64,000 nt of DNA, from assembly GCA_015065845.1 (NCBI GenBank), contig SVPQ01000008.1, forward strand, positions 1 through 64,000, written 5' to 3'. The notes under the pieces are model-generated. The model was not told the origin of the DNA. It searched no databases and saw nothing but the letters and a program-made list of their open reading frames with translations. Below are positions 1 through 64,000 of the stretch, piece by piece. A program made the translations under genes and the position numbers. The stretch comes from Oscillospiraceae bacterium. GTDB taxonomy: Bacteria; Bacillota; Clostridia; Oscillospirales; Acutalibacteraceae. How positions within the stretch are numbered: the stretch's first letter is position 1; every line of letters begins with the position of its first letter.

Positions 1-2
1 CA

Positions 3-1997
3 TTAAACTATCCTTTTAAATTGCTTCTCTAATTCTCTTTTACTGATTTCTACCATAACAGGTCTGCCGTGAGGACAATAACGGATATCTTCTCTTGAAA
101 GTAAATCTTTTACGAACTTTTCAATTTCAATATCTGTGGTTGTGTTACCTGCTTTTATTGCAGCTCTGCAAGCCATTGAATGATAAATCCAATCCAATTT
201 TTCTGGTATTATCGTTTTAACATTCACAGAAAGATAACTTGCAATTTCAGTTATTATTGCAGTAATATCTTCGTTTACAAGTTCAGTAGGACACGCGCTC
301 ACTTTAATACATCTGTCACCAAAATCAGAAACCTCGTAACCTGCTTTATATAAAAGTTCTGTATTTTCAAGAACTGCATTATATTCATCAGGCGACAAAG
401 AAACTGTAACCGGTACTAAAAGCATCTGTTGAAAAGAATCGCGTTGTTCTTTGAATTTTTCAAACAACATTCTCTCGTGTGCCGCGTGCTTATCTATCAT
501 AAGAAGTTGGTTTTCGAGTTCTACAAATATGTAGGTTTTAAACGCTTCACCAACAATTCTGAAATCAGGAACTGGCTTTGCTTCTTCTTGTAGCTTTTTT
601 TCTTCAACAATTTTTTCGGTTGTAGGTTCAAATTCGCTGACTTCTGATTTTTCATCTGAAGAAGCAATAGAATTTACATTTATTGAAAGATTAATTTGTT
701 TTTCGTTTTGATTATTTAAATATTCATCTTTGAGAAAATCGAGAGTTTCTGCTTCTCTTGAATTTAATGTAATTTTTGTTTTGGGTTCTTCTTTTACAAC
801 AGTTTCAGGTGCAGGAGTAGTGAAAGACTGCTCTTTCATAAATGACTTACCGACTATTGTAAAACTTTTTTCTTTTTGTTCAGGAATCTTCTCAGGTACA
901 GTCTGTACTTTTTCTGGTTCATTTTCCGTTTCAGTTATTTTTAACTGTTCACCTTTTATTGCTTCAGGCATAAATGCCTTTGCAGTAGAAAAAGTGGCTT
1001 TAGGTCTTGTATCCTGCGTTAAGGCGTTGAGTGCCGCACCATAAACTGCATCAAACACTTTCTTTTCTTCAAAAAATCTGACTTCTGTTTTTGCAGGGTG
1101 CACATTTACATCTACCGCAGAAAACGGAAGATTTATAAAAATAACACAAGTCGGGAATTTGCCTGACATAATTGAGTTTTTATAAGCAGTTTCAAGTGCA
1201 GTGATACACATAGGGCTTTTAACATATCTGCCATTTACAAAGAAATGCTGACCACTTCTGCTACCTCTACCGGCAGTTGGTTTACCTGCAAAACCTGTAA
1301 CTTTTATACCGTTACCCTCATACTCTGCATGAAGTAAACCTTCTGTATATTCTTTGCCGAATACTGCATAAACGGCAGATTTCAAATCACCATCACCTGG
1401 TGTTGAAAAGTTAAGTTTACCATCTCTTATAAATTTAAATGATATATTCGGGTAAGAAACTGCAATTTTTTCTAAAATTGCCGCAATATAGTTACCCTCC
1501 TGAACATCTTTTTTTAGGAACTTCATTCTTGCAGGGATGTTGAAAAACAAATCTCTTACTATAAGAGTTGTACCGACAGGACACCCTGCTTCAGTGAGTT
1601 CAATTTCTTCGCCACCGAAGATTTTATAGGATGTGCCGATTTCTTCATTTTCAGTTCTCGTGAGAAGTTCAACTTTTGCAACTGCAGAAATTGACGGTAA
1701 CGCTTCACCGCGAAAACCTAATGTGCTTATACTATCCAAATCATCTGCCGAATTTATCTTGCTTGTAGCATGACTTAAAAACGCTTTTCTTACATCCTCT
1801 TTTTCTATACCGCAACCATTGTCAGTTACTCTTATGTAAGTTTTACCACCATTTTTTATTTCGACAGTAATATTTTTAGCACCTGCGTCAATCGAGTTTT
1901 CTAAAAATTCTTTTATTACGGAAGATGGGCGTTCTACTACTTCACCTGCCGCAATTAAGTCTGCAATATTTTTGGGTAACACATTGATTCTTGGCAT
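3..1997 (-). CDS. mutL: DNA mismatch repair endonuclease MutL
   Basis: MutL couples mismatch recognition by MutS to strand incision. The N-terminal GHKL ATPase motifs are all visible: ENSIDAGA, DNGCGI and TLGFRGEALPSI. A low-complexity Glu/Lys/Thr-rich linker (about residues 340-470) leads to the C-terminal dimerisation/nuclease domain, with DKHAAHERMLFE (the DQHAxxExxxxE endonuclease motif with Q to K), ACRAAIKAG and CPHGRP. That makes it the endonuclease type found in bacteria without MutH. The length of 664 residues is normal. GAAAGGGGG precedes the ATG at 1997. mutS lies 30 bp upstream on the same strand. The stop TAA (5-3) overlaps an ATG at 3-1, so another co-translated gene probably follows beyond the window edge; its identity cannot be seen. 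Confidence 0.97.
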   Translation of the reverse strand: MPRINVLPKNIADLIAAGEVVERPSSVIKEFLENSIDAGAKNITVEIKNGGKTYIRVTDNGCGIEKEDVRKAFLSHATSKINSADDLDSISTLGFRGEALPSISAVAKVELLTRTENEEIGTSYKIFGGEEIELTEAGCPVGTTLIVRDLFFNIPARMKFLKKDVQEGNYIAAILEKIAVSYPNISFKFIRDGKLNFSTPGDGDLKSAVYAVFGKEYTEGLLHAEYEGNGIKVTGFAGKPTAGRGSRSGQHFFVNGRYVKSPMCITALETAYKNSIMSGKFPTCVIFINLPFSAVDVNVHPAKTEVRFFEEKKVFDAVYGAALNALTQDTRPKATFSTAKAFMPEAIKGEQLKITETENEPEKVQTVPEKIPEQKEKSFTIVGKSFMKEQSFTTPAPETVVKEEPKTKITLNSREAETLDFLKDEYLNNQNEKQINLSINVNSIASSDEKSEVSEFEPTTEKIVEEKKLQEEAKPVPDFRIVGEAFKTYIFVELENQLLMIDKHAAHERMLFEKFKEQRDSFQQMLLVPVTVSLSPDEYNAVLENTELLYKAGYEVSDFGDRCIKVSACPTELVNEDITAIITEIASYLSVNVKTIIPEKLDWIYHSMACRAAIKAGNTTTDIEIEKFVKDLLSREDIRYCPHGRPVMVEISKRELEKQFKRIV

Positions 1998-2027
1998 GGT
2001 AACGCCCCCTTTCGTAAATAAGTTTAA

Positions 2028-4649
2028 TTATATGTTTTCTGCTTCTTTCTGAAGTTCAAAAAGCTTAGTTAATGCTTCAATAGGTGTAAGTGTGTTTACA
2101 TCTATATTTTTTACTTTTTCAATAAAGTTTTCTTTACCGCTTGATGAGAAAGAAAGTTGCATTTCTTCGGGTTCTTCTTTTGTTACAACCTTTGGTGCAA
2201 CACCTAAATTAACTCTTTGTTGTTCTTCTAAAGATTTTAAAATAACTTTTGCATTCTCAACAACCACTTTAGGAATACCAGCAAGTTTTGCAACTTCCAC
2301 ACCATAACTTCCGTCAGCGGCACCTTTAACAATTCTTCTTAAGAATGTAATATCGTCACCGCGTTTTTTTACTGATGTGTTGTAGTTTTTAACACCATCT
2401 ACTGAATTTTCAAGTTCGGTCAATTCGTGATAGTGAGTAGCAAAAAGTGTTTTTGCACCTATTTTCTTTTTATCTGCAGTATATTCTAAAACAGCTCTTG
2501 CAATACTCATACCATCAAATGTAGAAGTACCACGACCAATTTCGTCGAACACGATTAAACTTTTCGCAGTTGCATTTTTTAAAATATCTGCAACTTCTGT
2601 CATTTCAAGCATAAATGTTGACTGACCTTGTGACAAGTCATCTGATGCACCTACTCGGGTAAAGATTTTATCTACAATACCGATTTTGGCACTGCTTGCA
2701 GGAACAAAGCTACCTATTTGTGCCATTAACACAATTAAAGCAACTTGTCGCATATATGTAGATTTACCTGCCATATTAGGACCTGTTATAATTGCACTTC
2801 TGTAATCACCACAATCAAGGTGTGTATCATTTGGAACAAAAGGTGCACCGCCGAGCATAAGCTCAACTACGGGGTGTCTACCATCTTTAATAATAACATC
2901 GTCAGATGTGTCAACAGTCGGTCTTACATAGTTATTTGTAACTGCTGTGTAAGCTAAAGAACAAAGAACATCAAGTCTTGCAACTGCTTTACCGGTTACG
3001 CGTACTCTTTCAAGTTCGTTTGCAATTTTTGAGCGAATTTCAGAAAACAATTCAAATTCAATTCTTACAATTCTTTCCTGTGCACCTAAAACTTTTGACT
3101 CAAGTTCTTTTAATTCCTGAGTTATATATCTTTCGCAATTTGCGAGAGTCTGTTTTCTTATATAATGTTCCGGTACTAAGTCTTTGAATGAATTAGTAAC
3201 CTCTATATAATATCCGAATACTCGGTTATAGCCTATTTTAAGTTTTTTAATACCTGTCTTCTCTTGCTCAGATTGTTCAACTGCGGTTAAGTAACCTTTA
3301 CCGTTTTCAACAATATCGTGAAGAGAGTCGAGTTCTTCATTATAGCCTTTTCTTATCATTCCACCCTCTCTTACAGTGAGTGGAGGTTCATCGACTATTG
3401 CAGAATTTATGAGAGAATTGACATCTTCCAATAAATCTATTTCTTCATAAATTTCAGTAAGCATTTTTGATTTAACATCCTTAAGAGATGCCTTTATGCC
3501 CTGAAGTTTATCAATAGTAAGGCTTAATGTACGGAGTTCTTTTGCATTTGCCGTACCATAAACTATTCTTGTCATAATTCTTTCTAAATCGTACATATCT
3601 GAAAGAAGTGACATTTCAGTATCTAAAAGAATAGTGTTGTTTGTAAGTTCTTCTACTGCATTCTGTCTTGCAGAAATGAGAGAATAATTAAGAAGTGGTT
3701 GTTCAACCCAATTTCTTATAAGGCGTTTACCCATAGCAGTTTTTGTGTGGTCTAAAACCCATAAAAGACTGCCTTTTTTCTCGCGTCGAATCTGTGTTTC
3801 TGTAAGTTCTAAATTTCTTCTTGCAGTTAAATCTAAATTAAGAAATTTATCTGCACCGAAAAATTCAACTTCATTAATATTTTCTAACTTTGTTTTTTGT
3901 GCATTTTCTAAATAGTTAAGTGCAGAGCCAAACGCTAAAAGCAAAGCATTATTTCTGTTGAACTCTGCGAATTCTTCTGAGTTTTCATCAATATGTGAAA
4001 CAACTGCATTTTTACAGAGTGTTTCGTTATAGTCGTCATCACTTAAAACCTGATATCTTGCAGATAATCTGTCTTTAACAAAATTTACTATTTCTTTAAT
4101 TGATGACGCATATTTATTAAGCAAAACTTCGCTGGGGTCAAAGCAACCCAACTGGTTCATAAGACGAGTGGCATCTGATGCATCGTTAAACGAATCAAGA
4201 TGAACTTCACCTGTTGAAACATCCACGAATGCCGCACCACAGGATTTATCTGTAATATAAACAGAAGCTAAGAAGTTATTTTTACCTTCATCGAGCATAC
4301 TGCTTTCAATTACTGTACCCGGTGTTACAATTCTTACAACATCTCTTTTAACAATACCTTTAGCTTGCGCGGGGTCTTCGACCTGTTCGCATATAGCCAC
4401 TTTGTAACCACGGGATACGAGTTTTGCTATGTAAGTATCGGCGCTATGGAAAGGAACACCACACATTGGCGCCCTTTCCTCCTGACCGCAATCTCTGCCT
4501 GTAAGGACCAATTCAAGTTCTTTAGATGCAATTTTAGCATCATCAAAGAACATTTCATAAAAGTCACCCAATCTGAAAAACAACAGAGTATCGGCATATT
4601 CTTTTTTTATCTGAAAATATTGCTCCATCATAGGAGAGAGACCAGCCAT
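2028..4649 (-). CDS. mutS: DNA mismatch repair protein MutS
   Basis: MutS recognises mismatches and small loops and signals to MutL. The N-terminal mismatch-contact motif is present (GDFYEMF; Phe-x-Glu), followed by the connector, lever and clamp domains. The C-terminal ABC-type ATPase shows Walker A GPNMAGKST, Walker B/signature DEIGRGTSTFDG and the FATHYHE motif. The protein is 873 residues, typical of MutS1. I chose the ATG at 4649, which has GAGGTG five bases upstream, over an in-frame TTG at 4661. It sits between a YlbF/YmcA-family gene and mutL, the same neighbourhood as the Bacillus ymcB-ymcA-(cotE)-mutS-mutL segment, and is likely co-transcribed with both. Confidence 0.97.
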   Translation of the reverse strand: MAGLSPMMEQYFQIKKEYADTLLFFRLGDFYEMFFDDAKIASKELELVLTGRDCGQEERAPMCGVPFHSADTYIAKLVSRGYKVAICEQVEDPAQAKGIVKRDVVRIVTPGTVIESSMLDEGKNNFLASVYITDKSCGAAFVDVSTGEVHLDSFNDASDATRLMNQLGCFDPSEVLLNKYASSIKEIVNFVKDRLSARYQVLSDDDYNETLCKNAVVSHIDENSEEFAEFNRNNALLLAFGSALNYLENAQKTKLENINEVEFFGADKFLNLDLTARRNLELTETQIRREKKGSLLWVLDHTKTAMGKRLIRNWVEQPLLNYSLISARQNAVEELTNNTILLDTEMSLLSDMYDLERIMTRIVYGTANAKELRTLSLTIDKLQGIKASLKDVKSKMLTEIYEEIDLLEDVNSLINSAIVDEPPLTVREGGMIRKGYNEELDSLHDIVENGKGYLTAVEQSEQEKTGIKKLKIGYNRVFGYYIEVTNSFKDLVPEHYIRKQTLANCERYITQELKELESKVLGAQERIVRIEFELFSEIRSKIANELERVRVTGKAVARLDVLCSLAYTAVTNNYVRPTVDTSDDVIIKDGRHPVVELMLGGAPFVPNDTHLDCGDYRSAIITGPNMAGKSTYMRQVALIVLMAQIGSFVPASSAKIGIVDKIFTRVGASDDLSQGQSTFMLEMTEVADILKNATAKSLIVFDEIGRGTSTFDGMSIARAVLEYTADKKKIGAKTLFATHYHELTELENSVDGVKNYNTSVKKRGDDITFLRRIVKGAADGSYGVEVAKLAGIPKVVVENAKVILKSLEEQQRVNLGVAPKVVTKEEPEEMQLSFSSSGKENFIEKVKNIDVNTLTPIEALTKLFELQKEAENI

Positions 4650-4681
4650 ACTACACCTCAACGCTAAATTTCTGAAAAATT

Positions 4682-4696
4682 CTGATTAAAAATCAG
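4682..4696 (-). terminator. Weak intercistronic hairpin between the YlbF-like gene and mutS
   Basis: A 6-bp inverted repeat (CTGATT-AAA-AATCAG) lies 3 bases after the stop codon of the upstream gene. On the minus strand it is followed by AATTTTT. It is short and could only partially attenuate or stabilise the transcript between the two genes. Confidence 0.35.
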
Positions 4697-4699
4697 TTA

Positions 4700-5113
4700 T
4701 TAGTGGCAACCGCCGCAGCTTTCACAACTACCACCACAAGAATGTTCATGTTTTGGTTCGCAAGTTGCAGGGTCTTGTCCATCAATGCAAAGAGCAAGAA
4801 TCCCCATAATTTCGTTCATCATATCGTCAATAGCAGTTTTTGCTGCTTCAAACTTAACCATATTACCGTTAAGCATTACTGAACGATAGAGTTCTTCAAA
4901 TTCTTTACCGTAATTTTCCATTACTTTTTCGTCTGCTTCTTCGCCTTTTGCAGCTTCTTGCTGATAGTTGAGCTGAACAAGGTTGATTTTACCGATAAGG
5001 TCGTTTAATTCCTTGTCTGCGTCATTTGCTTTTTTTGCTTCGTCAAAAGCTTTGTAGCGTTCGTCAGCTTGTATTGCTGCGCCTAATTGTCTTGTAAGTT
5101 CGATAACACTCAT
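4700..5113 (-). CDS. YlbF/YmcA (Ric) family protein with Cys/His-rich tail
   Basis: A small, mostly alpha-helical protein of 137 residues of the YlbF/YmcA family. In Bacillus, YlbF and YmcA join YaaT in a complex that carries 4Fe-4S clusters and affects RNase Y-dependent mRNA processing, competence and biofilm formation. The position between miaB and mutS matches Bacillus ymcA, so orthology to ymcA/ricA is likely by synteny, though the sequence alone does not separate it from ylbF. The start at 5113 (MSVIELTRQLG) has AGGAAG upstream; an in-frame ATG at 5158 lacks one. The last 20 residues hold five Cys and three His (HSCGGSCESCGGCH), consistent with metal or Fe-S binding (inference). Confidence 0.8.
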   Translation of the reverse strand: MSVIELTRQLGAAIQADERYKAFDEAKKANDADKELNDLIGKINLVQLNYQQEAAKGEEADEKVMENYGKEFEELYRSVMLNGNMVKFEAAKTAIDDMMNEIMGILALCIDGQDPATCEPKHEHSCGGSCESCGGCH

Positions 5114-5158
5114 TGTTATACTTCCTTTCTTTTTATAAAAAATTTCACAATGAAACAT

Positions 5159-5248
5159 TGTTTATACGGTAAATGATTTAATTATACGCTTACGCTAGAA
5201 CTCTCCACCATGCTTACGCGCGGTCCCCTTCTCTTGCAAAAGAGATAA
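5159..5248. repeat. Possible REP-like repeat after a shortened miaB
   Basis: This 90-bp gap contains a small palindrome (CTCTT-GCAA-AAGAG at 5231-5244) followed by GC-richer sequence with repeated CGCTTACGC/GCTTACGCG words (about 5185-5225), unlike the AT-rich spacers elsewhere. From memory, similar blocks of the form GCAAGAGAAGG...GAGTTC are scattered in gut clostridial genomes; that is recollection and not checked. It lies directly behind the miaB stop codon, where a TRAM domain would normally be encoded. Confidence 0.4.
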
Positions 5249-6472
5249 TTATTCTTTTGTAAGCTCTTCTTGAACTTTAAGAAGTTCCATAAACCATTTT
5301 GTTTTTTCTTCTTTTGATATTTTATCTTCATAAGAAGCGGCTTTCGTTCCTTTACGCTTTGAGTAAATGAATGTGAACATCGAGCCGTACCTCACTTCTT
5401 TAACAAGAGAAACTGTATCTAAAAACTCCTCATAGGTTTCCCCCGGGAATCCTACGATAATGTCAGTCGTTATATCGACACCCGGTATTTTTTCTTTTGC
5501 GTAGTTTACCAAATCAAGATAATGCTCTCTTGTATATTTTCTGTTCATCTCTTTTAAAATTCTATTATTTCCGGATTGAACAGGTAAATGCAAATGACCG
5601 CAGAAATGCTTTGAAGAAGCTAAAACATCAATAAGTTCTTTTGTGCAATCTTTCGGGTGAGAAGTCATAAAATCAAAAGTATAATCTCCCTCGATTTTAT
5701 CAAGTCTTCTTACAAGTTCCGAAAAGTTAATTCCGTTTTCTAAACTTTTGCCGTAAGAATTAACATTCTGACCTAAAAGAGTTATTTTTTTATAACCTTG
5801 TTTTATTAAATCTTCAGCCTCTTTTAAAACAACATCTGCTTCACGACTACGCTCTCTGCCTCTTACATAAGGCACAACGCAATAAGAACAGAAATTGTCG
5901 CACCCATACATAATAGGAAGCCAGGCGTTTTCACCACTATCGCGTTCATTAGGCATACCTTCTGCAATTACACCGTCACACTCTTCAATAGAGAAAACGC
6001 GTTTTTTCGTTTTGAAAACTTTAAAAAGTAATTCCGGTAACTTGTGAAGTGCGTGAGTACCAAAAACGAGATTAACATAAGGGTAACTGTTTTTGATTTT
6101 TTCTGCTATATGTTCCTGTTGCATCATACAACCACAAAGACCAATCACTAAATTCGGATTTTTCTTCTTGAGTGTTTTCAAGGCTCCGACATTACCAAAA
6201 ACTCTGTCTTCAGCGTGTTCACGGATTGCACAGGTGTTATAGATAATTATATCGGCACTCTCGAGTTCTTCGGTCAGGGAATACCCCATTTCTACAAGTT
6301 GACCTTTTATGTGCTCACTGTCAGCGACATTACCCTGACAACCATAAGTGTGAACGAATGCTTTAGGAGTCTCACCCTGAAATCTTGATTTAACTATATT
6401 TTTGACTTTTTTCTTGTATTCGTTTTGTTCCGTCATTTCTGTTTCGGGAACGAAAAATTTATTATTCTGCAA
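5249..6472 (-). CDS. miaB: tRNA-2-methylthio-N6-dimethylallyladenosine synthase MiaB, lacking TRAM domain
   Basis: A radical-SAM methylthiotransferase that adds the 2-methylthio group to i6A37 of tRNAs. The N-terminal UPF0004 domain carries the three auxiliary-cluster cysteines (HTYGCQGN, YNTCAIREHAEDR, GLCGC). The radical-SAM motif is CDNFCSYC followed by VRGRERSR, typical of MiaB rather than MtaB/RimO. The 407-residue protein ends just after the radical-SAM domain (VQEELTKE). The C-terminal TRAM domain (about 60 residues, normally ending near GRTRxNKxV) is absent and would not fit in the 135 bp before the next start codon. The start appears to be TTG at 6472 with AAAGGT ten bases upstream; the in-frame ATG 36 bases later has no ribosome binding site. 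The hydrolase gene lies 16 bp upstream. Confidence 0.9.
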   Translation of the reverse strand: MQNNKFFVPETEMTEQNEYKKKVKNIVKSRFQGETPKAFVHTYGCQGNVADSEHIKGQLVEMGYSLTEELESADIIIYNTCAIREHAEDRVFGNVGALKTLKKKNPNLVIGLCGCMMQQEHIAEKIKNSYPYVNLVFGTHALHKLPELLFKVFKTKKRVFSIEECDGVIAEGMPNERDSGENAWLPIMYGCDNFCSYCVVPYVRGRERSREADVVLKEAEDLIKQGYKKITLLGQNVNSYGKSLENGINFSELVRRLDKIEGDYTFDFMTSHPKDCTKELIDVLASSKHFCGHLHLPVQSGNNRILKEMNRKYTREHYLDLVNYAKEKIPGVDITTDIIVGFPGETYEEFLDTVSLVKEVRYGSMFTFIYSKRKGTKAASYEDKISKEEKTKWFMELLKVQEELTKE

Positions 6473-6488
6473 ATTTACTAACTACCTT

Positions 6489-7421
6489 TCAGAATGATGC
6501 AGTGTTAAGAAAACCTAAAATATCAAGGTAAACCTTTTCATTTGCTTCTTCATTTAAAATTTCGTGACGCATAGCAGGGTAAATTATAACTTCTGGTTCG
6601 TGACCTGCCGCTATAAGACTGTCTGCACAGGCAATTGGTGCTTTACCGTTAAAACCTATTGGGTCTTCACCACCTGAAATAATCAGAATAGGAAGTCCTA
6701 CCCTAAGAGATGCTGGCCACAACTTATCACTCGCAAGAAGTGTAATTGAACCTAAATCTCTCATACCTGCTACTGTTAATTCAATTCCACAAAGTGGGTC
6801 ATTTTTATATTCTTCAACATTCTTTTTGTTGTAACTCAACCAGTCTAAATCTGAAGTTTTATCTTTAATACCCATAGAAGAAATTTTATTTAAAGCACCC
6901 GCCATAATTTTATTTCTTGTTCTCGGGCCGAACTTCTGTGTCAACTCTCTTAAAGTGTTTATACCAAACTCGAGCCCCGCAGGTGCCTGACCTGTGCCAC
7001 AGATAATAAGACCAGATAAATCTTCTGAAAAAGTACCTGCGTAAACTCTCGCACAGAATGAACCCATACTGTGACCAAACATATAATATTTTAAATCAGG
7101 GTAACGCTTATGCATTATGTTATAGAGAATATGCATATCATCAACAAAGCGGCGGAAACCATCTTCTTCTGCAGTAAACCCTAAATCTTCGGGTGATGAA
7201 ACAGATTTACCATGACCTAAATGGTCATTACCACAAACTATGTAACCTTTTTCTGCTAAAAATCTTGCAAAATGGTCGTAACGGTCAATGTGTTCACTTA
7301 CACCGTGAGCAATCTGAAAAATACCCACAGGCTCTACGCTGTCATCTGACCATATTAAAGCACGGATTTTATTAACACCTGTTGAAGAATTGTAATATGC
7401 TTCCTTTTTGATAATTGCCAT
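6489..7421 (-). CDS. Alpha/beta hydrolase, monoacylglycerol lipase-like
   Basis: A 310-residue serine hydrolase of the alpha/beta fold, hydrolase_4 (lysophospholipase/monoacylglycerol lipase) type. The nucleophile elbow is GHSMGS near residue 118. Other catalytic-region motifs are HGVSEHIDRYDHFA, GNDHLGHGKS, SGGEDP (acid) and MRHEILNE (histidine). There is no signal peptide, so it probably acts in the cytoplasm. It is the first gene of the minus-strand run hydrolase-miaB-YlbF-mutS-mutL. AAAGGGG precedes the ATG at 7421. The natural substrate cannot be read from the sequence; a short-chain lipid ester is the usual guess for the family. Confidence 0.88.
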   Translation of the reverse strand: MAIIKKEAYYNSSTGVNKIRALIWSDDSVEPVGIFQIAHGVSEHIDRYDHFARFLAEKGYIVCGNDHLGHGKSVSSPEDLGFTAEEDGFRRFVDDMHILYNIMHKRYPDLKYYMFGHSMGSFCARVYAGTFSEDLSGLIICGTGQAPAGLEFGINTLRELTQKFGPRTRNKIMAGALNKISSMGIKDKTSDLDWLSYNKKNVEEYKNDPLCGIELTVAGMRDLGSITLLASDKLWPASLRVGLPILIISGGEDPIGFNGKAPIACADSLIAAGHEPEVIIYPAMRHEILNEEANEKVYLDILGFLNTASF

Positions 7422-7770
7422 AGTTTGTTACCCCTTTCAGACATCATAATATTTCTGTTGTGCGAAAATGAAAAAAAGACTAATAACTCCAACATTCAAG
7501 TTTCAGATTACTATGTATTTTTAGTTCCAAAAACACAAAAAATCGCATAATCCCACAATTAAAAATATAATACCATATACACAATTAAATTTCAATATTA
7601 AAACACCATATATTTGTATATTTTTATAATTTTTTTCGCTTGTCACTACTAGATATTGCAAAACTAAAAAATACAAAATCAAATAACACTTGCAGAATAT
7701 GACAAATTATGATAAAATGAAAAAAGATTGTTTTAAATGGTGCATTAATGCACTAAAACGGAGGTAACCT
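7422..7770. other. Divergent intergenic region, hydrolase operon / thyX
   Basis: A 349-bp AT-rich gap between divergent genes. The thyX promoter (7690-7718) and the palindrome TGCATTAATGCA just before its Shine-Dalgarno sequence are the only signals I can support. No convincing promoter for the minus-strand hydrolase operon, no RNA gene and no short coding sequence were recognised. Confidence 0.6.
7690..7718 (+). promoter_or_regulatory. Sigma-A promoter of thyX
   Basis: TTGCAG, a 17-bp spacer, then TAAAAT. It lies about 50 bp upstream of the thyX start codon, which has its own GGAGGT ribosome binding site at 7761-7766. Confidence 0.65.
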
Positions 7771-9156
7771 ATGACTACTACTGAATTCAATTTAAATTCA
7801 AAAGCGGTTATTGTCGGACTTACTGACACAGGCGAACAAATCCCTGCTGCATCCGGCAGAATTTCAACACAACCTGGTACCGCACTTGAAATCCTTGAAC
7901 TTTCAAAAGATGCTGTAAAGAATGCAAATCTTATTTCAAAAGTAACTCGTTCTGGTCACACATCAACTATTGAACACACTGTATTCAACTTAGCTTTCCA
8001 GAATGTTTCAGTACTTGTTGAACAATTTGTAATAGAATTCAGACTTGCATCTTTTACCGTAAAATCAAGAAGATATGTTGACTTTGGTGAACTTGGTTAC
8101 TTCATTCCTAAGTTCGAGTCCAAATTTGTTCAGGATAAATACATAGCACACATGAATTATCTTTATGATGAATACCGTCAATTTATAGACGCAGGTATTC
8201 CTAAAGAAGATGCTCGTTTTATTCTTCCGTATTCACTTTACAGTAACTTCTACTGCACACTCAATGCAAGAGAACTCGTTAATATGCTTTATGCTATGAT
8301 TTATGGCAGAGGTGCTTCATTCCCTGAAATCAAAAATTTAGGTCTTTCTCTTTATGAGCAGGCTCAAAAGTTAACACCTGGTATTTTTACAGATTTCGAA
8401 ACACGCCGACCTGCTATGCAGGATGTTCCTCGTTTTTCTTATAAGAGAGATGATTCTCTCGTTGAAAGCGAAGAAGCGGTTGAACTTCTCAACTACACAC
8501 CAAACGCTTCAAAATGTGTTGCAAGAGCTGCACTTATCGAGTCATTGGGCTTACCTACTAAACAGATTGAAAACATCATAAGTGACGAACAAGAATGTGC
8601 AAAAATCATTAAAGAAGTTATAAATTCAAAAAGACAAAGACCACTTGAAGCAGTTACATTCACATTCAGAATCAACAATGTTTCTCTCTCTTGTCTTACA
8701 CACTTTGCCCGTCACAGAATTCAGTCAATAGGAATTCCTTCTCTTACACTTACTAACAGAAGAAGATTCATTTTACCTGAAACAATTGTTAAAAAACCGG
8801 AACTTTTAGAGCGTTATAAAACTGCGTTCCAGAAAACCGCAGACCTTTACGACAATTTGAAAGAAGACGGTATCAGTGATGGTCTTTTAGCATATATCCA
8901 GTTAAGTGGTAATACTGTTGATTTTGTTACAACAATTAATGGCAGAGAATTACTTTTATTTATGAAATTGCGTTCTTGCAACCGTGCTCAGTGGGAAATA
9001 AGAGATTTTGCAGTTGATATGCTTAAGAAACTCCGTAAAGCAGACCCGACTATATTTAATTTCTATGGACCAAGTTGTTTTGTAAACAAATGCACAGAAG
9101 GTGCTATGACTTGTGGTCAGGCAGTGGAAATCAATAAAATTTTCAAAGAACTTTAA
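7771..9156 (+). CDS. thyX: Tandem (double-length) FAD-dependent thymidylate synthase ThyX
   Basis: ThyX makes dTMP from dUMP using methylene-tetrahydrofolate, FAD and NADPH. Classical ThyX is about 220-260 residues and tetrameric; this protein is 461 residues and contains two ThyX-like halves. Half 1 (about 1-215) keeps GHTSTIEH (62-69) and ARFILPYSLYSNFYCTLNAREL, but its RHRx7S position reads EFRx7S (89-99). Half 2 (about 240-461) keeps a full RHRx7S motif (314-324) and NGRELLLFMKLR...AQWEIRDFA, but lacks the HxSxxEH motif. The two halves therefore look complementary. The start at 7771 has GGAGGT five bases upstream. It is transcribed alone, with a hairpin 4 bp after the stop. Confidence 0.9.
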   Translation: MTTTEFNLNSKAVIVGLTDTGEQIPAASGRISTQPGTALEILELSKDAVKNANLISKVTRSGHTSTIEHTVFNLAFQNVSVLVEQFVIEFRLASFTVKSRRYVDFGELGYFIPKFESKFVQDKYIAHMNYLYDEYRQFIDAGIPKEDARFILPYSLYSNFYCTLNARELVNMLYAMIYGRGASFPEIKNLGLSLYEQAQKLTPGIFTDFETRRPAMQDVPRFSYKRDDSLVESEEAVELLNYTPNASKCVARAALIESLGLPTKQIENIISDEQECAKIIKEVINSKRQRPLEAVTFTFRINNVSLSCLTHFARHRIQSIGIPSLTLTNRRRFILPETIVKKPELLERYKTAFQKTADLYDNLKEDGISDGLLAYIQLSGNTVDFVTTINGRELLLFMKLRSCNRAQWEIRDFAVDMLKKLRKADPTIFNFYGPSCFVNKCTEGAMTCGQAVEINKIFKEL

Positions 9157-9159
9157 CCC

Positions 9160-9200
9160 CAGCACCTCAGGATATTTCAAAAAAATATCCTGAGGTGCTG
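9160..9200 (+). terminator. Perfect 16-bp hairpin after thyX
   Basis: CAGCACCTCAGGATAT and its exact reverse complement flank a 9-base loop, starting 4 bases after the thyX stop. There is no clear run of T after the stem (ATTATTCATATTTTTC). It probably serves as a transcription end or 3' stabiliser. Confidence 0.7.
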
Positions 9201-9258
9201 ATTATTCATATTTTTCATAAAATTAAGGAAATTTTATAAAAAATATGCAGTTTTTGTA

Positions 9259-9287
9259 TTGCAAGAAACCATATTTAGAGTTATAAT
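9259..9287 (+). promoter_or_regulatory. Sigma-A promoter of the NUDIX/exporter operon
   Basis: TTGCAA, a 17-bp spacer and a perfect TATAAT. The predicted transcription start is near 9294, about 60 bases upstream of the chosen start codon of the NUDIX gene. Confidence 0.75.
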
Positions 9288-9306
9288 GGTTGGTAGATTT
9301 TGTTAT

Positions 9307-9332
9307 GGGTAACAAGAAACAGTTGGTTACCC
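9307..9332 (+). promoter_or_regulatory. Leader hairpin upstream of the NUDIX gene
   Basis: A 7-bp perfect inverted repeat (GGGTAAC ... GTTACCC, 12-base loop) lies in the predicted 5' untranslated region, about 10 bases before the GTGAGG ribosome binding site. It could influence translation; no known riboswitch or protein site was recognised. Confidence 0.4.
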
Positions 9333-9355
9333 TGTTATTTGTGAGGTTTATTTCA

Positions 9356-10105
9356 ATGTTAGGCAAATTAATACGACTCAGTATAACTGAGCAGGTAGGT
9401 ACACCTTTAGGTAACACCGGCAGAGTTTATAAACTCAACCACGGTCAACCTATCGGTAAATTCAAACCCTACTCTCCCATTAGCGGCGTTCTTGTAATGG
9501 GAATTGACAACCCTGTCAAACACTTTGATGGCAGAGTTATTGCATCTGTTCGTTTTCTTGACACAGGTGAAGTTAAACTTATTGCGGCACCTAAATCTAA
9601 AAGATTTATTGATTGTGAAATAAGAAACGCAATTTCTTTTATTACAGAAGGCAGAAGATATAATCTCGAATGCCGATACGAGCGTTCTTGTGGTGCAGTA
9701 ATATACAGAAACATTAACGGGCAAATTCGCTATCTGCTTATAAAAAACAACCGCAGTTCAAACTGGGGTTTCCCAAAAGGTCACATGGAAGATGGTGAAA
9801 CTGCAGAAGAAACTGCAAAGCGTGAAGTTTTAGAAGAAACAGGAATTCATATTGATATTATTCCTGATTTCGTTTCAAAATCCGAGTACACAATTCAGAA
9901 CAGAATTCATAAAACCGTTTATGTGTATGTAGCTAAAACAGATGATACTCAGACAATTATTCAAAAAGAAGAAATTGAAGATTACATCTGGCTCACTTAT
10001 GAAAACGCTTATAAAAACTTAAAATTTGAGAATGATAAAACTATTCTTCACGATGCAAGAGAACACTTGATTTCAAAAGGTTTAATAACACCAGAAGAGG
10101 TATAA
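9356..10105 (+). CDS. NUDIX hydrolase with N-terminal extension
   Basis: The C-terminal domain (about residues 110-245) is a NUDIX hydrolase with a complete box: GHMEDGE, then REVLEETGI (Gx5Ex7REUxEExGU). The surrounding WGFPKGHMEDGE context resembles bis(5'-nucleosyl)-tetraphosphatase (Ap4A) enzymes. The first ~105 residues form a separate basic, beta-rich domain I cannot assign. I chose the ATG at 9356 because GTGAGG lies 9 bases upstream; a longer in-frame ATG at 9290 would fall at or before the predicted transcription start. The next gene begins 2 bp after the stop, so the two are co-transcribed. Confidence 0.85.
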   Translation: MLGKLIRLSITEQVGTPLGNTGRVYKLNHGQPIGKFKPYSPISGVLVMGIDNPVKHFDGRVIASVRFLDTGEVKLIAAPKSKRFIDCEIRNAISFITEGRRYNLECRYERSCGAVIYRNINGQIRYLLIKNNRSSNWGFPKGHMEDGETAEETAKREVLEETGIHIDIIPDFVSKSEYTIQNRIHKTVYVYVAKTDDTQTIIQKEEIEDYIWLTYENAYKNLKFENDKTILHDAREHLISKGLITPEEV

Positions 10106-10106
10106 A

Positions 10107-10595
10107 ATGGTACAAGAATTAGTATCCACCGTTGTAGAATTCTTAAAAAATGAAATCCCTCCAGAACTTATCGCTTTTGTGATTTCACTTTTCCCTGTAT
10201 TAGAAATCCGTGGCGGAATGATTGCTTCACTTCTTTTAGAAATTGACTTTTTAAAAGCATTTTTAATCTGCTATATAGGAAATATGATTCCAATTCCATT
10301 CATATTGCTTTTTATAAGAAAAATATTTGCTCTTATGAGAAAAAACAAGCATTTGGCAAAGATTGTTGAAAAAATGGAAGCGCGTTCTGACAAGAAAAAA
10401 GGCACTATGGAAAAATACAAGGAATGGGGACTTTTACTTTTTGTTGCAATTCCCCTCCCTGGTACAGGTGGCTGGACCGGTGCTTTAATTGCAGCACTTA
10501 TGGATTTACGCATAAAAAAGTGCTTACCAATAATTGCTCTAGGTGTATTTATTGCAGGACTTATAATGTCGCTTGTGACATACGGAATCTTTTAA
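10107..10595 (+). CDS. Small integral membrane protein, COG2426 (putative small multidrug exporter family)
   Basis: A 162-residue protein with about four hydrophobic segments and the conserved family motifs PVLEIRGGM (near residue 30) and PLPGTGGWTGALIAAL (near 115). The family is annotated as a putative small multidrug export protein, but a transported substrate has not been established to my knowledge. It is translationally linked to the NUDIX gene 2 bp upstream. The stop codon lies inside a 15-bp perfect inverted repeat. Confidence 0.85.
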   Translation: MVQELVSTVVEFLKNEIPPELIAFVISLFPVLEIRGGMIASLLLEIDFLKAFLICYIGNMIPIPFILLFIRKIFALMRKNKHLAKIVEKMEARSDKKKGTMEKYKEWGLLLFVAIPLPGTGGWTGALIAALMDLRIKKCLPIIALGVFIAGLIMSLVTYGIF

Positions 10596-10619
10596 TTCTG
10601 CAAAGCAGAATTAAAAGAT
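10587..10619 (+). terminator. Perfect hairpin containing the stop codon
   Basis: A 15-bp perfect stem (ATCTTTTAATTCTGC, loop AAA) whose left arm is the end of the preceding gene, including its TAA at 10593-10595. There is no T-tract downstream. Confidence 0.7.
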
Positions 10620-10836
10620 AATGAAAAATGCAGAGTGCAAAATGCAGAATTAAGGAAACGCTTCGCGTTTGATTATAATTAAAAAGAAATAAAACTAACT
10701 ACATTCTTTCATTCAGAATTTAATCTGATGAGAGAATGTAGTTTTATATTACTAATATCTAATATCTAACATCTAACATCTAACATCTAACATCTAACAT
10801 CTAACATCTAACACCTAACACCTAACATCTAATACC
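10620..10836. repeat. Composite 7-mer repeat region with hairpins (E1)
   Basis: Between the exporter gene and thiN this spacer holds four parts in order. First come degenerate 7-mers of the AAAATGC/AGAGTGC type (about 10624-10651). Next is the 27-nt palindromic module GGAAACGC-TTC-GCGTTT (10654-10680). Then comes a hairpin with AACTACATTCT/AGAATGTAGTT ends (10697-10743). Last is a run of 12 seven-base units, consensus TAACATC with C/T variants (10753-10836). The same building blocks recur in other intergenic regions of the window. Confidence 0.85.
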
Positions 10837-10861
10837 TTTTCAACTTTCGTTTCTTTTATAC

Positions 10862-10890
10862 TTGCATTTATCGAGAAAAAACTGTATAGT
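10862..10890 (+). promoter_or_regulatory. Sigma-A promoter of thiN
   Basis: TTGCAT, a 17-bp spacer and TATAGT. The expected transcription start near 10897 falls after the first in-frame ATG (10896), which supports the later ATG at 10911 as the thiN start. No TPP riboswitch is present. Confidence 0.7.
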
Positions 10891-10910
10891 AGTTTATGGT
10901 GATTTACAAA

Positions 10911-11522
10911 ATGAGTATATGTTACATCTTTGGTGCTTTAGACTGCTCAATTACCGATTTCAACCCAAACGAAAATGACTTGATTATTGCGGCGGATGGT
11001 GGTTACAGTACCTTAACAAAACTTAATATAAAACCTGATTTGGTTGTTGGTGATTTTGATTCTTTAGGCGAAGTACCTGAGAATGAAAACTTTATAAAAC
11101 ACCCTGTAAAAAAAGATGATACCGACACTCTTTTAGCAGTAAAAATCGGTTTAGAAAAAGGTTATAAAACTTTTATAATTTATGGTGCAATAGGTGGCAG
11201 ATTAGACCACACAGTAGCTACCATTCAGACTGCCACCTTTGTTGCCGAAAATGGCGGTATTGCTTATATTTGTGATAATAATCACACTGTTACCGCTATA
11301 AAAAATTCCAGCATAAAATTCAAGAAAACCGCAAAAGGTTATGTTTCAGTTTTTGCTCTTTCAGGTATAGCAAAGGGTGTTACAATTAAAGGTCTTTTAT
11401 ACGAGTTAGATAATGCAGAAATTTCACCTGACTTTCCACTTGGTGTTAGCAATGAATTCATTGGTAGAGATAGCGAAATATCTATTAAAGATGGAATTTT
11501 AACTATTATTTATGAAATGTAA
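10911..11522 (+). CDS. thiN: Thiamine pyrophosphokinase
   Basis: Transfers pyrophosphate from ATP to thiamine to make thiamine pyrophosphate. The family motifs are AADGG, GDFDSLG, KDDTDTLLA (catalytic Asp cluster) and GGRLDHT, followed by the C-terminal thiamine-binding beta domain. The length is 203 residues, normal for the family. The start at 10911 has GGTGA 8 bases upstream and lies downstream of the predicted transcription start. It is monocistronic and convergent with ftsH across a shared bidirectional hairpin. Confidence 0.93.
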   Translation: MSICYIFGALDCSITDFNPNENDLIIAADGGYSTLTKLNIKPDLVVGDFDSLGEVPENENFIKHPVKKDDTDTLLAVKIGLEKGYKTFIIYGAIGGRLDHTVATIQTATFVAENGGIAYICDNNHTVTAIKNSSIKFKKTAKGYVSVFALSGIAKGVTIKGLLYELDNAEISPDFPLGVSNEFIGRDSEISIKDGILTIIYEM

Positions 11523-11527
11523 ATAAC

Positions 11528-11564
11528 TATCCCCTTGATAAAATTTGATTTTATCAAGGGGATA
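11528..11564. terminator. Bidirectional hairpin between thiN and ftsH
   Basis: A perfect stem of about 16 bp (TATCCCCTTGATAAAA and its complement, loop of 5) sits in the 49-bp convergent gap and can end transcripts from either side. Confidence 0.8.
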
Positions 11565-11571
11565 ATCAGTT

Positions 11572-13575
11572 TTATTCTTCCGTTTTATCGTTTGGTTCAA
11601 TTACTTCTTCAGTAACTGATGGAACAGGATTTTCTGTTATATTAACATCATCGTCTGTTTTTTCACTAACAGTTTCTTCAGTTTTTGTTTCTACTGTTTC
11701 AGTTTTTTCTTCAGTAGCAGATTCTTCGTTTTCCTTATCGTTCTCAGGGTCATAGTTTTCATCCATAAGCTCCAAGAAACGAGCACCACTGATTTTTTCA
11801 TTTTTAATAAGTGTTTCTGCAATAAGAACAAGTTTATCTTTATGCTCAGTAAGAATTTCTTCGCAACGCTTTTCACAGCCTTCAATAATCTTTTTGATTT
11901 CTGTATCAATTTCTGTTGCGAATGTTTCTGAGTAGTTCTTTGTATGGCTGTAATCCATACCCAAGAACACTTCATCGTTATCCTTACCATATACAACAGG
12001 ACCCAATTTTTCACTCATACCATAGCGGGTTACCATAGCTCTTGCCATATCTGTTGCTCTTGAAATATCTGAAGACGGACCAGTCCATCTGTCATTGTCG
12101 ATAATCTTTTCTGCAACTCTACCACCCATAAACACAACAATCTCGTCAAGCATTACAGACTTGCTTCTGAATGAAGAATCTTCATTTGGTCTATTGAGTG
12201 TGTAACCGCCCGCCATACCGCGTGGAATAATGGAAATCTCGTAAACAGGATCACTGTTTTCAAGATAGTAAGAAACAACTGCGTGACCTGCTTCGTGGTA
12301 AGCAGTAAGTTTCTTGTCTTTTTCTGTATATTTGTGCGATTTCTTTTCTGCACCAACTTCAACCTTGAGAGTTGCTTCGTCAATTTCAACCATAGTGATT
12401 GCTTTCTTGTTGCGTTTTGCCGCAAGAAGTGCTGCTTCATTAAGAAGATTTTCAAGGTCTGCACCAACGAAACCAATTGTACCGTGAGCGATGCTCTTTA
12501 AATCAACATCAGGACCTAATGGTTTATTTTTTGCGTGAACTTTTAAAATTTCTTCTCTACCCTTTAAGTCAGGGCGACCAACTGTAACGCGTCTGTCAAA
12601 ACGACCTGGTCTCAAAAGTGCAGGGTCTAAAATATCTGCACGGTTAGTAGCGGCAATAATAATTACACCTTCGTTATTGCCGAAACCATCCATTTCAACA
12701 AGTAACTGGTTTAAAGTCTGCTCTCTTTCATCGTGGCCACCGCCCATACCTGCGCCTCTGTGACGGCCAACAGCATCAATTTCGTCAATGAAAATAATTG
12801 ATGGTGAACTTTTCTTTGCCTGGTCAAAAAGGTCGCGAACACGCGAAGCACCGACACCAACATACATTTCAACAAAGTCAGAACCTGAAATTGAGAAGAA
12901 TGGTACATCTGCTTCACCAGCAACTGCACGAGCTAAAAGTGTTTTACCCGTACCCGGAGGGCCAACTAAAAGCACACCTTTAGGAATTCTTGCACCAAGC
13001 TCTGTGAACTTTTGTGGGTCTTTTAAGAATTCAACAATCTCTTGTAATTCTTCTTTTTCCTCATCAGCACCAGCAACCTTATCAAAGGTTGTTTTTCTTT
13101 TTTCATCGGCACCAAATTTTACTCTTGCTTTACCAAAGCCCATTGCTCTGTTATTTTCACTTGAAATAGAATTGCCCATACGCTTCGTAAATATGAAACC
13201 ACCTGCAATTACAAGAATTGCACAGAAAATAACAGGTATTATCTGGAGCCAGAATGAGTAAGAAGCACCTGAAACATAATTGTATTTTATAGGAGTTTTC
13301 GGGTTAGCACGGTTGTATTCAACAACATCTTCGTGAATATCGTTTATAAACATACTGACATTAGGGACAGAATATCTGCCTGTGCTACTGTCTTTTAAAG
13401 TATAGGTAAGAGCACCTGTACCAATGTTTAATTCGTATTCACTCACTTCACCCTTATCAAATAATTCAATTACCTGATAATACTCTAATTTTTCGGTTGA
13501 TTCTGAACCTGAATACACAAAAATCAAACCGATAACCATTAACGGAATAAGAATGTAAGGCAAAAACGCCTTCAT
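11572..13575 (-). CDS. ftsH: ATP-dependent zinc metalloprotease FtsH
   Basis: A membrane-anchored AAA+ protease for quality control of membrane and regulatory proteins. There are two transmembrane segments (about 4-22 and 112-132) around an extracytoplasmic domain. The AAA module has Walker A GPPGTGKT, Walker B IIFIDEID and the [22 protein letters not shown]. The zinc site HEAGH and the downstream peptidase domain follow, then a long acidic Glu/Thr-rich tail. Length is 667 residues. The ATG at 13575 has no Shine-Dalgarno within 20 bases. AGGTGA lies six bases before an in-frame ATT (13593), which would add six residues (IKINDK), so a non-AUG start is possible. It is the last gene of the rnj-ftsH run. 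Confidence 0.95.
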
Positions 13576-13657
13576 TTTGTCATTGATTTTAATAGTAAGT
13601 CACCTGCTTTTTATTTGATAAACAAATTTATTTTATAAATAAAACTAACATTTTATA

Positions 13658-14203
13658 TTAGTTATTATTCTCATAAACACTTTCTTTAAGTACACCTATA
13701 AATGGCAAATTCCTATAATACTCAGAATAGTCAAGACCGTAACCAACAATAAATTCATTTGGAACTAAAGAACCGATATAGTCCGCTTTAATATCTGCTT
13801 CGCGTCTTTCAGGTTTGTCAAAAAGAGTACATATTTTTATTGAAGCCGGCTTTCTTGCAGTGAGAATATCTCTTATATAATAAAGCGTTTTACCACTGTC
13901 TAAAATATCTTCAATAATAATTATATCTTTACCCTGAATGTCATTATCAAGGTCTTTGTTAATTTTAACTCTGCCAGAACTCTCTGTAGAATTGCCATAA
14001 CTTGAAACTGCCATAAAATCAATATTGCAAGGCAAATCAATCGCTCTCATAAGGTCTGCCATAAAAATTACAGAACCTTTTAAAATACCGATTAAAAGAA
14101 CTTCTTTACCTTTATAATCGTTGGTAATTTCTTCACCTAATCTTTTTACAATTGATTTAAGTTCAGTTTCATCAATAAGAACTTTTTTTATATCATCATT
14201 CAT
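13658..14203 (-). CDS. hpt: Hypoxanthine phosphoribosyltransferase
   Basis: A purine salvage enzyme making IMP/GMP from hypoxanthine/guanine and PRPP. The PRPP-binding motif [14 protein letters not shown] is intact, as are [15 protein letters not shown] and the C-terminal [23 protein letters not shown] chose [12 protein letters not shown] at 14203, which aligns with the usual family start and overlaps the tilS stop (14196-14198), as expected for translational coupling. In-frame ATG (14218) and GTG (14227) starts are possible, the former close to a GAGTGAGAG sequence. It lies in the conserved tilS-hpt-ftsH order. Confidence 0.93.
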
Positions 14204-15587
14204 TTTTTGTGAAAACATTTCTCTCACTCACTCTTACAGATAAAATATTTTTACTGTTTACGGTTTTAGCATTCTTTTTATTTACACCAAACCCATAAAC
14301 CCACACAATTCCGTTATCATCTGAAATAACAGGAATTAAACCTCTTTCTTCTTTTGGGATATTCTCTTCAATAAAAAGTTTTTTCAGTGTTTTAGTAACA
14401 TTTCTTTTACGAAGAGTAATTTTATCGCCTTCCTGACGAGTTCTTAAAACCAAATTACCACATATTGTATCACAATCTATTAAATTATCCAATACTAAAT
14501 CTTTAATTTTTTGTGAAATATTTTCCAGTAATTCTGTTTCGACTATATATTCACCAAACTGATAGTGGGAATGTAGTGTTCCAAGAATTATTCTTTCCTG
14601 ATTTTCAGAAACAATATTTTCACCGTCAAAAAACTTTAAAACACCATCTTTAGTCACGGCATAACAATTTTTGTAAAGTTGAATTTTAGTGTTGTCATTG
14701 ATACACTCACACACTGCCTGAACTTTTTTACGGTCAGGAGTTTCACCACAAAAATTATTTATTGCTTTAAAAATCACGCGATTTTTTATTGATTTATGAA
14801 AAGAATTGAGAATATTAACACTATAAGTATTCTTGTCAATTTCCGCTTGTTTAAAAGCGTCAAGTGCCAGATTTTCTAAAAGTTCAACATCATCTCTTAC
14901 GCTTTCAGAAAAACGCGAAAAAGCATCTTCAACATTAGTGTTTATAGACTTTAACTCAGGAATAACAAGATGGCGAATCTTATTTCTTGTATAATCATCG
15001 CTCAAATTTGTACTGTCAGTAACAAAAGACAAAGAATTCTCTTTGCAATAACCTTCGATTTCTTCACGGGTGCAGAAAATAAGCGGTCTTATAATATTTT
15101 CACGCTTTGGTGGAATTCCCTTTGCACCATTAATTGAAGAACCACGAGTAATATTGAAAATAACGGTTTCCATATTATCATTACTGTTGTGAGCAGTAGC
15201 AATAACTGAATTTTCAGTATTTGCAAGGGAAGAGAAAAACTCATAACGAATTCTTCGCCCCGCTTCTTCAACTGTTTCGCCATTTTTGTATGCTTCATTT
15301 ACACAATCAACTTCTAAAAGTCTGAAAGTTACATTTAACTTTTCTGATAAAGTTTTTGAAAAGATGGCGTCATTCTTTGCTTCTTCACCACGGATTCCGT
15401 GATTTATGTGGGCAGAAACAATATTCAAATCATATTCATTTTTTATTGAATTAAGAAAATGCAAAAGGCAAACAGAATCTGCACCACCTGAAAGTCCGAC
15501 AATAACCCTGTCCCCTTTTCTTAGCATTGCGTATTTTTCTATTGCCTTTTTAGCTTTTTCGTTAACTAATAAAGTATTAGTATTCAT
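14196..15587 (-). CDS. tilS: tRNA(Ile)-lysidine synthetase TilS
   Basis: Modifies C34 of tRNA-Ile(CAU) to lysidine, switching it to AUA decoding. The N-terminal PP-loop is [12 protein letters not shown], followed by AHINHGIRG and [13 protein letters not shown]. The C-terminal region has the TilS-type substrate domain ([19 protein letters not shown]). Length is 463 residues. The ATG at 15587 overlaps the end of dnaB by 11 bp; a longer reading frame starting at 15683 would lie wholly inside dnaB and was not used. Its 3' end overlaps the hpt start. Confidence 0.93.
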
Positions 15588-16956
15588 CACGATACTCCAG
15601 TGTTGAGAAGAGAGTAAACTGACCATCCCAGTGAAGTTTGATTCTTTCAGTAGGACCATGACGGTTTTTAGCAACATCAACATCTGCTTGTGACATATCT
15701 ACCTCTTCTGCATTCTGTTTGTCGTTTTTATAATAACCTTCTCTGTAAAGCATCATAACAATATCTGCGTCCTGCTCAATAGAACCAGAGTCACGAAGGT
15801 CAGAAAGCATAGGTCTGTTTGAAGCCTTACCATTCTTTTCAGGTCCACGGGAAAGCTGACAACAAACAACAACAGGAATTTTTAAGTCTTTAGCAAGAAG
15901 TTTTAAACTACGGGTAATTTCAGTAATTTCCTGAACACGATTGCCTTTGATATTTTTATCTGCAGTCTGCATAAGACCTAAGTAGTCAATAATAATACAA
16001 TCAACATTTTTCATTCTTCTGATTTTTGCTTTTATTTCAGGAACTGTAATTGTAGAAGTATCATCAAAATAAAGTTCACATCTTGAAGCTAAAAGGTTAG
16101 TTGCTTCTGCAAGGCGTTGCCACTCTGCCTGACTTATATTACCTGAACGGAGTTTATTACTCTCAACACGCGCTTCTGTTGAAAGCACTCGGGACGCCAA
16201 CTGCTCATTTGACATTTCGAGTGAGAAGAAAACAACTTTTTTACCAGTCATACCAACATTACGGGCAATATTAAGTGCAAAACTTGTTTTACCCATAGCA
16301 GGACGCGCACCTATTAAAACAAGGTCAGAACGGTTAAGACCTGAAATAATTTCATCAAGTTTTGAGAAACCAGTCGGAATACCCTTAAAATCTTCTGCAT
16401 TTTCAGAAGTGATATTTGAAAGTGTAGGATAAACTTCGTTTGTGATAACATCACTGAGTCTCTGAATTGAACTTGTAGATTTACCTTTACGAAGGTTATA
16501 AATACTTTGTTCAGCAGACTCCAACAACACATCTGCTTCTACACCCGTAGTAGCAGAATCAATTGTATCCTGTGAAATATCAATAAGTCTTCTTATGTAG
16601 AAATTATCCTGAACAATTTTACAATAGTTCTCAACATTTGCAGTAGAAGGCACTGCCTGTGCCAATTGTGCTAAATAGTTTTTACCTGTTTCTTCGTCAA
16701 AAATGCCTTTTTCTTTTAATCTTTCTAAAATTACAAGAGCATCTATTCTTGAACCTAATGTATCAAGAGTTACCATAACACTGAAAATTTCTTTGTGTTG
16801 CGGGTAATAAAATGCTTCTGGCGTAATTATAGAAATAACACGGCTTAAACATTCAGGGTCAATAAGCACTGAGCCTAAAATTGCTTGTTCTGCAGTAAAA
16901 CTGAATTTATCTTTATAAATATCAGCATTAGTAGTTGTTAAATCTTTTTCTGCCAT
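15577..16956 (-). CDS. dnaB: Replicative DNA helicase DnaB (DnaC of Bacillus)
   Basis: A hexameric helicase of the replication fork. The N-terminal DnaB domain (EQAILGSVL onward) is followed by the RecA-like domain with Walker A GARPAMGKTSFA, VVFFSLEM, the Walker B region CIIIDYLGLM, and LRDSGSIEQDADIVMMLYR near the C terminus. Length is 459 residues with no intein. It lies 13 bp after rplI in the standard Firmicutes order gdpP-rplI-dnaB. The ribosome binding site is weak (GGTGTAAAG). Confidence 0.96.
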   Translation of the reverse strand: MAEKDLTTTNADIYKDKFSFTAEQAILGSVLIDPECLSRVISIITPEAFYYPQHKEIFSVMVTLDTLGSRIDALVILERLKEKGIFDEETGKNYLAQLAQAVPSTANVENYCKIVQDNFYIRRLIDISQDTIDSATTGVEADVLLESAEQSIYNLRKGKSTSSIQRLSDVITNEVYPTLSNITSENAEDFKGIPTGFSKLDEIISGLNRSDLVLIGARPAMGKTSFALNIARNVGMTGKKVVFFSLEMSNEQLASRVLSTEARVESNKLRSGNISQAEWQRLAEATNLLASRCELYFDDTSTITVPEIKAKIRRMKNVDCIIIDYLGLMQTADKNIKGNRVQEITEITRSLKLLAKDLKIPVVVCCQLSRGPEKNGKASNRPMLSDLRDSGSIEQDADIVMMLYREGYYKNDKQNAEEVDMSQADVDVAKNRHGPTERIKLHWDGQFTLFSTLEYRDEY

Positions 16957-16969
16957 ATCTTTACACCAA

Positions 16970-17413
16970 TTATAATTCTGTTACCTGTACTTTAAAATCT
17001 GCAGTTACTTTCGGATGAAGTTTAACTTGTGCGTTGTATGTACCAAACGCTTTTATATCATCAACCATAATTTTTCTTTTATCTGCAGATATATTAAATT
17101 TTTTATTAACTTCAACTGCAATTTCTTTTGCAGTAATTGAACCGAAAAGTTTACCGTTTGTACCGCCCTTTGCTTTGAGAACAATAGTTTGTCCATTGAT
17201 TTTCTGCGCATTTTCTTTTGCAGCCTTTAATTCTTCATCTGCTTTGAATTTTTCTGAAGACTCTTTGTTTTTGAGTTCAGAAATAAGTTGAGCGTTAATT
17301 TCACTCGCTAATTTTCTTGGAAAAAGGAAGTTTCTTGCGTAACCCTCAGAAACGCTTACCTTTTCCCCTTTTTTACCAAGACCTTTTACATCACTGTTTA
17401 ATACTACATCCAT
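16970..17413 (-). CDS. rplI: 50S ribosomal protein L9
   Basis: L9 binds 23S rRNA near the L1 stalk. The start at 17413 gives MDVVLNSDVKGLGKKGEKVSV, which aligns with the canonical N terminus, and GAAAGG lies 9 bases upstream. GYARNFLFPRKLA and the C-terminal domain (GKLFGSITAKEIA) are intact. Length is 147 residues. The start lies 7 bp after the gdpP stop. Confidence 0.97.
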   Translation of the reverse strand: MDVVLNSDVKGLGKKGEKVSVSEGYARNFLFPRKLASEINAQLISELKNKESSEKFKADEELKAAKENAQKINGQTIVLKAKGGTNGKLFGSITAKEIAVEVNKKFNISADKRKIMVDDIKAFGTYNAQVKLHPKVTADFKVQVTEL

Positions 17414-17420
17414 TTTAATT

Positions 17421-19382
17421 CTACCTTTCTTCGTAATATTCATCTATTGCACTCTTTAATTTTTCGAGCGCTAATTCTAATGACACATCTTCGAGTTGAC
17501 AAGCAGCCATTGTACTGTGACCACCACCGCCTAATTTTTCGGTGATGAGCTGAACATTTTCTTCACCCAAAGAACGCGCCGAAATATTGACTAAATCATC
17601 TTTTATTTTTGAAATCACAAATGATGCTCTGACACCACTTATATTAAGCATATCATCTGCCGCTTTTGCAGTTATAACTCTTAAATTTTCAATATTTTTA
17701 TCCGCAATTGAAATCATACAGTCTCTGTAACTTATAGCTTTTTTTATAATTTCATTTTCACTGTTTATCTGTTCCTGATTAACTGCGAAAAGTTTTTTCA
17801 CTTCAACTGTATTTGCACCACTTTGTTTTAAATATGCCGCCGCTTCAAATGTTCTTCGTGAAGTTTTTAATACATAATCTTTTGTATCAAGCACAATACC
17901 TGATAAAAGTGCAGTTGCAATTTCTTGTGGTAACTCTATTTTTGTAGTTGAATACTCAAGTAATTCAGAAACCATTTCACAAGTAGATGATGAAAGTGGC
18001 AAATGATAAAAAATCTCTGCATTGTCAATGTAATCTGCGGTGCGTCTGTGGTGGTCTATAATAATTTTACTGCCACCATCGTTATAAACCTCTTCACTTT
18101 CTAAAAGTGAAACTACATGAGTATCTACAACAATGACCAATGTTTTACTGTCACAGAAGCGTTTGCCGTCATCGTGATCTATAAATTTATCGTAACCATT
18201 ACTTTCAAGATAATTAATAAGTGGCTTTGCAAGAGATTTCTTTTCATCAACAACAACTTTTGCATTCACTCCGTTCTGTCGGCAGAAATACTCCATACCA
18301 ACTGCGGCACCGACAGAATCATTATCCGAAAATCTATGCCCCATAATAAGTACCTTATTATGTTTTTTAATCTCATTTAATATATTTGCAGAAGTTTGTC
18401 TTGGAGAAACCTTTGAATTATCATTGAGAAGATTTGCCATACCGCCGAAGAATGTGTAATTTTCATTCATAAATACTGCGCACTGGTCACCACCGCGACC
18501 TAATGCTAATTCCAAAGAGCGTTTCGCCTGATTTTCACATTCCAACACATTTTCACCAGTACCAACACCTATTGAAAGAGTTGCGTTTATTTCTGTGTTT
18601 TCGTACTTGTATGCACGAATGTCATTTAACACTTCAAATTTATCTTTACACAATTTATCAAGACCGCGTTTTTCACCAATTACTAAAAATCTGCCGTTTG
18701 CAGTCTTTTTGAAAATAACATTGTGACCGTCAAGCCATTTTTCCAATATACTTTCTATACCACTTGTGATAAGCGCAAATTTGCTGTCAGAATATTTCCT
18801 GTAAAGTTCATCTATATTATCAACAAGAATATGCATAGCGTAAGGTCTTGTTAAAAGATATTCTTTTTCAGTTGTTTTAAAGTATGTATCATCAAGAAAA
18901 TACATAGCAATAAGCGGATTATTTTTATCGTGTACTTTTGTTGTAAATACAGTATAAAAACGGTCATTATACTGTGCAGAAACAGATTCTTCTTCCCCGA
19001 AATTATCAAACGAAAAATCCTTGAAAACATCTGTTATTTTAAATTTTTCTGAATTATCATCTGATAGTATATCTGAAAGAAAAAGTTTATTATACCACAC
19101 AATTCCACCATAAGAATTGCACACAACTGCAGGGAGCGGAAATGAATCTATATTTTTTATTTCGCCCCTTAAAGATTTATTTATCTGTTTAACAAGTTTT
19201 TTAGTTGAAGATATACTGTATGCAGAATAAACCACACTTAAAACAAGTACAACTGCAAAACCCACAAAAGACGCAATTGCACCCATTTTATCTATAAAGA
19301 TAAATCCGACACCTACAAGTAAAAACACTGCCGCTGACAAAAATCCAATTGGATTCTGATACAACCAACTTTTAAATCTCAT
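17421..19382 (-). CDS. gdpP: Cyclic-di-AMP phosphodiesterase GdpP (DHH family)
   Basis: Hydrolyses c-di-AMP to pApA. Two N-terminal membrane segments (about 12-30 and 33-52) lead to a PAS-like region, a degenerate GGDEF domain (about 170-305) and the DHH/DHHA1 phosphoesterase module. Catalytic motifs seen are MGHRFSDNDSVGAA, VVDTH, IDHHRRTADYI and the DHHA1 GGGGHSTMAACQ. Length is 653 residues, as for Bacillus GdpP. AAGGAG precedes the ATG. The gene leads the conserved gdpP-rplI-dnaB trio and sits 24 bp behind rnj. Confidence 0.93.
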   Translation of the reverse strand: MRFKSWLYQNPIGFLSAAVFLLVGVGFIFIDKMGAIASFVGFAVVLVLSVVYSAYSISSTKKLVKQINKSLRGEIKNIDSFPLPAVVCNSYGGIVWYNKLFLSDILSDDNSEKFKITDVFKDFSFDNFGEEESVSAQYNDRFYTVFTTKVHDKNNPLIAMYFLDDTYFKTTEKEYLLTRPYAMHILVDNIDELYRKYSDSKFALITSGIESILEKWLDGHNVIFKKTANGRFLVIGEKRGLDKLCKDKFEVLNDIRAYKYENTEINATLSIGVGTGENVLECENQAKRSLELALGRGGDQCAVFMNENYTFFGGMANLLNDNSKVSPRQTSANILNEIKKHNKVLIMGHRFSDNDSVGAAVGMEYFCRQNGVNAKVVVDEKKSLAKPLINYLESNGYDKFIDHDDGKRFCDSKTLVIVVDTHVVSLLESEEVYNDGGSKIIIDHHRRTADYIDNAEIFYHLPLSSSTCEMVSELLEYSTTKIELPQEIATALLSGIVLDTKDYVLKTSRRTFEAAAYLKQSGANTVEVKKLFAVNQEQINSENEIIKKAISYRDCMISIADKNIENLRVITAKAADDMLNISGVRASFVISKIKDDLVNISARSLGEENVQLITEKLGGGGHSTMAACQLEDVSLELALEKLKSAIDEYYEER

Positions 19383-19406
19383 AATCTTTCTCCTTAATGA
19401 GAGTTA

Positions 19407-21365
19407 TTAATAAACTTCCATAATAATAGGCAAAATCATAGGACTACGCTTTGTTCTTTCATACATAAGTCTTGAAACATCATCACGAAGTTTATTTGTC
19501 ATCTGGTTCAAATCAAAATTATATGGCGGGAAACTGTTTATTACATTCATTGAAAGTGATACTGCTTCACTCATTAAAAGCTCAGCTTCTTTAACATAAA
19601 CAAAACCTTTTGAAACAATATCCGGCCCTGTAACGAGTTCACCCGATGCCGCATCAATAGTTGCGGCAATAATTATAATACCATCTGTACCGAGATGTTG
19701 TCTTTCACGCATAACCCTTGTGCCAACATCACCCACACCGTAACCATCAACATAAACTTTACCGTGAGTTACTGTGCCTGAAACTGCAATATTACTATCA
19801 CTTACAGAAATTTCGTAACCATTGTCACCAATAATAATATTGTTGTGTGGTATACCGATACTTTCAGCAAGTTTTGCGTGGTATCTCAAATGCTTCTGTT
19901 CACCGTGAACGGGAATAAAATACTTCGGCTTAACAAGAGAAAGCATAATTTTAAGTTCTTCCTGACAAGCGTGACCCGAAACATGAACATCATACATTTT
20001 TTCGTAAACTACCTGTGCACCAAGACAAAGTAAATCGTTGATTACTTTATAAACAGTCTTTTCATTACCAGGAATAGGTCTTGCTGAAATAATAACACAG
20101 TCATTATAACCGATTTCAACTTTTCTGTGGTTTTTAGATGCCATTCTTGAAAGTGCAGACATCGCTTCACCCTGACTACCGGTTGTAATAATAACAAGTT
20201 GCTCGTCGTTGTAGCGTTTGATTTCATCAATACTTATTAAAGTACCTTCTGGAATATGAACATAACCGAGTTCACTTGCGATTGCAGTAACATTTTCAAG
20301 ACTTCTGCCGGACAAAGCAACTTTTCTGCCTGTTTTTGATGCAATATCTATAATCTGCTGAACGCGGTGAATATTTGACGCAAATGTTGCGATAATAATT
20401 CTTCTGTTACCCGCTTTAGAGAAAAGGCTCTGGAAAGTTTCGCCGACTTTACTTTCACTTTGTGTGTAGCCTGGTTGTTCTGCGTTTGTTGAGTCTGAAA
20501 GAAGACAAAGAACACCTTCGTTACCAAGTTCTGCAAAACGCGAAAGATTTATAATTTCACCATCAATAGGAGTAGTGTCAATTTTGAAGTCACCTGTCTG
20601 GATAATAGTACCCGCATCACATTTTATAGCAAGTGCTACTGCACCAGGAATTGAGTGATTTACATGAATAAATTCAACATTAAAGTCACCTAAATGAATT
20701 TCTTCACCAGGATTTATAACTTTTACATCAACTGTTTTGTCTAATTTATGTTCAGAAAGTTTACCCATAATAAGACCAGCAGTAAGTAGTGTCGCGTAAA
20801 CCGGTACATTCACTTTTTTGAGTAAATAGCACAAGGCACCAATATGGTCTTCGTGACCGTGTGTAATTAAAATACCTTTTATTTTATCAGCATTTCTTTC
20901 TACATAAGAAAAATCAGGAATAACAAAGTCAACACCTAACTGGTCAGACTCAGGGAATGCTAATCCACAGTCAACTATGAGCATACTTTTTTCATACTCA
21001 TAAACAGTCATATTTTTACCGACTTCGTTAAGACCACCTAAAAATGAAATTTTTACAGGGTTAGTTTTAACTGGTGGTTTAATTTTTCCATAGCGATTAT
21101 TTTTTTTATTCTGCTCAGTTTTTCCTGTGGTTCTACTCTTTTTTTGCTGATTATTTTTCATATCAACTGTCTGCTCTTTCGGCATTTTACCACCGCCTTG
21201 CTTTTTACTTTTAAAGCCTTTTTGTTTGCGCTGTTTCTTTTGTGTTTTGTCTTGATTTTTATTTTCAGTTTTATTATTGAATTTTTTATTTTTCTTGTTT
21301 TGTTTACCACCTTTTTTATTGTGTTTTTCATTAGTGGCAAACTCTTTGTTATTTTCGTTTTCCAT
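19407..21365 (-). CDS. rnj: Ribonuclease J with long basic N-terminal extension
   Basis: An mRNA-decay and rRNA-processing nuclease (5' exonuclease/endonuclease) of the MBL/beta-CASP fold. Motifs are THGHEDHIGAL (HxHxDH), NHSIPGAVALA, QTGDFKID, SDSTNAE, TTGSQGEAMSAL, the beta-CASP HVSGHA and PVHGEQKHL. The catalytic protein begins at about residue 104 (VKISFLGGLNEVGKNM). It is preceded by ~103 residues almost entirely Lys, Asn, Gln, Thr and Gly, probably disordered and RNA- or partner-binding. GGAGAG precedes the ATG at 21365. It heads a minus-strand run to gdpP, rplI, dnaB, tilS, hpt and ftsH. Confidence 0.93.
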   Translation of the reverse strand: MENENNKEFATNEKHNKKGGKQNKKNKKFNNKTENKNQDKTQKKQRKQKGFKSKKQGGGKMPKEQTVDMKNNQQKKSRTTGKTEQNKKNNRYGKIKPPVKTNPVKISFLGGLNEVGKNMTVYEYEKSMLIVDCGLAFPESDQLGVDFVIPDFSYVERNADKIKGILITHGHEDHIGALCYLLKKVNVPVYATLLTAGLIMGKLSEHKLDKTVDVKVINPGEEIHLGDFNVEFIHVNHSIPGAVALAIKCDAGTIIQTGDFKIDTTPIDGEIINLSRFAELGNEGVLCLLSDSTNAEQPGYTQSESKVGETFQSLFSKAGNRRIIIATFASNIHRVQQIIDIASKTGRKVALSGRSLENVTAIASELGYVHIPEGTLISIDEIKRYNDEQLVIITTGSQGEAMSALSRMASKNHRKVEIGYNDCVIISARPIPGNEKTVYKVINDLLCLGAQVVYEKMYDVHVSGHACQEELKIMLSLVKPKYFIPVHGEQKHLRYHAKLAESIGIPHNNIIIGDNGYEISVSDSNIAVSGTVTHGKVYVDGYGVGDVGTRVMRERQHLGTDGIIIIAATIDAASGELVTGPDIVSKGFVYVKEAELLMSEAVSLSMNVINSFPPYNFDLNQMTNKLRDDVSRLMYERTKRSPMILPIIMEVY

Positions 21366-21500
21366 AATCTCTCCGTTTCTTTTTTTAGTTATTTATTTTC
21401 TGTTTTTATATGTAGATAGTGGTGTTTCTCCACTACCATAAAGTTCAAAAAGTTACAATATGGCATAATATTAGATTATAACCATTCTATTATACTTTTT

Positions 21501-23822
21501 TTAAGAGTCAATGTCAATACTGATAAGTTTTTCTATATCTACACAAAGTTCTTCTGCAAGTTCCATAGTAACCGCTTCTGTTATGATTTTAAGACTTTTG
21601 CCGTTGCTCTCACTACGCACTTTTGCAACACCTTTTTCGTTTTTCAGAGTAACGCCACCGCTTTCATCTGTTTTAAAATCGTTACAGAGTAATTCTTTCG
21701 AAATAAGTGCAGGTGAAATATCAATTTCCATAACCTTTTTAGCAACATAAAATTCAGGTAATTCACTTACAAGTGTACTGAGCGTTTTTTTAGTATCGTT
21801 CATTATTTTCAGCAATCTAAACATTAAAAACACTGCATCACGGGACCACAACTGATTTATAGAAACATTATTAGTTTTACTGTTTTCAAGCTGGTGATTT
21901 GACGCTTCTGAAACTCTGTAAGTTTTTCTTCCTAAAGAATTGCCAAGTGTAGTTATAATCTGCGGGGCATCCCACGGCAGGGCAACATCGTTGCCGTTCT
22001 GCATTTCGTTGTGGGCTACTACTGTCAGTATTTTTTCGTGAGAAAAACTCTGCGCATTTTCTACTACTGTAATTTTTGTGCCCGTGTTATTTATTTTAAC
22101 AATAAAATCATCTTTGTCACCCGAAACACCTAATCTCTCCAGTGCATTTCTGACACAACAAGAGATTTCCTCATTACCACAAAAGAACAAAACTCCACCT
22201 AGAGAAATTTTTGTTTCATCAAACTGTCTTATGATTTCATTGAGATACATTTCATAAAGAGAATTCATTACACTCACACTCTGACAGTCCGCACAGGATG
22301 AGCGATTGAATTCACCACGATTTAAAATCGTTTCTATTTTTCTTATTTTGTCGCGGTAAAGTGCTACCCCACCCTTTTCACAAAGTGAAAGAGAAACACC
22401 GTTTTCGCCACCACTTATAAAAATTGCAATATCTGTATCACAAAAAGCGGAATAATAAAAAATCTGCGAAAAGAAGCAGTCTCCAAAATCGAATGTTTTA
22501 GCTCCCACGCTTATAAGACCGCCAAGCATACCACATTTTAATGCTACCGAATTTGTTTCACCGTCAATACCAATTCCTACTCTTATACCATCAGAAAGTG
22601 TTCCTATAGCTGAACCTAAACGGGCAGTTTTTTCAGGTGTTAATTCAACTCCGAAATCACCGAATATAATATTATTTATCTGCAAAGTAGTATTTACCGG
22701 TTGAGAATACCTGACATTTTCAGTAACAGTTACACCATTTTCAATAGTTTTATTTGGCCACACCATAACACCATTTGCAACAACTGACTCTTCACCGATT
22801 ATAACATCCTGCCCTAACACGCTGTTTTCAAAAACAGATGCACCTTTTTTTACAGAAACTCCGTCACTGAGAATTGCACCATTTACACTGCAACCTGAAG
22901 AAACATAAACATTTTTTAAAAGAATACTTTCTCTTATTTTACTTCCTTTAGAAACAAGTGAACCTTCACCTATTAAAGCGTACGGACCAATAACTGCACC
23001 GCTTTCTATCTGCACATTTCTGCCAAAATATACAGGTGGAACAATTACAAAATTACCCGTGGGAATACTTGATTCTGTAAACACATTTTCTGCTATAAAT
23101 GGTGGTTTTTTATTTGTTTTACCGCCGATTATATCAAATTGTACTTTTCTGAAATTTTCAAGAGTTTCAATTTCGCACCAGTAATCGTCACATATAAACG
23201 CCTGAAACTTAAAATTTTCAGAAAGCAATTGCGGGAATAAATCTTTTTTCAAATCACAGACTTTATTTTCTGGAATTCTTTTTAAAACAGACGGTTCTAA
23301 AAAATAAATCCCACAGTTTACAATATCGCTATAAGCTTCACTCCAACCAGGTTTTTCTATAAATTCAGTTATTCTGTTATTTTCATCAACATTTACCACT
23401 CCGTATTCACGCGGGTCATCTACCGATTTACATATAATTGTAACATCGTTATCATTTGAAATATGTCGATTTTTTGCTTTACACAAATCAAACTCAAAAA
23501 AAGCGTTACTGTTAAGAAGCAGTACAGTTTCGTTACAGTCACCAATAGCATTTTTAACACTACCCGCAGTACCGTAAAACACTTCTTCTATTACTGTTGT
23601 TAACGGTATTCCTTTATACTGAAACTCGGGAAACATTATTTCAATCTGCGTTGATTTGTACTTTAAAATAAGTATAATTTCAGAGACATCTAAATCCAAC
23701 AAGTTATCTAAAACATAAAAAAGAATTGGTTTTCCTGCGATTTCTAATTTACCGACAGGTAAAGTACAGGTTAAAGGGCGAAGCAATGCGCCCTCATCAC
23801 ACGCCATAACAACTGCTTTCAT
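21501..23822 (-). CDS. Nucleotidyltransferase / phosphomannomutase-like fusion, active sites degenerate
   Basis: A 773-residue protein with three regions: a sugar-phosphate nucleotidyltransferase domain (1-230), left-handed beta-helix hexapeptide repeats (about 250-385), and a phosphomannomutase-like region (about 405-773). The architecture matches mannose-1-phosphate guanylyltransferase/phosphomannomutase fusions. The signature loop GGxGTRLRPLT reads ACDEGALLRPLT, losing the glycines and the TR. The expected mutase phosphoserine loop (TASHNP) reads ISGGENG, and no DGDxDR metal loop is seen. Catalysis is therefore doubtful. Start at 23822 (MKAVVMA) has GGGTGG upstream; an ATG at 23885 would add a poorly placed leader. 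It is divergent from rnhA. Confidence 0.75.
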   Translation of the reverse strand: MKAVVMACDEGALLRPLTCTLPVGKLEIAGKPILFYVLDNLLDLDVSEIILILKYKSTQIEIMFPEFQYKGIPLTTVIEEVFYGTAGSVKNAIGDCNETVLLLNSNAFFEFDLCKAKNRHISNDNDVTIICKSVDDPREYGVVNVDENNRITEFIEKPGWSEAYSDIVNCGIYFLEPSVLKRIPENKVCDLKKDLFPQLLSENFKFQAFICDDYWCEIETLENFRKVQFDIIGGKTNKKPPFIAENVFTESSIPTGNFVIVPPVYFGRNVQIESGAVIGPYALIGEGSLVSKGSKIRESILLKNVYVSSGCSVNGAILSDGVSVKKGASVFENSVLGQDVIIGEESVVANGVMVWPNKTIENGVTVTENVRYSQPVNTTLQINNIIFGDFGVELTPEKTARLGSAIGTLSDGIRVGIGIDGETNSVALKCGMLGGLISVGAKTFDFGDCFFSQIFYYSAFCDTDIAIFISGGENGVSLSLCEKGGVALYRDKIRKIETILNRGEFNRSSCADCQSVSVMNSLYEMYLNEIIRQFDETKISLGGVLFFCGNEEISCCVRNALERLGVSGDKDDFIVKINNTGTKITVVENAQSFSHEKILTVVAHNEMQNGNDVALPWDAPQIITTLGNSLGRKTYRVSEASNHQLENSKTNNVSINQLWSRDAVFLMFRLLKIMNDTKKTLSTLVSELPEFYVAKKVMEIDISPALISKELLCNDFKTDESGGVTLKNEKGVAKVRSESNGKSLKIITEAVTMELAEELCVDIEKLISIDIDS

Positions 23823-23900
23823 TTTAATACCACCCATAAAACAATATCTAATGAAAGTATTTACAATTAGAATTGAAATAAACATATTTTTTAAAAAGTA

Positions 23901-23929
23901 TTTATATTTTATGCAGTTTATGGTAAAAT
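23901..23929 (+). promoter_or_regulatory. Candidate promoter of rnhA
   Basis: TTTATA, a 17-bp spacer and TAAAAT, about 28 bp upstream of the rnhA start codon, which has AAGGATA as its ribosome binding site. The -35 is a poor match. Confidence 0.45.
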
Positions 23930-23956
23930 GAAATAAACAAGAAAAAGGATATATTT

Positions 23957-24394
23957 ATGAAAAAGATTGAAATTTTTACAGATGGTGCTTGTTCAGGCAA
24001 CCCTGGTCCTGGTGGTTGGGGTGCTATTTTAAGATTTAACGGCACAGAAAAAGAACTCTCGGGTGGTGAAAAAGACACCACAAACAACAGAATGGAATTA
24101 ACCGCAGTTATTAAAGCACTTTCTGCTCTGAAAGAGCCCTGCGAAGTTACGCTTACAACAGACTCAAAATATGTATGCGACTCAATAACAAAAGGTTGGG
24201 TTTATTCGTGGCAGAAAAATAATTGGAGAAAAGCGGACAAAAAGCCTGCTTTAAATGTTGACTTATGGGAAGAACTTCTGCCACTTTTAGAAACACACAA
24301 AGTAACATTTTGTTGGGTTAAAGGTCACAATGAGCACCCGGAAAATGAGCGGTGTGACAAGTTAGCGGTTGGGGAATATCAGCAGTATATTTAA
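23957..24394 (+). CDS. rnhA: Ribonuclease HI
   Basis: Cleaves RNA in RNA/DNA hybrids. The four acidic catalytic residues are visible in [33 protein letters not shown] and NERCDKLA, with the conserved [12 protein letters not shown] loop. The length of 145 residues is typical of the cytoplasmic E. coli type, with no hybrid-binding domain. AAGGATA lies 7 bases before the ATG. The stop codon TAA is the first triplet of a 7-mer repeat (TAATTCGGAATGCG). Confidence 0.95.
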
Positions 24395-24454
24395 TTCGGA
24401 ATGCGTAATGCGTAATTCGGAATTGAAGGAAACGCTTCGCGTTTGATTGTAATT
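24392..24454 (+). repeat. 7-mer repeat plus 27-nt palindromic module
   Basis: Starting at the rnhA stop codon, 7-base units of the type GAATGCG/TAATGCG/TAATTCG are followed by the module GGAAACGC-TTC-GCGTTTGATT (24428-24454). The Shine-Dalgarno of the next gene comes 7 bases later. An almost identical copy lies before the second DUF3267 gene. Confidence 0.85.
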
Positions 24455-24470
24455 ATATGGGGTGAACAAT

Positions 24471-25067
24471 ATGAAAATTCATTATCTTGGAATTTATGAA
24501 AAAAATAAAGACAGAGTCACTGATTTTGATTATCTTTCACCAAAGCACAACCCCAATGCGCAAAGGCCTCCAAAATTACCTAAGTGCTACGACCTGATTG
24601 TTGCATTGCTTAATATTGTTATAGGTTTATCACTTTTTATATTTACTATATATTACGGAAAACTCAATATTTCAGACCTACACGATGTATTTTATATGTT
24701 AATAGCAGCTATTTTGGCACTTTTGCTTACATATTTACACGAATTCATACACGCTCTTTGTATGGGTGGAGATGTCATTATGTTCACATCTATAAAGAAT
24801 ATGTGCCTAATGGTTAATAGTTATAGAGAATACACTAAAACACATTTCATTATTATGAAATTGCTCCCGAATATGATATTAGGATTTATACCTTTTATTA
24901 TTTTCTTGATATTCCCTGAATTGGCTTTTGTTGGTTTAATCGGAGCATTACAAATAAGTGTTGGTATTGATGACTATGTAAAAGTTCTGCGTTGCATATT
25001 ACATCTCCCTAAGGGATGGAAAATTTACTCACACAAAGATGGTTTGTTCTGGTATAAACCAGAATAG
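24471..25067 (+). CDS. DUF3267 membrane protein, copy 1
   Basis: A 198-residue integral membrane protein of the DUF3267 family, which is thought to resemble zinc metalloproteases. A cytoplasmic N terminus of about 40 residues precedes hydrophobic segments (about 43-62 and 72-92). The second runs into YLHEFIHALCM, an HExxH motif at a membrane boundary, followed by two more hydrophobic stretches. Start at 24471 with GGGGTGA upstream; the in-frame GTG at 24462 is part of that ribosome binding site. The next gene is a paralogue. No substrate can be inferred. Confidence 0.75.
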   Translation: MKIHYLGIYEKNKDRVTDFDYLSPKHNPNAQRPPKLPKCYDLIVALLNIVIGLSLFIFTIYYGKLNISDLHDVFYMLIAAILALLLTYLHEFIHALCMGGDVIMFTSIKNMCLMVNSYREYTKTHFIIMKLLPNMILGFIPFIIFLIFPELAFVGLIGALQISVGIDDYVKVLRCILHLPKGWKIYSHKDGLFWYKPE

Positions 25068-25139
25068 TCGGTAATTTAATTTGGAATGCGTAATGCGTAA
25101 TTCGGAATTGAAGGAAACGCTTCGTGTTTGATTGTAATT
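25068..25139 (+). repeat. Second copy of the 7-mer plus palindrome leader
   Basis: The GGAATGCGTAATGCG units and module (25113-25139, with one change in the right arm, CGTGTTT) repeat the spacer before DUF3267 copy 1. The Shine-Dalgarno of copy 2 (GGGGGAACAAT) follows directly. Confidence 0.85.
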
Positions 25140-25154
25140 CTATGGGGGAACAAT

Positions 25155-25781
25155 ATGAAAATTCATTTTAAAGGCATTTATAAAGGCAAATCTGAACAAC
25201 TCGATTACCTTGATAAATATTGTGAAACAGAACATAAACCAGGTGCGATAAAATTACCCAAGCAAAAAAAGTTTTATTATCTAAAAGTTCATCTGTTTTA
25301 TACATTAATTTTTGTTTTGTTTTCTTTTATATTGTGTTTACGATATCATTTAGTAACTAATAGTAGTGACCGATTATTTTTTGTTTTAATACTTGGATTT
25401 TTTACTATTCTACACACGCTTTTGTTACCTATACATGAAATTCTGCACACTGTATTCAACAAAAAAGATTCTTTTATTTACATTTACCCCAAAGGACTCT
25501 GTATGTTTGTTATGAACATTGAAGAAAAAAGTAAAGCCATAAAAATTCTAGAATTTTTATTTCCGAGTATTATTTTAGGTTTACTCCCTTTTGTTATAGG
25601 CTTAATTTTCCCACAATTTAAATTTTTAGGTATATTTGCTATACCTGGTATAGCGACTGGTGCTGGTGACTATATGAATATATTTCGTTTCTTGCGTTAT
25701 ATACCAAATGGTGCAAAAATATACACCCACATAGATGATGGTGAGTTTTGGTATATACCTGAAGAGAGTGAGTTAAATTAG
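25155..25781 (+). CDS. DUF3267 membrane protein, copy 2
   Basis: A 208-residue paralogue of the preceding gene. Shared features are the start MKIH(F/Y)(K/L)GIY, a Lys/Pro-rich region before the first membrane segment, PIHEILHTVF (HExxH at a membrane boundary), the FPSIILGLLPFVIGLIFPQ segment, and a C-terminal P(N/K)G(A/W)KIY(T/S)H...FWY motif. Start at 25155 preceded by GGGGGAA. Because the leader repeat is duplicated too, the pair looks like a tandem duplication of gene plus spacer that has since diverged. Confidence 0.72.
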   Translation: MKIHFKGIYKGKSEQLDYLDKYCETEHKPGAIKLPKQKKFYYLKVHLFYTLIFVLFSFILCLRYHLVTNSSDRLFFVLILGFFTILHTLLLPIHEILHTVFNKKDSFIYIYPKGLCMFVMNIEEKSKAIKILEFLFPSIILGLLPFVIGLIFPQFKFLGIFAIPGIATGAGDYMNIFRFLRYIPNGAKIYTHIDDGEFWYIPEESELN

Positions 25782-26274
25782 TTGCCAGTATGCAAGTGTG
25801 CAAGTGGCAAGGAATCAGGAATGAGGAACTAGGAATTAGATATCGGACAAAGAAAAACCATGCTATCATTTTTAGTTTGCGAAAAACTTTAAATGATAGA
25901 ACGAGGTTATTTCTTCGTAGGGGATGAGCTGTGCTCTCCCACGACAACGCATTGTTTAATAGAATGCATTTGAAACGAAACTATAAACCATAATTTATTG
26001 CACTCGATTGGCTTATTATAATAAACAAACTAACTCCCACTACTACGGGCGACCAAAGGTCTGCCCCTACCATAGTGGGAGTTAATTTTTTGTTACATTT
26101 AAAGTTTATTATAAACTTAAAACGATAGAATATTTTGGTTTTTACTTACTTTACTAGCCAACTAGCCATACCAGCCACACTAGCAACTAGTACAATTGCC
26201 AACGCAGTTTGCCTAATTCCTATTTCCTAACCCCTAACACCTAACACCTATTTCCTTGAATTACGCATTCCGAA
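25782..26274. repeat. Composite 7-mer/hairpin element C1 at a convergent junction
   Basis: A 493-bp gap with no gene. In order it shows 7-mer runs (AGTGTGC, GGAACTA types, 25785-25840), and a CTATCATTT...AAATGATAG hairpin (about 25862-25899). Next are a GGGGATGAGC..GCTCTCCC segment and the core nested hairpin at 26031-26084. The outer stem of the core is TAACTCCCACT/AGTGGGAGTTA and the inner is GGGCGACC/GGTCTGCCC. Then comes an AT-rich segment with ATAGAATATTTTGG, ACTAGCC-type 7-mers (about 26148-26200), and CCTAACA/CCGAATT-type 7-mers up to the stop codon of the minus-strand gene. Much of it is nearly identical to element C2. Confidence 0.85.
26031..26084. terminator. Core nested hairpin of element C1
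   Basis: An 11-bp outer stem encloses a second stem. TTAATTTTTTG follows on the plus strand, and a T-rich stretch follows on the minus strand, so it could act in both directions between the convergent genes. Confidence 0.6.
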
Positions 26275-27567
26275 TTAAATCAAGCTCTCATACATTTCAA
26301 TTTTCTTTCCGCCTCGTGCAAGATATTCTTTGTAGAGTTGTTTCTTTCGCTCGTCTGTATATTCATAAGACCAAAGATTGTTTATCCCCTGAAAATCTTC
26401 AAATATTTCGTCAGGGTAAACTTTAAATTCGCCTGATTTATATGGTAAATCAATTTCAACTGTACCGTTTGAAGCGATAAAGAGATATTGGGCAATATCT
26501 GTCATTACGCGTGTTGCTTCATAGCGTGGTAAATCGCCATCGTACATAATTTGTGTTGATGGAACGAGTGCAACTTCAGAATTTGTCATTCTGTAAAAGT
26601 TCGGAGTTGTACCAAAATGTGCGTGGTGTGCCGACTGCATAATTTCGCACTTTAAATATCCGTTCTTATATCGCTCTTCTAAAATATAACTTTCTTCGTG
26701 ACCTGCATCCCCCGGGAAGCAGACCTTTGTATTTTCAGCCGTCATCATTAAAACAACAGAAGAATCATTATAATTTTCATTGGATTTCGGGAACACATCC
26801 TCGTGAGAGCAAAGGACATCAAATTTTAAATTCCTTATGTAGAAGGCTTCACCCGAATGAAGTGTGTAAACGGGTATATCAGGTCGTTTCTTTATGGCAT
26901 TTCTGAACTGCTCAACATAGCCCTTACCCGCACCCATCCAATTATGTGCATCTCTGTGGTCAAATGTCGGAAAATTGAAGTAAAGACCTTCAATAATTAC
27001 ATCGTCTGACTGGTAGAGTAAAAAGTTTTTGAACTGTGTTATGTGGTCATCGTGACCGTGACTGAAAAACCAACCCGCAATTCTGATTTTTTCACCCTCC
27101 GGTGTGCGTTCTCTTAAAAATGCGTGTATTCTTTCATCATCACGACAAGAATAAGTGTGTGCACTATCTATAATGAAGAAAGAGCCATCACACGCACGGA
27201 TAATATAACACATACCACAATCAATAAGAGAATGGTCAATTTCATACTGCCAAAGAGTTGTTTTAGTTTTTCTTTCTAAATTCTCACGCATTTTGAATTC
27301 GGGAAGATTTTTATTATTTTCTAAAACTGCTCTTACAGTATTATCACATGGGTAATAAGAACTGAAAATAAGATTTACTCCGTTTTCAAATACAGTTGTG
27401 AGATTATCTTCAATATCTGTTTTATAAACTTCACTATAACCTTGTGATTTTATTTCTTCTAAGTGAGAAAGATATTCTTCTTTTTCTACATTTTCAAAAA
27501 GCCAAAGCTTTGATGAATACGCAGAATCATATTCTGATACAGTTTTATTTTTCATTAACGGAATCAT
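26275..27567 (-). CDS. MBL-fold metallohydrolase
   Basis: A 430-residue cytoplasmic protein with a metallo-beta-lactamase fold core at about 125-380. The metal motif is SHGHDDH (HxHxDH), with VCFPGDAGHEE (later Asp) and SAHHAHFG. An N-terminal ~120-residue region is unassigned. ATG at 27567 has AAGGTG six bases upstream; an in-frame GTG nine bases earlier belongs to that site. It is the last gene of a tight four-gene operon (gaps of 14, 2 and 12 bp with the chosen starts). Its TAA stop opens a 7-mer repeat (TAATTCGGAATGCG read on the minus strand). The substrate is unknown. Confidence 0.75.
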   Translation of the reverse strand: MIPLMKNKTVSEYDSAYSSKLWLFENVEKEEYLSHLEEIKSQGYSEVYKTDIEDNLTTVFENGVNLIFSSYYPCDNTVRAVLENNKNLPEFKMRENLERKTKTTLWQYEIDHSLIDCGMCYIIRACDGSFFIIDSAHTYSCRDDERIHAFLRERTPEGEKIRIAGWFFSHGHDDHITQFKNFLLYQSDDVIIEGLYFNFPTFDHRDAHNWMGAGKGYVEQFRNAIKKRPDIPVYTLHSGEAFYIRNLKFDVLCSHEDVFPKSNENYNDSSVVLMMTAENTKVCFPGDAGHEESYILEERYKNGYLKCEIMQSAHHAHFGTTPNFYRMTNSEVALVPSTQIMYDGDLPRYEATRVMTDIAQYLFIASNGTVEIDLPYKSGEFKVYPDEIFEDFQGINNLWSYEYTDERKKQLYKEYLARGGKKIEMYESLI

Positions 27568-27581
27568 AAATAACACCTTGA

Positions 27582-29213
27582 TTATGGTTGTTTTGTCATT
27601 GGAATTGCTTCATTTACGTGTTCAATAGTAAGATAATTGTTTCTTTCAGCATAAGCCCATTTCATATTGAAGCAAGGAATAATTGCGTCAAGTGGTATGT
27701 AAAGCTGAGTGTTTTCACCACGATAAACTTTTGCAGGGAGTGTAACTTCACCATCATTTGTGACTGCAATATTACTCCCCTCAGTAAATGTAGCAGTTTT
27801 TCCGTAGATACCTAAAGTTACTTTGCCCTCTTCTTTTTTTACATCTGCACCAATTGCAGTGAACATAACAGCGAGTGGTGAGAACCACATACCGTCTTTG
27901 AATTCAGGAATTTGTTCCCTTTCACTAAGACCTAAACCTAAACCTTTATAGAAAGTTCTTGTTCTTCTTTTAAAAATAGGTGCTAAAGCTATTGGGTAAA
28001 TACAGTCATTCTTTTTATCTATAATACACTGGTCAATAACTCTGCCATCTTCAACTACTTCCGAAGTGAGAATTACTTTATCTTTAAATACTTCAACAAT
28101 GGCAACAGTTGAAATCTGTTCTTCACAAGGGTAATGCGCCGCGTGCCATACCTTGTGGCAAGACATTGTGCCCGGTGGGTTACTATTACTGTTACCTAAT
28201 TCATAGTGAATAGTTCCCTCAGATGGTTTATCAAATAACTGTTCATTTTTTATAGGGAATGTTCTTGCAAAGTTGTGCTCGTGACCTGCAAAAAGAACAT
28301 CCATTTTTTCAATACCTTCACGCATCATAGGGAAACCATCGTCATTACTGAGTTCAGGCCCTGCATAATACATCGGGAAGTGGTAAGAACCAAATTTCCA
28401 TACTCTGTCGGTAGAGTCAATATCTTCAATCAACCAGTCATTTACTTTTTCAGGCTCATTTACACCGATAACATTAAAGTGAGCATTACCATAATTAAAT
28501 GAATAGTTTTCGGTTTCCCAGCCTTTCGGACCATTGAATGGGTAAGAACCTCTGAACTGCTTACCGAAAAACTCTGCAGGTTCAGAGTAATATCTGCCTA
28601 TACCATTTTTGTAGTCTGCAAAACCACGGTTATCGTGGTTACCTAAAGTCATCATAAATGGTATATGTTCAACAACACCTTTAAGACCTGAAAAAGCACC
28701 GTTCCATTGAACCTCGTGCTGACCGCAGTCGGTGTTGTCACCTGCAGTAAGAATAAATTTAATATCTGGATTTTCTTCTAAAACTTTATTTAAAACTGCA
28801 TTGAAACTACTGTAATCGGGCAAATCGTGTGGTTGACCTGACTGCTGGTCAGAAACGCACATAAATTTGAAACTTTCGGCATTTTCTTCTTCAGTAGTAA
28901 AGTAATATTCTTCGCTTCTGTAATTCTCATTACCAACGGTGTAAAAATATTTAGTCCCTGGTTTTAAGTTAACCATATCCGCCCAGAACATATTACTTTC
29001 ATCTATATCGCTTTTGAAGTAATCTGTTGTTGCATCATATTTCGTTAAATCAGTTTTACCGTCTTCTCTGACTAATGCGTAACCACTTGTAACATCAACT
29101 GATGTACGCCAGGTAACTGTCATAGAAGTTTTAGCGTCACCTTTGATGCTAATAAAAATATGGTCAGGTTGAGGAGTGCTTCCCCTTGCTGGTTTTACTT
29201 TTAATTCACTCAT
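27582..29213 (-). CDS. Purple-acid-phosphatase-like metallophosphoesterase without signal peptide
   Basis: A 543-residue protein. An N-terminal Fn3-like domain typical of purple acid phosphatases (about 15-110) is followed by a calcineurin-type phosphoesterase domain with VSDQQ, AGDNTDCG, LGNHDNRG, SYHFPMY and AGHEHNFAR. The last ~100 residues (DGMWFSPLAVMFTAIGADV ... YIPLDAI) look like a copper-amine-oxidase N-like, cell-wall-associated domain. Such architecture is usually secreted, but no signal peptide or membrane segment exists; the ATG at 29213 with GGAAG upstream is well placed. It sits between the MBL-fold and AlaX-like genes. Confidence 0.8.
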   Translation of the reverse strand: MSELKVKPARGSTPQPDHIFISIKGDAKTSMTVTWRTSVDVTSGYALVREDGKTDLTKYDATTDYFKSDIDESNMFWADMVNLKPGTKYFYTVGNENYRSEEYYFTTEEENAESFKFMCVSDQQSGQPHDLPDYSSFNAVLNKVLEENPDIKFILTAGDNTDCGQHEVQWNGAFSGLKGVVEHIPFMMTLGNHDNRGFADYKNGIGRYYSEPAEFFGKQFRGSYPFNGPKGWETENYSFNYGNAHFNVIGVNEPEKVNDWLIEDIDSTDRVWKFGSYHFPMYYAGPELSNDDGFPMMREGIEKMDVLFAGHEHNFARTFPIKNEQLFDKPSEGTIHYELGNSNSNPPGTMSCHKVWHAAHYPCEEQISTVAIVEVFKDKVILTSEVVEDGRVIDQCIIDKKNDCIYPIALAPIFKRRTRTFYKGLGLGLSEREQIPEFKDGMWFSPLAVMFTAIGADVKKEEGKVTLGIYGKTATFTEGSNIAVTNDGEVTLPAKVYRGENTQLYIPLDAIIPCFNMKWAYAERNNYLTIEHVNEAIPMTKQP

Positions 29214-29215
29214 AT

Positions 29216-30370
29216 TTACACTTCCTTAAAGAAATCAATTATATTCTGTTTAGTTGTTGTGGCTTTGCCCTGAATCATTCCATCCCTGCCGCCGCCACGA
29301 CCATTAAGTTTTTGTGAAATTTCATTTCTCAATGCGTTCATATCCTGTGATTTTGATGCTATTACAAATGAATAGCCATTTTCGTCTTCCCCTGAAAATA
29401 CTGCACTGTATTTCTCAGTTTTTTCTGCGCCGAAATTTACTACTTCACGCATCATATCCGCATCGTATCCATCAGTAATTAACACTAATGAACCATTTAT
29501 ATCTTTTAAATTTTCTTTATCTCTGTTTGCAACAGATAATCTGTACTCATAAAATTTACGGCGTTCATCACTTAAATCGTTGTAGAATTTTTCTGTTGCG
29601 GTAAAAATCTCGTGTTGTTTTACAGAGAGTAAATTTGAAATGCCTAAAGCGTTTTTATACTTTTCTCTGTAATCTTTTAAAGCGAGGCTACCCGCTTTCA
29701 TAACAATTCTGACACCGCCACGGTGTTTCATAAAATCGAGTAATTTTATAACACCGACTTCGCCCGATTTTTTAACATGCGGTGCACAACACGCACAAAC
29801 ATCAACACCATCAATTTCTACTATTCTTACATTTTCTGTAAGTTCCAGTTTACTACGATAATCAAGATTTTTCAACTCTTTTTCATCAGGAAAATATGTT
29901 TTAAAATCAAGATTTTTGTAAATCGCTTCGTTTGCTTCGTCTTCAATTTCATCTAACTGTTCGCGGGTTAATTCGCCATTAAAATCAATTGTAATATATT
30001 CTTCATCCATATGGAAACCGACATTGACAAAACCGTATTTTCTATGTACAAGACCTGAAACTATATGTTCACCCGAATGGTTCTGCATTCTTGAAAATCT
30101 CAGAGTCCAGTCTATTTTACAGGAATACTCTGTCCCCTCATTTACCGCTTTTTTTGTTTTATGAATAATTTCACCGTTTTCTTCCTGAACATCAAAAACA
30201 AAAATATCGCCTATATAACCTGAGTCAGATTTCTGTCCGCCACCTTCTGGAAAAAAGGCTGTTTTATCTAATATTACGGCATAAAAGCCATCTCTTTTTT
30301 CACAAGAGATAGCTTCCGCATTAAATTCTTTTATATAACTGTCTTTATAATATAATTGTTGAGTTTTCAT
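29216..30370 (-). CDS. Alanyl-tRNA editing protein, AlaX type with DHHA1 domain
   Basis: A trans-editing enzyme of the AlaRS second-additional-domain family that clears mischarged Ser/Gly-tRNA-Ala. Motifs are FFPEGGGQKSDSG, the metal site NHSGEHIVSG and CACCAPHVKKSGEVG. A C-terminal DHHA1 domain ends in GRGGGRDGMIQGK. Length is 384 residues. ATG at 30370 has AGGTGA five bases upstream; the in-frame GTG at 30379 is within that sequence. The next gene starts 2 bp after the stop. Confidence 0.88.
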   Translation of the reverse strand: MKTQQLYYKDSYIKEFNAEAISCEKRDGFYAVILDKTAFFPEGGGQKSDSGYIGDIFVFDVQEENGEIIHKTKKAVNEGTEYSCKIDWTLRFSRMQNHSGEHIVSGLVHRKYGFVNVGFHMDEEYITIDFNGELTREQLDEIEDEANEAIYKNLDFKTYFPDEKELKNLDYRSKLELTENVRIVEIDGVDVCACCAPHVKKSGEVGVIKLLDFMKHRGGVRIVMKAGSLALKDYREKYKNALGISNLLSVKQHEIFTATEKFYNDLSDERRKFYEYRLSVANRDKENLKDINGSLVLITDGYDADMMREVVNFGAEKTEKYSAVFSGEDENGYSFVIASKSQDMNALRNEISQKLNGRGGGRDGMIQGKATTTKQNIIDFFKEV

Positions 30371-30382
30371 TTTTATCACCTG

Positions 30383-31078
30383 TTATGAAACGAACAATGA
30401 TGATGCCATTAAGAATTGTGCACCATAATAAAGTGCGTGGTTCACAACAACATTCACCCTTGTATTTTTGTTTTCGCAGAAATAAATCTGTGCTAAGACA
30501 CCATCTGACGCAACAAATAATACCATACCTACAACGCGTAAAACTGAGAACAATTCGAAATTATTTTCAATTGCTACAGCCACTGCTACACCGGTTGTAA
30601 ATGCTAAAACTGATGTATAAACTACTGAAATAAGTTTAGATGAGCCAAAATTTGCTTTCATTGTTTTTTCAGTAAACCAACAACTTACAGGACCAAACAC
30701 TATGCCTATAATACCGCAAATTATAGTAAGAGTAGAAACTCCGTAAGTAATAAACATAGCCCCTGAATAGAAAATATGACCTATTAAAAAGCTTATAAAT
30801 CCAGCCTTTAAAAGACCGTTTTTTTCTGTGGGGAATATATATTTTGCATCGAGCCATATATCTCCAAGAAGACCGCACACACAACCCGCAAAGAAAAGCA
30901 AAGCCAATTCTAAAGAACAACTCTGATTTTCGTAATACGCTGCAAGTGCGGTTAAAATCATAAAGCAACTTGTTGTAGTTTTAAAGAACAAAACTCTCAA
31001 AGATACTTGTGGTCTTCTCTGAACTAAAAACAATACTAAGTTAATAATTCCCAACGCTAAACAGATATAAAACAACAT
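30383..31078 (-). CDS. YhhN-family integral membrane protein (lysoplasmalogenase-like)
   Basis: A 231-residue protein of about eight hydrophobic segments. The family signature is visible: CGLLGDIWLDAKY followed by GLLKAGFISFLIGHIFY. Characterised members hydrolyse the vinyl-ether bond of lysoplasmalogens; clostridia make plasmalogens, so the role fits but is inferred. ATG at 31078 with AAGGGG upstream; an in-frame TTG six bases earlier is less likely. First gene of the four-gene operon, with its own promoter and operator-like palindrome upstream. Confidence 0.78.
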   Translation of the reverse strand: MLFYICLALGIINLVLFLVQRRPQVSLRVLFFKTTTSCFMILTALAAYYENQSCSLELALLFFAGCVCGLLGDIWLDAKYIFPTEKNGLLKAGFISFLIGHIFYSGAMFITYGVSTLTIICGIIGIVFGPVSCWFTEKTMKANFGSSKLISVVYTSVLAFTTGVAVAVAIENNFELFSVLRVVGMVLFVASDGVLAQIYFCENKNTRVNVVVNHALYYGAQFLMASSLFVS

Positions 31079-31105
31079 AAGCAAATTCCCCTTTTTTACT
31101 CAAAG

Positions 31106-31119
31106 TGAGTGTTTACTCA
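31106..31119. promoter_or_regulatory. TetR-like operator palindrome ahead of the YhhN operon
   Basis: TGAGT-GTTT-ACTCA, with an additional TTTACTCAA direct copy 17 bp away (31095-31103 and 31112-31120), lies just downstream of the -10 of the operon promoter. The form resembles TetR-family sites. No TetR gene is in the window. Confidence 0.45.
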
Positions 31120-31148
31120 ATTCTAACACATTGTAGTATAAAAATCAA
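31120..31148 (-). promoter_or_regulatory. Sigma-A promoter of the YhhN operon
   Basis: On the minus strand TTGATT (31148-31143), a 17-bp spacer and TAGAAT (31125-31120). Confidence 0.65.
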
Positions 31149-31198
31149 TCATATTTATTAAGAACAAATTAAATTTTCCAAATTATAGTATTATTCTA

Positions 31199-31239
31199 TT
31201 GATTTATCTTTTATATTGTTGTAAAATTTTACAATAATA
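31199..31239 (+). promoter_or_regulatory. Promoter with palindrome over the -10, DUF218 gene
   Basis: TTGATT (31199-31204), a 17-bp spacer and TAAAAT (31222-31227). A 26-bp near-perfect palindrome, TATTGTTGTAAAA / TTTTACAATAATA with one mismatch (31214-31239), covers the -10 and the start region. It is a strong repressor-site candidate. Confidence 0.65.
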
Positions 31240-31263
31240 CAATTTATAGAGGATTTTTTTATT

Positions 31264-31974
31264 ATGGAATTCAAAAGAATAAAAAACAAAGAAAACAAAC
31301 TCAAAAAGTTTATATCTTTAGCACTTATTGTCGGTGTTATTTTAGCACAGATTCCAATTCTTATCAACGCTTATATTTATGAATATGCAAGTAAATATGT
31401 ATTAACTGTCGAGGAAACAAAAGACTATAGTGTAGATTGTGTTTTGGTTCTTGGTGCAGGTGTAAGAAACGGTTCACCAACACCTATTCTACAAGAAAGA
31501 ATTTTAAGAAGCACTGAAATTTTTGACACCGGTTGCACCGACAGAATTTTAATGAGTGGTGACCACGGCAGAGAAGATTATGATGAAGTTAATACTATGA
31601 AGGATTTTGCAACAGATAACAGTGATGTTCTTGCAACAAATATTTTAATGGACCACGCGGGTTTTTCAACTTATGAGTCAATGTACAGAGCAAAAGAAAT
31701 ATTCGAAGTAGACAGTTTGATTATTGTCACTCAGGAGTATCATTTATACAGAGCAATTTATGACGCAAGAAGATTAGGTCTTGAAGCGTATGGCGTTTGT
31801 GCAGATGGTTACTTCAACTTTTCTCTTACAAAAGAACTTTATAACGATTCAAGAGAGTTTTTAGCAAGAGTCAAAGATTTCTTCTGGTGTATAATAAAAC
31901 CAGAACCGACATATTTAGGCGAGGTTATTCCTATTTCTTCACCTGGTGAAGCAACTGACGACAAAATTGTTTAA
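31264..31974 (+). CDS. DUF218 (SanA/ElyC/YdcF-like) protein
   Basis: A 236-residue protein with one N-terminal membrane anchor (about 17-37) and an extracytoplasmic DUF218 domain. Motifs are DCVLVLGAGVRNGSPTPIL, RILMSGDHG, DHAGFSTYESMYRAKEIF and VTQEYHLYRAIY. Gram-negative relatives SanA and ElyC affect envelope integrity and peptidoglycan or lipid-carrier metabolism; here only an envelope role can be inferred. AGAGGA precedes the ATG at a long spacing. The next gene starts 17 bp downstream. Confidence 0.82.
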   Translation: MEFKRIKNKENKLKKFISLALIVGVILAQIPILINAYIYEYASKYVLTVEETKDYSVDCVLVLGAGVRNGSPTPILQERILRSTEIFDTGCTDRILMSGDHGREDYDEVNTMKDFATDNSDVLATNILMDHAGFSTYESMYRAKEIFEVDSLIIVTQEYHLYRAIYDARRLGLEAYGVCADGYFNFSLTKELYNDSREFLARVKDFFWCIIKPEPTYLGEVIPISSPGEATDDKIV

Positions 31975-31991
31975 TTTAAAGAGAGAGTTCT

Positions 31992-33548
31992 ATGGATTTT
32001 GATATTATTGTAATTGGTGCAGGTCTTGGCGGTCTTACTGCTGCCGCTTGTGCCACAAAAGAAGGTAAACGGGTTTTAGTTTTAGAAAAAGGTCTTGCAC
32101 CCGGTGGTAGTGCAACGAGTTTCACCCGTGGCAGATTTGAATTCGAAGCATCTTTACACGCACTTTGTGGTTACTCTAAATCGCAGGGTGTTGGTGATGT
32201 GCGCATTATTTTTGACGAGCTTGGTATTACCGAAAAAATTGAGTGGTGTCAGCCAAAAAACGCTTTCAGAATAATAACCAAATCTAAAAATGGCGAAAGA
32301 ATTGACGCAACACTTCCTTTTGGAATTGAAAAATTTATAAACGCAATAGAAGAATATGTTCCTAACAGTAAAGAGTCACTTACAAAACTTTTTGATTTAG
32401 CAGAAAACAGTGTAAATGCATTAAATCATCTTTGTTCAGTAGATGAAAAAATTAATATGGCATTTGCTAAAGGTCTTTTAAAGGATTACGGCGACTTTGT
32501 AAGGACTGCACCTTACTCTGTAAACCGCGTTTTTAAAGCACTCGAAATCCCACAAAGAGCTATTGAAATTTTATCTGGTATATGGTGTTTACTTGGCGTT
32601 GATTGTGACCGATTAAGTTTTACACAGTACATTACATTACTTTACTCATATATTCAGTTCGGTGCGTTTGTACCAAAAGAAAGAAGCAACGAAATAAGTC
32701 TTGCTATCGCAGGATTTATTGAAGATAACAGAAGTCAGATTCGCTACAACTCACCTGTAACAAGAATTATTTTTGAAAAAGGTCAGGCAAAAGGCGTTAT
32801 ACTTAAAAATGGTGAAAAAATCTTTTGTGACCATATTATTGCCAACTGCTCACCTACTGATGTATTTACAAAAATGATGAAAACAAATGAAGTACCTGTA
32901 AGTGCTGTAAAAAGAACAAATGCAAGAACTTTCGGTGCAAGAGGTGCAACAATCTATTTAGGTCTTAACCGCTCTGCAAGTGATTTAGGAATTGAAGATT
33001 ACACCACTGTTATTACTGAAACTTCTGACTCATCTGTTCAGTACAATTTAATGAGAACTTTAAACAGTAACAAAATGTGCATTGTAAGTTGCCTTAATAA
33101 TGCAAACCCTGGTTGTTCACCAAAAGGCACCTGCATTTTAACATTCACTACGCTTTTTACAGATAACTGCTGGGGTAATGTTGAACCTAATAATTATTTT
33201 AACGAAAAAGATAACTTTGCAAAAAGAATTATAAATTTTTATGAAGAGTCAACAGGAATTAAAATAAGTGACTTTATTGAAGAAATTGAAATTGCAACAC
33301 CACTCACTTTTGCAAGATATATAAACACACCTCAAGGTGTAATTTATGGTTATTCGTGTGATGAATGGGACAGTGTGCTCTCGCGTTTTATGACAGAAGA
33401 AAGTGACTCTGACACAAAAGGACTGCGTTTCTGTGGCGGTTGGGGCACTCAGAACGCAGGGTTTAGTTCTGCTATTTCTTCTGGCAGAAACACTGCTTAC
33501 GCTACACTTTACGATATTGAAAACAGTAACAAGGGGGAAAACAAATGA
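31992..33548 (+). CDS. CrtI/retinol-saturase-like FAD oxidoreductase
   Basis: A 518-residue flavoprotein of the phytoene desaturase/retinol saturase superfamily. The FAD-binding Rossmann motif is VIGAGLGGLTAAA at the N terminus, followed by LEKGLAPGGSATSF. The C-terminal FAD motif is LRFCGGWGTQNAGFSSAISSGR. No carotenoid genes are nearby, so a lipid or polyprenyl double bond is a likelier substrate (inference). AGAGAG ribosome binding site. Its stop overlaps the ATG of the following reductase by 4 bp (ATGA), so the two are translationally coupled and probably functional partners. Confidence 0.82.
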   Translation: MDFDIIVIGAGLGGLTAAACATKEGKRVLVLEKGLAPGGSATSFTRGRFEFEASLHALCGYSKSQGVGDVRIIFDELGITEKIEWCQPKNAFRIITKSKNGERIDATLPFGIEKFINAIEEYVPNSKESLTKLFDLAENSVNALNHLCSVDEKINMAFAKGLLKDYGDFVRTAPYSVNRVFKALEIPQRAIEILSGIWCLLGVDCDRLSFTQYITLLYSYIQFGAFVPKERSNEISLAIAGFIEDNRSQIRYNSPVTRIIFEKGQAKGVILKNGEKIFCDHIIANCSPTDVFTKMMKTNEVPVSAVKRTNARTFGARGATIYLGLNRSASDLGIEDYTTVITETSDSSVQYNLMRTLNSNKMCIVSCLNNANPGCSPKGTCILTFTTLFTDNCWGNVEPNNYFNEKDNFAKRIINFYEESTGIKISDFIEEIEIATPLTFARYINTPQGVIYGYSCDEWDSVLSRFMTEESDSDTKGLRFCGGWGTQNAGFSSAISSGRNTAYATLYDIENSNKGENK

Positions 33549-34750
33549 AAGACAAAATTACAGTCAACTCCCCTTTAAAAGATTTTTCTGAATTTGTAAG
33601 AATACCCGAACACAGAAAATCTGTTATAAATCAGGCGCTGCCTACACCTGTTAAGAAAAACTATGTAGTAAACTCAAACGCAAATTTTTTACACCCTGAT
33701 GTTCAGTATTTAAAAGTAAAAGAAGTTATAGAAGAAAGCAGTGATGAGCGTTGTTATATTTTAGTACCTGACACCTCTCACGGTACAGGTAAACTTGCCT
33801 TTTTCAGACCAGGTCAATATTTAAGTATAACTTTAAATATCGGCAGTTCTGTTCTGACAAGACCTTTTACAATATGTTCTTCGCCGAACGACTCTTATTA
33901 TGAAGATTTTTATATGATAAAAGTAAAAAGAGTAATTCACGGATTTGCCACAAATCACATTTTTAACACATGGCAAAAAGGTACAGAAGTTGTTGCTTCT
34001 GCACCTCTCGGTAATTTTTATTATCAGAGTCTGAGAGATTATCCGTTTTTAATTGGTATTGCCGACAATGATGGTATACCTTCATTTTTATCTATGGCAA
34101 GAGCAATCGAAGAAAAAAGTCTGAATGTTGACCTCACATTGTTTTACAGTTGCCGTGAAAAAAGTTCTGCTGTTTTTATGGAGGAACTTTTAGAAATACA
34201 AAAGCGAACCAGAAATTTCAAAGTAATTTTTGTATTCAGTGATGAAAAAGTAGAAAATTATGAACGCGGTTTCATTACAAAACAACTTATAGAAACCTAT
34301 GCACCACCTGAAAATTACAGTGTTTTCATTGATGGTTCATCACAACTTTTAAAACTTATTTCTACACAGATTGCAGAATTGAACCTAGAAAGAAAAGCTA
34401 TAAGGCTTAACATTGGTTCACAGGTTAAAGATATAAAAATTATCCCCGATTTCCCCGTAGAAAGCATAGGTAAAACTTTTGAATGTAAAGTAAAAAAAGA
34501 TGGCAAGGTAGTTGCAACTATAAACTGCCCTGCTGACGAAACAATTTTAGTAGCACTTGAAAGAGCGGGAATTCCATCACTTTCACATTGTCGTGTCGGT
34601 TCTTGCGGATATTGCAGAGCAAGACTTACTAAAGGGAATGTATTCATTCCAAACGGAGTAGATTCAAGAAAAATGGCTGACACAAGGCACGGAATAATTC
34701 ACCCGTGTGTGTCGTATGCGACAAGTGACCTTACGCTTCAACTTAATTGA
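33545..34750 (+). CDS. Ferredoxin-reductase-like flavoprotein with C-terminal 2Fe-2S domain
   Basis: A 401-residue electron-transfer protein. Residues 1-60 are unassigned; an FR-type FAD domain follows (RPFTICSSPND), then an NAD-binding-like domain and a plant-type 2Fe-2S ferredoxin domain with CRVGSCGYC and a distal C in HPCVSYA. The NAD(P)-binding signature, normally GGxGITPFxSM, reads ADNDGIPSFLSM, and the usual CGP motif reads IDGSSQ, so nicotinamide binding is doubtful. It probably passes electrons to or from the coupled CrtI-like enzyme. The stop codon is inside a 17-bp perfect inverted repeat. Confidence 0.82.
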   Translation: MKDKITVNSPLKDFSEFVRIPEHRKSVINQALPTPVKKNYVVNSNANFLHPDVQYLKVKEVIEESSDERCYILVPDTSHGTGKLAFFRPGQYLSITLNIGSSVLTRPFTICSSPNDSYYEDFYMIKVKRVIHGFATNHIFNTWQKGTEVVASAPLGNFYYQSLRDYPFLIGIADNDGIPSFLSMARAIEEKSLNVDLTLFYSCREKSSAVFMEELLEIQKRTRNFKVIFVFSDEKVENYERGFITKQLIETYAPPENYSVFIDGSSQLLKLISTQIAELNLERKAIRLNIGSQVKDIKIIPDFPVESIGKTFECKVKKDGKVVATINCPADETILVALERAGIPSLSHCRVGSCGYCRARLTKGNVFIPNGVDSRKMADTRHGIIHPCVSYATSDLTLQLN

Positions 34751-34763
34751 AGCGTAAGGTCAC
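34725..34763 (+). terminator. Perfect 17-bp hairpin straddling the stop codon
   Basis: GTGACCTTACGCTTCAA and its exact complement around a 5-base loop. The left arm encodes the last codons of the reductase, and the TGA stop lies at 34748-34750. No T-tract follows. Confidence 0.7.
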
Positions 34764-35056
34764 AGTTGCTAGTAGCTAGTTGTCAGTGGTCAGTTCAGTT
34801 GCAAGTTGCAAGTGTGCAAGTGTGGCTAGGGGTTAGGTGTTAGGTGTTAGGTGTTAGTGAATAGTAATTAGGAATACGCAAAAAAACTCAGTTAATTGAC
34901 CGAAATCAATTAACTGAGTTTTGTTTAATTTTATTAAATTTTAAAGTAATACGAATCAGCGTTTTACAAGATATCTCTTCACTATTCTCTCTTACTTCTT
35001 ACCTTAATCAGCCGTCTCCTGTCTTATCCTCTGTCTTAGTTCTAATTGTCTTCGTT
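34764..35056. repeat. 7-mer repeat region E5 with terminator at a convergent junction
   Basis: Units such as AGTTGCA, AGTGTGC and TTAGGTG (four TTAGGTG/TTAGTG-type units near 34832-34860) occupy about 34764-34875. A bona fide hairpin terminator follows (34883-34922), then AT-rich sequence (34923-35056) in which I see no gene. Confidence 0.8.
34883..34922. terminator. 17-bp terminator hairpin, bidirectional
   Basis: AAAACTCAGTTAATTGA and its exact complement with loop CCGAAA. It is preceded by A-rich and followed by T-rich sequence, so it can work from both sides. Confidence 0.85.
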
Positions 35057-36328
35057 TTAAATATAGTTTAGCATATATAATCCATCTTTTACTTCAGAAA
35101 GTTCTAAACCCGACTTTAAATATTTTTCAAGATCATAGTCGCTGATATATTTTTTTCGTAATGCAGTCATTTCTCTTTTTTTTTCAGTTTCGTAATTAGG
35201 ATTATTTGAATAAAGTTTGACAAGCGTGGTCCATGCAGAATACTTGTTTATTGGTTTTTCACTAGATTCCAAAATATTTCTACAAAGAGTATCAAGGGTC
35301 AGAATATCTTCTTCCGAAAAATTTTCAAGATTATCCGCAACATAAACGAAAAACAATTTAGTTGTCATAGAAAAACTTTTATTTTTTTCATTATAGTAAT
35401 CATAAAACTCATTGTTTTTATCAAGCGAAAGTAAAATTTTACATTTCAAAAAAATCAAATCAGTTACATAAGAACTTTTTTGAATTATAGGACCATTGTA
35501 ATCAATAGAATTATCTGTTATTGATAAGTCACGAGTTTCAATAAGTTTTTTATAATAGTAACTTTGATTAAAAGCTCGTTTAAAAACATCAGTTTCTGTT
35601 ACGGTCTCAATGTCACTAAGAATTGAATTTAGCTCGGTTTCATCTTGTGGAAGTTTTTCATACAAATATTTTTCTGAATATTCATAACATCTGTTAACCA
35701 ATTGAATTTCAGCTTTTGTCGCAAAAACATTGTCTTTATTTGCAAATGACAAAACTATTACAGTAACTTCAATAACAACTATCACAACTATTAAAGAAAA
35801 AATCGCAAACCTGGTGCTTTTGTTATGTTTTTCTAAAATTGGTTTGACAAAGCATCTATTATCAAAAACAAAAAATGATAAGAAAGAAAAAATGATTAAT
35901 AAACCTATCAAAATTATGTGTCCAACGGCTGAAATTATCGAATATTTACTTAACTCTGTTAGCATAGTGGCATTTGTAAAAAAAAGATATAGTATACATA
36001 TAAAATCAGCAAAATACAAAAATGTTGTAAATATAGAGAAATATTTTTTGTGTTTAAATATTCCTATTGCACTAATAAATTTCAAAAACATTATCACACT
36101 TGCTCCCCAAAATAACATTTTGGAGTTTTTGAGTATCGAGAGTGTCAGCAAAGTCTTGGTTAACATACTAACACAATTAATAAATAACTCGCCACCTATT
36201 GAATGTGATTTATTGTAATCTATAAAGATGCAGATAATTGACAAAAAGATTTCTAATATTATAACTAATCCAAGAGATTTTTTCAAAGAGATGAACTTTA
36301 TTTTTGTACTAATATTAGCATTCTCCAT
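35057..36328 (-). CDS. Polytopic membrane protein downstream of the RHS gene
   Basis: A 423-residue protein with five or six hydrophobic segments in the first ~200 residues and a soluble, helix-rich C-terminal half (about 205-423) with no motif I recognise. It starts 28 bp after the RHS gene with a good ribosome binding site (AAGGAG), so the two are co-transcribed. RHS proteins often have the cognate immunity gene immediately downstream, and the RHS tip here is a membrane helix, so a membrane-borne immunity or partner protein is a reasonable but unproven idea. It could also be an unrelated envelope protein. Confidence 0.6.
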   Translation of the reverse strand: MENANISTKIKFISLKKSLGLVIILEIFLSIICIFIDYNKSHSIGGELFINCVSMLTKTLLTLSILKNSKMLFWGASVIMFLKFISAIGIFKHKKYFSIFTTFLYFADFICILYLFFTNATMLTELSKYSIISAVGHIILIGLLIIFSFLSFFVFDNRCFVKPILEKHNKSTRFAIFSLIVVIVVIEVTVIVLSFANKDNVFATKAEIQLVNRCYEYSEKYLYEKLPQDETELNSILSDIETVTETDVFKRAFNQSYYYKKLIETRDLSITDNSIDYNGPIIQKSSYVTDLIFLKCKILLSLDKNNEFYDYYNEKNKSFSMTTKLFFVYVADNLENFSEEDILTLDTLCRNILESSEKPINKYSAWTTLVKLYSNNPNYETEKKREMTALRKKYISDYDLEKYLKSGLELSEVKDGLYMLNYI

Positions 36329-36355
36329 AATAAGACTCCTTCCACTATATTTTTG

Positions 36356-39300
36356 CTACCTTAATTCGGGGTTTTGTTCAATAATATCATCAATTTTATT
36401 TTGTAATTCTTCAGCGTTACCTTTATGAAAAGAGTATATACCAAAAATAACCAATAAAACTAGAATAAGTCCAGGTAGTCCACCTATCAAAGCAAGTGCA
36501 ATAAGGCTTAAACCTTCCCCCGTATAATCCACATTCATAACAGGATTATTATTACAGTACGCAAAGAGGTTGGCTCCGTGAATTGTTCCTTTTGTCTTCT
36601 CAAGAATCTCAGTAGTATCTAAGTTGAGGAAGCGACCATAAACTGGGTTATAGTAACGACTTTGAAGATAATAAAGCCCTGTATTCAAATCATAGTTATA
36701 ACCTCTGTAGGTAATCGGTGTGTAAACTATAGCAAGATAAGCGTTTAAAACATCTAATATACTACTACCATGCGATTTAGTTGTAACATTTCCCCATGCA
36801 TCGTAGCTATAAGTGACAAGTGCAGAACCTGCACTATTATAAACACAAACAATGTCACCTTGCAAATTCTTTTGGAAATAAAATGTCTTATAGCTATTGT
36901 TTGATGAATCATAGAAAGTATAACCTACAGAATCGCCTGTATCATCGAAAAGTATCTTTACAGTCTTAACACTATTATCTGACGGATTCTCAATTGAATA
37001 TCCTGCTAATACACCATCATGCCAAACATATCGTGTTACAGATTGAACACTATTACTATCATCATATTCTATAGTTTTTATTCTCAATCCATCCTGGTCG
37101 TAAAAATATTCATAACGAGCATTTTCAAGTTGAACAGAAGTTAATTGTCTGCCATTCCATGTCAAAGAACCTGAAACTACTTCACCACCCGGCATTTGAG
37201 AAACATAGTTAAGCGGGTTACCCATATTATCATAAGAAATAGCATTTCCGTCAAAACTTGTTAATTTATCTTTCCAAGTAGCGTCATAACCATAATTCAC
37301 CGTATCAGTCGGTGTTAATGCAGATAAATCATTTACTTCTGTAAACGCATATTCTTTTTTAGAAACAATATTTCCACCTACATCATACACTAAAACATAG
37401 GTTTTTTCAAGTGTCTTGTTGTTTTCTCTTACAAGCTGACCTGCTGAGTCATATTCATAACTGCAAACAGTAGTTTCTTTTAACAAACTTCCGTCATCTT
37501 CAAACTCTTTAAAATATATTCTTGTGATATTACCTGATTCATCATATTCATAGAAATATTCTATTGACTGTTCTGTTAAAATTTCGCCACTCATTTCAAA
37601 AGAAAAACCAACTGACGATTTATAACTTTCAACAAGTAATGAAGTAGTTTCTTCGTCTAAATCTTTATAGGTATATTCTGAAGATGTATAAAAATCAACT
37701 TCATCACCATCTTGCAATTCATAGAAAGTTTTCATATTTTTGTTTTCAACTCTGCCAAAGAAATCTCTTTCTGACGAAAAGCTATAATATTTAGATTCAT
37801 TATTTGAATTTGAATCTTCATAAGTTGCAATTGTCACTAAATCACAACCATCATATTGGTCATTAGTATTGTAATTTACACCACCATAATTTTCAATCTT
37901 ATTGTGTTCAGATTCTGTAAACGAATAATAAATTTCATTTGTTGATAAATCTTTAATCTCATAATTTTTGCCATTGAAACTTTTTTCAGTGTTTTGGAGC
38001 ACATCTGTAATTTTTGATAACTCGCCATTGTTATAAGTGTATTGATAATGAGTTTTTAATATGCCTGTTGATAAGTAAGATTTTATTGTTGCAATTTCAC
38101 CTGAGGTATTATAAGTGTAAAGAATATAATCTCCGTTTCCATAGGTGATTTTATTAACATTATCATTATTGGAATCATATTCATAAGAAACAAGCGGTTG
38201 TGCACCCACTTTTACAGATATTATATTACCCCAATCATCATATATATAATTATATGAGAAACCATTATGTGTAATACTTGAAATACGGTCACCCGAATAA
38301 CTATACGAAGTTGACATTGTACCTAAACCTGCAACAGTTTGTGAAACAGTCGCAAGTTCACCCATACCATTGTATGTATAAGAAATATTTTTGTTGTTAT
38401 CGCCTGTTTCGTTTGTTAATAATCCCGTGCTTATATTATACAAATAATTTGTTTCGATTCCGTTGAAATCAGTTAATTTTTGTTGATTCCAATTTTCATC
38501 CGAATACAAATCAGAAATAGATATTGCTTTTTCGCCATCGCTTATAGATAATTCAATACCCTCTGTTGTACGACTGACATCTATACTTGGCTCATCAGAA
38601 TCATTCGGACTATTGCTGAATTCCGGTTCTAAAAATCCCATTTCAGATTCTGTCAAACTAAACAACTTAATATCATCATAATAAGTTTCACCAACCTGAA
38701 GTGAATAACATGGGGTAATCTTTATTTCATTACAATCATTCTCCAATTCAAATTTATAACTATAGGTCTGCCAATTTGAATTTAGCGGATTAACTTCAAC
38801 ATAATCAATAATATCCCATGATTCAGAACCAGTATCATTGGTTCTGGTTTCAATAAGCACTGCATTTTGAATTAATGTTTTATTATCCGAGTCAGAATTT
38901 GTAGTTTGTTTAACAGAAAATTCTAAAACATATTCATCACCACTATTACCATTATTTATTTCAACTACCTGACTGGCATATAAATAATCATCTGTTATTC
39001 CGGTTATTTTAAGCGAATTAGGATTGGTATTATTGGCAATAGCATCTTCTGTATTTGTATGACTTACATTTCTCACTATATTCCAGTAATTAGTACCATA
39101 ATCAAAACTACTGTTTTTTATGAGATTAGTTTTTGTATATGGTGTATACTGATAATCTCTGTTGTAAAGTTTATCTGTTATTTCACCGAAAGTATTTTCT
39201 TCCTCAGTATAAACCACAGGTATAACTGTACAATTATCGCTGTTAGTAGTATTTATAGTTCTACCATACATATCAAATTGTTTTGTCTTCTTAACACCAT

Positions 39301-41776
39301 TTTTATCAGTGAATACCTTTTCGTATTCATTAACCTTTTCAACAGTAAGAACATTACCATCTACATAACTATTATTTGAATAGTATCTTCTTTCTTCAAT
39401 TGTCTGTGGATTGACATTAGTATCTGATATTGTGATTCTGTAACCATCAACATTTTGTAAATACTTTGAACTTGAATATAAATCATATTTAACACTATTT
39501 CCATCCGGGTATTCAATTGATGTAAGATACGAATATGTAAGTCCATCAGACAATATAATTGACATATAATGAAAATCCATTTTATATGGTTTACCACCAA
39601 TAACAACTGCATTTCCCGAAGCATCATAAGCTTGTATGGAATCTAACAGAAAACCACCTTTTTCATTTTCAGAATATGAAAATCTGTATTCTCTACCTAT
39701 ACTATCAGTTATTTTTCCAATTAAATTCCAACGATTAATATAATCATTTCCATCAAGATGTAAATAATCTATTTTTGTAGAATATGGGATTTTAGTATCA
39801 GTGTCATCTGCACTATCAACATAGGTAGTAATTTTTGTAATACAGCCGGCACTATTAAAATTTCTTATTAAATCATCGTCTTCAACTGTAACTGCATTTA
39901 AATTTGAATTAAAGTCAGTAGTATTCGGTGAATATAGTGTATAACCTGAAGATGAAGAAAAAATATCAACATCCTCCACCCACTTCTTTTTATTATTTAC
40001 TATTTCGCCGCTATATTTAAAATAGATAGTTTGGTTATTACCATCACGATATAAAAATCTTCCACCATCAATTGAACTCACATATTCAATTGATTGATTA
40101 TAATTAGTTGTCCAACCATAGCCATAACCCGGAGTCAACATTCCATTGAAAATTTTATTTGAAAAGTAACTTCCGCCACTACCACTATTAAAATAACTAT
40201 TAATCTGAACCGGTAAATAAGGACAATAAAGCCCCATATCTTCGCGTTCTATATATATAAGACCTGAAAAATCATTATAATACACAGTTCCTGCTCTACC
40301 AACATCTTGTTTATGATAGTCAAATTGATTATTCAAACCACTTGTTTCATAATACTCAATTTGAAAATACGGATAATTGCCCCATGCATAATCTTCTGAT
40401 GAACTGAATTTTACATAGTCGCCTATATTTGTTTGATTTTTCACTTTAAGCGCTATACCATAAAAACTTTCTTGTTCAGAATTATTAAAAATCTCTGTTA
40501 TATCAAAACCTTTATACCCTATAAAACTTGCCGGATAAACTTGCTCTGCTACCGGTTCACCAATTTCCGGTTTCGAACTATAAGAAACAGTATTTTCAGT
40601 CCAATTTGTTCTAATCGGATATGCACCTACTACCACATTCTGATTATTGCTTGAATTTATTTCAGAAACATTAACTCTGAAAGTAACATTTTTAACTACT
40701 GCATCTGAACCCAATATACAAGGTTGTGAAATATTAAATAATGACACCATTTCTCGGTTACTGGTATTCATTGAATAAAGATATGATTCTGCTCCATAAT
40801 TCGTATTGGAATTTGCACTATCAATATAGCTCTCATCAACATACGAACCATCAACAACCTGAAGCACAGGGTCAACTGTAACAGGATATTTCGCTTCGTT
40901 TTTCAACCAATCATAAGATGGTGTATAAGTTAATTTATACTGCCCATTTTCACCTGAAAATTTAACTTCAATATCTTTTGAAACAACATTTTTTGCATCA
41001 AACATAACAGGTGCTGGAATATTATATATTTCGTTAACTTGTGAATCAGTAAAAGATACTGAACCATCTTCATTCGCTTTGCCATTTAAGTTTTCTGCGA
41101 CAATTGTATATGTATAAGATACTTCACTCTTTGGTTTTTTAGTTAAAATAATATTTTCTTTTAATCCTGTTGGTGTAACAGAATATTCAATATCGGTAGT
41201 TTCACCGACATTTTCGTAAACAACAGTTTCGGTTTTATCTATAAAACTATCGTCAATTTCTGTTTTTGATTTTTCTTTTTTAGTTTTTTCCTTCTTGTTT
41301 GCTTTAGATTTCTGTGATTTTTCAAAAACATCATAACCATCTAAAGTAAAAGAAATGCTGTAGCCATCCTTTTCAATTGAAACGGAATCTTTTTCGTCCA
41401 TCTCTTGGGGAAGCTCAACTGTAAAATCGTTAGATTTATTTTCGTAAACAGTTTCGTCATTTTCTGTTACTTCAACAAGTGTATTATCAATATCAACCCA
41501 TTTACCATTTTCTTCATAATGAACAGGAGTTGAAGCTACAACTGCAACAGAAGTGCCATCTGACTTTTGAAATACTTTTGTATATCTGTCTCGCTTACTT
41601 TCTATTTCGCCTATTATAGTAGGTTCATCTTTTTCAGTCTGTATTTCTTTAATTTTTTGTGTTAAGGCATAATCTTCGTTTACTTCTGCCGCTAAAACAG
41701 GATTAGCAACAGAAAAAACACCTAATATTGTCAACACTGCTAAAAATACGGATATTATTTTTATAGTCCTTTTCAT
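36356..41776 (-). CDS. Secreted RHS-repeat protein with DNRLRE-like region
   Basis: A 1806-residue secreted protein. A signal peptide (about 1-29, ending NPVLAA) is followed by a ~270-residue beta-rich region and a DNRLRE-like domain (YIDSANSNTNYG...; about 310-470). Next come a carbohydrate-binding-like beta-sandwich (about 900-1060) and multiple RHS/YD repeats (for example YDDWGNIISV, YEYDSAGQLVRENN, YDAWGNVTT). The RHS-associated core is at about 1690-1725 (GYNYDLNTGLYYLQSRYY and GRFLNLD). After the core only ~80 residues remain, ending in a ~28-residue hydrophobic segment and a charged tail. That tip resembles no enzyme toxin I know. AAGGAG precedes the ATG. A membrane protein gene follows by 28 bp. 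Confidence 0.85.
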   Translation of the reverse strand: MKRTIKIISVFLAVLTILGVFSVANPVLAAEVNEDYALTQKIKEIQTEKDEPTIIGEIESKRDRYTKVFQKSDGTSVAVVASTPVHYEENGKWVDIDNTLVEVTENDETVYENKSNDFTVELPQEMDEKDSVSIEKDGYSISFTLDGYDVFEKSQKSKANKKEKTKKEKSKTEIDDSFIDKTETVVYENVGETTDIEYSVTPTGLKENIILTKKPKSEVSYTYTIVAENLNGKANEDGSVSFTDSQVNEIYNIPAPVMFDAKNVVSKDIEVKFSGENGQYKLTYTPSYDWLKNEAKYPVTVDPVLQVVDGSYVDESYIDSANSNTNYGAESYLYSMNTSNREMVSLFNISQPCILGSDAVVKNVTFRVNVSEINSSNNQNVVVGAYPIRTNWTENTVSYSSKPEIGEPVAEQVYPASFIGYKGFDITEIFNNSEQESFYGIALKVKNQTNIGDYVKFSSSEDYAWGNYPYFQIEYYETSGLNNQFDYHKQDVGRAGTVYYNDFSGLIYIEREDMGLYCPYLPVQINSYFNSGSGGSYFSNKIFNGMLTPGYGYGWTTNYNQSIEYVSSIDGGRFLYRDGNNQTIYFKYSGEIVNNKKKWVEDVDIFSSSSGYTLYSPNTTDFNSNLNAVTVEDDDLIRNFNSAGCITKITTYVDSADDTDTKIPYSTKIDYLHLDGNDYINRWNLIGKITDSIGREYRFSYSENEKGGFLLDSIQAYDASGNAVVIGGKPYKMDFHYMSIILSDGLTYSYLTSIEYPDGNSVKYDLYSSSKYLQNVDGYRITISDTNVNPQTIEERRYYSNNSYVDGNVLTVEKVNEYEKVFTDKNGVKKTKQFDMYGRTINTTNSDNCTVIPVVYTEEENTFGEITDKLYNRDYQYTPYTKTNLIKNSSFDYGTNYWNIVRNVSHTNTEDAIANNTNPNSLKITGITDDYLYASQVVEINNGNSGDEYVLEFSVKQTTNSDSDNKTLIQNAVLIETRTNDTGSESWDIIDYVEVNPLNSNWQTYSYKFELENDCNEIKITPCYSLQVGETYYDDIKLFSLTESEMGFLEPEFSNSPNDSDEPSIDVSRTTEGIELSISDGEKAISISDLYSDENWNQQKLTDFNGIETNYLYNISTGLLTNETGDNNKNISYTYNGMGELATVSQTVAGLGTMSTSYSYSGDRISSITHNGFSYNYIYDDWGNIISVKVGAQPLVSYEYDSNNDNVNKITYGNGDYILYTYNTSGEIATIKSYLSTGILKTHYQYTYNNGELSKITDVLQNTEKSFNGKNYEIKDLSTNEIYYSFTESEHNKIENYGGVNYNTNDQYDGCDLVTIATYEDSNSNNESKYYSFSSERDFFGRVENKNMKTFYELQDGDEVDFYTSSEYTYKDLDEETTSLLVESYKSSVGFSFEMSGEILTEQSIEYFYEYDESGNITRIYFKEFEDDGSLLKETTVCSYEYDSAGQLVRENNKTLEKTYVLVYDVGGNIVSKKEYAFTEVNDLSALTPTDTVNYGYDATWKDKLTSFDGNAISYDNMGNPLNYVSQMPGGEVVSGSLTWNGRQLTSVQLENARYEYFYDQDGLRIKTIEYDDSNSVQSVTRYVWHDGVLAGYSIENPSDNSVKTVKILFDDTGDSVGYTFYDSSNNSYKTFYFQKNLQGDIVCVYNSAGSALVTYSYDAWGNVTTKSHGSSILDVLNAYLAIVYTPITYRGYNYDLNTGLYYLQSRYYNPVYGRFLNLDTTEILEKTKGTIHGANLFAYCNNNPVMNVDYTGEGLSLIALALIGGLPGLILVLLVIFGIYSFHKGNAEELQNKIDDIIEQNPELR

Positions 41777-41990
41777 TTGTATGTCTCCTTTTGAATTTTT
41801 TGTCTATAATTTTGTGCTTTAAATTATTTTAATACCCTCCTTTTGTTTTTCTTTCTACTTATATATGACAAAAAATGCAAAAAGCTACGTAAAAAATTTA
41901 TAAAACTTTAAAATTTCGTATACATAAACAAAAAAGCTATTGCAATTTTGGTCAATTGCAATAGCTTTTTAAACAACTATATTCTCTTAC
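41777..41990. other. Spacer upstream of the RHS gene
   Basis: AT-rich spacer of 214 bp. It contains the terminator of the preceding minus-strand gene (41931-41970) and a GGAGGG sequence at about 41837-41842 on the minus strand that is not followed by a coding sequence I can support. No clear -35/-10 pair was found. Confidence 0.45.
41931..41970 (-). terminator. 17-bp terminator after the isomerase operon
   Basis: AAAAAGCTATTGCAATT and its exact complement, loop of 6, with flanking A and T runs so that it is symmetrical. It lies 21 bp after the stop of the small membrane protein gene. Confidence 0.88.
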
Positions 41991-42332
41991 TCAATTAAAG
42001 TCATCAAACTTCTCTTTCGGTTCTTCTTTTACTTCAGGTTTTGCTGCAGAAGGTTGTTGAACCATACCACCTTGTTTTTTCATTTCTGTAAGTCTGAAAG
42101 CAATTGCGGCATTCTGAACTTTTAATTCTTCAATCTGTTCCTGAATTTCGCTTTTGGTTTTAAAGAGCATAGCAATCATAAAACCAATACTACCAAAGAA
42201 CATAATGCCATAAACAACAATATAAACACTCAAATTGTTAGCGTCAACAAATGCGAGTAACAACACTAACGGAACAGCCATTGTCACCAAAATAAATATA
42301 AGTACAAATAAAGCAATTTTAGGTTTTGTCAT
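41991..42332 (-). CDS. Small two-TM membrane protein with coiled coil
   Basis: A 113-residue protein with two hydrophobic segments (about 8-28 and 34-55) followed by a helical, probably coiled-coil stretch (SEIQEQIEELKVQNAAIAFRL) and an acidic/Pro tail. No family recognised. Its ATG overlaps the TAA of the upstream isomerase gene (TAATG), so the two are co-translated. Confidence 0.65.
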   Translation of the reverse strand: MTKPKIALFVLIFILVTMAVPLVLLLAFVDANNLSVYIVVYGIMFFGSIGFMIAMLFKTKSEIQEQIEELKVQNAAIAFRLTEMKKQGGMVQQPSAAKPEVKEEPKEKFDDFN

Positions 42333-43108
42333 TATTCATTCTCCTTTGCAATTCTTTGTAAACCATCAAACCCGATTTTTACTGATTCAAATACATCCAT
42401 ATCGTAGCACAAATCTTGCTCTATGACAATATATTTTACACCGATTTCCTGACAAGTTCTGTAACAAGCAGAAAGGTCAAGGTTACCTGTGCCACATTCT
42501 GCAAATCGTTGTTCATTATTTACAATTCTCATATCTTTAAAATGGCACACTTCAACTCTGCCTTTGAGTTTTTTAAGATAATCTGCGGGGGTTACACCGC
42601 CTACCTGCATCCAGTATGTATCTGGTATAAAATGAAGTGTTTCAGGTGTAGTCTCCTCAATAAGTCTTTCAAATGTTCTTTTACCATCGTAACATTCAAA
42701 TTCAAATGCGTGGTTATGGTAACAGAGCTGTTTGCCCATACTGTGCAATTCACCGCCGATTTCGTTACACTTATTTATAAACCCCCACACCGCTTCATAA
42801 GAATCGTGAAGATTAAAAGGCATAGCACCTATACCCATATTTTTACAATTGATTAAATCGTGCTCTTTTGCTAAATTTTCCAAATCATTTTTGAAGCGCT
42901 CATAAGGTTTATGAGTAACGCAAACTTCCATATTATATTTTTTAATAAGTTCGCCCACTTTTATAGGGTCAATAGGACCTATTGCAGAAATCTGCACCAC
43001 ATTACAACCAATGCCTTGCAAAAATTTTAAAGTTTCTTCAAAATCTTCTGCATTCTGACATTTATCTCTTAAAGTGAAAAGTTGAACACCTAATTTAATA
43101 TCGCTCAT
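42332..43108 (-). CDS. Sugar phosphate isomerase/epimerase (TIM barrel)
   Basis: A 258-residue xylose-isomerase-like TIM barrel protein. Motifs are LGVQLFTLRD at the first strand, VTHKPYERF, CYHNHAFEFE (metal His/Glu region), DTYWMQVGG, VCHFKDM and a terminal EQD, consistent with the metal-dependent isomerase/epimerase family. The start at 43108 has AAGGAG nine bases upstream; an in-frame TTG at 43117 is less likely. The sugar substrate cannot be assigned. It is divergent from the beta-helix gene. Confidence 0.83.
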   Translation of the reverse strand: MSDIKLGVQLFTLRDKCQNAEDFEETLKFLQGIGCNVVQISAIGPIDPIKVGELIKKYNMEVCVTHKPYERFKNDLENLAKEHDLINCKNMGIGAMPFNLHDSYEAVWGFINKCNEIGGELHSMGKQLCYHNHAFEFECYDGKRTFERLIEETTPETLHFIPDTYWMQVGGVTPADYLKKLKGRVEVCHFKDMRIVNNEQRFAECGTGNLDLSACYRTCQEIGVKYIVIEQDLCYDMDVFESVKIGFDGLQRIAKENE

Positions 43109-43193
43109 AACAAGCAACTCCTTTCAAGCCGAATTATGCTTATAATTATTTTAACATATTTTTCTATAAAGTAAAGATTTTATTTGTAAATTC

Positions 43194-43222
43194 TTGATTT
43201 TTACTCACTTTTATTATACTAT
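43194..43222 (+). promoter_or_regulatory. Candidate promoter of the beta-helix gene
   Basis: TTGATT, a 17-bp spacer and TACTAT; an overlapping TATAAT at 43220-43225 has a 20-bp spacing. About 30 bp upstream of the start codon, which has AAAGGGGTG as its ribosome binding site. Confidence 0.5.
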
Positions 43223-43251
43223 AATTGTATAAACTTAAAGGGGTGTTATAA

Positions 43252-45399
43252 ATGTCTATAACTTCAATTATTCAAAGTCTTATCTCTCTTATAAGTTCAC
43301 TTCTTATTCTTTTTAATTCCAGTGGAATTGTTACCACACCAAACGGATATTTTGAAGACACAAAAGAAGTACAGGTAATTTTTGATGAAGGGGTTTTTTC
43401 TATGGGCGAATACGATTTAGTTGTTTCACCTGATGGTAACGACAGTAACAGCGGTACACTTTCAGAACCTTTAAAAACTCCCGAAGCAGCAAAGGAAAAA
43501 CTTAAAAGTTTAAAAAATGCTGACTGTGGTACAATTACTGTTTGGTTCAGAGAAGGTACATACACTTTAGAAAACGAACTTGTTTTCAACACTGATGACT
43601 GTGAAAATGTTGTTTATCGTTCTTACCCGAATGAAGATGTTAATTTTTCAGGTTCTGTTGCGCTCACCCAGTGGAGTGATGGTAAAATCAATAACCTTGA
43701 CGCTTTTGTTACTGATATTGATACTGAAAATTTATATTTCCGTTCACTATTTAACGGAGAAAAAAGACTTGATATAAGCAAGTGGCCTAAAAAGGGATGT
43801 TTCACTGTAGAAAATTCACTTGATGAAGATGCATTTACCCCTGATGAAAGCACAGGATTTTTCGCACTTCACGCTGCATTTTATGCAAAGAAAAATCAAG
43901 TGAAGAATTTTAAAAATCTCAAAGATGTAAATGTAAGAATTATGCACAAGTGGTGCGACGATATTTTACCACTTAACTCTGTAAACATAACAACAGGCAG
44001 AATTGAACTCACAAAACCTGCCGCTATGACAATTGAAATCGGCGATAATTTCGTTTATGAAAATGTTAAAGAAGCAGTAAGCAGAGCTGGTGAATGGTAT
44101 CTTGACAGAAGCGAAGGCAAACTTTACTACATTCCGTTTGAAAATGAAACAAAAGAAAATCTTACACTTTATGCACCTGTTACCGAAAAACTCATAACTA
44201 TAAATGGTGTTTCAGGTATTGAATTTTCAGGTATCAACTTTATAAATACCGACTGGGATTTCATTTCAGGTACTCAATGGGTTCCGAATTTAGAGTCTGC
44301 TCACCCACTTTATAAAAACATTAAATTTAATCCGACTCACCCACAGGCAGCATTTGAAACTCCTGCGGTAATTTACATAAAAAATTCTGATAATGTTAAT
44401 TTCACAAACTGTAAATTCAAAAACATTTCAAACACTGCTATTAAATATGATAAAGGTTCAACAAACTCAACTGTAAAAAGTTGCTTGTTTGATGAAATTG
44501 GTGGTAACGCTGTTTTCATTAATGGTCCTTTCACAATTCCCGCACAGACAAGTGGCATTACAGTTACCGACTGTCATATAAGATATTACGGAAGAATTTA
44601 CAACAACTCTATCGGTGTATTGCTCACTCACGCTACCGACTGTAACATTACACACAACGAAATTCATGATGGTTGGTACACTGCTGTTTCTGTTGGTTGG
44701 AACTGGGGTTATACTGACAACCCTACCAATAATATTAAAATTCAAAACAACTTAATTTATAATATAGGTAATGGTTGGCTTTCTGATATGGGTGGTATTT
44801 ACACTTTAGGCATTCAGCCTGACACAGTTTTAAGTGGTAATATAATTCACAACGTTGGTTGTTACGAAGGTAGTACAGGCTACGGCGGTTGGGGTATTTA
44901 CCTCGATGAAGGTTCAAGTTACATTACCGTTGAAAAGAACCTTGCTTATGACTGCTCTTCAAACGCTTTACACCAGCATTACGGTAAAGATAATTTAATA
45001 AAGAATAATATTCTTGCATTAAGCGGTGGTGGTCAGATGCTTATTACAAGACACGAAGAACACAATTCGCTTTTCCTTTATAACAATATTTTAGTTTCTG
45101 ACGACCAACTTATATATAAAACTGCAGTTGAAAAAGATTGGTTTACAGATAACAATAATCTTTATTGGGACTACACTAACGAAGAAAAGGTATTCTCCGG
45201 TGATTCTATGGATTTAGGCGAGAGAGTCTCTGTGAACAAAATGCAACGCCGTGGTTACTACAACAACGCAGTTTTTGCCGATCCGTTATTTAAAGATATT
45301 GAAAACAGAGATTTTACAATTTCTACTAACTCCCCTGCATTAGATACGGGATTTGAATACTGGGATTTTGAAGCAGGTACATACACGCTTTTTGAATAA
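43252..45399 (+). CDS. Right-handed parallel beta-helix protein (putative carbohydrate-active enzyme)
   Basis: A 715-residue protein. A hydrophobic N terminus (about 4-25) could be a signal or anchor but lacks the usual basic residues. VVSPDGNDSNSGTLSEPLKTPEAA is the N-terminal motif of pectate-lyase-like and GH beta-helix enzymes. The beta-helix coils run from about 330 to 640 with many Asn-rich turns (SDNVNFTNCKFKNIS, TDCNITHNEIHDG, NNIKIQNNLIYNI). The C-terminal motif is ADPLFKDIENRDFTISTNSPALDTG. The family includes polysaccharide lyases and glycosidases; the substrate is unknown. A strong terminator follows. Confidence 0.78.
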   Translation: MSITSIIQSLISLISSLLILFNSSGIVTTPNGYFEDTKEVQVIFDEGVFSMGEYDLVVSPDGNDSNSGTLSEPLKTPEAAKEKLKSLKNADCGTITVWFREGTYTLENELVFNTDDCENVVYRSYPNEDVNFSGSVALTQWSDGKINNLDAFVTDIDTENLYFRSLFNGEKRLDISKWPKKGCFTVENSLDEDAFTPDESTGFFALHAAFYAKKNQVKNFKNLKDVNVRIMHKWCDDILPLNSVNITTGRIELTKPAAMTIEIGDNFVYENVKEAVSRAGEWYLDRSEGKLYYIPFENETKENLTLYAPVTEKLITINGVSGIEFSGINFINTDWDFISGTQWVPNLESAHPLYKNIKFNPTHPQAAFETPAVIYIKNSDNVNFTNCKFKNISNTAIKYDKGSTNSTVKSCLFDEIGGNAVFINGPFTIPAQTSGITVTDCHIRYYGRIYNNSIGVLLTHATDCNITHNEIHDGWYTAVSVGWNWGYTDNPTNNIKIQNNLIYNIGNGWLSDMGGIYTLGIQPDTVLSGNIIHNVGCYEGSTGYGGWGIYLDEGSSYITVEKNLAYDCSSNALHQHYGKDNLIKNNILALSGGGQMLITRHEEHNSLFLYNNILVSDDQLIYKTAVEKDWFTDNNNLYWDYTNEEKVFSGDSMDLGERVSVNKMQRRGYYNNAVFADPLFKDIENRDFTISTNSPALDTGFEYWDFEAGTYTLFE

Positions 45400-45415
45400 T
45401 TAGAAAAATAATCTT

Positions 45416-45457
45416 AAACGCTATATGCATTTTAAACAATGCGTATAGCGTTTTTTT
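45416..45457 (+). terminator. Intrinsic terminator of the beta-helix gene
   Basis: Stem AAACGCTATatGCATT / AATGCgtATAGCGTTT with a six-base loop, followed by TTTT. Confidence 0.85.
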
Positions 45458-45498
45458 ATCAATACAATACAAAATTTTTAATTTTTTCGATTTTTTTA

Positions 45499-45527
45499 TT
45501 TACAAAAACTGGAATATATGCTAGTAT
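45499..45527 (+). promoter_or_regulatory. Promoter of the prepilin gene
   Basis: TTTACA, a 17-bp spacer and TAGTAT. It gives a 5' leader of about 70 bases. Confidence 0.6.
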
Positions 45528-45534
45528 GATAGTA

Positions 45535-45576
45535 GAGAGTTACGAAAAAGTTTCGTTTCGGTTTCTTATTACTCTC
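45535..45576 (+). promoter_or_regulatory. Structured 5' leader of the prepilin gene
   Basis: Outer arms GAGAGT (45535-45540) and ACTCTC (45571-45576) enclose a perfect inner hairpin ACGAAA-AAG-TTTCGT (45542-45556) and a short unpaired stretch. The outer helix is followed by GTTTTTG. It does not contain the conserved parts of a cyclic-di-GMP riboswitch. Confidence 0.45.
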
Positions 45577-45607
45577 GTTTTTGGGATTATATAAAGGAGG
45601 CTTGTGT

Positions 45608-46075
45608 ATGTTTAAATTTTTAAAATCAAAAAAAGGATTTACTTTAGTTGAATTATTAATGATTGTTCTTGTTATTGGTATTGTTACTGCGGTAGCTATT
45701 CCAGCTTTTGGTTCTTATGTAAAAACAGCAAATATTAAAGTTTGCAGACTTCAACGCGCAGATTTAGAATCACAAGCTCAGAACTGGTGTATGCGTAATA
45801 ACTTCAATGCAGATTTTGATTATGCTATTACTTCTGATGAAAATTCAAGACCTAAAGTTATTGAGTACCAAGTCCCACTCTCAGATGACCAAATTACATT
45901 ACTCGCAACAGATATTCATCCTAACATTGTCTGTTGCCCTTCCGGTGGTACTTATACATTCACAGTAACCCCGCAACCAAGTGGTATCCCTATTATAACA
46001 TGTGTTTGCGATTGTGAAGAACATATAGACCCCGATGCTAACCAGAATAATCAGCTTATGCCGTTAGCGGAATGA
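45608..46075 (+). CDS. Type IV prepilin-like protein, orphan, Cys-rich
   Basis: A 155-residue protein with a class III signal: basic leader MFKFLKSKKG, cleavage before FTLVELLMIVLVIGIVTAVA, and Glu at +5. The mature part has seven cysteines (VCRL, NWCM, VCCPSG, TCVCDCEE) and an acidic C terminus, suggesting disulphides or metal binding. ATG at 45608 has AAGGAGG upstream; a longer in-frame ATG at 45581 lies in the leader. No prepilin peptidase, assembly ATPase or platform protein is nearby, so it must use machinery encoded elsewhere. It is followed by a convergent-junction repeat element. Confidence 0.85.
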   Translation: MFKFLKSKKGFTLVELLMIVLVIGIVTAVAIPAFGSYVKTANIKVCRLQRADLESQAQNWCMRNNFNADFDYAITSDENSRPKVIEYQVPLSDDQITLLATDIHPNIVCCPSGGTYTFTVTPQPSGIPIITCVCDCEEHIDPDANQNNQLMPLAE

Positions 46076-46227
46076 GATTCAGGAATCAGGAACCAGGAAC
46101 TAGGAATTAGGTTTTATAAAATAAAATGCATTCTATCATTTAAAGTTTCTTCGTAAACTAAATATGATAGAATGCATATTTTTTTATTCGTTCCTATTTC
46201 CTATTTCCTGATTCCTAATTCCTGAAA
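46076..46227. repeat. Armed-hairpin 7-mer element R6 at a convergent junction
   Basis: The simplest member of the intergenic element family. A left arm of 7-mers (TCAGGAATCAGGAACCAGG..., 46079-46111) and a right arm of inverted 7-mers (CCTATTTCCTATTTCC..., 46191-46225) flank a central hairpin (46126-46177). The hairpin has a 14-bp perfect base ATGCATTCTATCAT and is followed by a T-tract. The arms are reverse complements of each other with variation between units. It fills the gap between the prepilin and ABC ATPase genes. Confidence 0.85.
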
Positions 46228-47175
46228 TCAAATAAGCACTTTACTCAAGAATGTTTTAAGTCTTTCACATTTCGGATTCTGGAATATTTCTTCGGGAGTA
46301 CCCTCCTCCTGAATTATACCTTCGTCAATAAACAACACTTTTGAACCAACTTCTTTTGCAAAGCCCATTTCGTGAGTTACAACGACCATTGTCATACCCT
46401 CATCTGCAAGGGATTTCATAACATCAAGCACCTCGCCCACCATTTCAGGGTCAAGCGCAGATGTAGGTTCGTCAAAAAGCATAACATCGGGATTCATTGC
46501 AAGAGCTCTTACAATAGCAATTCTTTGTTTCTGACCGCCAGAAAGTTGTTGAGGGTAAGCATTCGCTTTATCAGGAAGACCAATTCTTGCAAGTAATTCT
46601 ATTGCTCTTTTTTCTGCATCTTCCTTACTCATTTTAAGAACTTTAATTGGAGCTAAAGTAATATTATCAATAATGGTAAGATTATTAAAAAGATTAAACT
46701 GCTGAAAAACCATACCCATTTTTTGTCTTGCTAAGTTTATATTTATATAATTCTCTTCGTAAATTTTTTTCATAAGAGATTTATATTCTTTACCCTCTTT
46801 TTTCTCGTTGAGTAAATCTTCTTTTTTTATCTTAGCAATAAGTTCTTCTTTTATTTCATCATCACTTTTTGATGGGTTCTGTTGTTTATAATCATTAAAA
46901 AGTTTTTTATAAGTATCTGATAATTCAATAACATCAGTATGTAAATACGGGTCAACATCTGTAACAAGTTTCCCCTCAAACCATACTTCACCATAAGTAG
47001 GTTTCTCAAGAAGATTAAGGCAACGCAAAAAAGTACTTTTACCACTACCGGATGGTCCTATAACTACTATTTTTTCGCCTTTTTCTATATCGTAAGATAT
47101 ACCATTGAGAACCTTAACATCACCGAAATATTTATATATATTTTTTGCATTTATAATTGCTTTATCGTTTGTCAC
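46228..47175 (-). CDS. Polar amino-acid ABC transporter ATPase with internal insertion
   Basis: GlnQ/HisP-type ATPase. Walker A is GPSGSGKST, the Q-loop MVFQQFNLF, the signature LSGGQKQR, Walker [14 protein letters not shown] and the switch VVTHEMGFA. It is 315 residues instead of the usual ~240, because about 75 residues of Lys/Glu-rich helix (about 72-147) are inserted between Walker A and the Q-loop. The start is GTG at 47175, overlapping the permease end by 14 bp. It forms one operon with the permease and binding protein upstream. The specific amino acid is not readable. Confidence 0.92.
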
Positions 47176-47869
47176 CGGCTCTCAACCTCTTTTCCATTAA
47201 TTTAATAAACATTGTAATAATTAAAATAAGTACTATATAAACAATTGCCATTACTAAGTAAGGTACCATATATTCATAGTTACTGTTACCTATATTTTTA
47301 AATGCGGTACACAAATCAACTGCACCAACAAAACTTACTATTGATGTTTCTTTTACAAGAGTAATAAACTCATTACCTAAAGTAGGCAAAATATTTTTTA
47401 CCGCTTGTGGTACTACAATTTTCCATAAAGTAACAGGGTAACTAAGGCCTAACGCTCTGCCCGCCTCAGTCTGACCATAATCAACAGACAAAAGACCTGA
47501 ACGCATTATTTCAGAAACATAAGCCGCACTGTTAAGTCCGAAAATTATAATACAAACCATGAGTGATGACATTCTTATTTCTAAAAGCGGGAAAAGAACA
47601 TAATAACCTAAAAGTAATTGAACAACCATCGGGGTTCCGCGGAAAAATGCAACATAAGTATCTACTACTTTATTCAACGCTTTTACGATTTTATTGTTTT
47701 GTGGAACAATTTTTACAATAGCAAGAAGTGTACCGATTATAATACCTATAACCAGACCGACAATTGCTATAATCAATGTGTTACGAAGTCCTTCTATAAC
47801 TTGCACATAACCATTTTTTTCAATAAGAGTTTTTACAAAGAACTCCCACTTCACACTAAAATTACCCAT
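47162..47869 (-). CDS. Polar amino-acid ABC transporter permease
   Basis: A 235-residue HEQR-family permease with about five membrane segments ([20 protein letters not shown] at the start). The motifs [11 protein letters not shown], the coupling loop [22 protein letters not shown] and [14 protein letters not shown] are present. AGGTGG precedes the ATG. It lies between the binding protein (82 bp upstream, separated by a strong hairpin) and the ATPase (14-bp overlap). Confidence 0.93.
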
Positions 47870-47904
47870 TTAATTTTACCACCTGTTTGTTTTTACTAAC
47901 ATTT

Positions 47905-47931
47905 TGCCGAGAGGGACTAACCCTCTCGGCA
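47905..47931 (-). terminator. Intercistronic hairpin between binding protein and permease genes
   Basis: TGCCGAGAGGG / CCCTCTCGGCA, 11 bp perfect, loop of 5, with no T-tract. Its position after the binding protein gene suggests transcript stabilisation or partial termination, giving more binding protein than permease, as is common in such operons (inference). Confidence 0.75.
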
Positions 47932-47951
47932 TTAACTCATTATGTCAGTTA

Positions 47952-48824
47952 TCAGTTTTGTGCATTAAAAGATTCAGCAATTTTCATAGCTGGAGCTTCA
48001 TCTATAACAACATAATCAATATTACCGTTAATAAGGTCCTGAACTGCAAGAGCACCGTTGCTGTAACCTGTGCAGGTTACTTTGTAACCATCAAAGCCAA
48101 AGCTTTCGTCACCCTCAACATAGTACTGACCTGTAGTACCTGTCTGAACACCGAATTTCTTTGATGCATCAAATCCGTTAAGAATTGCAGTTACATCGTC
48201 AGCTGTTTTACAAGCATCAAATGTTGTATCGTCAGCTTTTGCTATAATCATCTGAGAAGCTTTAAAATATGCTTCTGAGAATGTTACGAATTTTGTTCTG
48301 TCTTCATTTACTGTAAGACCTGCTGCTGCAATATCTGCGTAACCATTATCAACTGTTGAGCAAACTGCATCGAAGTCAACATTTTTAATAACAAGTTCTT
48401 TACCAAGTTTGTCAGCAAGGAGTTTCATAAGTTCCATATCAATACCGTAGTATGCATCACCATCTAAATATTCAAATGGAGCAAATGCAGCGTTTGTAGC
48501 AACAATAAGTTGGTCTTTAGCAGCATCTTCTTTTGCTGAATAAACAGGTGTTGGTTCACCTTTGTCGTAATATTTGTTGATGATAGATTCGAGTGTACCA
48601 TCTTCTTTGATTTCTTTTACGAAATCGTTAACTGCCTTCTGAAGTTCAGCATCATCTTTGCTTACACCGAATGCATAATCTTCTTCAGTAAGTGCAATAT
48701 TTACTACTTTAACAACATCTTTTGGAGCGTCTGCGTCTGTATCGTCTTTTGCGCCACAAGCAGCGAAAACTGCTACTAAAGCAATAACGAGTACAATTGA
48801 AGTAATCTTTAAAAACTTTTTCAT
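47952..48824 (-). CDS. Amino-acid-binding lipoprotein with circularly permuted order
   Basis: A 290-residue periplasmic-binding-type lipoprotein with a lipobox ending at Cys23 (VFAACG). From about residue 104 (DQLIVATNAAFAPFEY) it follows the normal order of family-3 binding proteins: YYGIDMELMKLLADKLG, DIAAAGLTVNEDR, VGVQTGTT-like FGVQTGTTG and YVVIDEAPAM. It ends at about 290, without the usual C-terminal segment. That segment (LTEEDYAFGVSKDDAELQ ... DGTLESIINKYY) is instead at residues 43-87, ahead of the N-terminal lobe. So the last helices of the fold appear moved to the front. AGGTTTTAAAG precedes the ATG. First gene of the importer operon. Confidence 0.9.
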   Translation of the reverse strand: MKKFLKITSIVLVIALVAVFAACGAKDDTDADAPKDVVKVVNIALTEEDYAFGVSKDDAELQKAVNDFVKEIKEDGTLESIINKYYDKGEPTPVYSAKEDAAKDQLIVATNAAFAPFEYLDGDAYYGIDMELMKLLADKLGKELVIKNVDFDAVCSTVDNGYADIAAAGLTVNEDRTKFVTFSEAYFKASQMIIAKADDTTFDACKTADDVTAILNGFDASKKFGVQTGTTGQYYVEGDESFGFDGYKVTCTGYSNGALAVQDLINGNIDYVVIDEAPAMKIAESFNAQN

Positions 48825-48862
48825 CTTTAAAACCTCACTATATATTTTTTAGTTGTGTACGA

Positions 48863-48891
48863 ATTATACACTATATTCATAAAAATTGCAA
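48863..48891 (-). promoter_or_regulatory. Sigma-A promoter of the amino-acid importer operon
   Basis: On the minus strand TTGCAA (48891-48886), a 17-bp spacer and a perfect TATAAT (48868-48863). Confidence 0.8.
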
Positions 48892-49006
48892 TAGATTTTT
48901 ACAAAAATGTAATTTTATGCATCTATTTAAAATTATTAAAAATTTAATATACATTTCTGATATTTTGTAGTATAATAGGTGCAGAATAAATTGAATGGAG
49001 TTCATT

Positions 49007-50110
49007 ATGAAAAAGTTTCTTTCTCTTTTACTTGCAGTTGTTATAACTGTAATTTCTGCCCCGCTTTGCTTTGCGGCAGTTTATGAAAATTTCAATTACG
49101 AAGTAAATAGTGACAACACAGTAACAATTACCGGTTACAATAATCTGCACCTTAGTACTGTTACTATTCCTGAAACTATTGATGGTAAAACCGTTACCGC
49201 TATAGGTGACAATGTTTTTAAAGGTAAATCTTCTTTAAAAACAATCAAAATACCAAACTCCATTATATCTATTGGTAATTATGCTTTTTACAGTTGCAAA
49301 AACTTAAAGTCTGTAACGCTCGGCAGTGGTGTTAAAACTTTAGGTGCGTACTGTTTTAATCTTTGCGAATCTCTTGAAAGCATTCACCTTAATAACATTG
49401 AAACAATCGGCGAACTTGCTTTTTTCGGTTGTGAAAAACTCACTACACTTAACTGTGGTAATTCGCTTACAGAAATTCCTGAAAGAGCATTTTCAGACTG
49501 TGAACTTTTAAGTAGTATAACATTCCCGAAAACATCTTTGAAATCAATTGGTGACTACGCTTTCGCCAACTGTATAAGCATCACTTCACTTTCACTCCCG
49601 AATTCAGTAAAATCAATTGGTCGCAGTGCTTTTTCAAATAATCAGGCACTCGAAAGTCTTACCCTCCCGCGTGGCACTCTCACAATTGGCGGTTATGCAT
49701 TTGAAAACTGTCCGTTACTTCTTAATGTTACAATTCCTAAAAACACTGTTTCTGTTGGAAGATATGCTTTTGCTTTGAGAGACTTAAATACATTTACTCA
49801 CGCACAGGGTTTTAGTTTTTCTTGCTATTCAACCTGTTCTTCTGCGGTAATTTATGCTTCTGAAGCGGGTGTTGACCCGTATCTTATAGATTTGAAACAA
49901 ACTGTTAAATTCGGAGATGTAAACGGTGACGGCAAAGTTACAACTGAAGATGCAAGAATTGTTTTAAGAGCACACGCAAAACTCGGTGAATTAGATGAAA
50001 GCAGAATGTTTTACATTGATGTAAACTTAGACGGCGTTTACGATAGCAACGACGCAAGAATTATTTTAAGAAAAGCGATAATGCAAGAAACACCTCCGGC
50101 AGAAGCCTGA
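49007..50110 (+). CDS. BspA-type leucine-rich repeat protein with C-terminal dockerin
   Basis: A 367-residue secreted protein. A signal peptide (MKKFLSLLLAVVITVISAPLCFA) precedes BspA/LRR_5 repeats of about 23 residues (for example SLKTIKIPNSIISIGNYAF; about 55-250). A linker leads to a type I dockerin at about 300-360, with two calcium-binding segments DVNGDGKVTTEDARIVLR and DVNLDGVYDSNDARIILR. Dockerins bind cohesins, so the protein may attach to a scaffoldin or surface cohesin not in this window. The ATG at 49007 follows GGAG; an ATG at 48995 overlaps that sequence. The stop lies inside an inverted repeat. Confidence 0.87.
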   Translation: MKKFLSLLLAVVITVISAPLCFAAVYENFNYEVNSDNTVTITGYNNLHLSTVTIPETIDGKTVTAIGDNVFKGKSSLKTIKIPNSIISIGNYAFYSCKNLKSVTLGSGVKTLGAYCFNLCESLESIHLNNIETIGELAFFGCEKLTTLNCGNSLTEIPERAFSDCELLSSITFPKTSLKSIGDYAFANCISITSLSLPNSVKSIGRSAFSNNQALESLTLPRGTLTIGGYAFENCPLLLNVTIPKNTVSVGRYAFALRDLNTFTHAQGFSFSCYSTCSSAVIYASEAGVDPYLIDLKQTVKFGDVNGDGKVTTEDARIVLRAHAKLGELDESRMFYIDVNLDGVYDSNDARIILRKAIMQETPPAEA

Positions 50111-50121
50111 GGTGTTTCTTG
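50084..50121 (+). terminator. Hairpin straddling the dockerin gene stop codon
   Basis: A 13-bp perfect stem (CAAGAAACACCTC) plus inner pairs. The left arm encodes the last residues (QETPP), and the TGA at 50108-50110 is in the right side of the loop region. Confidence 0.7.
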
Positions 50122-50714
50122 TAATGCAGAATGCAAAGTGCAAAATGCAGAATTTTGGAAACGCTTCGCGTTTGATTATAATTATTATTGAATAACAAAA
50201 ACTACATCCTATCATTTGTACCAGTGGTCAGGAATTAGGAAACAGGAATTAGGAACTAGATATCGTGTAAAAAAATCGGTCTTTCATTTTTAGTTTACGA
50301 AAAACTATAAATGATAGAATGAGACTGTTTCTTCGTAGGGGATGAGCTTTGCTCTCCCGCGACAACGCGTTGTTTAATAGAATGCATTTGAAACGAAACT
50401 ATTAACCATAATTTATTACACTCGATTGGGTTTTATTAATAAAAAAACTAACTCCCACTACTACGGGCGACCAAAGGTCTGCCCCTACGATTGTGGGAGT
50501 TAATTTTTTGTTTCATTTAAAGTTTATTGTAAACTGAAAACGATAGAATATTTTGGTTTTTATTTACTTTACTAGCAACTAGCAACTAGCCATACTAGCC
50601 ACACTAGCCAACCAGCCATACTAGCAACTAAACTGACAACTTACTCACTGACTACTGCTTCCTGTTTCCTAATTCCTAGTTCCTAATTCCTAGTTCCTAA
50701 TTCCTGAGCAAGCA
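50122..50714. repeat. Composite 7-mer/hairpin element C2 at a convergent junction
   Basis: The longest non-coding gap, with no gene seen. It begins with AGAATGC/AAAGTGC 7-mers and the 27-nt palindromic module (50157-50183). The element proper runs from AACTACATCC at 50210 to CCTGAG at 50706. Its order is 7-mer arm, CTTTCATTTTTAGTTTACG...ATGATAGAATG hairpin, GGGGATGAGC-TTT-GCTCTCCC, core nested hairpin (50449-50502), ATAGAATATTTTGG, ACTAGCC-type 7-mers, and inverted TTCCTAA-type arm. Large parts match element C1 almost base for base. Confidence 0.85.
50449..50502. terminator. Core nested hairpin of element C2
   Basis: Outer stem TAACTCCCAC / GTGGGAGTTA, inner stem GGGCGACC / GGTCTGCCC, preceded by a run of A and followed by ATTTTTTG, so it may work from both sides. 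Confidence 0.6.
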
Positions 50715-50739
50715 TCAGCGTTTCACGCTGGAGCTTGCT
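50707..50739 (-). terminator. Hairpin straddling the stop codon of the large LRR gene
   Basis: AGCAAGC / GCTTGCT and CAGCG / CGCTG stems around a 5-base loop, with a 2-base internal bulge. The TGA stop (50717-50715 on the minus strand) lies within it. Confidence 0.65.
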
Positions 50740-53700
50740 TTATAACTACTAGCAACCTTACCATTAACCGCTTTAACAGTGTAACGGTATTTTACACCTT
50801 TCTTTGCAGATTTGTCGGTGTAAGATTTTGAAGTAGATTTTGCAGTTTTTATGCCTTTCCAACTGCTCCATTTCTTAGTCTTGGTGTTATATTCACTTCT
50901 ATAAATTTTGTAGCTTGCTGCACCTGTGATTTGTGTCCAACTTACTTTTACACCATTACTTACTGCTTTAACAGTTGTTTTTGGTTGTGCTAAATAAAGG
51001 AGTGATGAACTTGATTTATAGGTACTTGCAGTTTTTCCGTTTACCGCTTTTACTGTGTATTTATATTTCACACCGCTCTTAGCTTTTGTATCTGTCCATG
51101 AAACAGTTGAACCTTTGGTAATTGTTTTTACGCTCTTCCAACCAGTCCATTTACCATTTTTGTATTCAGCGCGGTAAACTTTGTAACCTGTTGCACCTGT
51201 AATTTTATTCCAACTAACTTTTACACCACTTGCATTGTTTGCAATTTTTACTGTTGGTTGTGCTAGGAATAAAATGCTCGAAGAATTTTTAATACCGCTT
51301 TTTGTATCGCCGTTAAATGCTTTTACGGTGTAGATATACTTTGTACCACTCTTTGCAGTTACATCTACATAACTTGTTTTAGTTACAGTACCACAAGTTT
51401 TCCAACTACCATATTTTTTAGTTTTTGTGCTGTATGTTTTGCGGTAAACTTTGTAACTTTCTGCACCGTCTATTGCTTTCCAGGTAACCTTTACACCGGT
51501 TGCACTGTTTTTAACTGTTACTACTGGAGTTGCAAGTGTAGTACTGAGTTTTGGTATTTCTTCACCTTTTTCAATTACTTTATTACATACAGAACAAACT
51601 TTATCTCCTGTGTAACCTACTTCATTTTCTGTTGCATCTTTTTTACCTACAACAGTTTCTTTGTGACCTGTTGCGGAAATAAGTTCAGACTTTGCATCAT
51701 AACATACTGTACAAACATAAGTTTTTTCACCTTGTGTTGTGCAAGTCGGTTCTGTTGTAACTGAACCACTGTTCCACTTGTGACCTACAGTTTTAATCAC
51801 ACTACCTTTTGCAGTTGTTGTTTTACATACTGAACAATATGTATCACCTGTGTAACCATCTGCTGTGCAAGTTGCGTCTTTTTTGTTTATTACACTTGTT
51901 GTGTGACCTTTAGCTTTAATAGTTTCTTGTGCTTTTGTTACCGTGCCACATACAGAACATTTCTTACCATCCGTAAGACCTGTAGCAGTACAAGTTGCCG
52001 CTTTACCGGTTATTGTTACGTCTTTGTGTCCTGTTGCCGGGATTGTTTCTGTGTAACTATCACCGCAAGAACAAGTAAATGTTTTTGTGCCTGATTCTGT
52101 ACAAGTTGGTTGTTTTGTTACTGTACTTGTATGATTATGGGTGTGTGTAACCTTTTCTATAAATGTAAAACCATTTTCGTTTGCATAAGTTTCTGCTGCT
52201 GTTCCTTTTTCACCGTAGATTGTGAATCCTTCTACTTTTTCAGCTTCATAAGATTCACTAATCCAACGATAACCAAAAGCAAAATACCCAATCTCTGTTA
52301 CACTACTTGGAATAGTTATACTTTTAAGAGATGTACCGTAAAAAGCCTCGTTATCTATAATCGTTGTGCCATCAGGAATTGTTATATCTGTTATTGATGA
52401 ACAATTCACGAAAGCCCATTCACCTATTTCTGTTACACCATTTGGTATTACTATATTTGTTAAAGAACTACAATTTTTAAAAGTAGCATATTCTATACTT
52501 GTTAAACACTCTGGTAAAACAACATTTACAAGCAACGGACAATCGGAAAAAGCACGGGCACCTATACTTGTTACACTTTCAGGGATTGTTACATTCGTAA
52601 GTGAGCCGCACCACTCAAAAGCACCGATACCTATACTCGTCACACCATCTGGAATTGTAACACTTGTCACCCCCGAATAACCGAAAGCGACATTTGCGAT
52701 ACATTTAGTTCCATTTTTAATTGTATACTCACCCGAAAGTGAATTTTTAACATCAATTAAATGATTATTTATATATAAAACTCCATTATCCCATTTGCTT
52801 GAGTCGTTATATAGTGCAGTGCCATAAAAAGCACTCTCCCCTATGCTCGTTACAGTATCTGGAATTGTAATTGAGTTCAAACTTCTACAATTACCAAAAG
52901 CATCACTAGCTATACTCTGCACTCCTTCAGGTATGACAACCGCTTCACTCCTACCCTTTGGACATTGCAATAAACTACTCATATCTTTAGTAAACAGCAT
53001 ACCGTCAACACTCTTGAAATATGCATTATCTTCAGCTACATATATAGATTTAATGCTCTCTCCTGAAAAATCACCTACTTCTTTTATAGTTTTTGGAAGC
53101 ATAACCGTTTCTACCATTTCATTATGTGCAAATGTACTAGAACCCAAAGAAACAACTTTATATCCATCAATACTTTCAGGAATGACGACATTCTTGTCAT
53201 AACCATTATAATCATATATTTCTAACATTGTTAACTTTTCATCAAATATTTCATGTTCCCATAATTTACCTTTGCACTCTTTGCAATAATTGTTTTCGAA
53301 ATCATGAATATGTTCAATAAATGTGAACCCATTTTCTGTTGCATAGTATTCAGCTTCTGAACCTTTTACTCCACTAATCTCCAATTCAGATACTTTAGCA
53401 TATACTTCTTCATAGTTTTCATCAAGATAGCAATAATAACCAAAAACCTCGTCACCGATATAATTTACGCTTTCTGGAATTGTTACAGAAACTATACCCG
53501 GACAATCATAAAAAGCTCTATCTCCTATATAAGAAACCCCATCTTCAATTTTTAATGTAGTTAATCCTGATTCTTCAAATGCATGGCTACCAATATAATC
53601 TACACTACCGGGAATTGTTATTGAATCTAAATCAGTCCAATAAAACGCACTATCACCAATATCTTCTATACTATTAGGGATTATTACTGAAGATAAATTT

Positions 53701-55289
53701 TCGCAACCATCAAATGCATAGTCTCCTATGCTTGTTACACTATCAGGAATTGTTACCGAAGTCAAACCTGTACAATATGAAAAAGCACTCTCTCCAATAC
53801 TAGTTACAGGTTTACCATTATATTCACTAGGAATGGTTAAATCTCCAACGAAAAAACTTTTAGCTCCACCAGTCAACATATAAGACTCGCCAGAAACATA
53901 ATCTTCAAAAGTAAAAAACGAATCTAAATTATCAAAATCCACCTCTTTAAAATCAAAGCCATTACTTATAGCATAGTTTTCAGCCGCTGAATTTTTCACA
54001 CCATAAATTTTAAACTGCGAATCTTTAACCTCGACTTCACCATATTCATCATACTCAAATTTATAACCTAAAGCATGTTCACCTATACTTGTTACAGATT
54101 CAGGTACCACTATTTCATTTAAATTATACGCGCCTAAAAACGCGTCATCCTGAATAATACTTACACCGTCACATATAATTATTGATTGTAGTAAATAACA
54201 GTCCTCAAAAGCAGATTCACCAATAATTTTTACACTACCGGGAATTGTTACACTTGTAAGGGATGAACAATCAGAAAATGCACCAACACCTATACTTGTA
54301 ACACTATCAGGTATTGTTACGCTTGTAAGTGAGGAGCAATAATAAAAAACACGATCACCTATGCTTGTAACACTATCAGGTATTACTACTGATTCTAAAT
54401 TTTTACTGGAGTGAAATGCATCTTCGGCTATTGTTTTTGTACCTGGTTTTATAATATAATCTCCTGAAATTTCAATGTTGGCAACTATCAGATGATTACC
54501 TATATAAAGCACATTATTATCCCAATTATTTATATTTTTATATAATACAGTACCATAAAATGCACCATCACCTATACTTGTAACACTATCAGGTATTGTT
54601 ACACTTGTAAGGGATGAACAACAATAAAATGCATTATCACCTATGCTTATAACACTATCAGGTATTGTTATATTCACAAGTGATTTACAATATATAAATG
54701 CACTATAACCTATACTCGTCACACTGTCCGGTATTCGATAACTTTCATTAGATTTACCTTTCGGATACAAAACAAGTTCAGTTTTTTCCGAATTAAATAA
54801 AACGCCATCAACAACTGAATATCTTTGATTGCTTTGGCTAACCTTCATCTCACTGAGTTTAAAACAATCAGAAAATATAGATGGATTTATTTCGTCTATA
54901 CTTTCAGGAACTGTTACAACTTCCAAGCCACTACATCCTTCAAATGCCTCATAATTAATGTATGACACACTATCAGGTATAACTATTGACGAAATATTAA
55001 CGCAATTATAAAAAGCTCCCTCACCTACTGGGATATCCTCCGGATCATCTGAAACTTCATATACTCCTGAAATACCAGTAACGGGAAGTCCGTTGTATTC
55101 ACCCGGAATAACTATTTCTCCACTGGCATTTTCATTGCAATCCACTACCGAATAACTTTTACAGTCCTCATTAAGTTCAAATGTCAAATCATCAACACTT
55201 GCCGCACTCGCCTCAATTGTCATTGGTGCAGACGCACATATTCCAACAGCAAAAACAAATGCTAAAATTAAACTTAAAACTTTTTTCAT
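50715..55289 (-). CDS. Giant BspA-type leucine-rich repeat surface protein
   Basis: A 1524-residue secreted protein. A signal peptide (1-29, ending ASA) is followed by more than 30 LRR_5 repeats of the form SVTIPDSVTSIGDGAFYGC in two blocks (about 35-640 and 650-1010). Next is a Cys-rich region with four repeats of about 45 residues, each with CxxC pairs (TCTESGTKTFTCSCGDSY, KCSVCGTVT, YCSVCKTTT, VCTVCYDAK; about 1020-1220). Three Fn3-like domains with Tyr-Lys-Val-Tyr-Arg motifs (about 1225-1524) end the protein. There is no sortase motif, so attachment is unclear. Start at 55289 with AGGAGG upstream. It has a consensus promoter and is divergent from an Xre regulator. Confidence 0.9.
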   Translation of the reverse strand: MKKVLSLILAFVFAVGICASAPMTIEASAASVDDLTFELNEDCKSYSVVDCNENASGEIVIPGEYNGLPVTGISGVYEVSDDPEDIPVGEGAFYNCVNISSIVIPDSVSYINYEAFEGCSGLEVVTVPESIDEINPSIFSDCFKLSEMKVSQSNQRYSVVDGVLFNSEKTELVLYPKGKSNESYRIPDSVTSIGYSAFIYCKSLVNITIPDSVISIGDNAFYCCSSLTSVTIPDSVTSIGDGAFYGTVLYKNINNWDNNVLYIGNHLIVANIEISGDYIIKPGTKTIAEDAFHSSKNLESVVIPDSVTSIGDRVFYYCSSLTSVTIPDSVTSIGVGAFSDCSSLTSVTIPGSVKIIGESAFEDCYLLQSIIICDGVSIIQDDAFLGAYNLNEIVVPESVTSIGEHALGYKFEYDEYGEVEVKDSQFKIYGVKNSAAENYAISNGFDFKEVDFDNLDSFFTFEDYVSGESYMLTGGAKSFFVGDLTIPSEYNGKPVTSIGESAFSYCTGLTSVTIPDSVTSIGDYAFDGCENLSSVIIPNSIEDIGDSAFYWTDLDSITIPGSVDYIGSHAFEESGLTTLKIEDGVSYIGDRAFYDCPGIVSVTIPESVNYIGDEVFGYYCYLDENYEEVYAKVSELEISGVKGSEAEYYATENGFTFIEHIHDFENNYCKECKGKLWEHEIFDEKLTMLEIYDYNGYDKNVVIPESIDGYKVVSLGSSTFAHNEMVETVMLPKTIKEVGDFSGESIKSIYVAEDNAYFKSVDGMLFTKDMSSLLQCPKGRSEAVVIPEGVQSIASDAFGNCRSLNSITIPDTVTSIGESAFYGTALYNDSSKWDNGVLYINNHLIDVKNSLSGEYTIKNGTKCIANVAFGYSGVTSVTIPDGVTSIGIGAFEWCGSLTNVTIPESVTSIGARAFSDCPLLVNVVLPECLTSIEYATFKNCSSLTNIVIPNGVTEIGEWAFVNCSSITDITIPDGTTIIDNEAFYGTSLKSITIPSSVTEIGYFAFGYRWISESYEAEKVEGFTIYGEKGTAAETYANENGFTFIEKVTHTHNHTSTVTKQPTCTESGTKTFTCSCGDSYTETIPATGHKDVTITGKAATCTATGLTDGKKCSVCGTVTKAQETIKAKGHTTSVINKKDATCTADGYTGDTYCSVCKTTTAKGSVIKTVGHKWNSGSVTTEPTCTTQGEKTYVCTVCYDAKSELISATGHKETVVGKKDATENEVGYTGDKVCSVCNKVIEKGEEIPKLSTTLATPVVTVKNSATGVKVTWKAIDGAESYKVYRKTYSTKTKKYGSWKTCGTVTKTSYVDVTAKSGTKYIYTVKAFNGDTKSGIKNSSSILFLAQPTVKIANNASGVKVSWNKITGATGYKVYRAEYKNGKWTGWKSVKTITKGSTVSWTDTKAKSGVKYKYTVKAVNGKTASTYKSSSSLLYLAQPKTTVKAVSNGVKVSWTQITGAASYKIYRSEYNTKTKKWSSWKGIKTAKSTSKSYTDKSAKKGVKYRYTVKAVNGKVASSYKASSSVKR

Positions 55290-55390
55290 ATTTCTTCCTC
55301 CTGAATTATAACTAGCATAATTACTGAACAACAGAAGAGAATATTATTAAAAATAATCTCCTCTATTGCCATAACCACACTTTAATTTGA

Positions 55391-55424
55391 ATTATAATAA
55401 AACTTTTGTAACTTGTCAAGTTAC
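55391..55424 (-). promoter_or_regulatory. Consensus promoter with palindromic operator, large LRR gene
   Basis: On the minus strand TTGACA (55419-55414), a 17-bp spacer and TATAAT (55396-55391), the best promoter in the window. The -35 lies inside a perfect palindrome GTAACTTG-T-CAAGTTAC (55408-55424). Read on the plus strand the palindrome gives TTGTCA, a possible -35 for the divergent Xre gene. Confidence 0.8.
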
Positions 55425-55498
55425 TTTTAACACTCTTAATGTTGTCGTAAAATAAGAAAATGTAAGTTATACTATTCTTAGATATACGAGGTGATTAA

Positions 55499-55732
55499 AT
55501 GCAAGAGCAAAATAAAAATGAATATAAACTTTTAGGCTTAAACATTGCGTATTATCGAAAAGCAAGAGGTTTGTCACAAAACGAATTAGCCGAAAAGGTC
55601 AATATAAGCAGAACTCACATGAGCAGAATTGAAACTGCTGAATGTGCTGTTTCTTTAGATGTTGTTTTTGACATTTGTCGCACTCTTAATATTTCAACAA
55701 AAGAGATTTTCGATTTCAGAGTAATCACCTGA
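55499..55732 (+). CDS. Xre-family HTH transcriptional regulator
   Basis: A 77-residue protein that is essentially one helix-turn-helix domain: GLNIAYYRKARGLSQNELAEKV and ISRTHMSRIETAE, then a short tail. Such small Xre proteins bind short palindromes as dimers. GAGGTGA lies 4 bases before the ATG. It is divergent from the giant LRR gene, whose promoter holds a 17-bp palindrome, so regulation of that gene and of itself is likely (inference). Confidence 0.88.
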   Translation: MQEQNKNEYKLLGLNIAYYRKARGLSQNELAEKVNISRTHMSRIETAECAVSLDVVFDICRTLNISTKEIFDFRVIT

Positions 55733-56229
55733 TGTAATAAAGCAAATTTAATAATTCTATAAAAAACTACATTCTATCATTTGTACCAATGGTCAGTAGT
55801 CAGGAATTAGGAACTAGGAACTAGGAAACAGGAAATAGGAAATAGATTATAAAATGCATTGCACTCGAATGGTTTATTGTAACATAAAAATAACTCCCAC
55901 TACTCGCGGGCGACCACAGGTCTGCCCCTACGATTGTGGGAGTTATTTTTTTGTTTCATTTAAAGTTTATTGTAAACTGAAAACGATAGAATATTTTGGT
56001 TTTTATTTACTTTACTAGCAACTAGCCAACTAGCCATACTAGCCACACTAGCAACTAAACTGACAACTGACTTACTAACAACTGACCACCGCACAAATGA
56101 TAGGATGATTTTTCTTTATCTGATATCTAATTCCTAGTTCCTGTTTCCTAATTCCTGACTACTGGCACAAATGAAAGAATGTAGTTTTATCTATACTTTA
56201 ATTCCGAATTCCGCATTACGCATTCCGAA
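55733..56229. repeat. Composite 7-mer/hairpin element C3 with terminal inverted repeats
   Basis: A 497-bp gap without a gene. The element spans 55765-56186 and ends in inverted repeats. The left begins AACTACATTCTATCATTTG and continues into AGGAATTAGGAACTAGGAAC 7-mers. The right ends in the reverse complement (GTTCCTAATTCC-type units, then CACAAATGAAAGAATGTAGTT). Inside are the core nested hairpin (55891-55945), ATAGAATATTTTGG and ACTAGCC-type 7-mers. TTCCGAATTCCGCATTACGC 7-mers then lead to the stop codon of the minus-strand ymxH-like gene. It is a shorter relative of C1 and C2. Confidence 0.88.
55891..55945. terminator. Core nested hairpin of element C3
   Basis: Outer stem TAACTCCCAC / GTGGGAGTTA; inner stem GGGCGACC / GGTCTGCCC with loop ACA. 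TTTTTTTG follows. Confidence 0.6.
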
Positions 56230-56496
56230 TTAATTAGAAAGTCCTCTCCCGCCTTTACGCACTAAAATTGTATCGTCACCTATTACTATAATATCTTTCC
56301 AGCAAATAGTAATTTCTTCGCCACGACCTAAAAATCCGCATACGCCGTGACCACAAAAGACAATTATGCTCACAAGACAGCCTGTGCAGGTATCTATTTC
56401 AACATCACTCACACATCCGAGTCTGCATCCGTCATCTACATTTATAACTTCTTTTGAACGCAAATCTGTAATTGAGCACTTCAAAGTAATCATCAC
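56230..56496 (-). CDS. YlmC/YmxH-family protein (PRC-barrel-like)
   Basis: An 88-residue protein matching the small YlmC/YmxH family linked to sporulation in Firmicutes: CSITDLRSKEVINVDDGCRLGCVSDVEID, then GHGVCGFLGRGEEITICWKDIIVIGDDTILV. The start is GTG at 56496, directly abutting the dinB TAG stop, or the adjacent ATG at 56493; neither has a separate Shine-Dalgarno, suggesting translational coupling. The TAA stop is followed at once by the TTCGGAATGCG 7-mer repeat. Confidence 0.82.
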   Translation of the reverse strand: MMITLKCSITDLRSKEVINVDDGCRLGCVSDVEIDTCTGCLVSIIVFCGHGVCGFLGRGEEITICWKDIIVIGDDTILVRKGGRGLSN

Positions 56497-57705
56497 CTAT
56501 ATACCAAAATTATTATCGATAAGTGAACATCTTTTTAGTTTGTCAAGTCCGTATTTTTTTCGTATTTTATCCCGTGCTTCTTCAAGTCGTTCTTCTTTTT
56601 CGTGTTTCTGATGTTCGTCTATATCAAAAAAAGAAACCTGACTGAACACAGAATATGAATCAAGAAGTTTTGTGCCTGTAATGCTTAATGCTCTTATAGG
56701 TTTTTCTTCCACATCCACATTTTCTTCTATGAGTTTTAATGCGGTTTCTGCTAAATCGTACGCTAAATCTGTCGGGGATTCAAGACTGCACGACCGCATT
56801 ATTGTTTTTAAAGAAGTATCTCTTATACCCACCTGTAACCCTGCACACGCCACGTCGTGTTTTCTCAGTCTTGCCGAAACTTTATCAGAAAGAAAGAAAA
56901 CACAGGTGCGTACATCTGCCCATGTTTTAAGGTCAGTTTTAAAAGTCATTCCGTTACCGATTGATTTATAAGCATCCCTGTACTGAAAATGATTAACCTT
57001 GCTATAATCGTAACCATTTGCATACTGAAAAATGACTTTACCCTGAACTCCTAAAAGATTTTCTAAAATACCTTCGCCAATTTCTGCAATATCGCCTATT
57101 GTATTTATGCCGACATTTTTTAATTTTACCGCCGCTTTTCTGCCAACAGTAAAAAGTTCGCCCGCAGGTAACGGATATAACAAATCTTTAAAATTTTCTT
57201 TTGTTATTACCGTTACCGCGTCAGGCTTTTTATAGTCGCTCCCCATTTTTGCGAAGATTTTATTAAAAGATACTCCCACAGATATTGTAACCCCAACTTC
57301 TTTTTTTATTACTTCCCTTAATTCATTCGCTATTTTTTCACCACTGCCAAAAAGATTTTGTGAACCGGTTACATCAAGCCAACATTCATCCATACCAAAA
57401 GGTTCTACTAAATCTGTATAACGACAGTAAATTTCGAATATTTTTTTAGAATACTCCCTATACTTTTCATAATGTGGTTTAACAAGCACAAGATTTTTAC
57501 ATTTAGCCTTTGCTTTCCATATAGGCTCCGCTGTCTCTACCCCGTATTTTTTTGCCTTTTCGTTTTTTGCTAAAATAATTCCGTGTCTGTACTCAGGGTC
57601 TCCACAAACTGCAAATGCATAATTATTAAGTTCTGGAAACATACTCGCTTCAACAGACGCAAAAAAATTATTGCAATCACAATGCAATATAACTTTCTCC
57701 ACCAC
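56497..57705 (-). CDS. dinB: DNA polymerase IV (Y family)
   Basis: A translesion polymerase of 402 residues. Palm motifs are HCDCNNFFASVEASM and GMDECWLDVTGS (catalytic Asp/Asp-Glu). VGVSFNKIFAKMGSDYKKPD and the little-finger domain follow. The C terminus lacks an obvious beta-clamp-binding peptide. The consensus promoter upstream carries LexA/DinR boxes in and next to it, so SOS control is expected. It is coupled to the ymxH-like gene. Confidence 0.92.
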   Translation of the reverse strand: MVEKVILHCDCNNFFASVEASMFPELNNYAFAVCGDPEYRHGIILAKNEKAKKYGVETAEPIWKAKAKCKNLVLVKPHYEKYREYSKKIFEIYCRYTDLVEPFGMDECWLDVTGSQNLFGSGEKIANELREVIKKEVGVTISVGVSFNKIFAKMGSDYKKPDAVTVITKENFKDLLYPLPAGELFTVGRKAAVKLKNVGINTIGDIAEIGEGILENLLGVQGKVIFQYANGYDYSKVNHFQYRDAYKSIGNGMTFKTDLKTWADVRTCVFFLSDKVSARLRKHDVACAGLQVGIRDTSLKTIMRSCSLESPTDLAYDLAETALKLIEENVDVEEKPIRALSITGTKLLDSYSVFSQVSFFDIDEHQKHEKEERLEEARDKIRKKYGLDKLKRCSLIDNNFGI

Positions 57706-57715
57706 TTACACCTGC

Positions 57716-57763
57716 CAAACATTTGTTTGTGGTTATTATAACAAAACATTTGTTCTGTGTAAA
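57716..57763 (-). promoter_or_regulatory. SOS-controlled promoter of dinB with two LexA boxes
   Basis: On the minus strand TTTACA (57763-57758), a 17-bp spacer and TATAAT (57740-57735). The spacer contains GAACAAATGTTT (57755-57744), matching the Gram-positive LexA/DinR box GAACNNNNGTTC with one change. A second site, CAAACAAATGTTTG (57729-57716), lies just downstream of the -10. Confidence 0.82.
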
Positions 57764-57803
57764 GTGGTTTTTATGAAAAAAATATTACATTTTTTCGTAA
57801 TCG

Positions 57804-57832
57804 TTTACATTTAAAGAAAATTATGGTTTAAT
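57804..57832 (+). promoter_or_regulatory. Promoter of the 711-residue membrane protein gene
   Basis: TTTACA, a 17-bp spacer and TTTAAT, about 30 bp upstream of the start codon. Confidence 0.6.
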
Positions 57833-57863
57833 ATACTATATTAAATATATTAAGGGGTAACCT

Positions 57864-59999
57864 ATGATTATACTTATGCTCTTTGGTGTTGTGATTTTTT
57901 CACTTCTCTCACTTTTAATTTATAAAAAAGCAAATAAAAATTTTAAAGACAACAAAAAACTAACGGCAATTCTTTTAAGTTTTTTAGTTTTGGCAGTTGG
58001 TCTTGAAGTAACTGTTTTCAATGTAAATTTTTATAACAACTTTAAAAATGAAGAAATCCCACTCAACCACTATCTTGAGTATTTTGAACTTAATAATAAA
58101 TATGTTTTAACTTATGAAAATAACACACTTTTCTTCCCCGAGATAGATGATAATATAAAAAATATTCATTTTGACATTGCAGATATAAACACAGAAAAAA
58201 ATATCACTGTAACAATTAAATTAAGTGATGATGGAAATCTTGTAACATACGAAACACCTGAAAGAAACATTTCACGGGATGTTAAAAAGAGCCACTATAT
58301 AAATATTCACCCTTACGGAAATGTTTCAGGAATGAGTGTTTCTTTTGATTTAGGTGAAAAAGATGTTATTACTTTAAATGGTATTTCTCTCAACACAAAA
58401 AGACCGTTCAGTTTTTCAATATTCAGAATTTTAATAGTTATTTTAGTTTGCGGTTTTGTTTATTTGTTTTCGGGTAAATCCGAACTTAACAAAATGAAAT
58501 TAAAAGACAACAAAGAAACTTATTCTGTTTTAGCAACATTCTTTATTTGTGTTTTAAGTGGTGTATTTGCTATATTAGCGGTAATAAATCCCTTGTTTTT
58601 AGGAATTGATATTACCAGTAACGGACTCGAATTTGTGCCACTTAATATGCAGAATCATAATATGTATGATGAACTCGCGTGTGCTATACTTGACGGTAAA
58701 ACTTATATTGATAATAACGATGTACCCGACTCGTTAAAAGAACTCTCTAACCCTTATGATACAACATTAAGAGCAATAAAATCCGAACAGACCGGTGACA
58801 AATACCGCTGGGATGTTGCTTACTTTAACGGTCATTACTATGTATATTTTGGTGTTGTACCACTAATTTTAATGTACTTACCATTCAGGGTAATAACCTC
58901 GTCACCATTCCCTACCGCAGTGGGAATAATAATATTCGCAATACTTTTCACAATCGGGGTTTATAAACTTATAACACTTATAGCAGAAAAGAAATTTAAA
59001 AATCTTACCGTAAGAGATGTACTTTTAATATTTATAACAACAGTAATTTCCTGCGGACTTATATTTTTAGTAAAACGACCTGACTTTTACTCTATACCTA
59101 TTATTACTGGTATGACTTTCTCAGTTTTCGGAATTTACAACTGGATTTATGGACTTTACAATGAAAAAAATCGTAATTTAAGATTTTTCATTGGTTCTTT
59201 ATGCATGGCACTTGTTGCAGGTTGCAGACCACAGATGTTACTTTTAACTTTCCTTGCTATTCCGTTATTCTTCAAAAAATATTTAACAGATAAAGAAATA
59301 AAAACGAAAAAAGGTATTCTTGAACTTGTTTTATTGTTATCGCCTTATGTAGTGGTTGCGGCGGGTCTTATGTATTATAATTTTATAAGATTTTCTTCAC
59401 CTTTTGACTTCGGCTCAAACTACCAGCTTACTACAAATGATGTTACAAATCGCGGAATGAATATGGGAAGAACAGGTCTTGGTTTTTTCACTTACTTGTT
59501 CCAGCCACCTGTATTTTCTGCCGAATTTCCATTTTTAGAAAAAGTGACAATAAGAACAAATTATGTCGGTAAAACAATTTATGAAAATTGTTTTGGTGGG
59601 CTTATAACATCCACGCCAATTTTATGGTTTATTGGTCTCTTGGGTAAAGCGAAAAACACTCTTAAAGAAAAGAAACTTTTAAGTTACACTATTCTTTTAA
59701 TTCTTTCAGGTTTTATACTCGTATTTTTCGACTCACAAGCAGGTGGACTTTTACAAAGATATATAAGTGACTTTGGTTTTATATTCTTCGGGGCGGTTAT
59801 ACTCATAATATTTGCACTTTATGAAAATGTAAAAACCGAAAACGAAAAAAGTCTTTTGGATAAATTAACATTCAGTTCATCATTTTTGAGTATTTTTTAC
59901 TCATTTGCACTTGCATTTTCTGTATCAGATGTTACAATAGATACTATGAATCCGGGACTGTTCACTTACCTTTCTGAAACTGTACAGTTCTGGCTCTAA
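57864..59999 (+). CDS. Large polytopic membrane protein of unknown function
   Basis: A 711-residue protein. Two N-terminal hydrophobic segments (about 2-19, 33-52) flank an extracytoplasmic beta-rich region (about 60-180). About ten further membrane segments follow, with a loop at about 255-330 that includes YDELACAILDGKTYIDN, YDTTLRAIKSEQ and YRWDVAYFNGHYYVYFGVVPL. The arrangement (short acidic first loop, many helices) resembles GT-C-type glycosyltransferases or O-antigen/teichoic-acid membrane enzymes, but I see no decisive motif. AAGGGG precedes the ATG. The DUF3048 lipoprotein follows by 36 bp. Confidence 0.7.
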   Translation: MIILMLFGVVIFSLLSLLIYKKANKNFKDNKKLTAILLSFLVLAVGLEVTVFNVNFYNNFKNEEIPLNHYLEYFELNNKYVLTYENNTLFFPEIDDNIKNIHFDIADINTEKNITVTIKLSDDGNLVTYETPERNISRDVKKSHYINIHPYGNVSGMSVSFDLGEKDVITLNGISLNTKRPFSFSIFRILIVILVCGFVYLFSGKSELNKMKLKDNKETYSVLATFFICVLSGVFAILAVINPLFLGIDITSNGLEFVPLNMQNHNMYDELACAILDGKTYIDNNDVPDSLKELSNPYDTTLRAIKSEQTGDKYRWDVAYFNGHYYVYFGVVPLILMYLPFRVITSSPFPTAVGIIIFAILFTIGVYKLITLIAEKKFKNLTVRDVLLIFITTVISCGLIFLVKRPDFYSIPIITGMTFSVFGIYNWIYGLYNEKNRNLRFFIGSLCMALVAGCRPQMLLLTFLAIPLFFKKYLTDKEIKTKKGILELVLLLSPYVVVAAGLMYYNFIRFSSPFDFGSNYQLTTNDVTNRGMNMGRTGLGFFTYLFQPPVFSAEFPFLEKVTIRTNYVGKTIYENCFGGLITSTPILWFIGLLGKAKNTLKEKKLLSYTILLILSGFILVFFDSQAGGLLQRYISDFGFIFFGAVILIIFALYENVKTENEKSLLDKLTFSSSFLSIFYSFALAFSVSDVTIDTMNPGLFTYLSETVQFWL

Positions 60000-60035
60000 A
60001 AACAAAACACAAAGCAAAGGGAAGAGAAAAAATTT

Positions 60036-61112
60036 ATGGCAAATTTCAAAAAATCTAATTTAATGAAAGTACTTTCATTAACATTCGCAATTATTTTAAC
60101 AGTTACTGCATTTACAGGTTGCGGTGGCAAAAAAGAAGAACCAACCACAACAACAGAACCTACAACAATTATTACAACCGAACCACCTGTTATTCACAGA
60201 AACCCATTAACCGGTGAGGGCGGTTATGACGAAGAACTTTTAGGCAACAGACCGGTTATGGTAGTTGTTGAAAATCACCCGCAGGCAAGACCACAATGGG
60301 GACTTACTTCATCAGATATCGTTTTTGAAATGGTTGCTGAGGGCGGCATTACAAGAATGATTTTAATGTATGCAGACAGTTCAAGACTCCCTGACAAAAT
60401 AGGCCCTGTAAGAAGTACAAGACACTACTTTTTAGATTTAGCCGAGGGTTATGACGCAATCTTTACACACTTCGGTCAGAGTACTTATGCAAAAACACAA
60501 CTTGCAAACCACGATATTGATAATATCAACGGTTATATTGATGGTAGTTATTTCTCTCGTGACAGGTCAAGAAATGTTGACTCTGAACACACTGCATACA
60601 CAACTAAAGAATGGGTTTTAAAAGCAATTGAAAATAAAGAATACAGAACAACTCTCAAAGATGGTTATGACAACGCTTTCAGTTTTAATACTGATGATAA
60701 CAGAGTTTTAGAAGATGGTTCTTGTGTTAGTGCAACAGTTTCATTTTCAAGTAGCTACACTTACACTTTAGATTACGATAAACAAGAAAATGTTTATTAC
60801 AGTTCACTCAATGGTAATCCGTTTATGAGCAGTGACGGAACACAACAGAACTTCCAGAACATTGTAATTCTTTACACCAATATTTCTGCAATTGCAGGTG
60901 ACACCAAAAACAGAGTTGACTTTGATTTAAGCGAAGGTCACGGTACTTATATTTCTAATGGTTCTTATGAATCAATAAAATGGGAAAAGGGCGACAGTAC
61001 CGATATGTTAAAACTCTTAGACAGCGAAGGCGAAGAGTTAAAACTCAACACAGGCAGAACTTACATTGCTATATGTGATGATAGCAGAGAAGCGAAGAAT
61101 GTTTTAGAATAA
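60036..61112 (+). CDS. DUF3048-domain lipoprotein (YerB-like)
   Basis: A 358-residue lipoprotein. The lipobox is AFTGC (Cys29), followed by a Thr/Glu-rich spacer (about 33-55). The DUF3048 domain follows with NRPVMVVVENHPQARPQWGL, SDIVFEMVAEGGITRMILMY, IGPVRSTRHYF and TRTY-like GRTYIAICDD. Bacillus YerB belongs to this family; its function is not established. AAGGGAAGAG lies before the ATG. Probably co-transcribed with the membrane protein upstream, and closed by a strong hairpin. Confidence 0.87.
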   Translation: MANFKKSNLMKVLSLTFAIILTVTAFTGCGGKKEEPTTTTEPTTIITTEPPVIHRNPLTGEGGYDEELLGNRPVMVVVENHPQARPQWGLTSSDIVFEMVAEGGITRMILMYADSSRLPDKIGPVRSTRHYFLDLAEGYDAIFTHFGQSTYAKTQLANHDIDNINGYIDGSYFSRDRSRNVDSEHTAYTTKEWVLKAIENKEYRTTLKDGYDNAFSFNTDDNRVLEDGSCVSATVSFSSSYTYTLDYDKQENVYYSSLNGNPFMSSDGTQQNFQNIVILYTNISAIAGDTKNRVDFDLSEGHGTYISNGSYESIKWEKGDSTDMLKLLDSEGEELKLNTGRTYIAICDDSREAKNVLE

Positions 61113-61117
61113 AATAA

Positions 61118-61157
61118 TTTTCACCCGCAAAGTGCCAAAACACTTTGCGGGTGAAAA
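61118..61157 (+). terminator. 17-bp perfect hairpin after the DUF3048 gene
   Basis: TTTTCACCCGCAAAGTG and its exact complement, loop CCAAAA, 5 bases after the stop. The next bases are CTTAATC, so there is no T-tract. Confidence 0.75.
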
Positions 61158-61160
61158 CTT

Positions 61161-61208
61161 AATCTTACGAAATCTTAATTTGATTTTGTATCTTCTCTAT
61201 GGTATCAT
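61161..61208 (+). promoter_or_regulatory. Response-regulator promoter with direct-repeat operator
   Basis: TTGATT (61180-61185), a 17-bp spacer and TATCAT (61203-61208). Directly upstream is AATCTTA-CGA-AATCTTA (61161-61177), two copies with a 10-bp period, the usual layout of an OmpR-family activator site. The same AATCTTACGAAA word recurs before the transporter genes at 62821. Confidence 0.7.
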
Positions 61209-61234
61209 TTAGAGTAAGTAAAGGTGGTAATGTA

Positions 61235-61891
61235 ATGTCAGCAAAAATACTTTTGGTTGAAGACGATATATTTCTTCGTGACGGAATAAAGGAAGCATTA
61301 AAAAAAGAGGGGTATTCTGTATTCACTGCAGAGGATTGTAAAACTGCAAAAGCAGAGTTTGTAAAAGAAAACCCTGACCTTTTAATTTTAGATGTTATGC
61401 TCCCTGATGGCAATGGGTTTGACCTTTGCACACTTTTCAGGTCACTTAATAAGAATGTGCCAATTCTTTTCTTAACTGCTTGTGATGATGAAGTCCAGAT
61501 TGTCCGTGGACTTGACTCTGGTGCAGACGATTATGTTACTAAGCCATTTAAATTACTCGAGTTGCTTTCAAGAATAAGAGCAATTTTAAGACGAAGTAAT
61601 AACACAATTCTTAATTCAAGTGACATTACAATAGATATAAGCAATATGACTGTAAAATGTAAAGGTCAGACTGTTTTTGTAACGCCTATTGAATTTCAGA
61701 TTCTTTCTACACTTGTCCGTAACAATGGTGTTATAGTTACAAGAAGTGTGCTTTTAGAAAATATATGGGACAGTGACGGAGCGTTTATTGATGACAACAC
61801 ACTCTCAGTTCATATAAGCAGACTTCGTGAAAAAATTGGCGCAGAGCATATTAAAACAGTTCGTGGTATCGGCTACAGATGGGAGAATTAA
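61235..61891 (+). CDS. OmpR-family response regulator
   Basis: A 218-residue regulator. The receiver domain has the acidic pocket EDD, phospho-acceptor LILDVMLPDGNG and KPFKLLELLSRIRAI. The C-terminal winged helix shows VTPIEFQILSTLV, IWDSDGAFIDDNTLSVHISRLREKI and VRGIGYRWEN. ATG at 61235 has AAGGTGG upstream; an in-frame start at 61199 overlaps the promoter. The histidine kinase gene begins 1 bp after the stop. Confidence 0.93.
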   Translation: MSAKILLVEDDIFLRDGIKEALKKEGYSVFTAEDCKTAKAEFVKENPDLLILDVMLPDGNGFDLCTLFRSLNKNVPILFLTACDDEVQIVRGLDSGADDYVTKPFKLLELLSRIRAILRRSNNTILNSSDITIDISNMTVKCKGQTVFVTPIEFQILSTLVRNNGVIVTRSVLLENIWDSDGAFIDDNTLSVHISRLREKIGAEHIKTVRGIGYRWEN

Positions 61892-61892
61892 A

Positions 61893-62798
61893 ATGACAAC
61901 TTTAGAAATTATTTTAATCTTAATTGTAGCATTGTTATGTGTTCTGATTTCAGTATTCATAATAAAATCAATAAAAACTAAAAAGCAAATAAATACTTTG
62001 ACTGAGAGTATAGAAAAGTATTTAGAAAATGGTGATTTAACAAAATTCAGTACCGCCGATAATAATTTCTCTACTTTACAAAATGCAGTTTGTGATTTAG
62101 AGAATGCATTAGAATTACAAAAGCATAATACTAAAGCAGAAACACAAAGAAATTCAGATTTTATTGCAGATATTTCTCACCAGTTCAAAACCCCTATTGC
62201 AGGTTTAAAATTGTATATTGAAATGGATAACAAATTGAATCCAACAGACCACACAGAAAAAGAGTTGCAACTCATTGAGAAAATGGAAGAACTTATCAGA
62301 AAACTCTTGCACCTTGAAAAGATTAAAACTGATGCTTACACAATGGATTTTAATATGTGTGAGGTACAAGAAATTGTGAGTAGCATTATAACTGACTTTA
62401 AGCCAATTTTTAAAGAAAAAGAATTTACTGTTACAGGTAGCAGTAAAATGCGTTGTGATAAATCGTGGCTTTTTGAAGCAATTGGTAACGTAATAAAAAA
62501 TGCGTGTGAGCATACCGCCGATAATGGAAAAATTGATGTTATAATTGAAGACAGCGAACAATCAACTATTGTAACTGTTTCTGACAATGGCGGTGGAGTT
62601 GAAACGCAGGAGATTTCCAAAATATTCAACCGCTTTCACAGAACCAAAAATGCTAAACCACAAAGTGCAGGCATAGGTCTTGCAATTACAAAGGCAATAG
62701 TTGAAAAGCACCACGGAACTATAAGCGCCGAGAACACAGAAAAAGGTCTTAATATTATAATGTGCTTTCCGCATTTAGATGGGTATATTACATACTAA
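61893..62798 (+). CDS. Sensor histidine kinase without an extracellular sensor domain
   Basis: A 301-residue kinase with a single N-terminal membrane helix (about 4-27), a short linker, the DHp motif FIADISHQFKTPIAGL with the phospho-His, and a HATPase domain (NVIKNACEH N-box, VSDNGGGV G1, AGIGLAITKAI G2). With no sensing loop it probably takes its signal from a partner such as the ABC transporter downstream (compare BceS, inference). ATG at 61893 follows GGGAG. The apparent earlier start inside the regulator gene was rejected. Confidence 0.9.
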   Translation: MTTLEIILILIVALLCVLISVFIIKSIKTKKQINTLTESIEKYLENGDLTKFSTADNNFSTLQNAVCDLENALELQKHNTKAETQRNSDFIADISHQFKTPIAGLKLYIEMDNKLNPTDHTEKELQLIEKMEELIRKLLHLEKIKTDAYTMDFNMCEVQEIVSSIITDFKPIFKEKEFTVTGSSKMRCDKSWLFEAIGNVIKNACEHTADNGKIDVIIEDSEQSTIVTVSDNGGGVETQEISKIFNRFHRTKNAKPQSAGIGLAITKAIVEKHHGTISAENTEKGLNIIMCFPHLDGYITY

Positions 62799-62810
62799 GT
62801 AAAAATAATA

Positions 62811-62876
62811 AGTGGCTTTAATCTTACGAAAATGTAAGATTAAAGTCACTTAAATTTAATGTTAGTGTTTTATAAT
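62811..62876 (+). promoter_or_regulatory. Hairpin/operator and -10 upstream of the transporter genes
   Basis: A 17-bp stem (one G-T pair) spans 62811-62850 and carries AATCTTAC, the half-site seen at the regulator promoter. TATAAT follows at 62871-62876, with no good -35 (ACTTAA). The site may end the kinase transcript and also serve as the regulator's binding site for the activator-dependent transporter promoter. Confidence 0.6.
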
Positions 62877-62917
62877 ATAATCACAATAAAGGGGTACGCC
62901 CAAAAGGAGAATTTTTT

Positions 62918-63613
62918 ATGAGTATTATTGAATGTAAAAATTTAACAAAGGAATATTTAAGCGGTGAAAATGTAGTAGTCGCTTTAAATGATGTTACAGT
63001 AAGTTTTGAAAAAGGCGAATTTGTTGCGATTACCGGCCCTTCTGGTTCAGGTAAATCTACATTTTTACATTGTTTAAGTAGCCTTGAGAATGCTACAAGT
63101 GGCGAGGTTATTTATAATAACGAGAGCTTAAAAAGCTACAACGACAATCAGCTTTCTATTTTAAGAAGAAGACGCTTCGGCTTTGTTTTTCAGGCTTACA
63201 ACTTAGTTGAAGAATTAACAGGTTACGAAAACATTCTTTTACCTATTATGCTCGACAAGAAAAAGCCAGACGAAGAATACCTTAAAAAGATAATAGATAT
63301 TTTAGGCATTGAAGACAGACTAAGTCACCTCCCCTCTGCCCTTTCTGGTGGTCAGCAACAAAGAATTGCAATAGCACGAGCACTTGCAAACAAACCAACT
63401 ATTCTTTTTGCTGATGAGCCAACTGGTAACCTTGACGGTAAAAGTGGTAGAGAGGTGCTTTCACTCCTTAAATATGTAAGTAAAGAATTAGGCGTAACGC
63501 TCATTCTTGTAACTCACGACTTAAATGTTGCAGAACAAGCAGACAGAGTTATTACCATTGAAGACGGTGCAGTAATTAAAGATAGTAAAAACACATCCGT
63601 TCAAGGTGAATAA
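62918..63613 (+). CDS. MacB/BceA-type ABC transporter ATPase
   Basis: A 231-residue ATPase. Walker A is [10 protein letters not shown]-loop FVFQAYNL, signature LSGGQQQR, Walker B ILFADEPTGNLD and switch LVTHD. AAAGGAG precedes the ATG. It is paired with an FtsX-type permease 16 bp downstream. Such pairs next to an OmpR-type system commonly export or sense antimicrobial peptides (BceAB-like, inference). Confidence 0.92.
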   Translation: MSIIECKNLTKEYLSGENVVVALNDVTVSFEKGEFVAITGPSGSGKSTFLHCLSSLENATSGEVIYNNESLKSYNDNQLSILRRRRFGFVFQAYNLVEELTGYENILLPIMLDKKKPDEEYLKKIIDILGIEDRLSHLPSALSGGQQQRIAIARALANKPTILFADEPTGNLDGKSGREVLSLLKYVSKELGVTLILVTHDLNVAEQADRVITIEDGAVIKDSKNTSVQGE

Positions 63614-63629
63614 GTCAAGGTGAGTAATT

Positions 63630-64000
63630 ATGAAAAAGAAAAAACTTACTTATAACTCCCTTGCATTAGGGAACTTAAAAAACCGTAAGAAGCAATACAC
63701 ACTTCTTATTATTGGTATAATTCTTTCAATGACGCTTTCCTCAAGTTTTACATTCTTTGTTTCAAGCGCTATAAGTTCTGCTTTAGAAACGCATAATTTT
63801 CTTTATGGTAAGCAGTCACACATTATTATTAACACTATAAGAAATGAAGAAACAGAGGAATTTTTAAATTCTAATGTAACAACTCACGGATATGCACATA
63901 TTTTAGGAAAAATTGCTGCCGTAGGTGATGAACCCAGCACAGGTGCCGATGTTGCATGGTTAGAAAAAGAAGCAAAAGACCTTTATTTCCAGAGTCTTAT
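63630..64000 (+). CDS. FtsX-family permease, N-terminal part (runs off the window)
   Basis: The first 123 codons are visible. The N terminus is KKKKLTYNSLALGNLKNRK, with one membrane helix (about 23-45; LLIIGIILSMTLSSSFTFFV) and then the start of an extracellular domain (TIRNEETEEFLN...). This is the standard start of MacB/FtsX-type permeases. AAGGTGA lies upstream. It forms a transporter with the ATPase before it; length and remaining helices are outside the window. Confidence 0.85.
   Translation, partial: MKKKKLTYNSLALGNLKNRKKQYTLLIIGIILSMTLSSSFTFFVSSAISSALETHNFLYGKQSHIIINTIRNEETEEFLNSNVTTHGYAHILGKIAAVGDEPSTGADVAWLEKEAKDLYFQSL

Follow-up and report, generated by a model that had tools for sequence, protein, structure and literature searches.

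It is a long-standing puzzle why heptanucleotide repeats have units of seven bases and why few lineages carry them. The STRR sequences of cyanobacteria are one example among others, and bidirectional intrinsic terminators are known between convergent genes. Long simple-sequence repeats with heptanucleotide units, for instance TAACTGA arrays, have also been described (MacGregor 2015, PMC4679880, citing Mrazek 2007); as that account gives it, the Maribeggiatoa TAACTGA sets lie mostly just upstream of start codons. REPs are already described as favouring gene 3' ends and convergent pairs (Di Nocera 2013, PMC3733652), and Porphyromonas gingivalis carries a minisatellite-bearing MITE (PMC4596501). 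Here we describe large hairpin elements with arms of 7-nt repeats, which lie 3' of many genes of an uncultured gut bacterium. They were analysed in a stretch of 64,000 nucleotides (the window) and in related genomes.

Elements at the convergent junctions of the window

Gene calls gave six convergent junctions in the window: 11522/11572, 25781/26275, 34750/35057, 46075/46228, 50110/50715 and 55732/56230, the last of which depends on an ORF of 77 aa with a match to HTH_3 (1.1e-12). Period-7 arrays were found at 5/6 convergent, 3/34 co-directional and 0/7 divergent junctions, counts obtained by subtraction with a retrained gene model. The first-pass annotation had assigned inverted 7-mer arms to five of the convergent junctions and a plain hairpin to the sixth. 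The plain hairpin is indeed all that 11522/11572 contains, and arrays are present at the other five, but clear inverted arms at four: at 34751-35056 the left arm was recovered, whereas the right arm fell below the detection threshold. Nor are arrays limited to convergent junctions. Like arrays occupy 10619-10832 in a co-directional junction (10596-10895; array at 10752-10832), and lone plus-strand arrays lie at two other co-directional junctions, at 24393-24424, overlapping a stop codon, and at 25085-25109.

Junction 1 (25782-26274, between a DUF3267 gene and the 26275 gene) contains a left arm of AGGAATC type with G>C (25810-25839, plus strand), a CTATCATTT hairpin (25863-25899), a core unit (25993-26102, plus strand) and a right arm with C>G on the plus strand (26212-26250, minus strand). 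The core unit is a terminator-like stem, ACTCCCAC/GTGGGAGT, enclosing a GTAG-REP-like hairpin. Junction 2 (34751-35056) has a left arm of TTAGGTG type (34824-34875, plus strand) and a terminator-like hairpin of 17 pairs (34883-34922). The whole of junction 3 (46076-46227) folds as a single long in-register hairpin: its left arm lies directly 3' of the stop codon (46076-46111, plus strand) and its right arm at 46191-46223 (minus strand), on either side of a CTATCATTT hairpin with an AT-rich stem and then a run of seven T (46133-46170). Junction 4 (50111-50714) is flanked by LRR genes on both sides. It holds left arrays of AATGCAG type (50123-50153) and AGGAATT type (50230-50259), both on the plus strand, a linker that is a GC mini-hairpin, AAACGCTTCGCGTTT (50159-50173), a CTATCATTT-type hairpin (50281-50317), a core unit (50411-50520, plus strand) and right arms of ACTAGCC type (50571-50630) and TTCCTAA type (50647-50705), both on the minus strand. 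Junction 5 (55733-56229, between an HTH gene and a PRC-barrel gene) has a left arm (55792-55845, plus strand), a core unit (55858-55963, plus strand), a right arm (56117-56164, minus strand) and an outermost right array that overlaps the stop codon of the 56230 gene (56200-56231, minus strand).

A core shared by three of these junctions had been noticed before, and a unit of about 105 bp was found in all three, the core AACTCCCAC...GTGGGAGTT starting at 26032, 50450 and 55892. Whole-junction RNA folding against shuffles, which covered three elements, gave z -13.4 at junction 3 (-66.4 kcal/mol), z -11.1 at junction 5 and z -3.6 at junction 2. An Rfam scan of the window returned 0 matches above the gathering score.

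Central hairpins and their possible role in termination

Hairpin statistics were computed on 100 strict copies; many members of the first sets, of 213 and 128, were chance matches in coding sequence, and 113 of the first 213 were dropped. At outer stem positions 8, 9, 11, 12 and 13, the observed pairing was reached by 0/500 shuffles, in a test that overstates independence because the hairpin copies are related by descent. Each of these positions shows 17-39 compensatory double changes; position 8 lies inside the arm used for picking copies, and positions 9-13 lie outside it. A run of at least four T was present on both strands in 46/100 strict hairpins compared with 20.5 for shuffled flanks (60 on one strand, 63 on the other), and stem-loops followed by a T-run, the form of an intrinsic terminator, were thereby found. 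A consensus terminator scan reported the core on both strands at 3/3 window copies, missed the hairpin at 46133 and reported that at 34883 on the plus strand only. Of 40 genomes, six, all of the genus and one of them the bacterium's own, contain exact copies of the CTATCATTT hairpin (50, 60, 99, 11, 50 and 45), and the remaining 34 have 0; a reversed-pattern control gave 0.

Rho was searched for with PF07497, which matched 0/5 genomes, one of them 97% complete (9/14 controls matched), and with TIGR00767 in seven genomes, where the best score was 73.4 bits against a cut-off of 509. Judged by sequence, the central hairpins resemble bidirectional intrinsic terminators. The role as bidirectional boundary suggested earlier would agree with their form, with the compensatory changes and with the failure to detect Rho, but T-runs on both strands are present in fewer than half of the copies. 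The stem compensation may also come from quasi-palindrome correction instead of selection.

Placement, orientation and turnover of the arms

Arrays were surveyed on a 462-kb sample of the bacterium's own genome (G000, 82% complete), in which 2/50 arrays lie inside genes; shuffles give near none. Under a strict threshold, 21 period-7 arrays were found (13 convergent, 7 co-directional, 1 divergent, 0 in genes), against 0 in Markov shuffles (one shuffle per sequence), and lags of 3-15 other than 7 gave multiples (14) or isolated cases. As in heptanucleotide simple-sequence repeats, 7-nt units occur in tandem more than expected by chance and outside genes. In both genomes surveyed (G000 and G018), lag-7 identity climbs directly at stop codons (0.40 at convergent and 0.356 at co-directional junctions, first 20 nt) and is raised neither in coding ends nor within 60 nt of starts. 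Among gaps of at least 60 nt in both genomes, window included, arrays occur at 29/178 co-directional against 2/82 divergent junctions (P 8e-4); over all gap lengths without the window, 38/567 against 2/71 divergent is not significant (P 0.30).

At two-array junctions the left array is G-rich and the right C-rich in 24/24 cases (two genomes). Exceptions to this rule, by nearest stop, are the single arrays C31:12032-12062 and C36:51352-51372, several others being not assignable. Arms of the same junction match each other at 0.525, those of different junctions at 0.408, a contrast reached by 105/10000 permutations, and at several junctions the arms are mismatched. Two-armed elements are present at co-directional and divergent junctions too. 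At the orthologous junctions compared in three relatives, hairpins or arms stay in place and arm types change. Junctions 1 and 3 were compared by reading, without automatic anchors in any relative; the anchor-based comparison leaves out junctions 2 and 4/5 in G011 and G001, plus several other places. An empty-site comparison of junction 1 with G021 was not used: the alignment breaks inside the core, adjoining the end of an RNase H gene, perhaps through misassembly or duplication.

We propose, with a probability of about 0.6, that these are composite gene-3'-end elements, in which an intrinsic terminator hairpin lies inside mirrored heptamer arms tolerated beyond the stop codon. The proposal builds on features visible in the sequences compared: anatomy, position, orientation, compensatory stems and kept positions with changed arms. 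The central hairpin, from the dispersed families of CTATCATTT and of the ~105 bp GTGGGAGTT core or of another kind at some sites, would act as an intrinsic terminator, on both strands in many copies, and would stop transcription from one or both sides; termination by hairpin would matter because the genome has no detectable Rho. Degenerate heptanucleotide arrays, often starting at the stop codon and joined by small GC hairpin linkers at many sites, would form the mirrored flanks. We infer that these arms, as simple-sequence DNA, grow, shrink and get swapped through slippage and recombination, and that they would be tolerated because of a location past the stop codon and at a distance from starts; some pressure or correction would hold them complementary. 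A point against the proposal is that, with an efficient terminator at the centre, the two arms would have no evident purpose in pairing within a single RNA.

The core unit, rival explanations and known systems

Counted by hand, the core unit lies at 12 convergent, 6 co-directional and 2 divergent junctions and at 2 contig edges (partial copies in C21 and C39 fell short of the length needed for the set). The CCCCTAC end is present in 25/26 aligned core rows, the remaining row being a unit in opposite orientation (hand count). On the minus strand the inner hairpin reads GTAGGGGCAGACC-TTT-GGTCGCCC; a GTAG tag beside a stem of 6-13 bp with a short loop, as in GTAG REPs and REPINs, was found, and the tag sits in an internal loop of the larger stem. 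Long copies contain a second GTAG hairpin in inverse orientation (by reading). Long copies at separate sites are 92-93% identical over ~270 bp, which points to spread of the core; tolerance leaves this spread unexplained. A link between the core and LRR genes (5/25 units against 25/362 junctions, P 0.035) was set aside as weak and also explicable by duplication.

The first-pass annotation had proposed boundary elements selected specially for convergent gene pairs. In G000 without the window, arrays occur at 10/36 convergent, 12/239 co-directional and 2/36 divergent junctions (convergent against co-directional P 9e-5; per 3' end P 0.017). The core unit, at 12 convergent of 18 convergent and co-directional junctions, exceeds the 24% of 3' ends in the 462-kb sample (P 1e-4; 9/15 without the window, P 0.003), and gaps of at least 60 nt in both genomes, window included, carry arrays at 20/48 convergent against 29/178 co-directional junctions (P 3e-4). 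The excess is however absent from G018 alone (2/36, 14/256 and 0/35 in the same order of classes; 5/40, 14/272 and 0/40 when the window's orthologous stretch is added, convergent against co-directional P 0.08). Pooled over the two genomes without the window (12/72, 26/495 and 2/71), it is not significant per gene 3' end (P 0.17), and two-armed elements are not confined to convergent junctions. A preference for convergent sites thus holds for G000 arrays and the core unit, but not for G018 or the pooled 3' ends; selection specially for convergent pairs is improbable, and "from the stop codon outward" is a better placement rule than "convergent". The 24/24 orientation, which puts C>G on the exit strand, would also suit arms that serve read-through transcripts as Rho-utilisation tracts, rich in C on that strand with 7-nt spacing. 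This was set aside because no Rho was found in the five genomes searched, and we regard it as scarcely credible.

It is conceivable, although rather unlikely, that the elements together with their core belong to the non-autonomous mobile elements (MITE or REPIN-like), which a transposase would move and which would persist best where they lie past a stop codon. The nearly identical core copies, the GTAG-tagged hairpin with its inverse partner, the counts of GTAGGGG against a permuted word (27 vs 4 in the G000 sample, 14 vs 5 in G018), synteny breaks that coincide with element sites and nested array-linker layers in G011 all speak for movement. Yet sites are kept between species, a clean filled/empty pair with target duplication was not seen, and four long copies at the 3' end of LRR genes may have been copied along with the genes. 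The elements do have long inverted arms. The RAYT family PF01797 has 0 matches in G000 (82% complete; REPtrons can be lost) and lies above cut-off in 4/8 genomes, where the readable flanks of Y1 genes (both sides in L076 and L080, upstream in L081, downstream in L077) carry a different repeat, GGGGACGG. A RAYT as mover is unsupported, and no associated RAYT (REPtron) was found in G000 or, where flanks are readable, in relatives. A search of the Y1 family found no autonomous parent transposon, the 604-base element 4 had no plasmid or phage matches, exact cores number 0 in viral contigs, and arrays lie within 300 nt of 0/10 viral stretches with the hairpin pattern.

A bolder extension of the composite-element proposal, which we consider doubtful, would see a stop-codon-anchored, orientation-locked 3'-end module of a Rho-less lineage. 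In it, compensatory change would hold terminator hairpins at their positions across species, and whole heptamer arms beside them would be replaced by arms of other unit types, conserving structure and strand bias but not sequence. If true, this would amount to a separate class of transcription boundary in bacteria, the arms acting as structured 3' UTRs or DNA cruciforms; should the arms be no more than slippage products that are tolerated, what remains is a neat natural history of repeats between genes. The heptamer arrays have a defined place, running outward from the stop codon, as well as a strand and in many cases a mirror-image partner; arm turnover can be followed in relatives that share the gene order, and a lineage without detectable Rho is a place where two-way terminators could be mapped.

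Like the heptanucleotide repeats of PMC4679880, as presented there, the arrays have 7-nt units, intergenic location, mixed unit types and patchy taxonomic spread; unlike the TAACTGA arrays of that account, they comprise many unit types, form inverted arms around a terminator hairpin, start at stop codons and have a fixed orientation in two-array junctions. With GTAG REPs and REPINs (PMC3733652) they share a GTAG tag next to a small GC stem-loop whose loop is short, a position at 3' ends and between convergent pairs, and inverse pairs in long copies. They differ in that the hairpin lies inside a longer terminator stem, a matching RAYT was not found, and heptamer arms are not among the GTAG REP features in the parts of PMC3733652 compared. 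MITEs such as that of P. gingivalis (PMC4596501, as excerpted) are likewise short, repeated and palindromic with internal tandem repeats, but here neither transposase partner nor target duplication was seen. The A-run, stem and T-run common to two genes are those of bidirectional intrinsic terminators, from which the elements are set apart by a primary sequence conserved across dozens of copies in each genome and by their large arms of repeats. The earlier statement that no named family has this form holds for Clostridia among the matches listed, although the kinds of component are known. The closest kinds are heptanucleotide repeats, GTAG-REPs and bidirectional terminators, and the elements look like a local variant of these, not a new kind of system.

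Arrays and hairpins at the window junctions

All five convergent junctions at issue (25782-26274, 34751-35056, 46076-46227, 50111-50714 and 55733-56229; junctions 1 to 5) contained, on inspection of their sequences, degenerate tandem 7-mer arrays around at least one hairpin, the left array being G/A-rich and the right one C/T-rich where a right arm was detectable. The arrays and their inverted partners, reported by the first-pass annotation, were recovered by Tandem Repeats Finder and a repeat finder, and the sixth convergent junction (11522/11572) indeed carried a plain hairpin alone. On folding, 46076-46227 formed a single continuous hairpin (-66.4 kcal/mol, z -13.4), while 55733-56229 and 34751-35056 gave z-scores of -11.1 and -3.6, respectively. 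Rfam returned no window match above gathering scores.

Identity at lags 3-15 was scored over 462,096 bases of the source genome, G000 (the window, contig C36, C31 1-120000 and C51 33001-53000), with genes called by a simple codon-score caller, which is crude and may misplace starts. At a strict threshold, lag 7 yielded 21 arrays, of which 13 were at convergent, 7 at co-directional and 1 at divergent junctions and none in genes, and it yielded no array after first-order Markov shuffling (one shuffle per sequence); lag 14, a multiple of 7, yielded 14, and lags 6, 8, 12 and 15 one to three each. At the working threshold there were 50 arrays, two of them in genes, and intergenic shuffles (n = 20) averaged 0.05.

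Read inward from the stop codon, a typical site consists of a heptamer array, a linker formed by a GC mini-hairpin (such as AAACGCTTCGCGTTT), an AT-rich spacer and a hairpin, followed by the mirror image. All 24 two-array junctions of G000 and its congener G018 open with a G>C array and close with a C>G one. Two single arrays opposed this rule for their nearest stop, C31:12032-12062 and C36:51352-51372, the latter adjoining a small, possibly spurious ORF; several others had no assignable orientation relative to a stop. Arms were more similar within than between junctions (observed mean reached by 105 of 10000 permutations), with clear exceptions. Two tandem DUF3267 genes have leaders (24389-24462 and 25074-25147) that are 96% identical; in both, a heptamer array with a GC mini-hairpin lies a short distance upstream of the start.

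Position relative to genes

Enrichment at convergent junctions, as suggested by the first-pass annotation, stood in part. Arrays occurred in G000 at 15/42 convergent, 15/273 co-directional and 2/43 divergent junctions, and the excess held without the window, the discovery site (10/36, 12/239 and 2/36). G018 had arrays at 5/40, 14/272 and 0/40, respectively; once the region corresponding by orthology to the window was set aside (2/36, 14/256 and 0/35), no convergent excess was seen. With both genomes pooled and the window left out, convergent junctions differed from co-directional (P 0.0013) and divergent ones (P 0.009), co-directional did not differ from divergent (P 0.56), nor did convergent and co-directional together (P 0.30); but counted per gene 3' end, the convergent excess was not significant (12/144 versus 26/495, P 0.17).

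Many co-directional gaps are tiny. In gaps of at least 60 nt, window included, arrays were found at 20/48 convergent, 29/178 co-directional and 2/82 divergent junctions (co-directional versus divergent, P 8e-4; convergent versus co-directional, P 3e-4). In such gaps of both genomes, lag-7 identity rose from 0.27-0.31 at coding ends to 0.40 (convergent) and 0.356 (co-directional) over the first 20 nt past the stop; it did not stand out within 60 nt of starts, and was 0.33-0.35 at 60-120 nt before co-directional starts. At array-bearing co-directional junctions, the array began no more than 10 nt from the upstream stop in 9/14 (G018) and 6/15 (G000), and in none did it begin that close to the downstream start. 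Distance from the stop codon is a better positional rule than junction type.

Hairpin families and turnover among relatives

The CTATCATTT-loop-AAATGATAG hairpin was present in 50 copies in G000, 60 in G001, 99 in G011, 11 in G015, 50 in G018 and 45 in G021, and in none of 34 other genomes searched. Compensatory change was evident in the outer stem across 100 strict copies: pairing at positions 8, 9, 11, 12 and 13 was reached by 0/500 shuffles (position 8 belonged to the arm used in choosing the copies), at position 10 by 16/500 and at position 14 by 83/500. Selection or quasi-palindrome correction could be the source. The second family, a core of about 105 bp, had 25 units in the G000 sequence examined, at 12 convergent, 6 co-directional and 2 divergent junctions and 2 contig edges. 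Here the claimed convergent preference is borne out: measured against the fraction of 3' ends that are convergent, the count is in excess (P 1e-4; without the window, 0.003), and thus the core differs from the arrays in placement. Two MAGs carried the exact core when named genomes were scanned: Clostridia bacterium RGIG6294, from sheep rectum, and Oscillospiraceae bacterium SIG596.

A first survey sampled no more than 20 kb from each of 20 relatives and detected period-7 segments in 4/10 additional genus genomes and in 0/10 genomes from other genera within the family or order. Longer stretches of eight genus genomes had arrays at 3/36 convergent, 3/268 co-directional and 2/37 divergent junctions; one of their three two-array junctions obeyed the orientation rule, two lacking a clear sign. 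In the rule-fitting junction (G014 31841-32084), arms following this plan surround an unrelated hairpin, and the plan may therefore extend beyond one repeat family. At a divergent junction, G013:C1 28751-29403 (L108, L142), short heptamer arrays follow a long leader, presumably resembling a cobalamin riboswitch.

Gene order around the window is partly conserved in G018, G011 and G001. G018 carries arms and a CTATCATTT-type hairpin in smaller elements at junction 1 and the joined junction 4/5 and in a larger one at junction 3 (about 270 versus 152 nt); at junction 2 the hairpin is present and the arms are weak. An automatic check scored no array at junction 2 and one at junction 4/5. Unit types were unlike those of the window. 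G018 could be aligned with C36:159066-159870 in the flanking genes and in both central hairpins, but its left array and linker belong to another type and it lacks the right TTCCTAT array. The divergent C36:209718-210184 has inverted arms in G000, G018 and G011 (gaps of 467, 306 and 574 nt), and C36:202627-202882 has additional array layers in G011 and one array in G018. Because orthologous junctions keep elements with different unit types and layers, element sites persist while arms change. In the window, a BspA-type LRR gene (PF13306; 50715-55331) and an adjacent HTH gene are bracketed by elements 50111-50714 and 55733-56229; G018 lacks both genes and has a single smaller element between the outer flanking genes. 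Further element-rich junctions coincide with synteny breaks.

Termination, spread and known systems

As judged from sequence, the central hairpins would terminate transcription, many on both strands, in line with the bidirectional boundaries proposed initially, and the arms would be slippage-prone simple repeats tolerated beyond the stop codon. T-runs of at least 4 flanked 46 of the 100 strict hairpin copies on both strands (20.5 with shuffled flanks). Rho was not found: PF07497 matched 0/5 genomes (G000, G001, G011, G018, G021), and the best TIGR00767 score, covering four of these, was 73.4 bits against a cut-off of 509 and was taken as related ATPases. The reading of C-rich exit arms as rut sites was thus discarded, and intrinsic terminators gained weight.

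The long core copies look as though they have spread. Four are located at LRR gene 3' ends and could have been duplicated along with these genes; the junction 1 copy is not so placed. In L058 (G021:C72) a copy of an RNase H gene end directly follows the junction 1 core, perhaps through duplication or misassembly. A mover search, covering the Y1 family, found no candidate: Y1 transposases were absent from G000; in relatives (L076, L080, L081, L077) their genes (about 250 aa) adjoin, where flanks are readable, a AGGGGACGGTTCT repeat unrelated to the heptamer-armed elements. The element was not found in plasmid, phage or viral collections.

Similar known systems include heptanucleotide long simple-sequence repeats such as TAACTGA arrays, which in Maribeggiatoa mostly directly precede start codons (PMC4679880). 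The cyanobacterial STRR are another, as are bidirectional terminators. Among the literature matches listed, most subscription journals being outside coverage, none named elements of such form in Clostridia or rumen bacteria. GTAG REPs, in a study that also treats RAYTs, are biased toward unidirectional and convergent gene pairs (PMC3733652).
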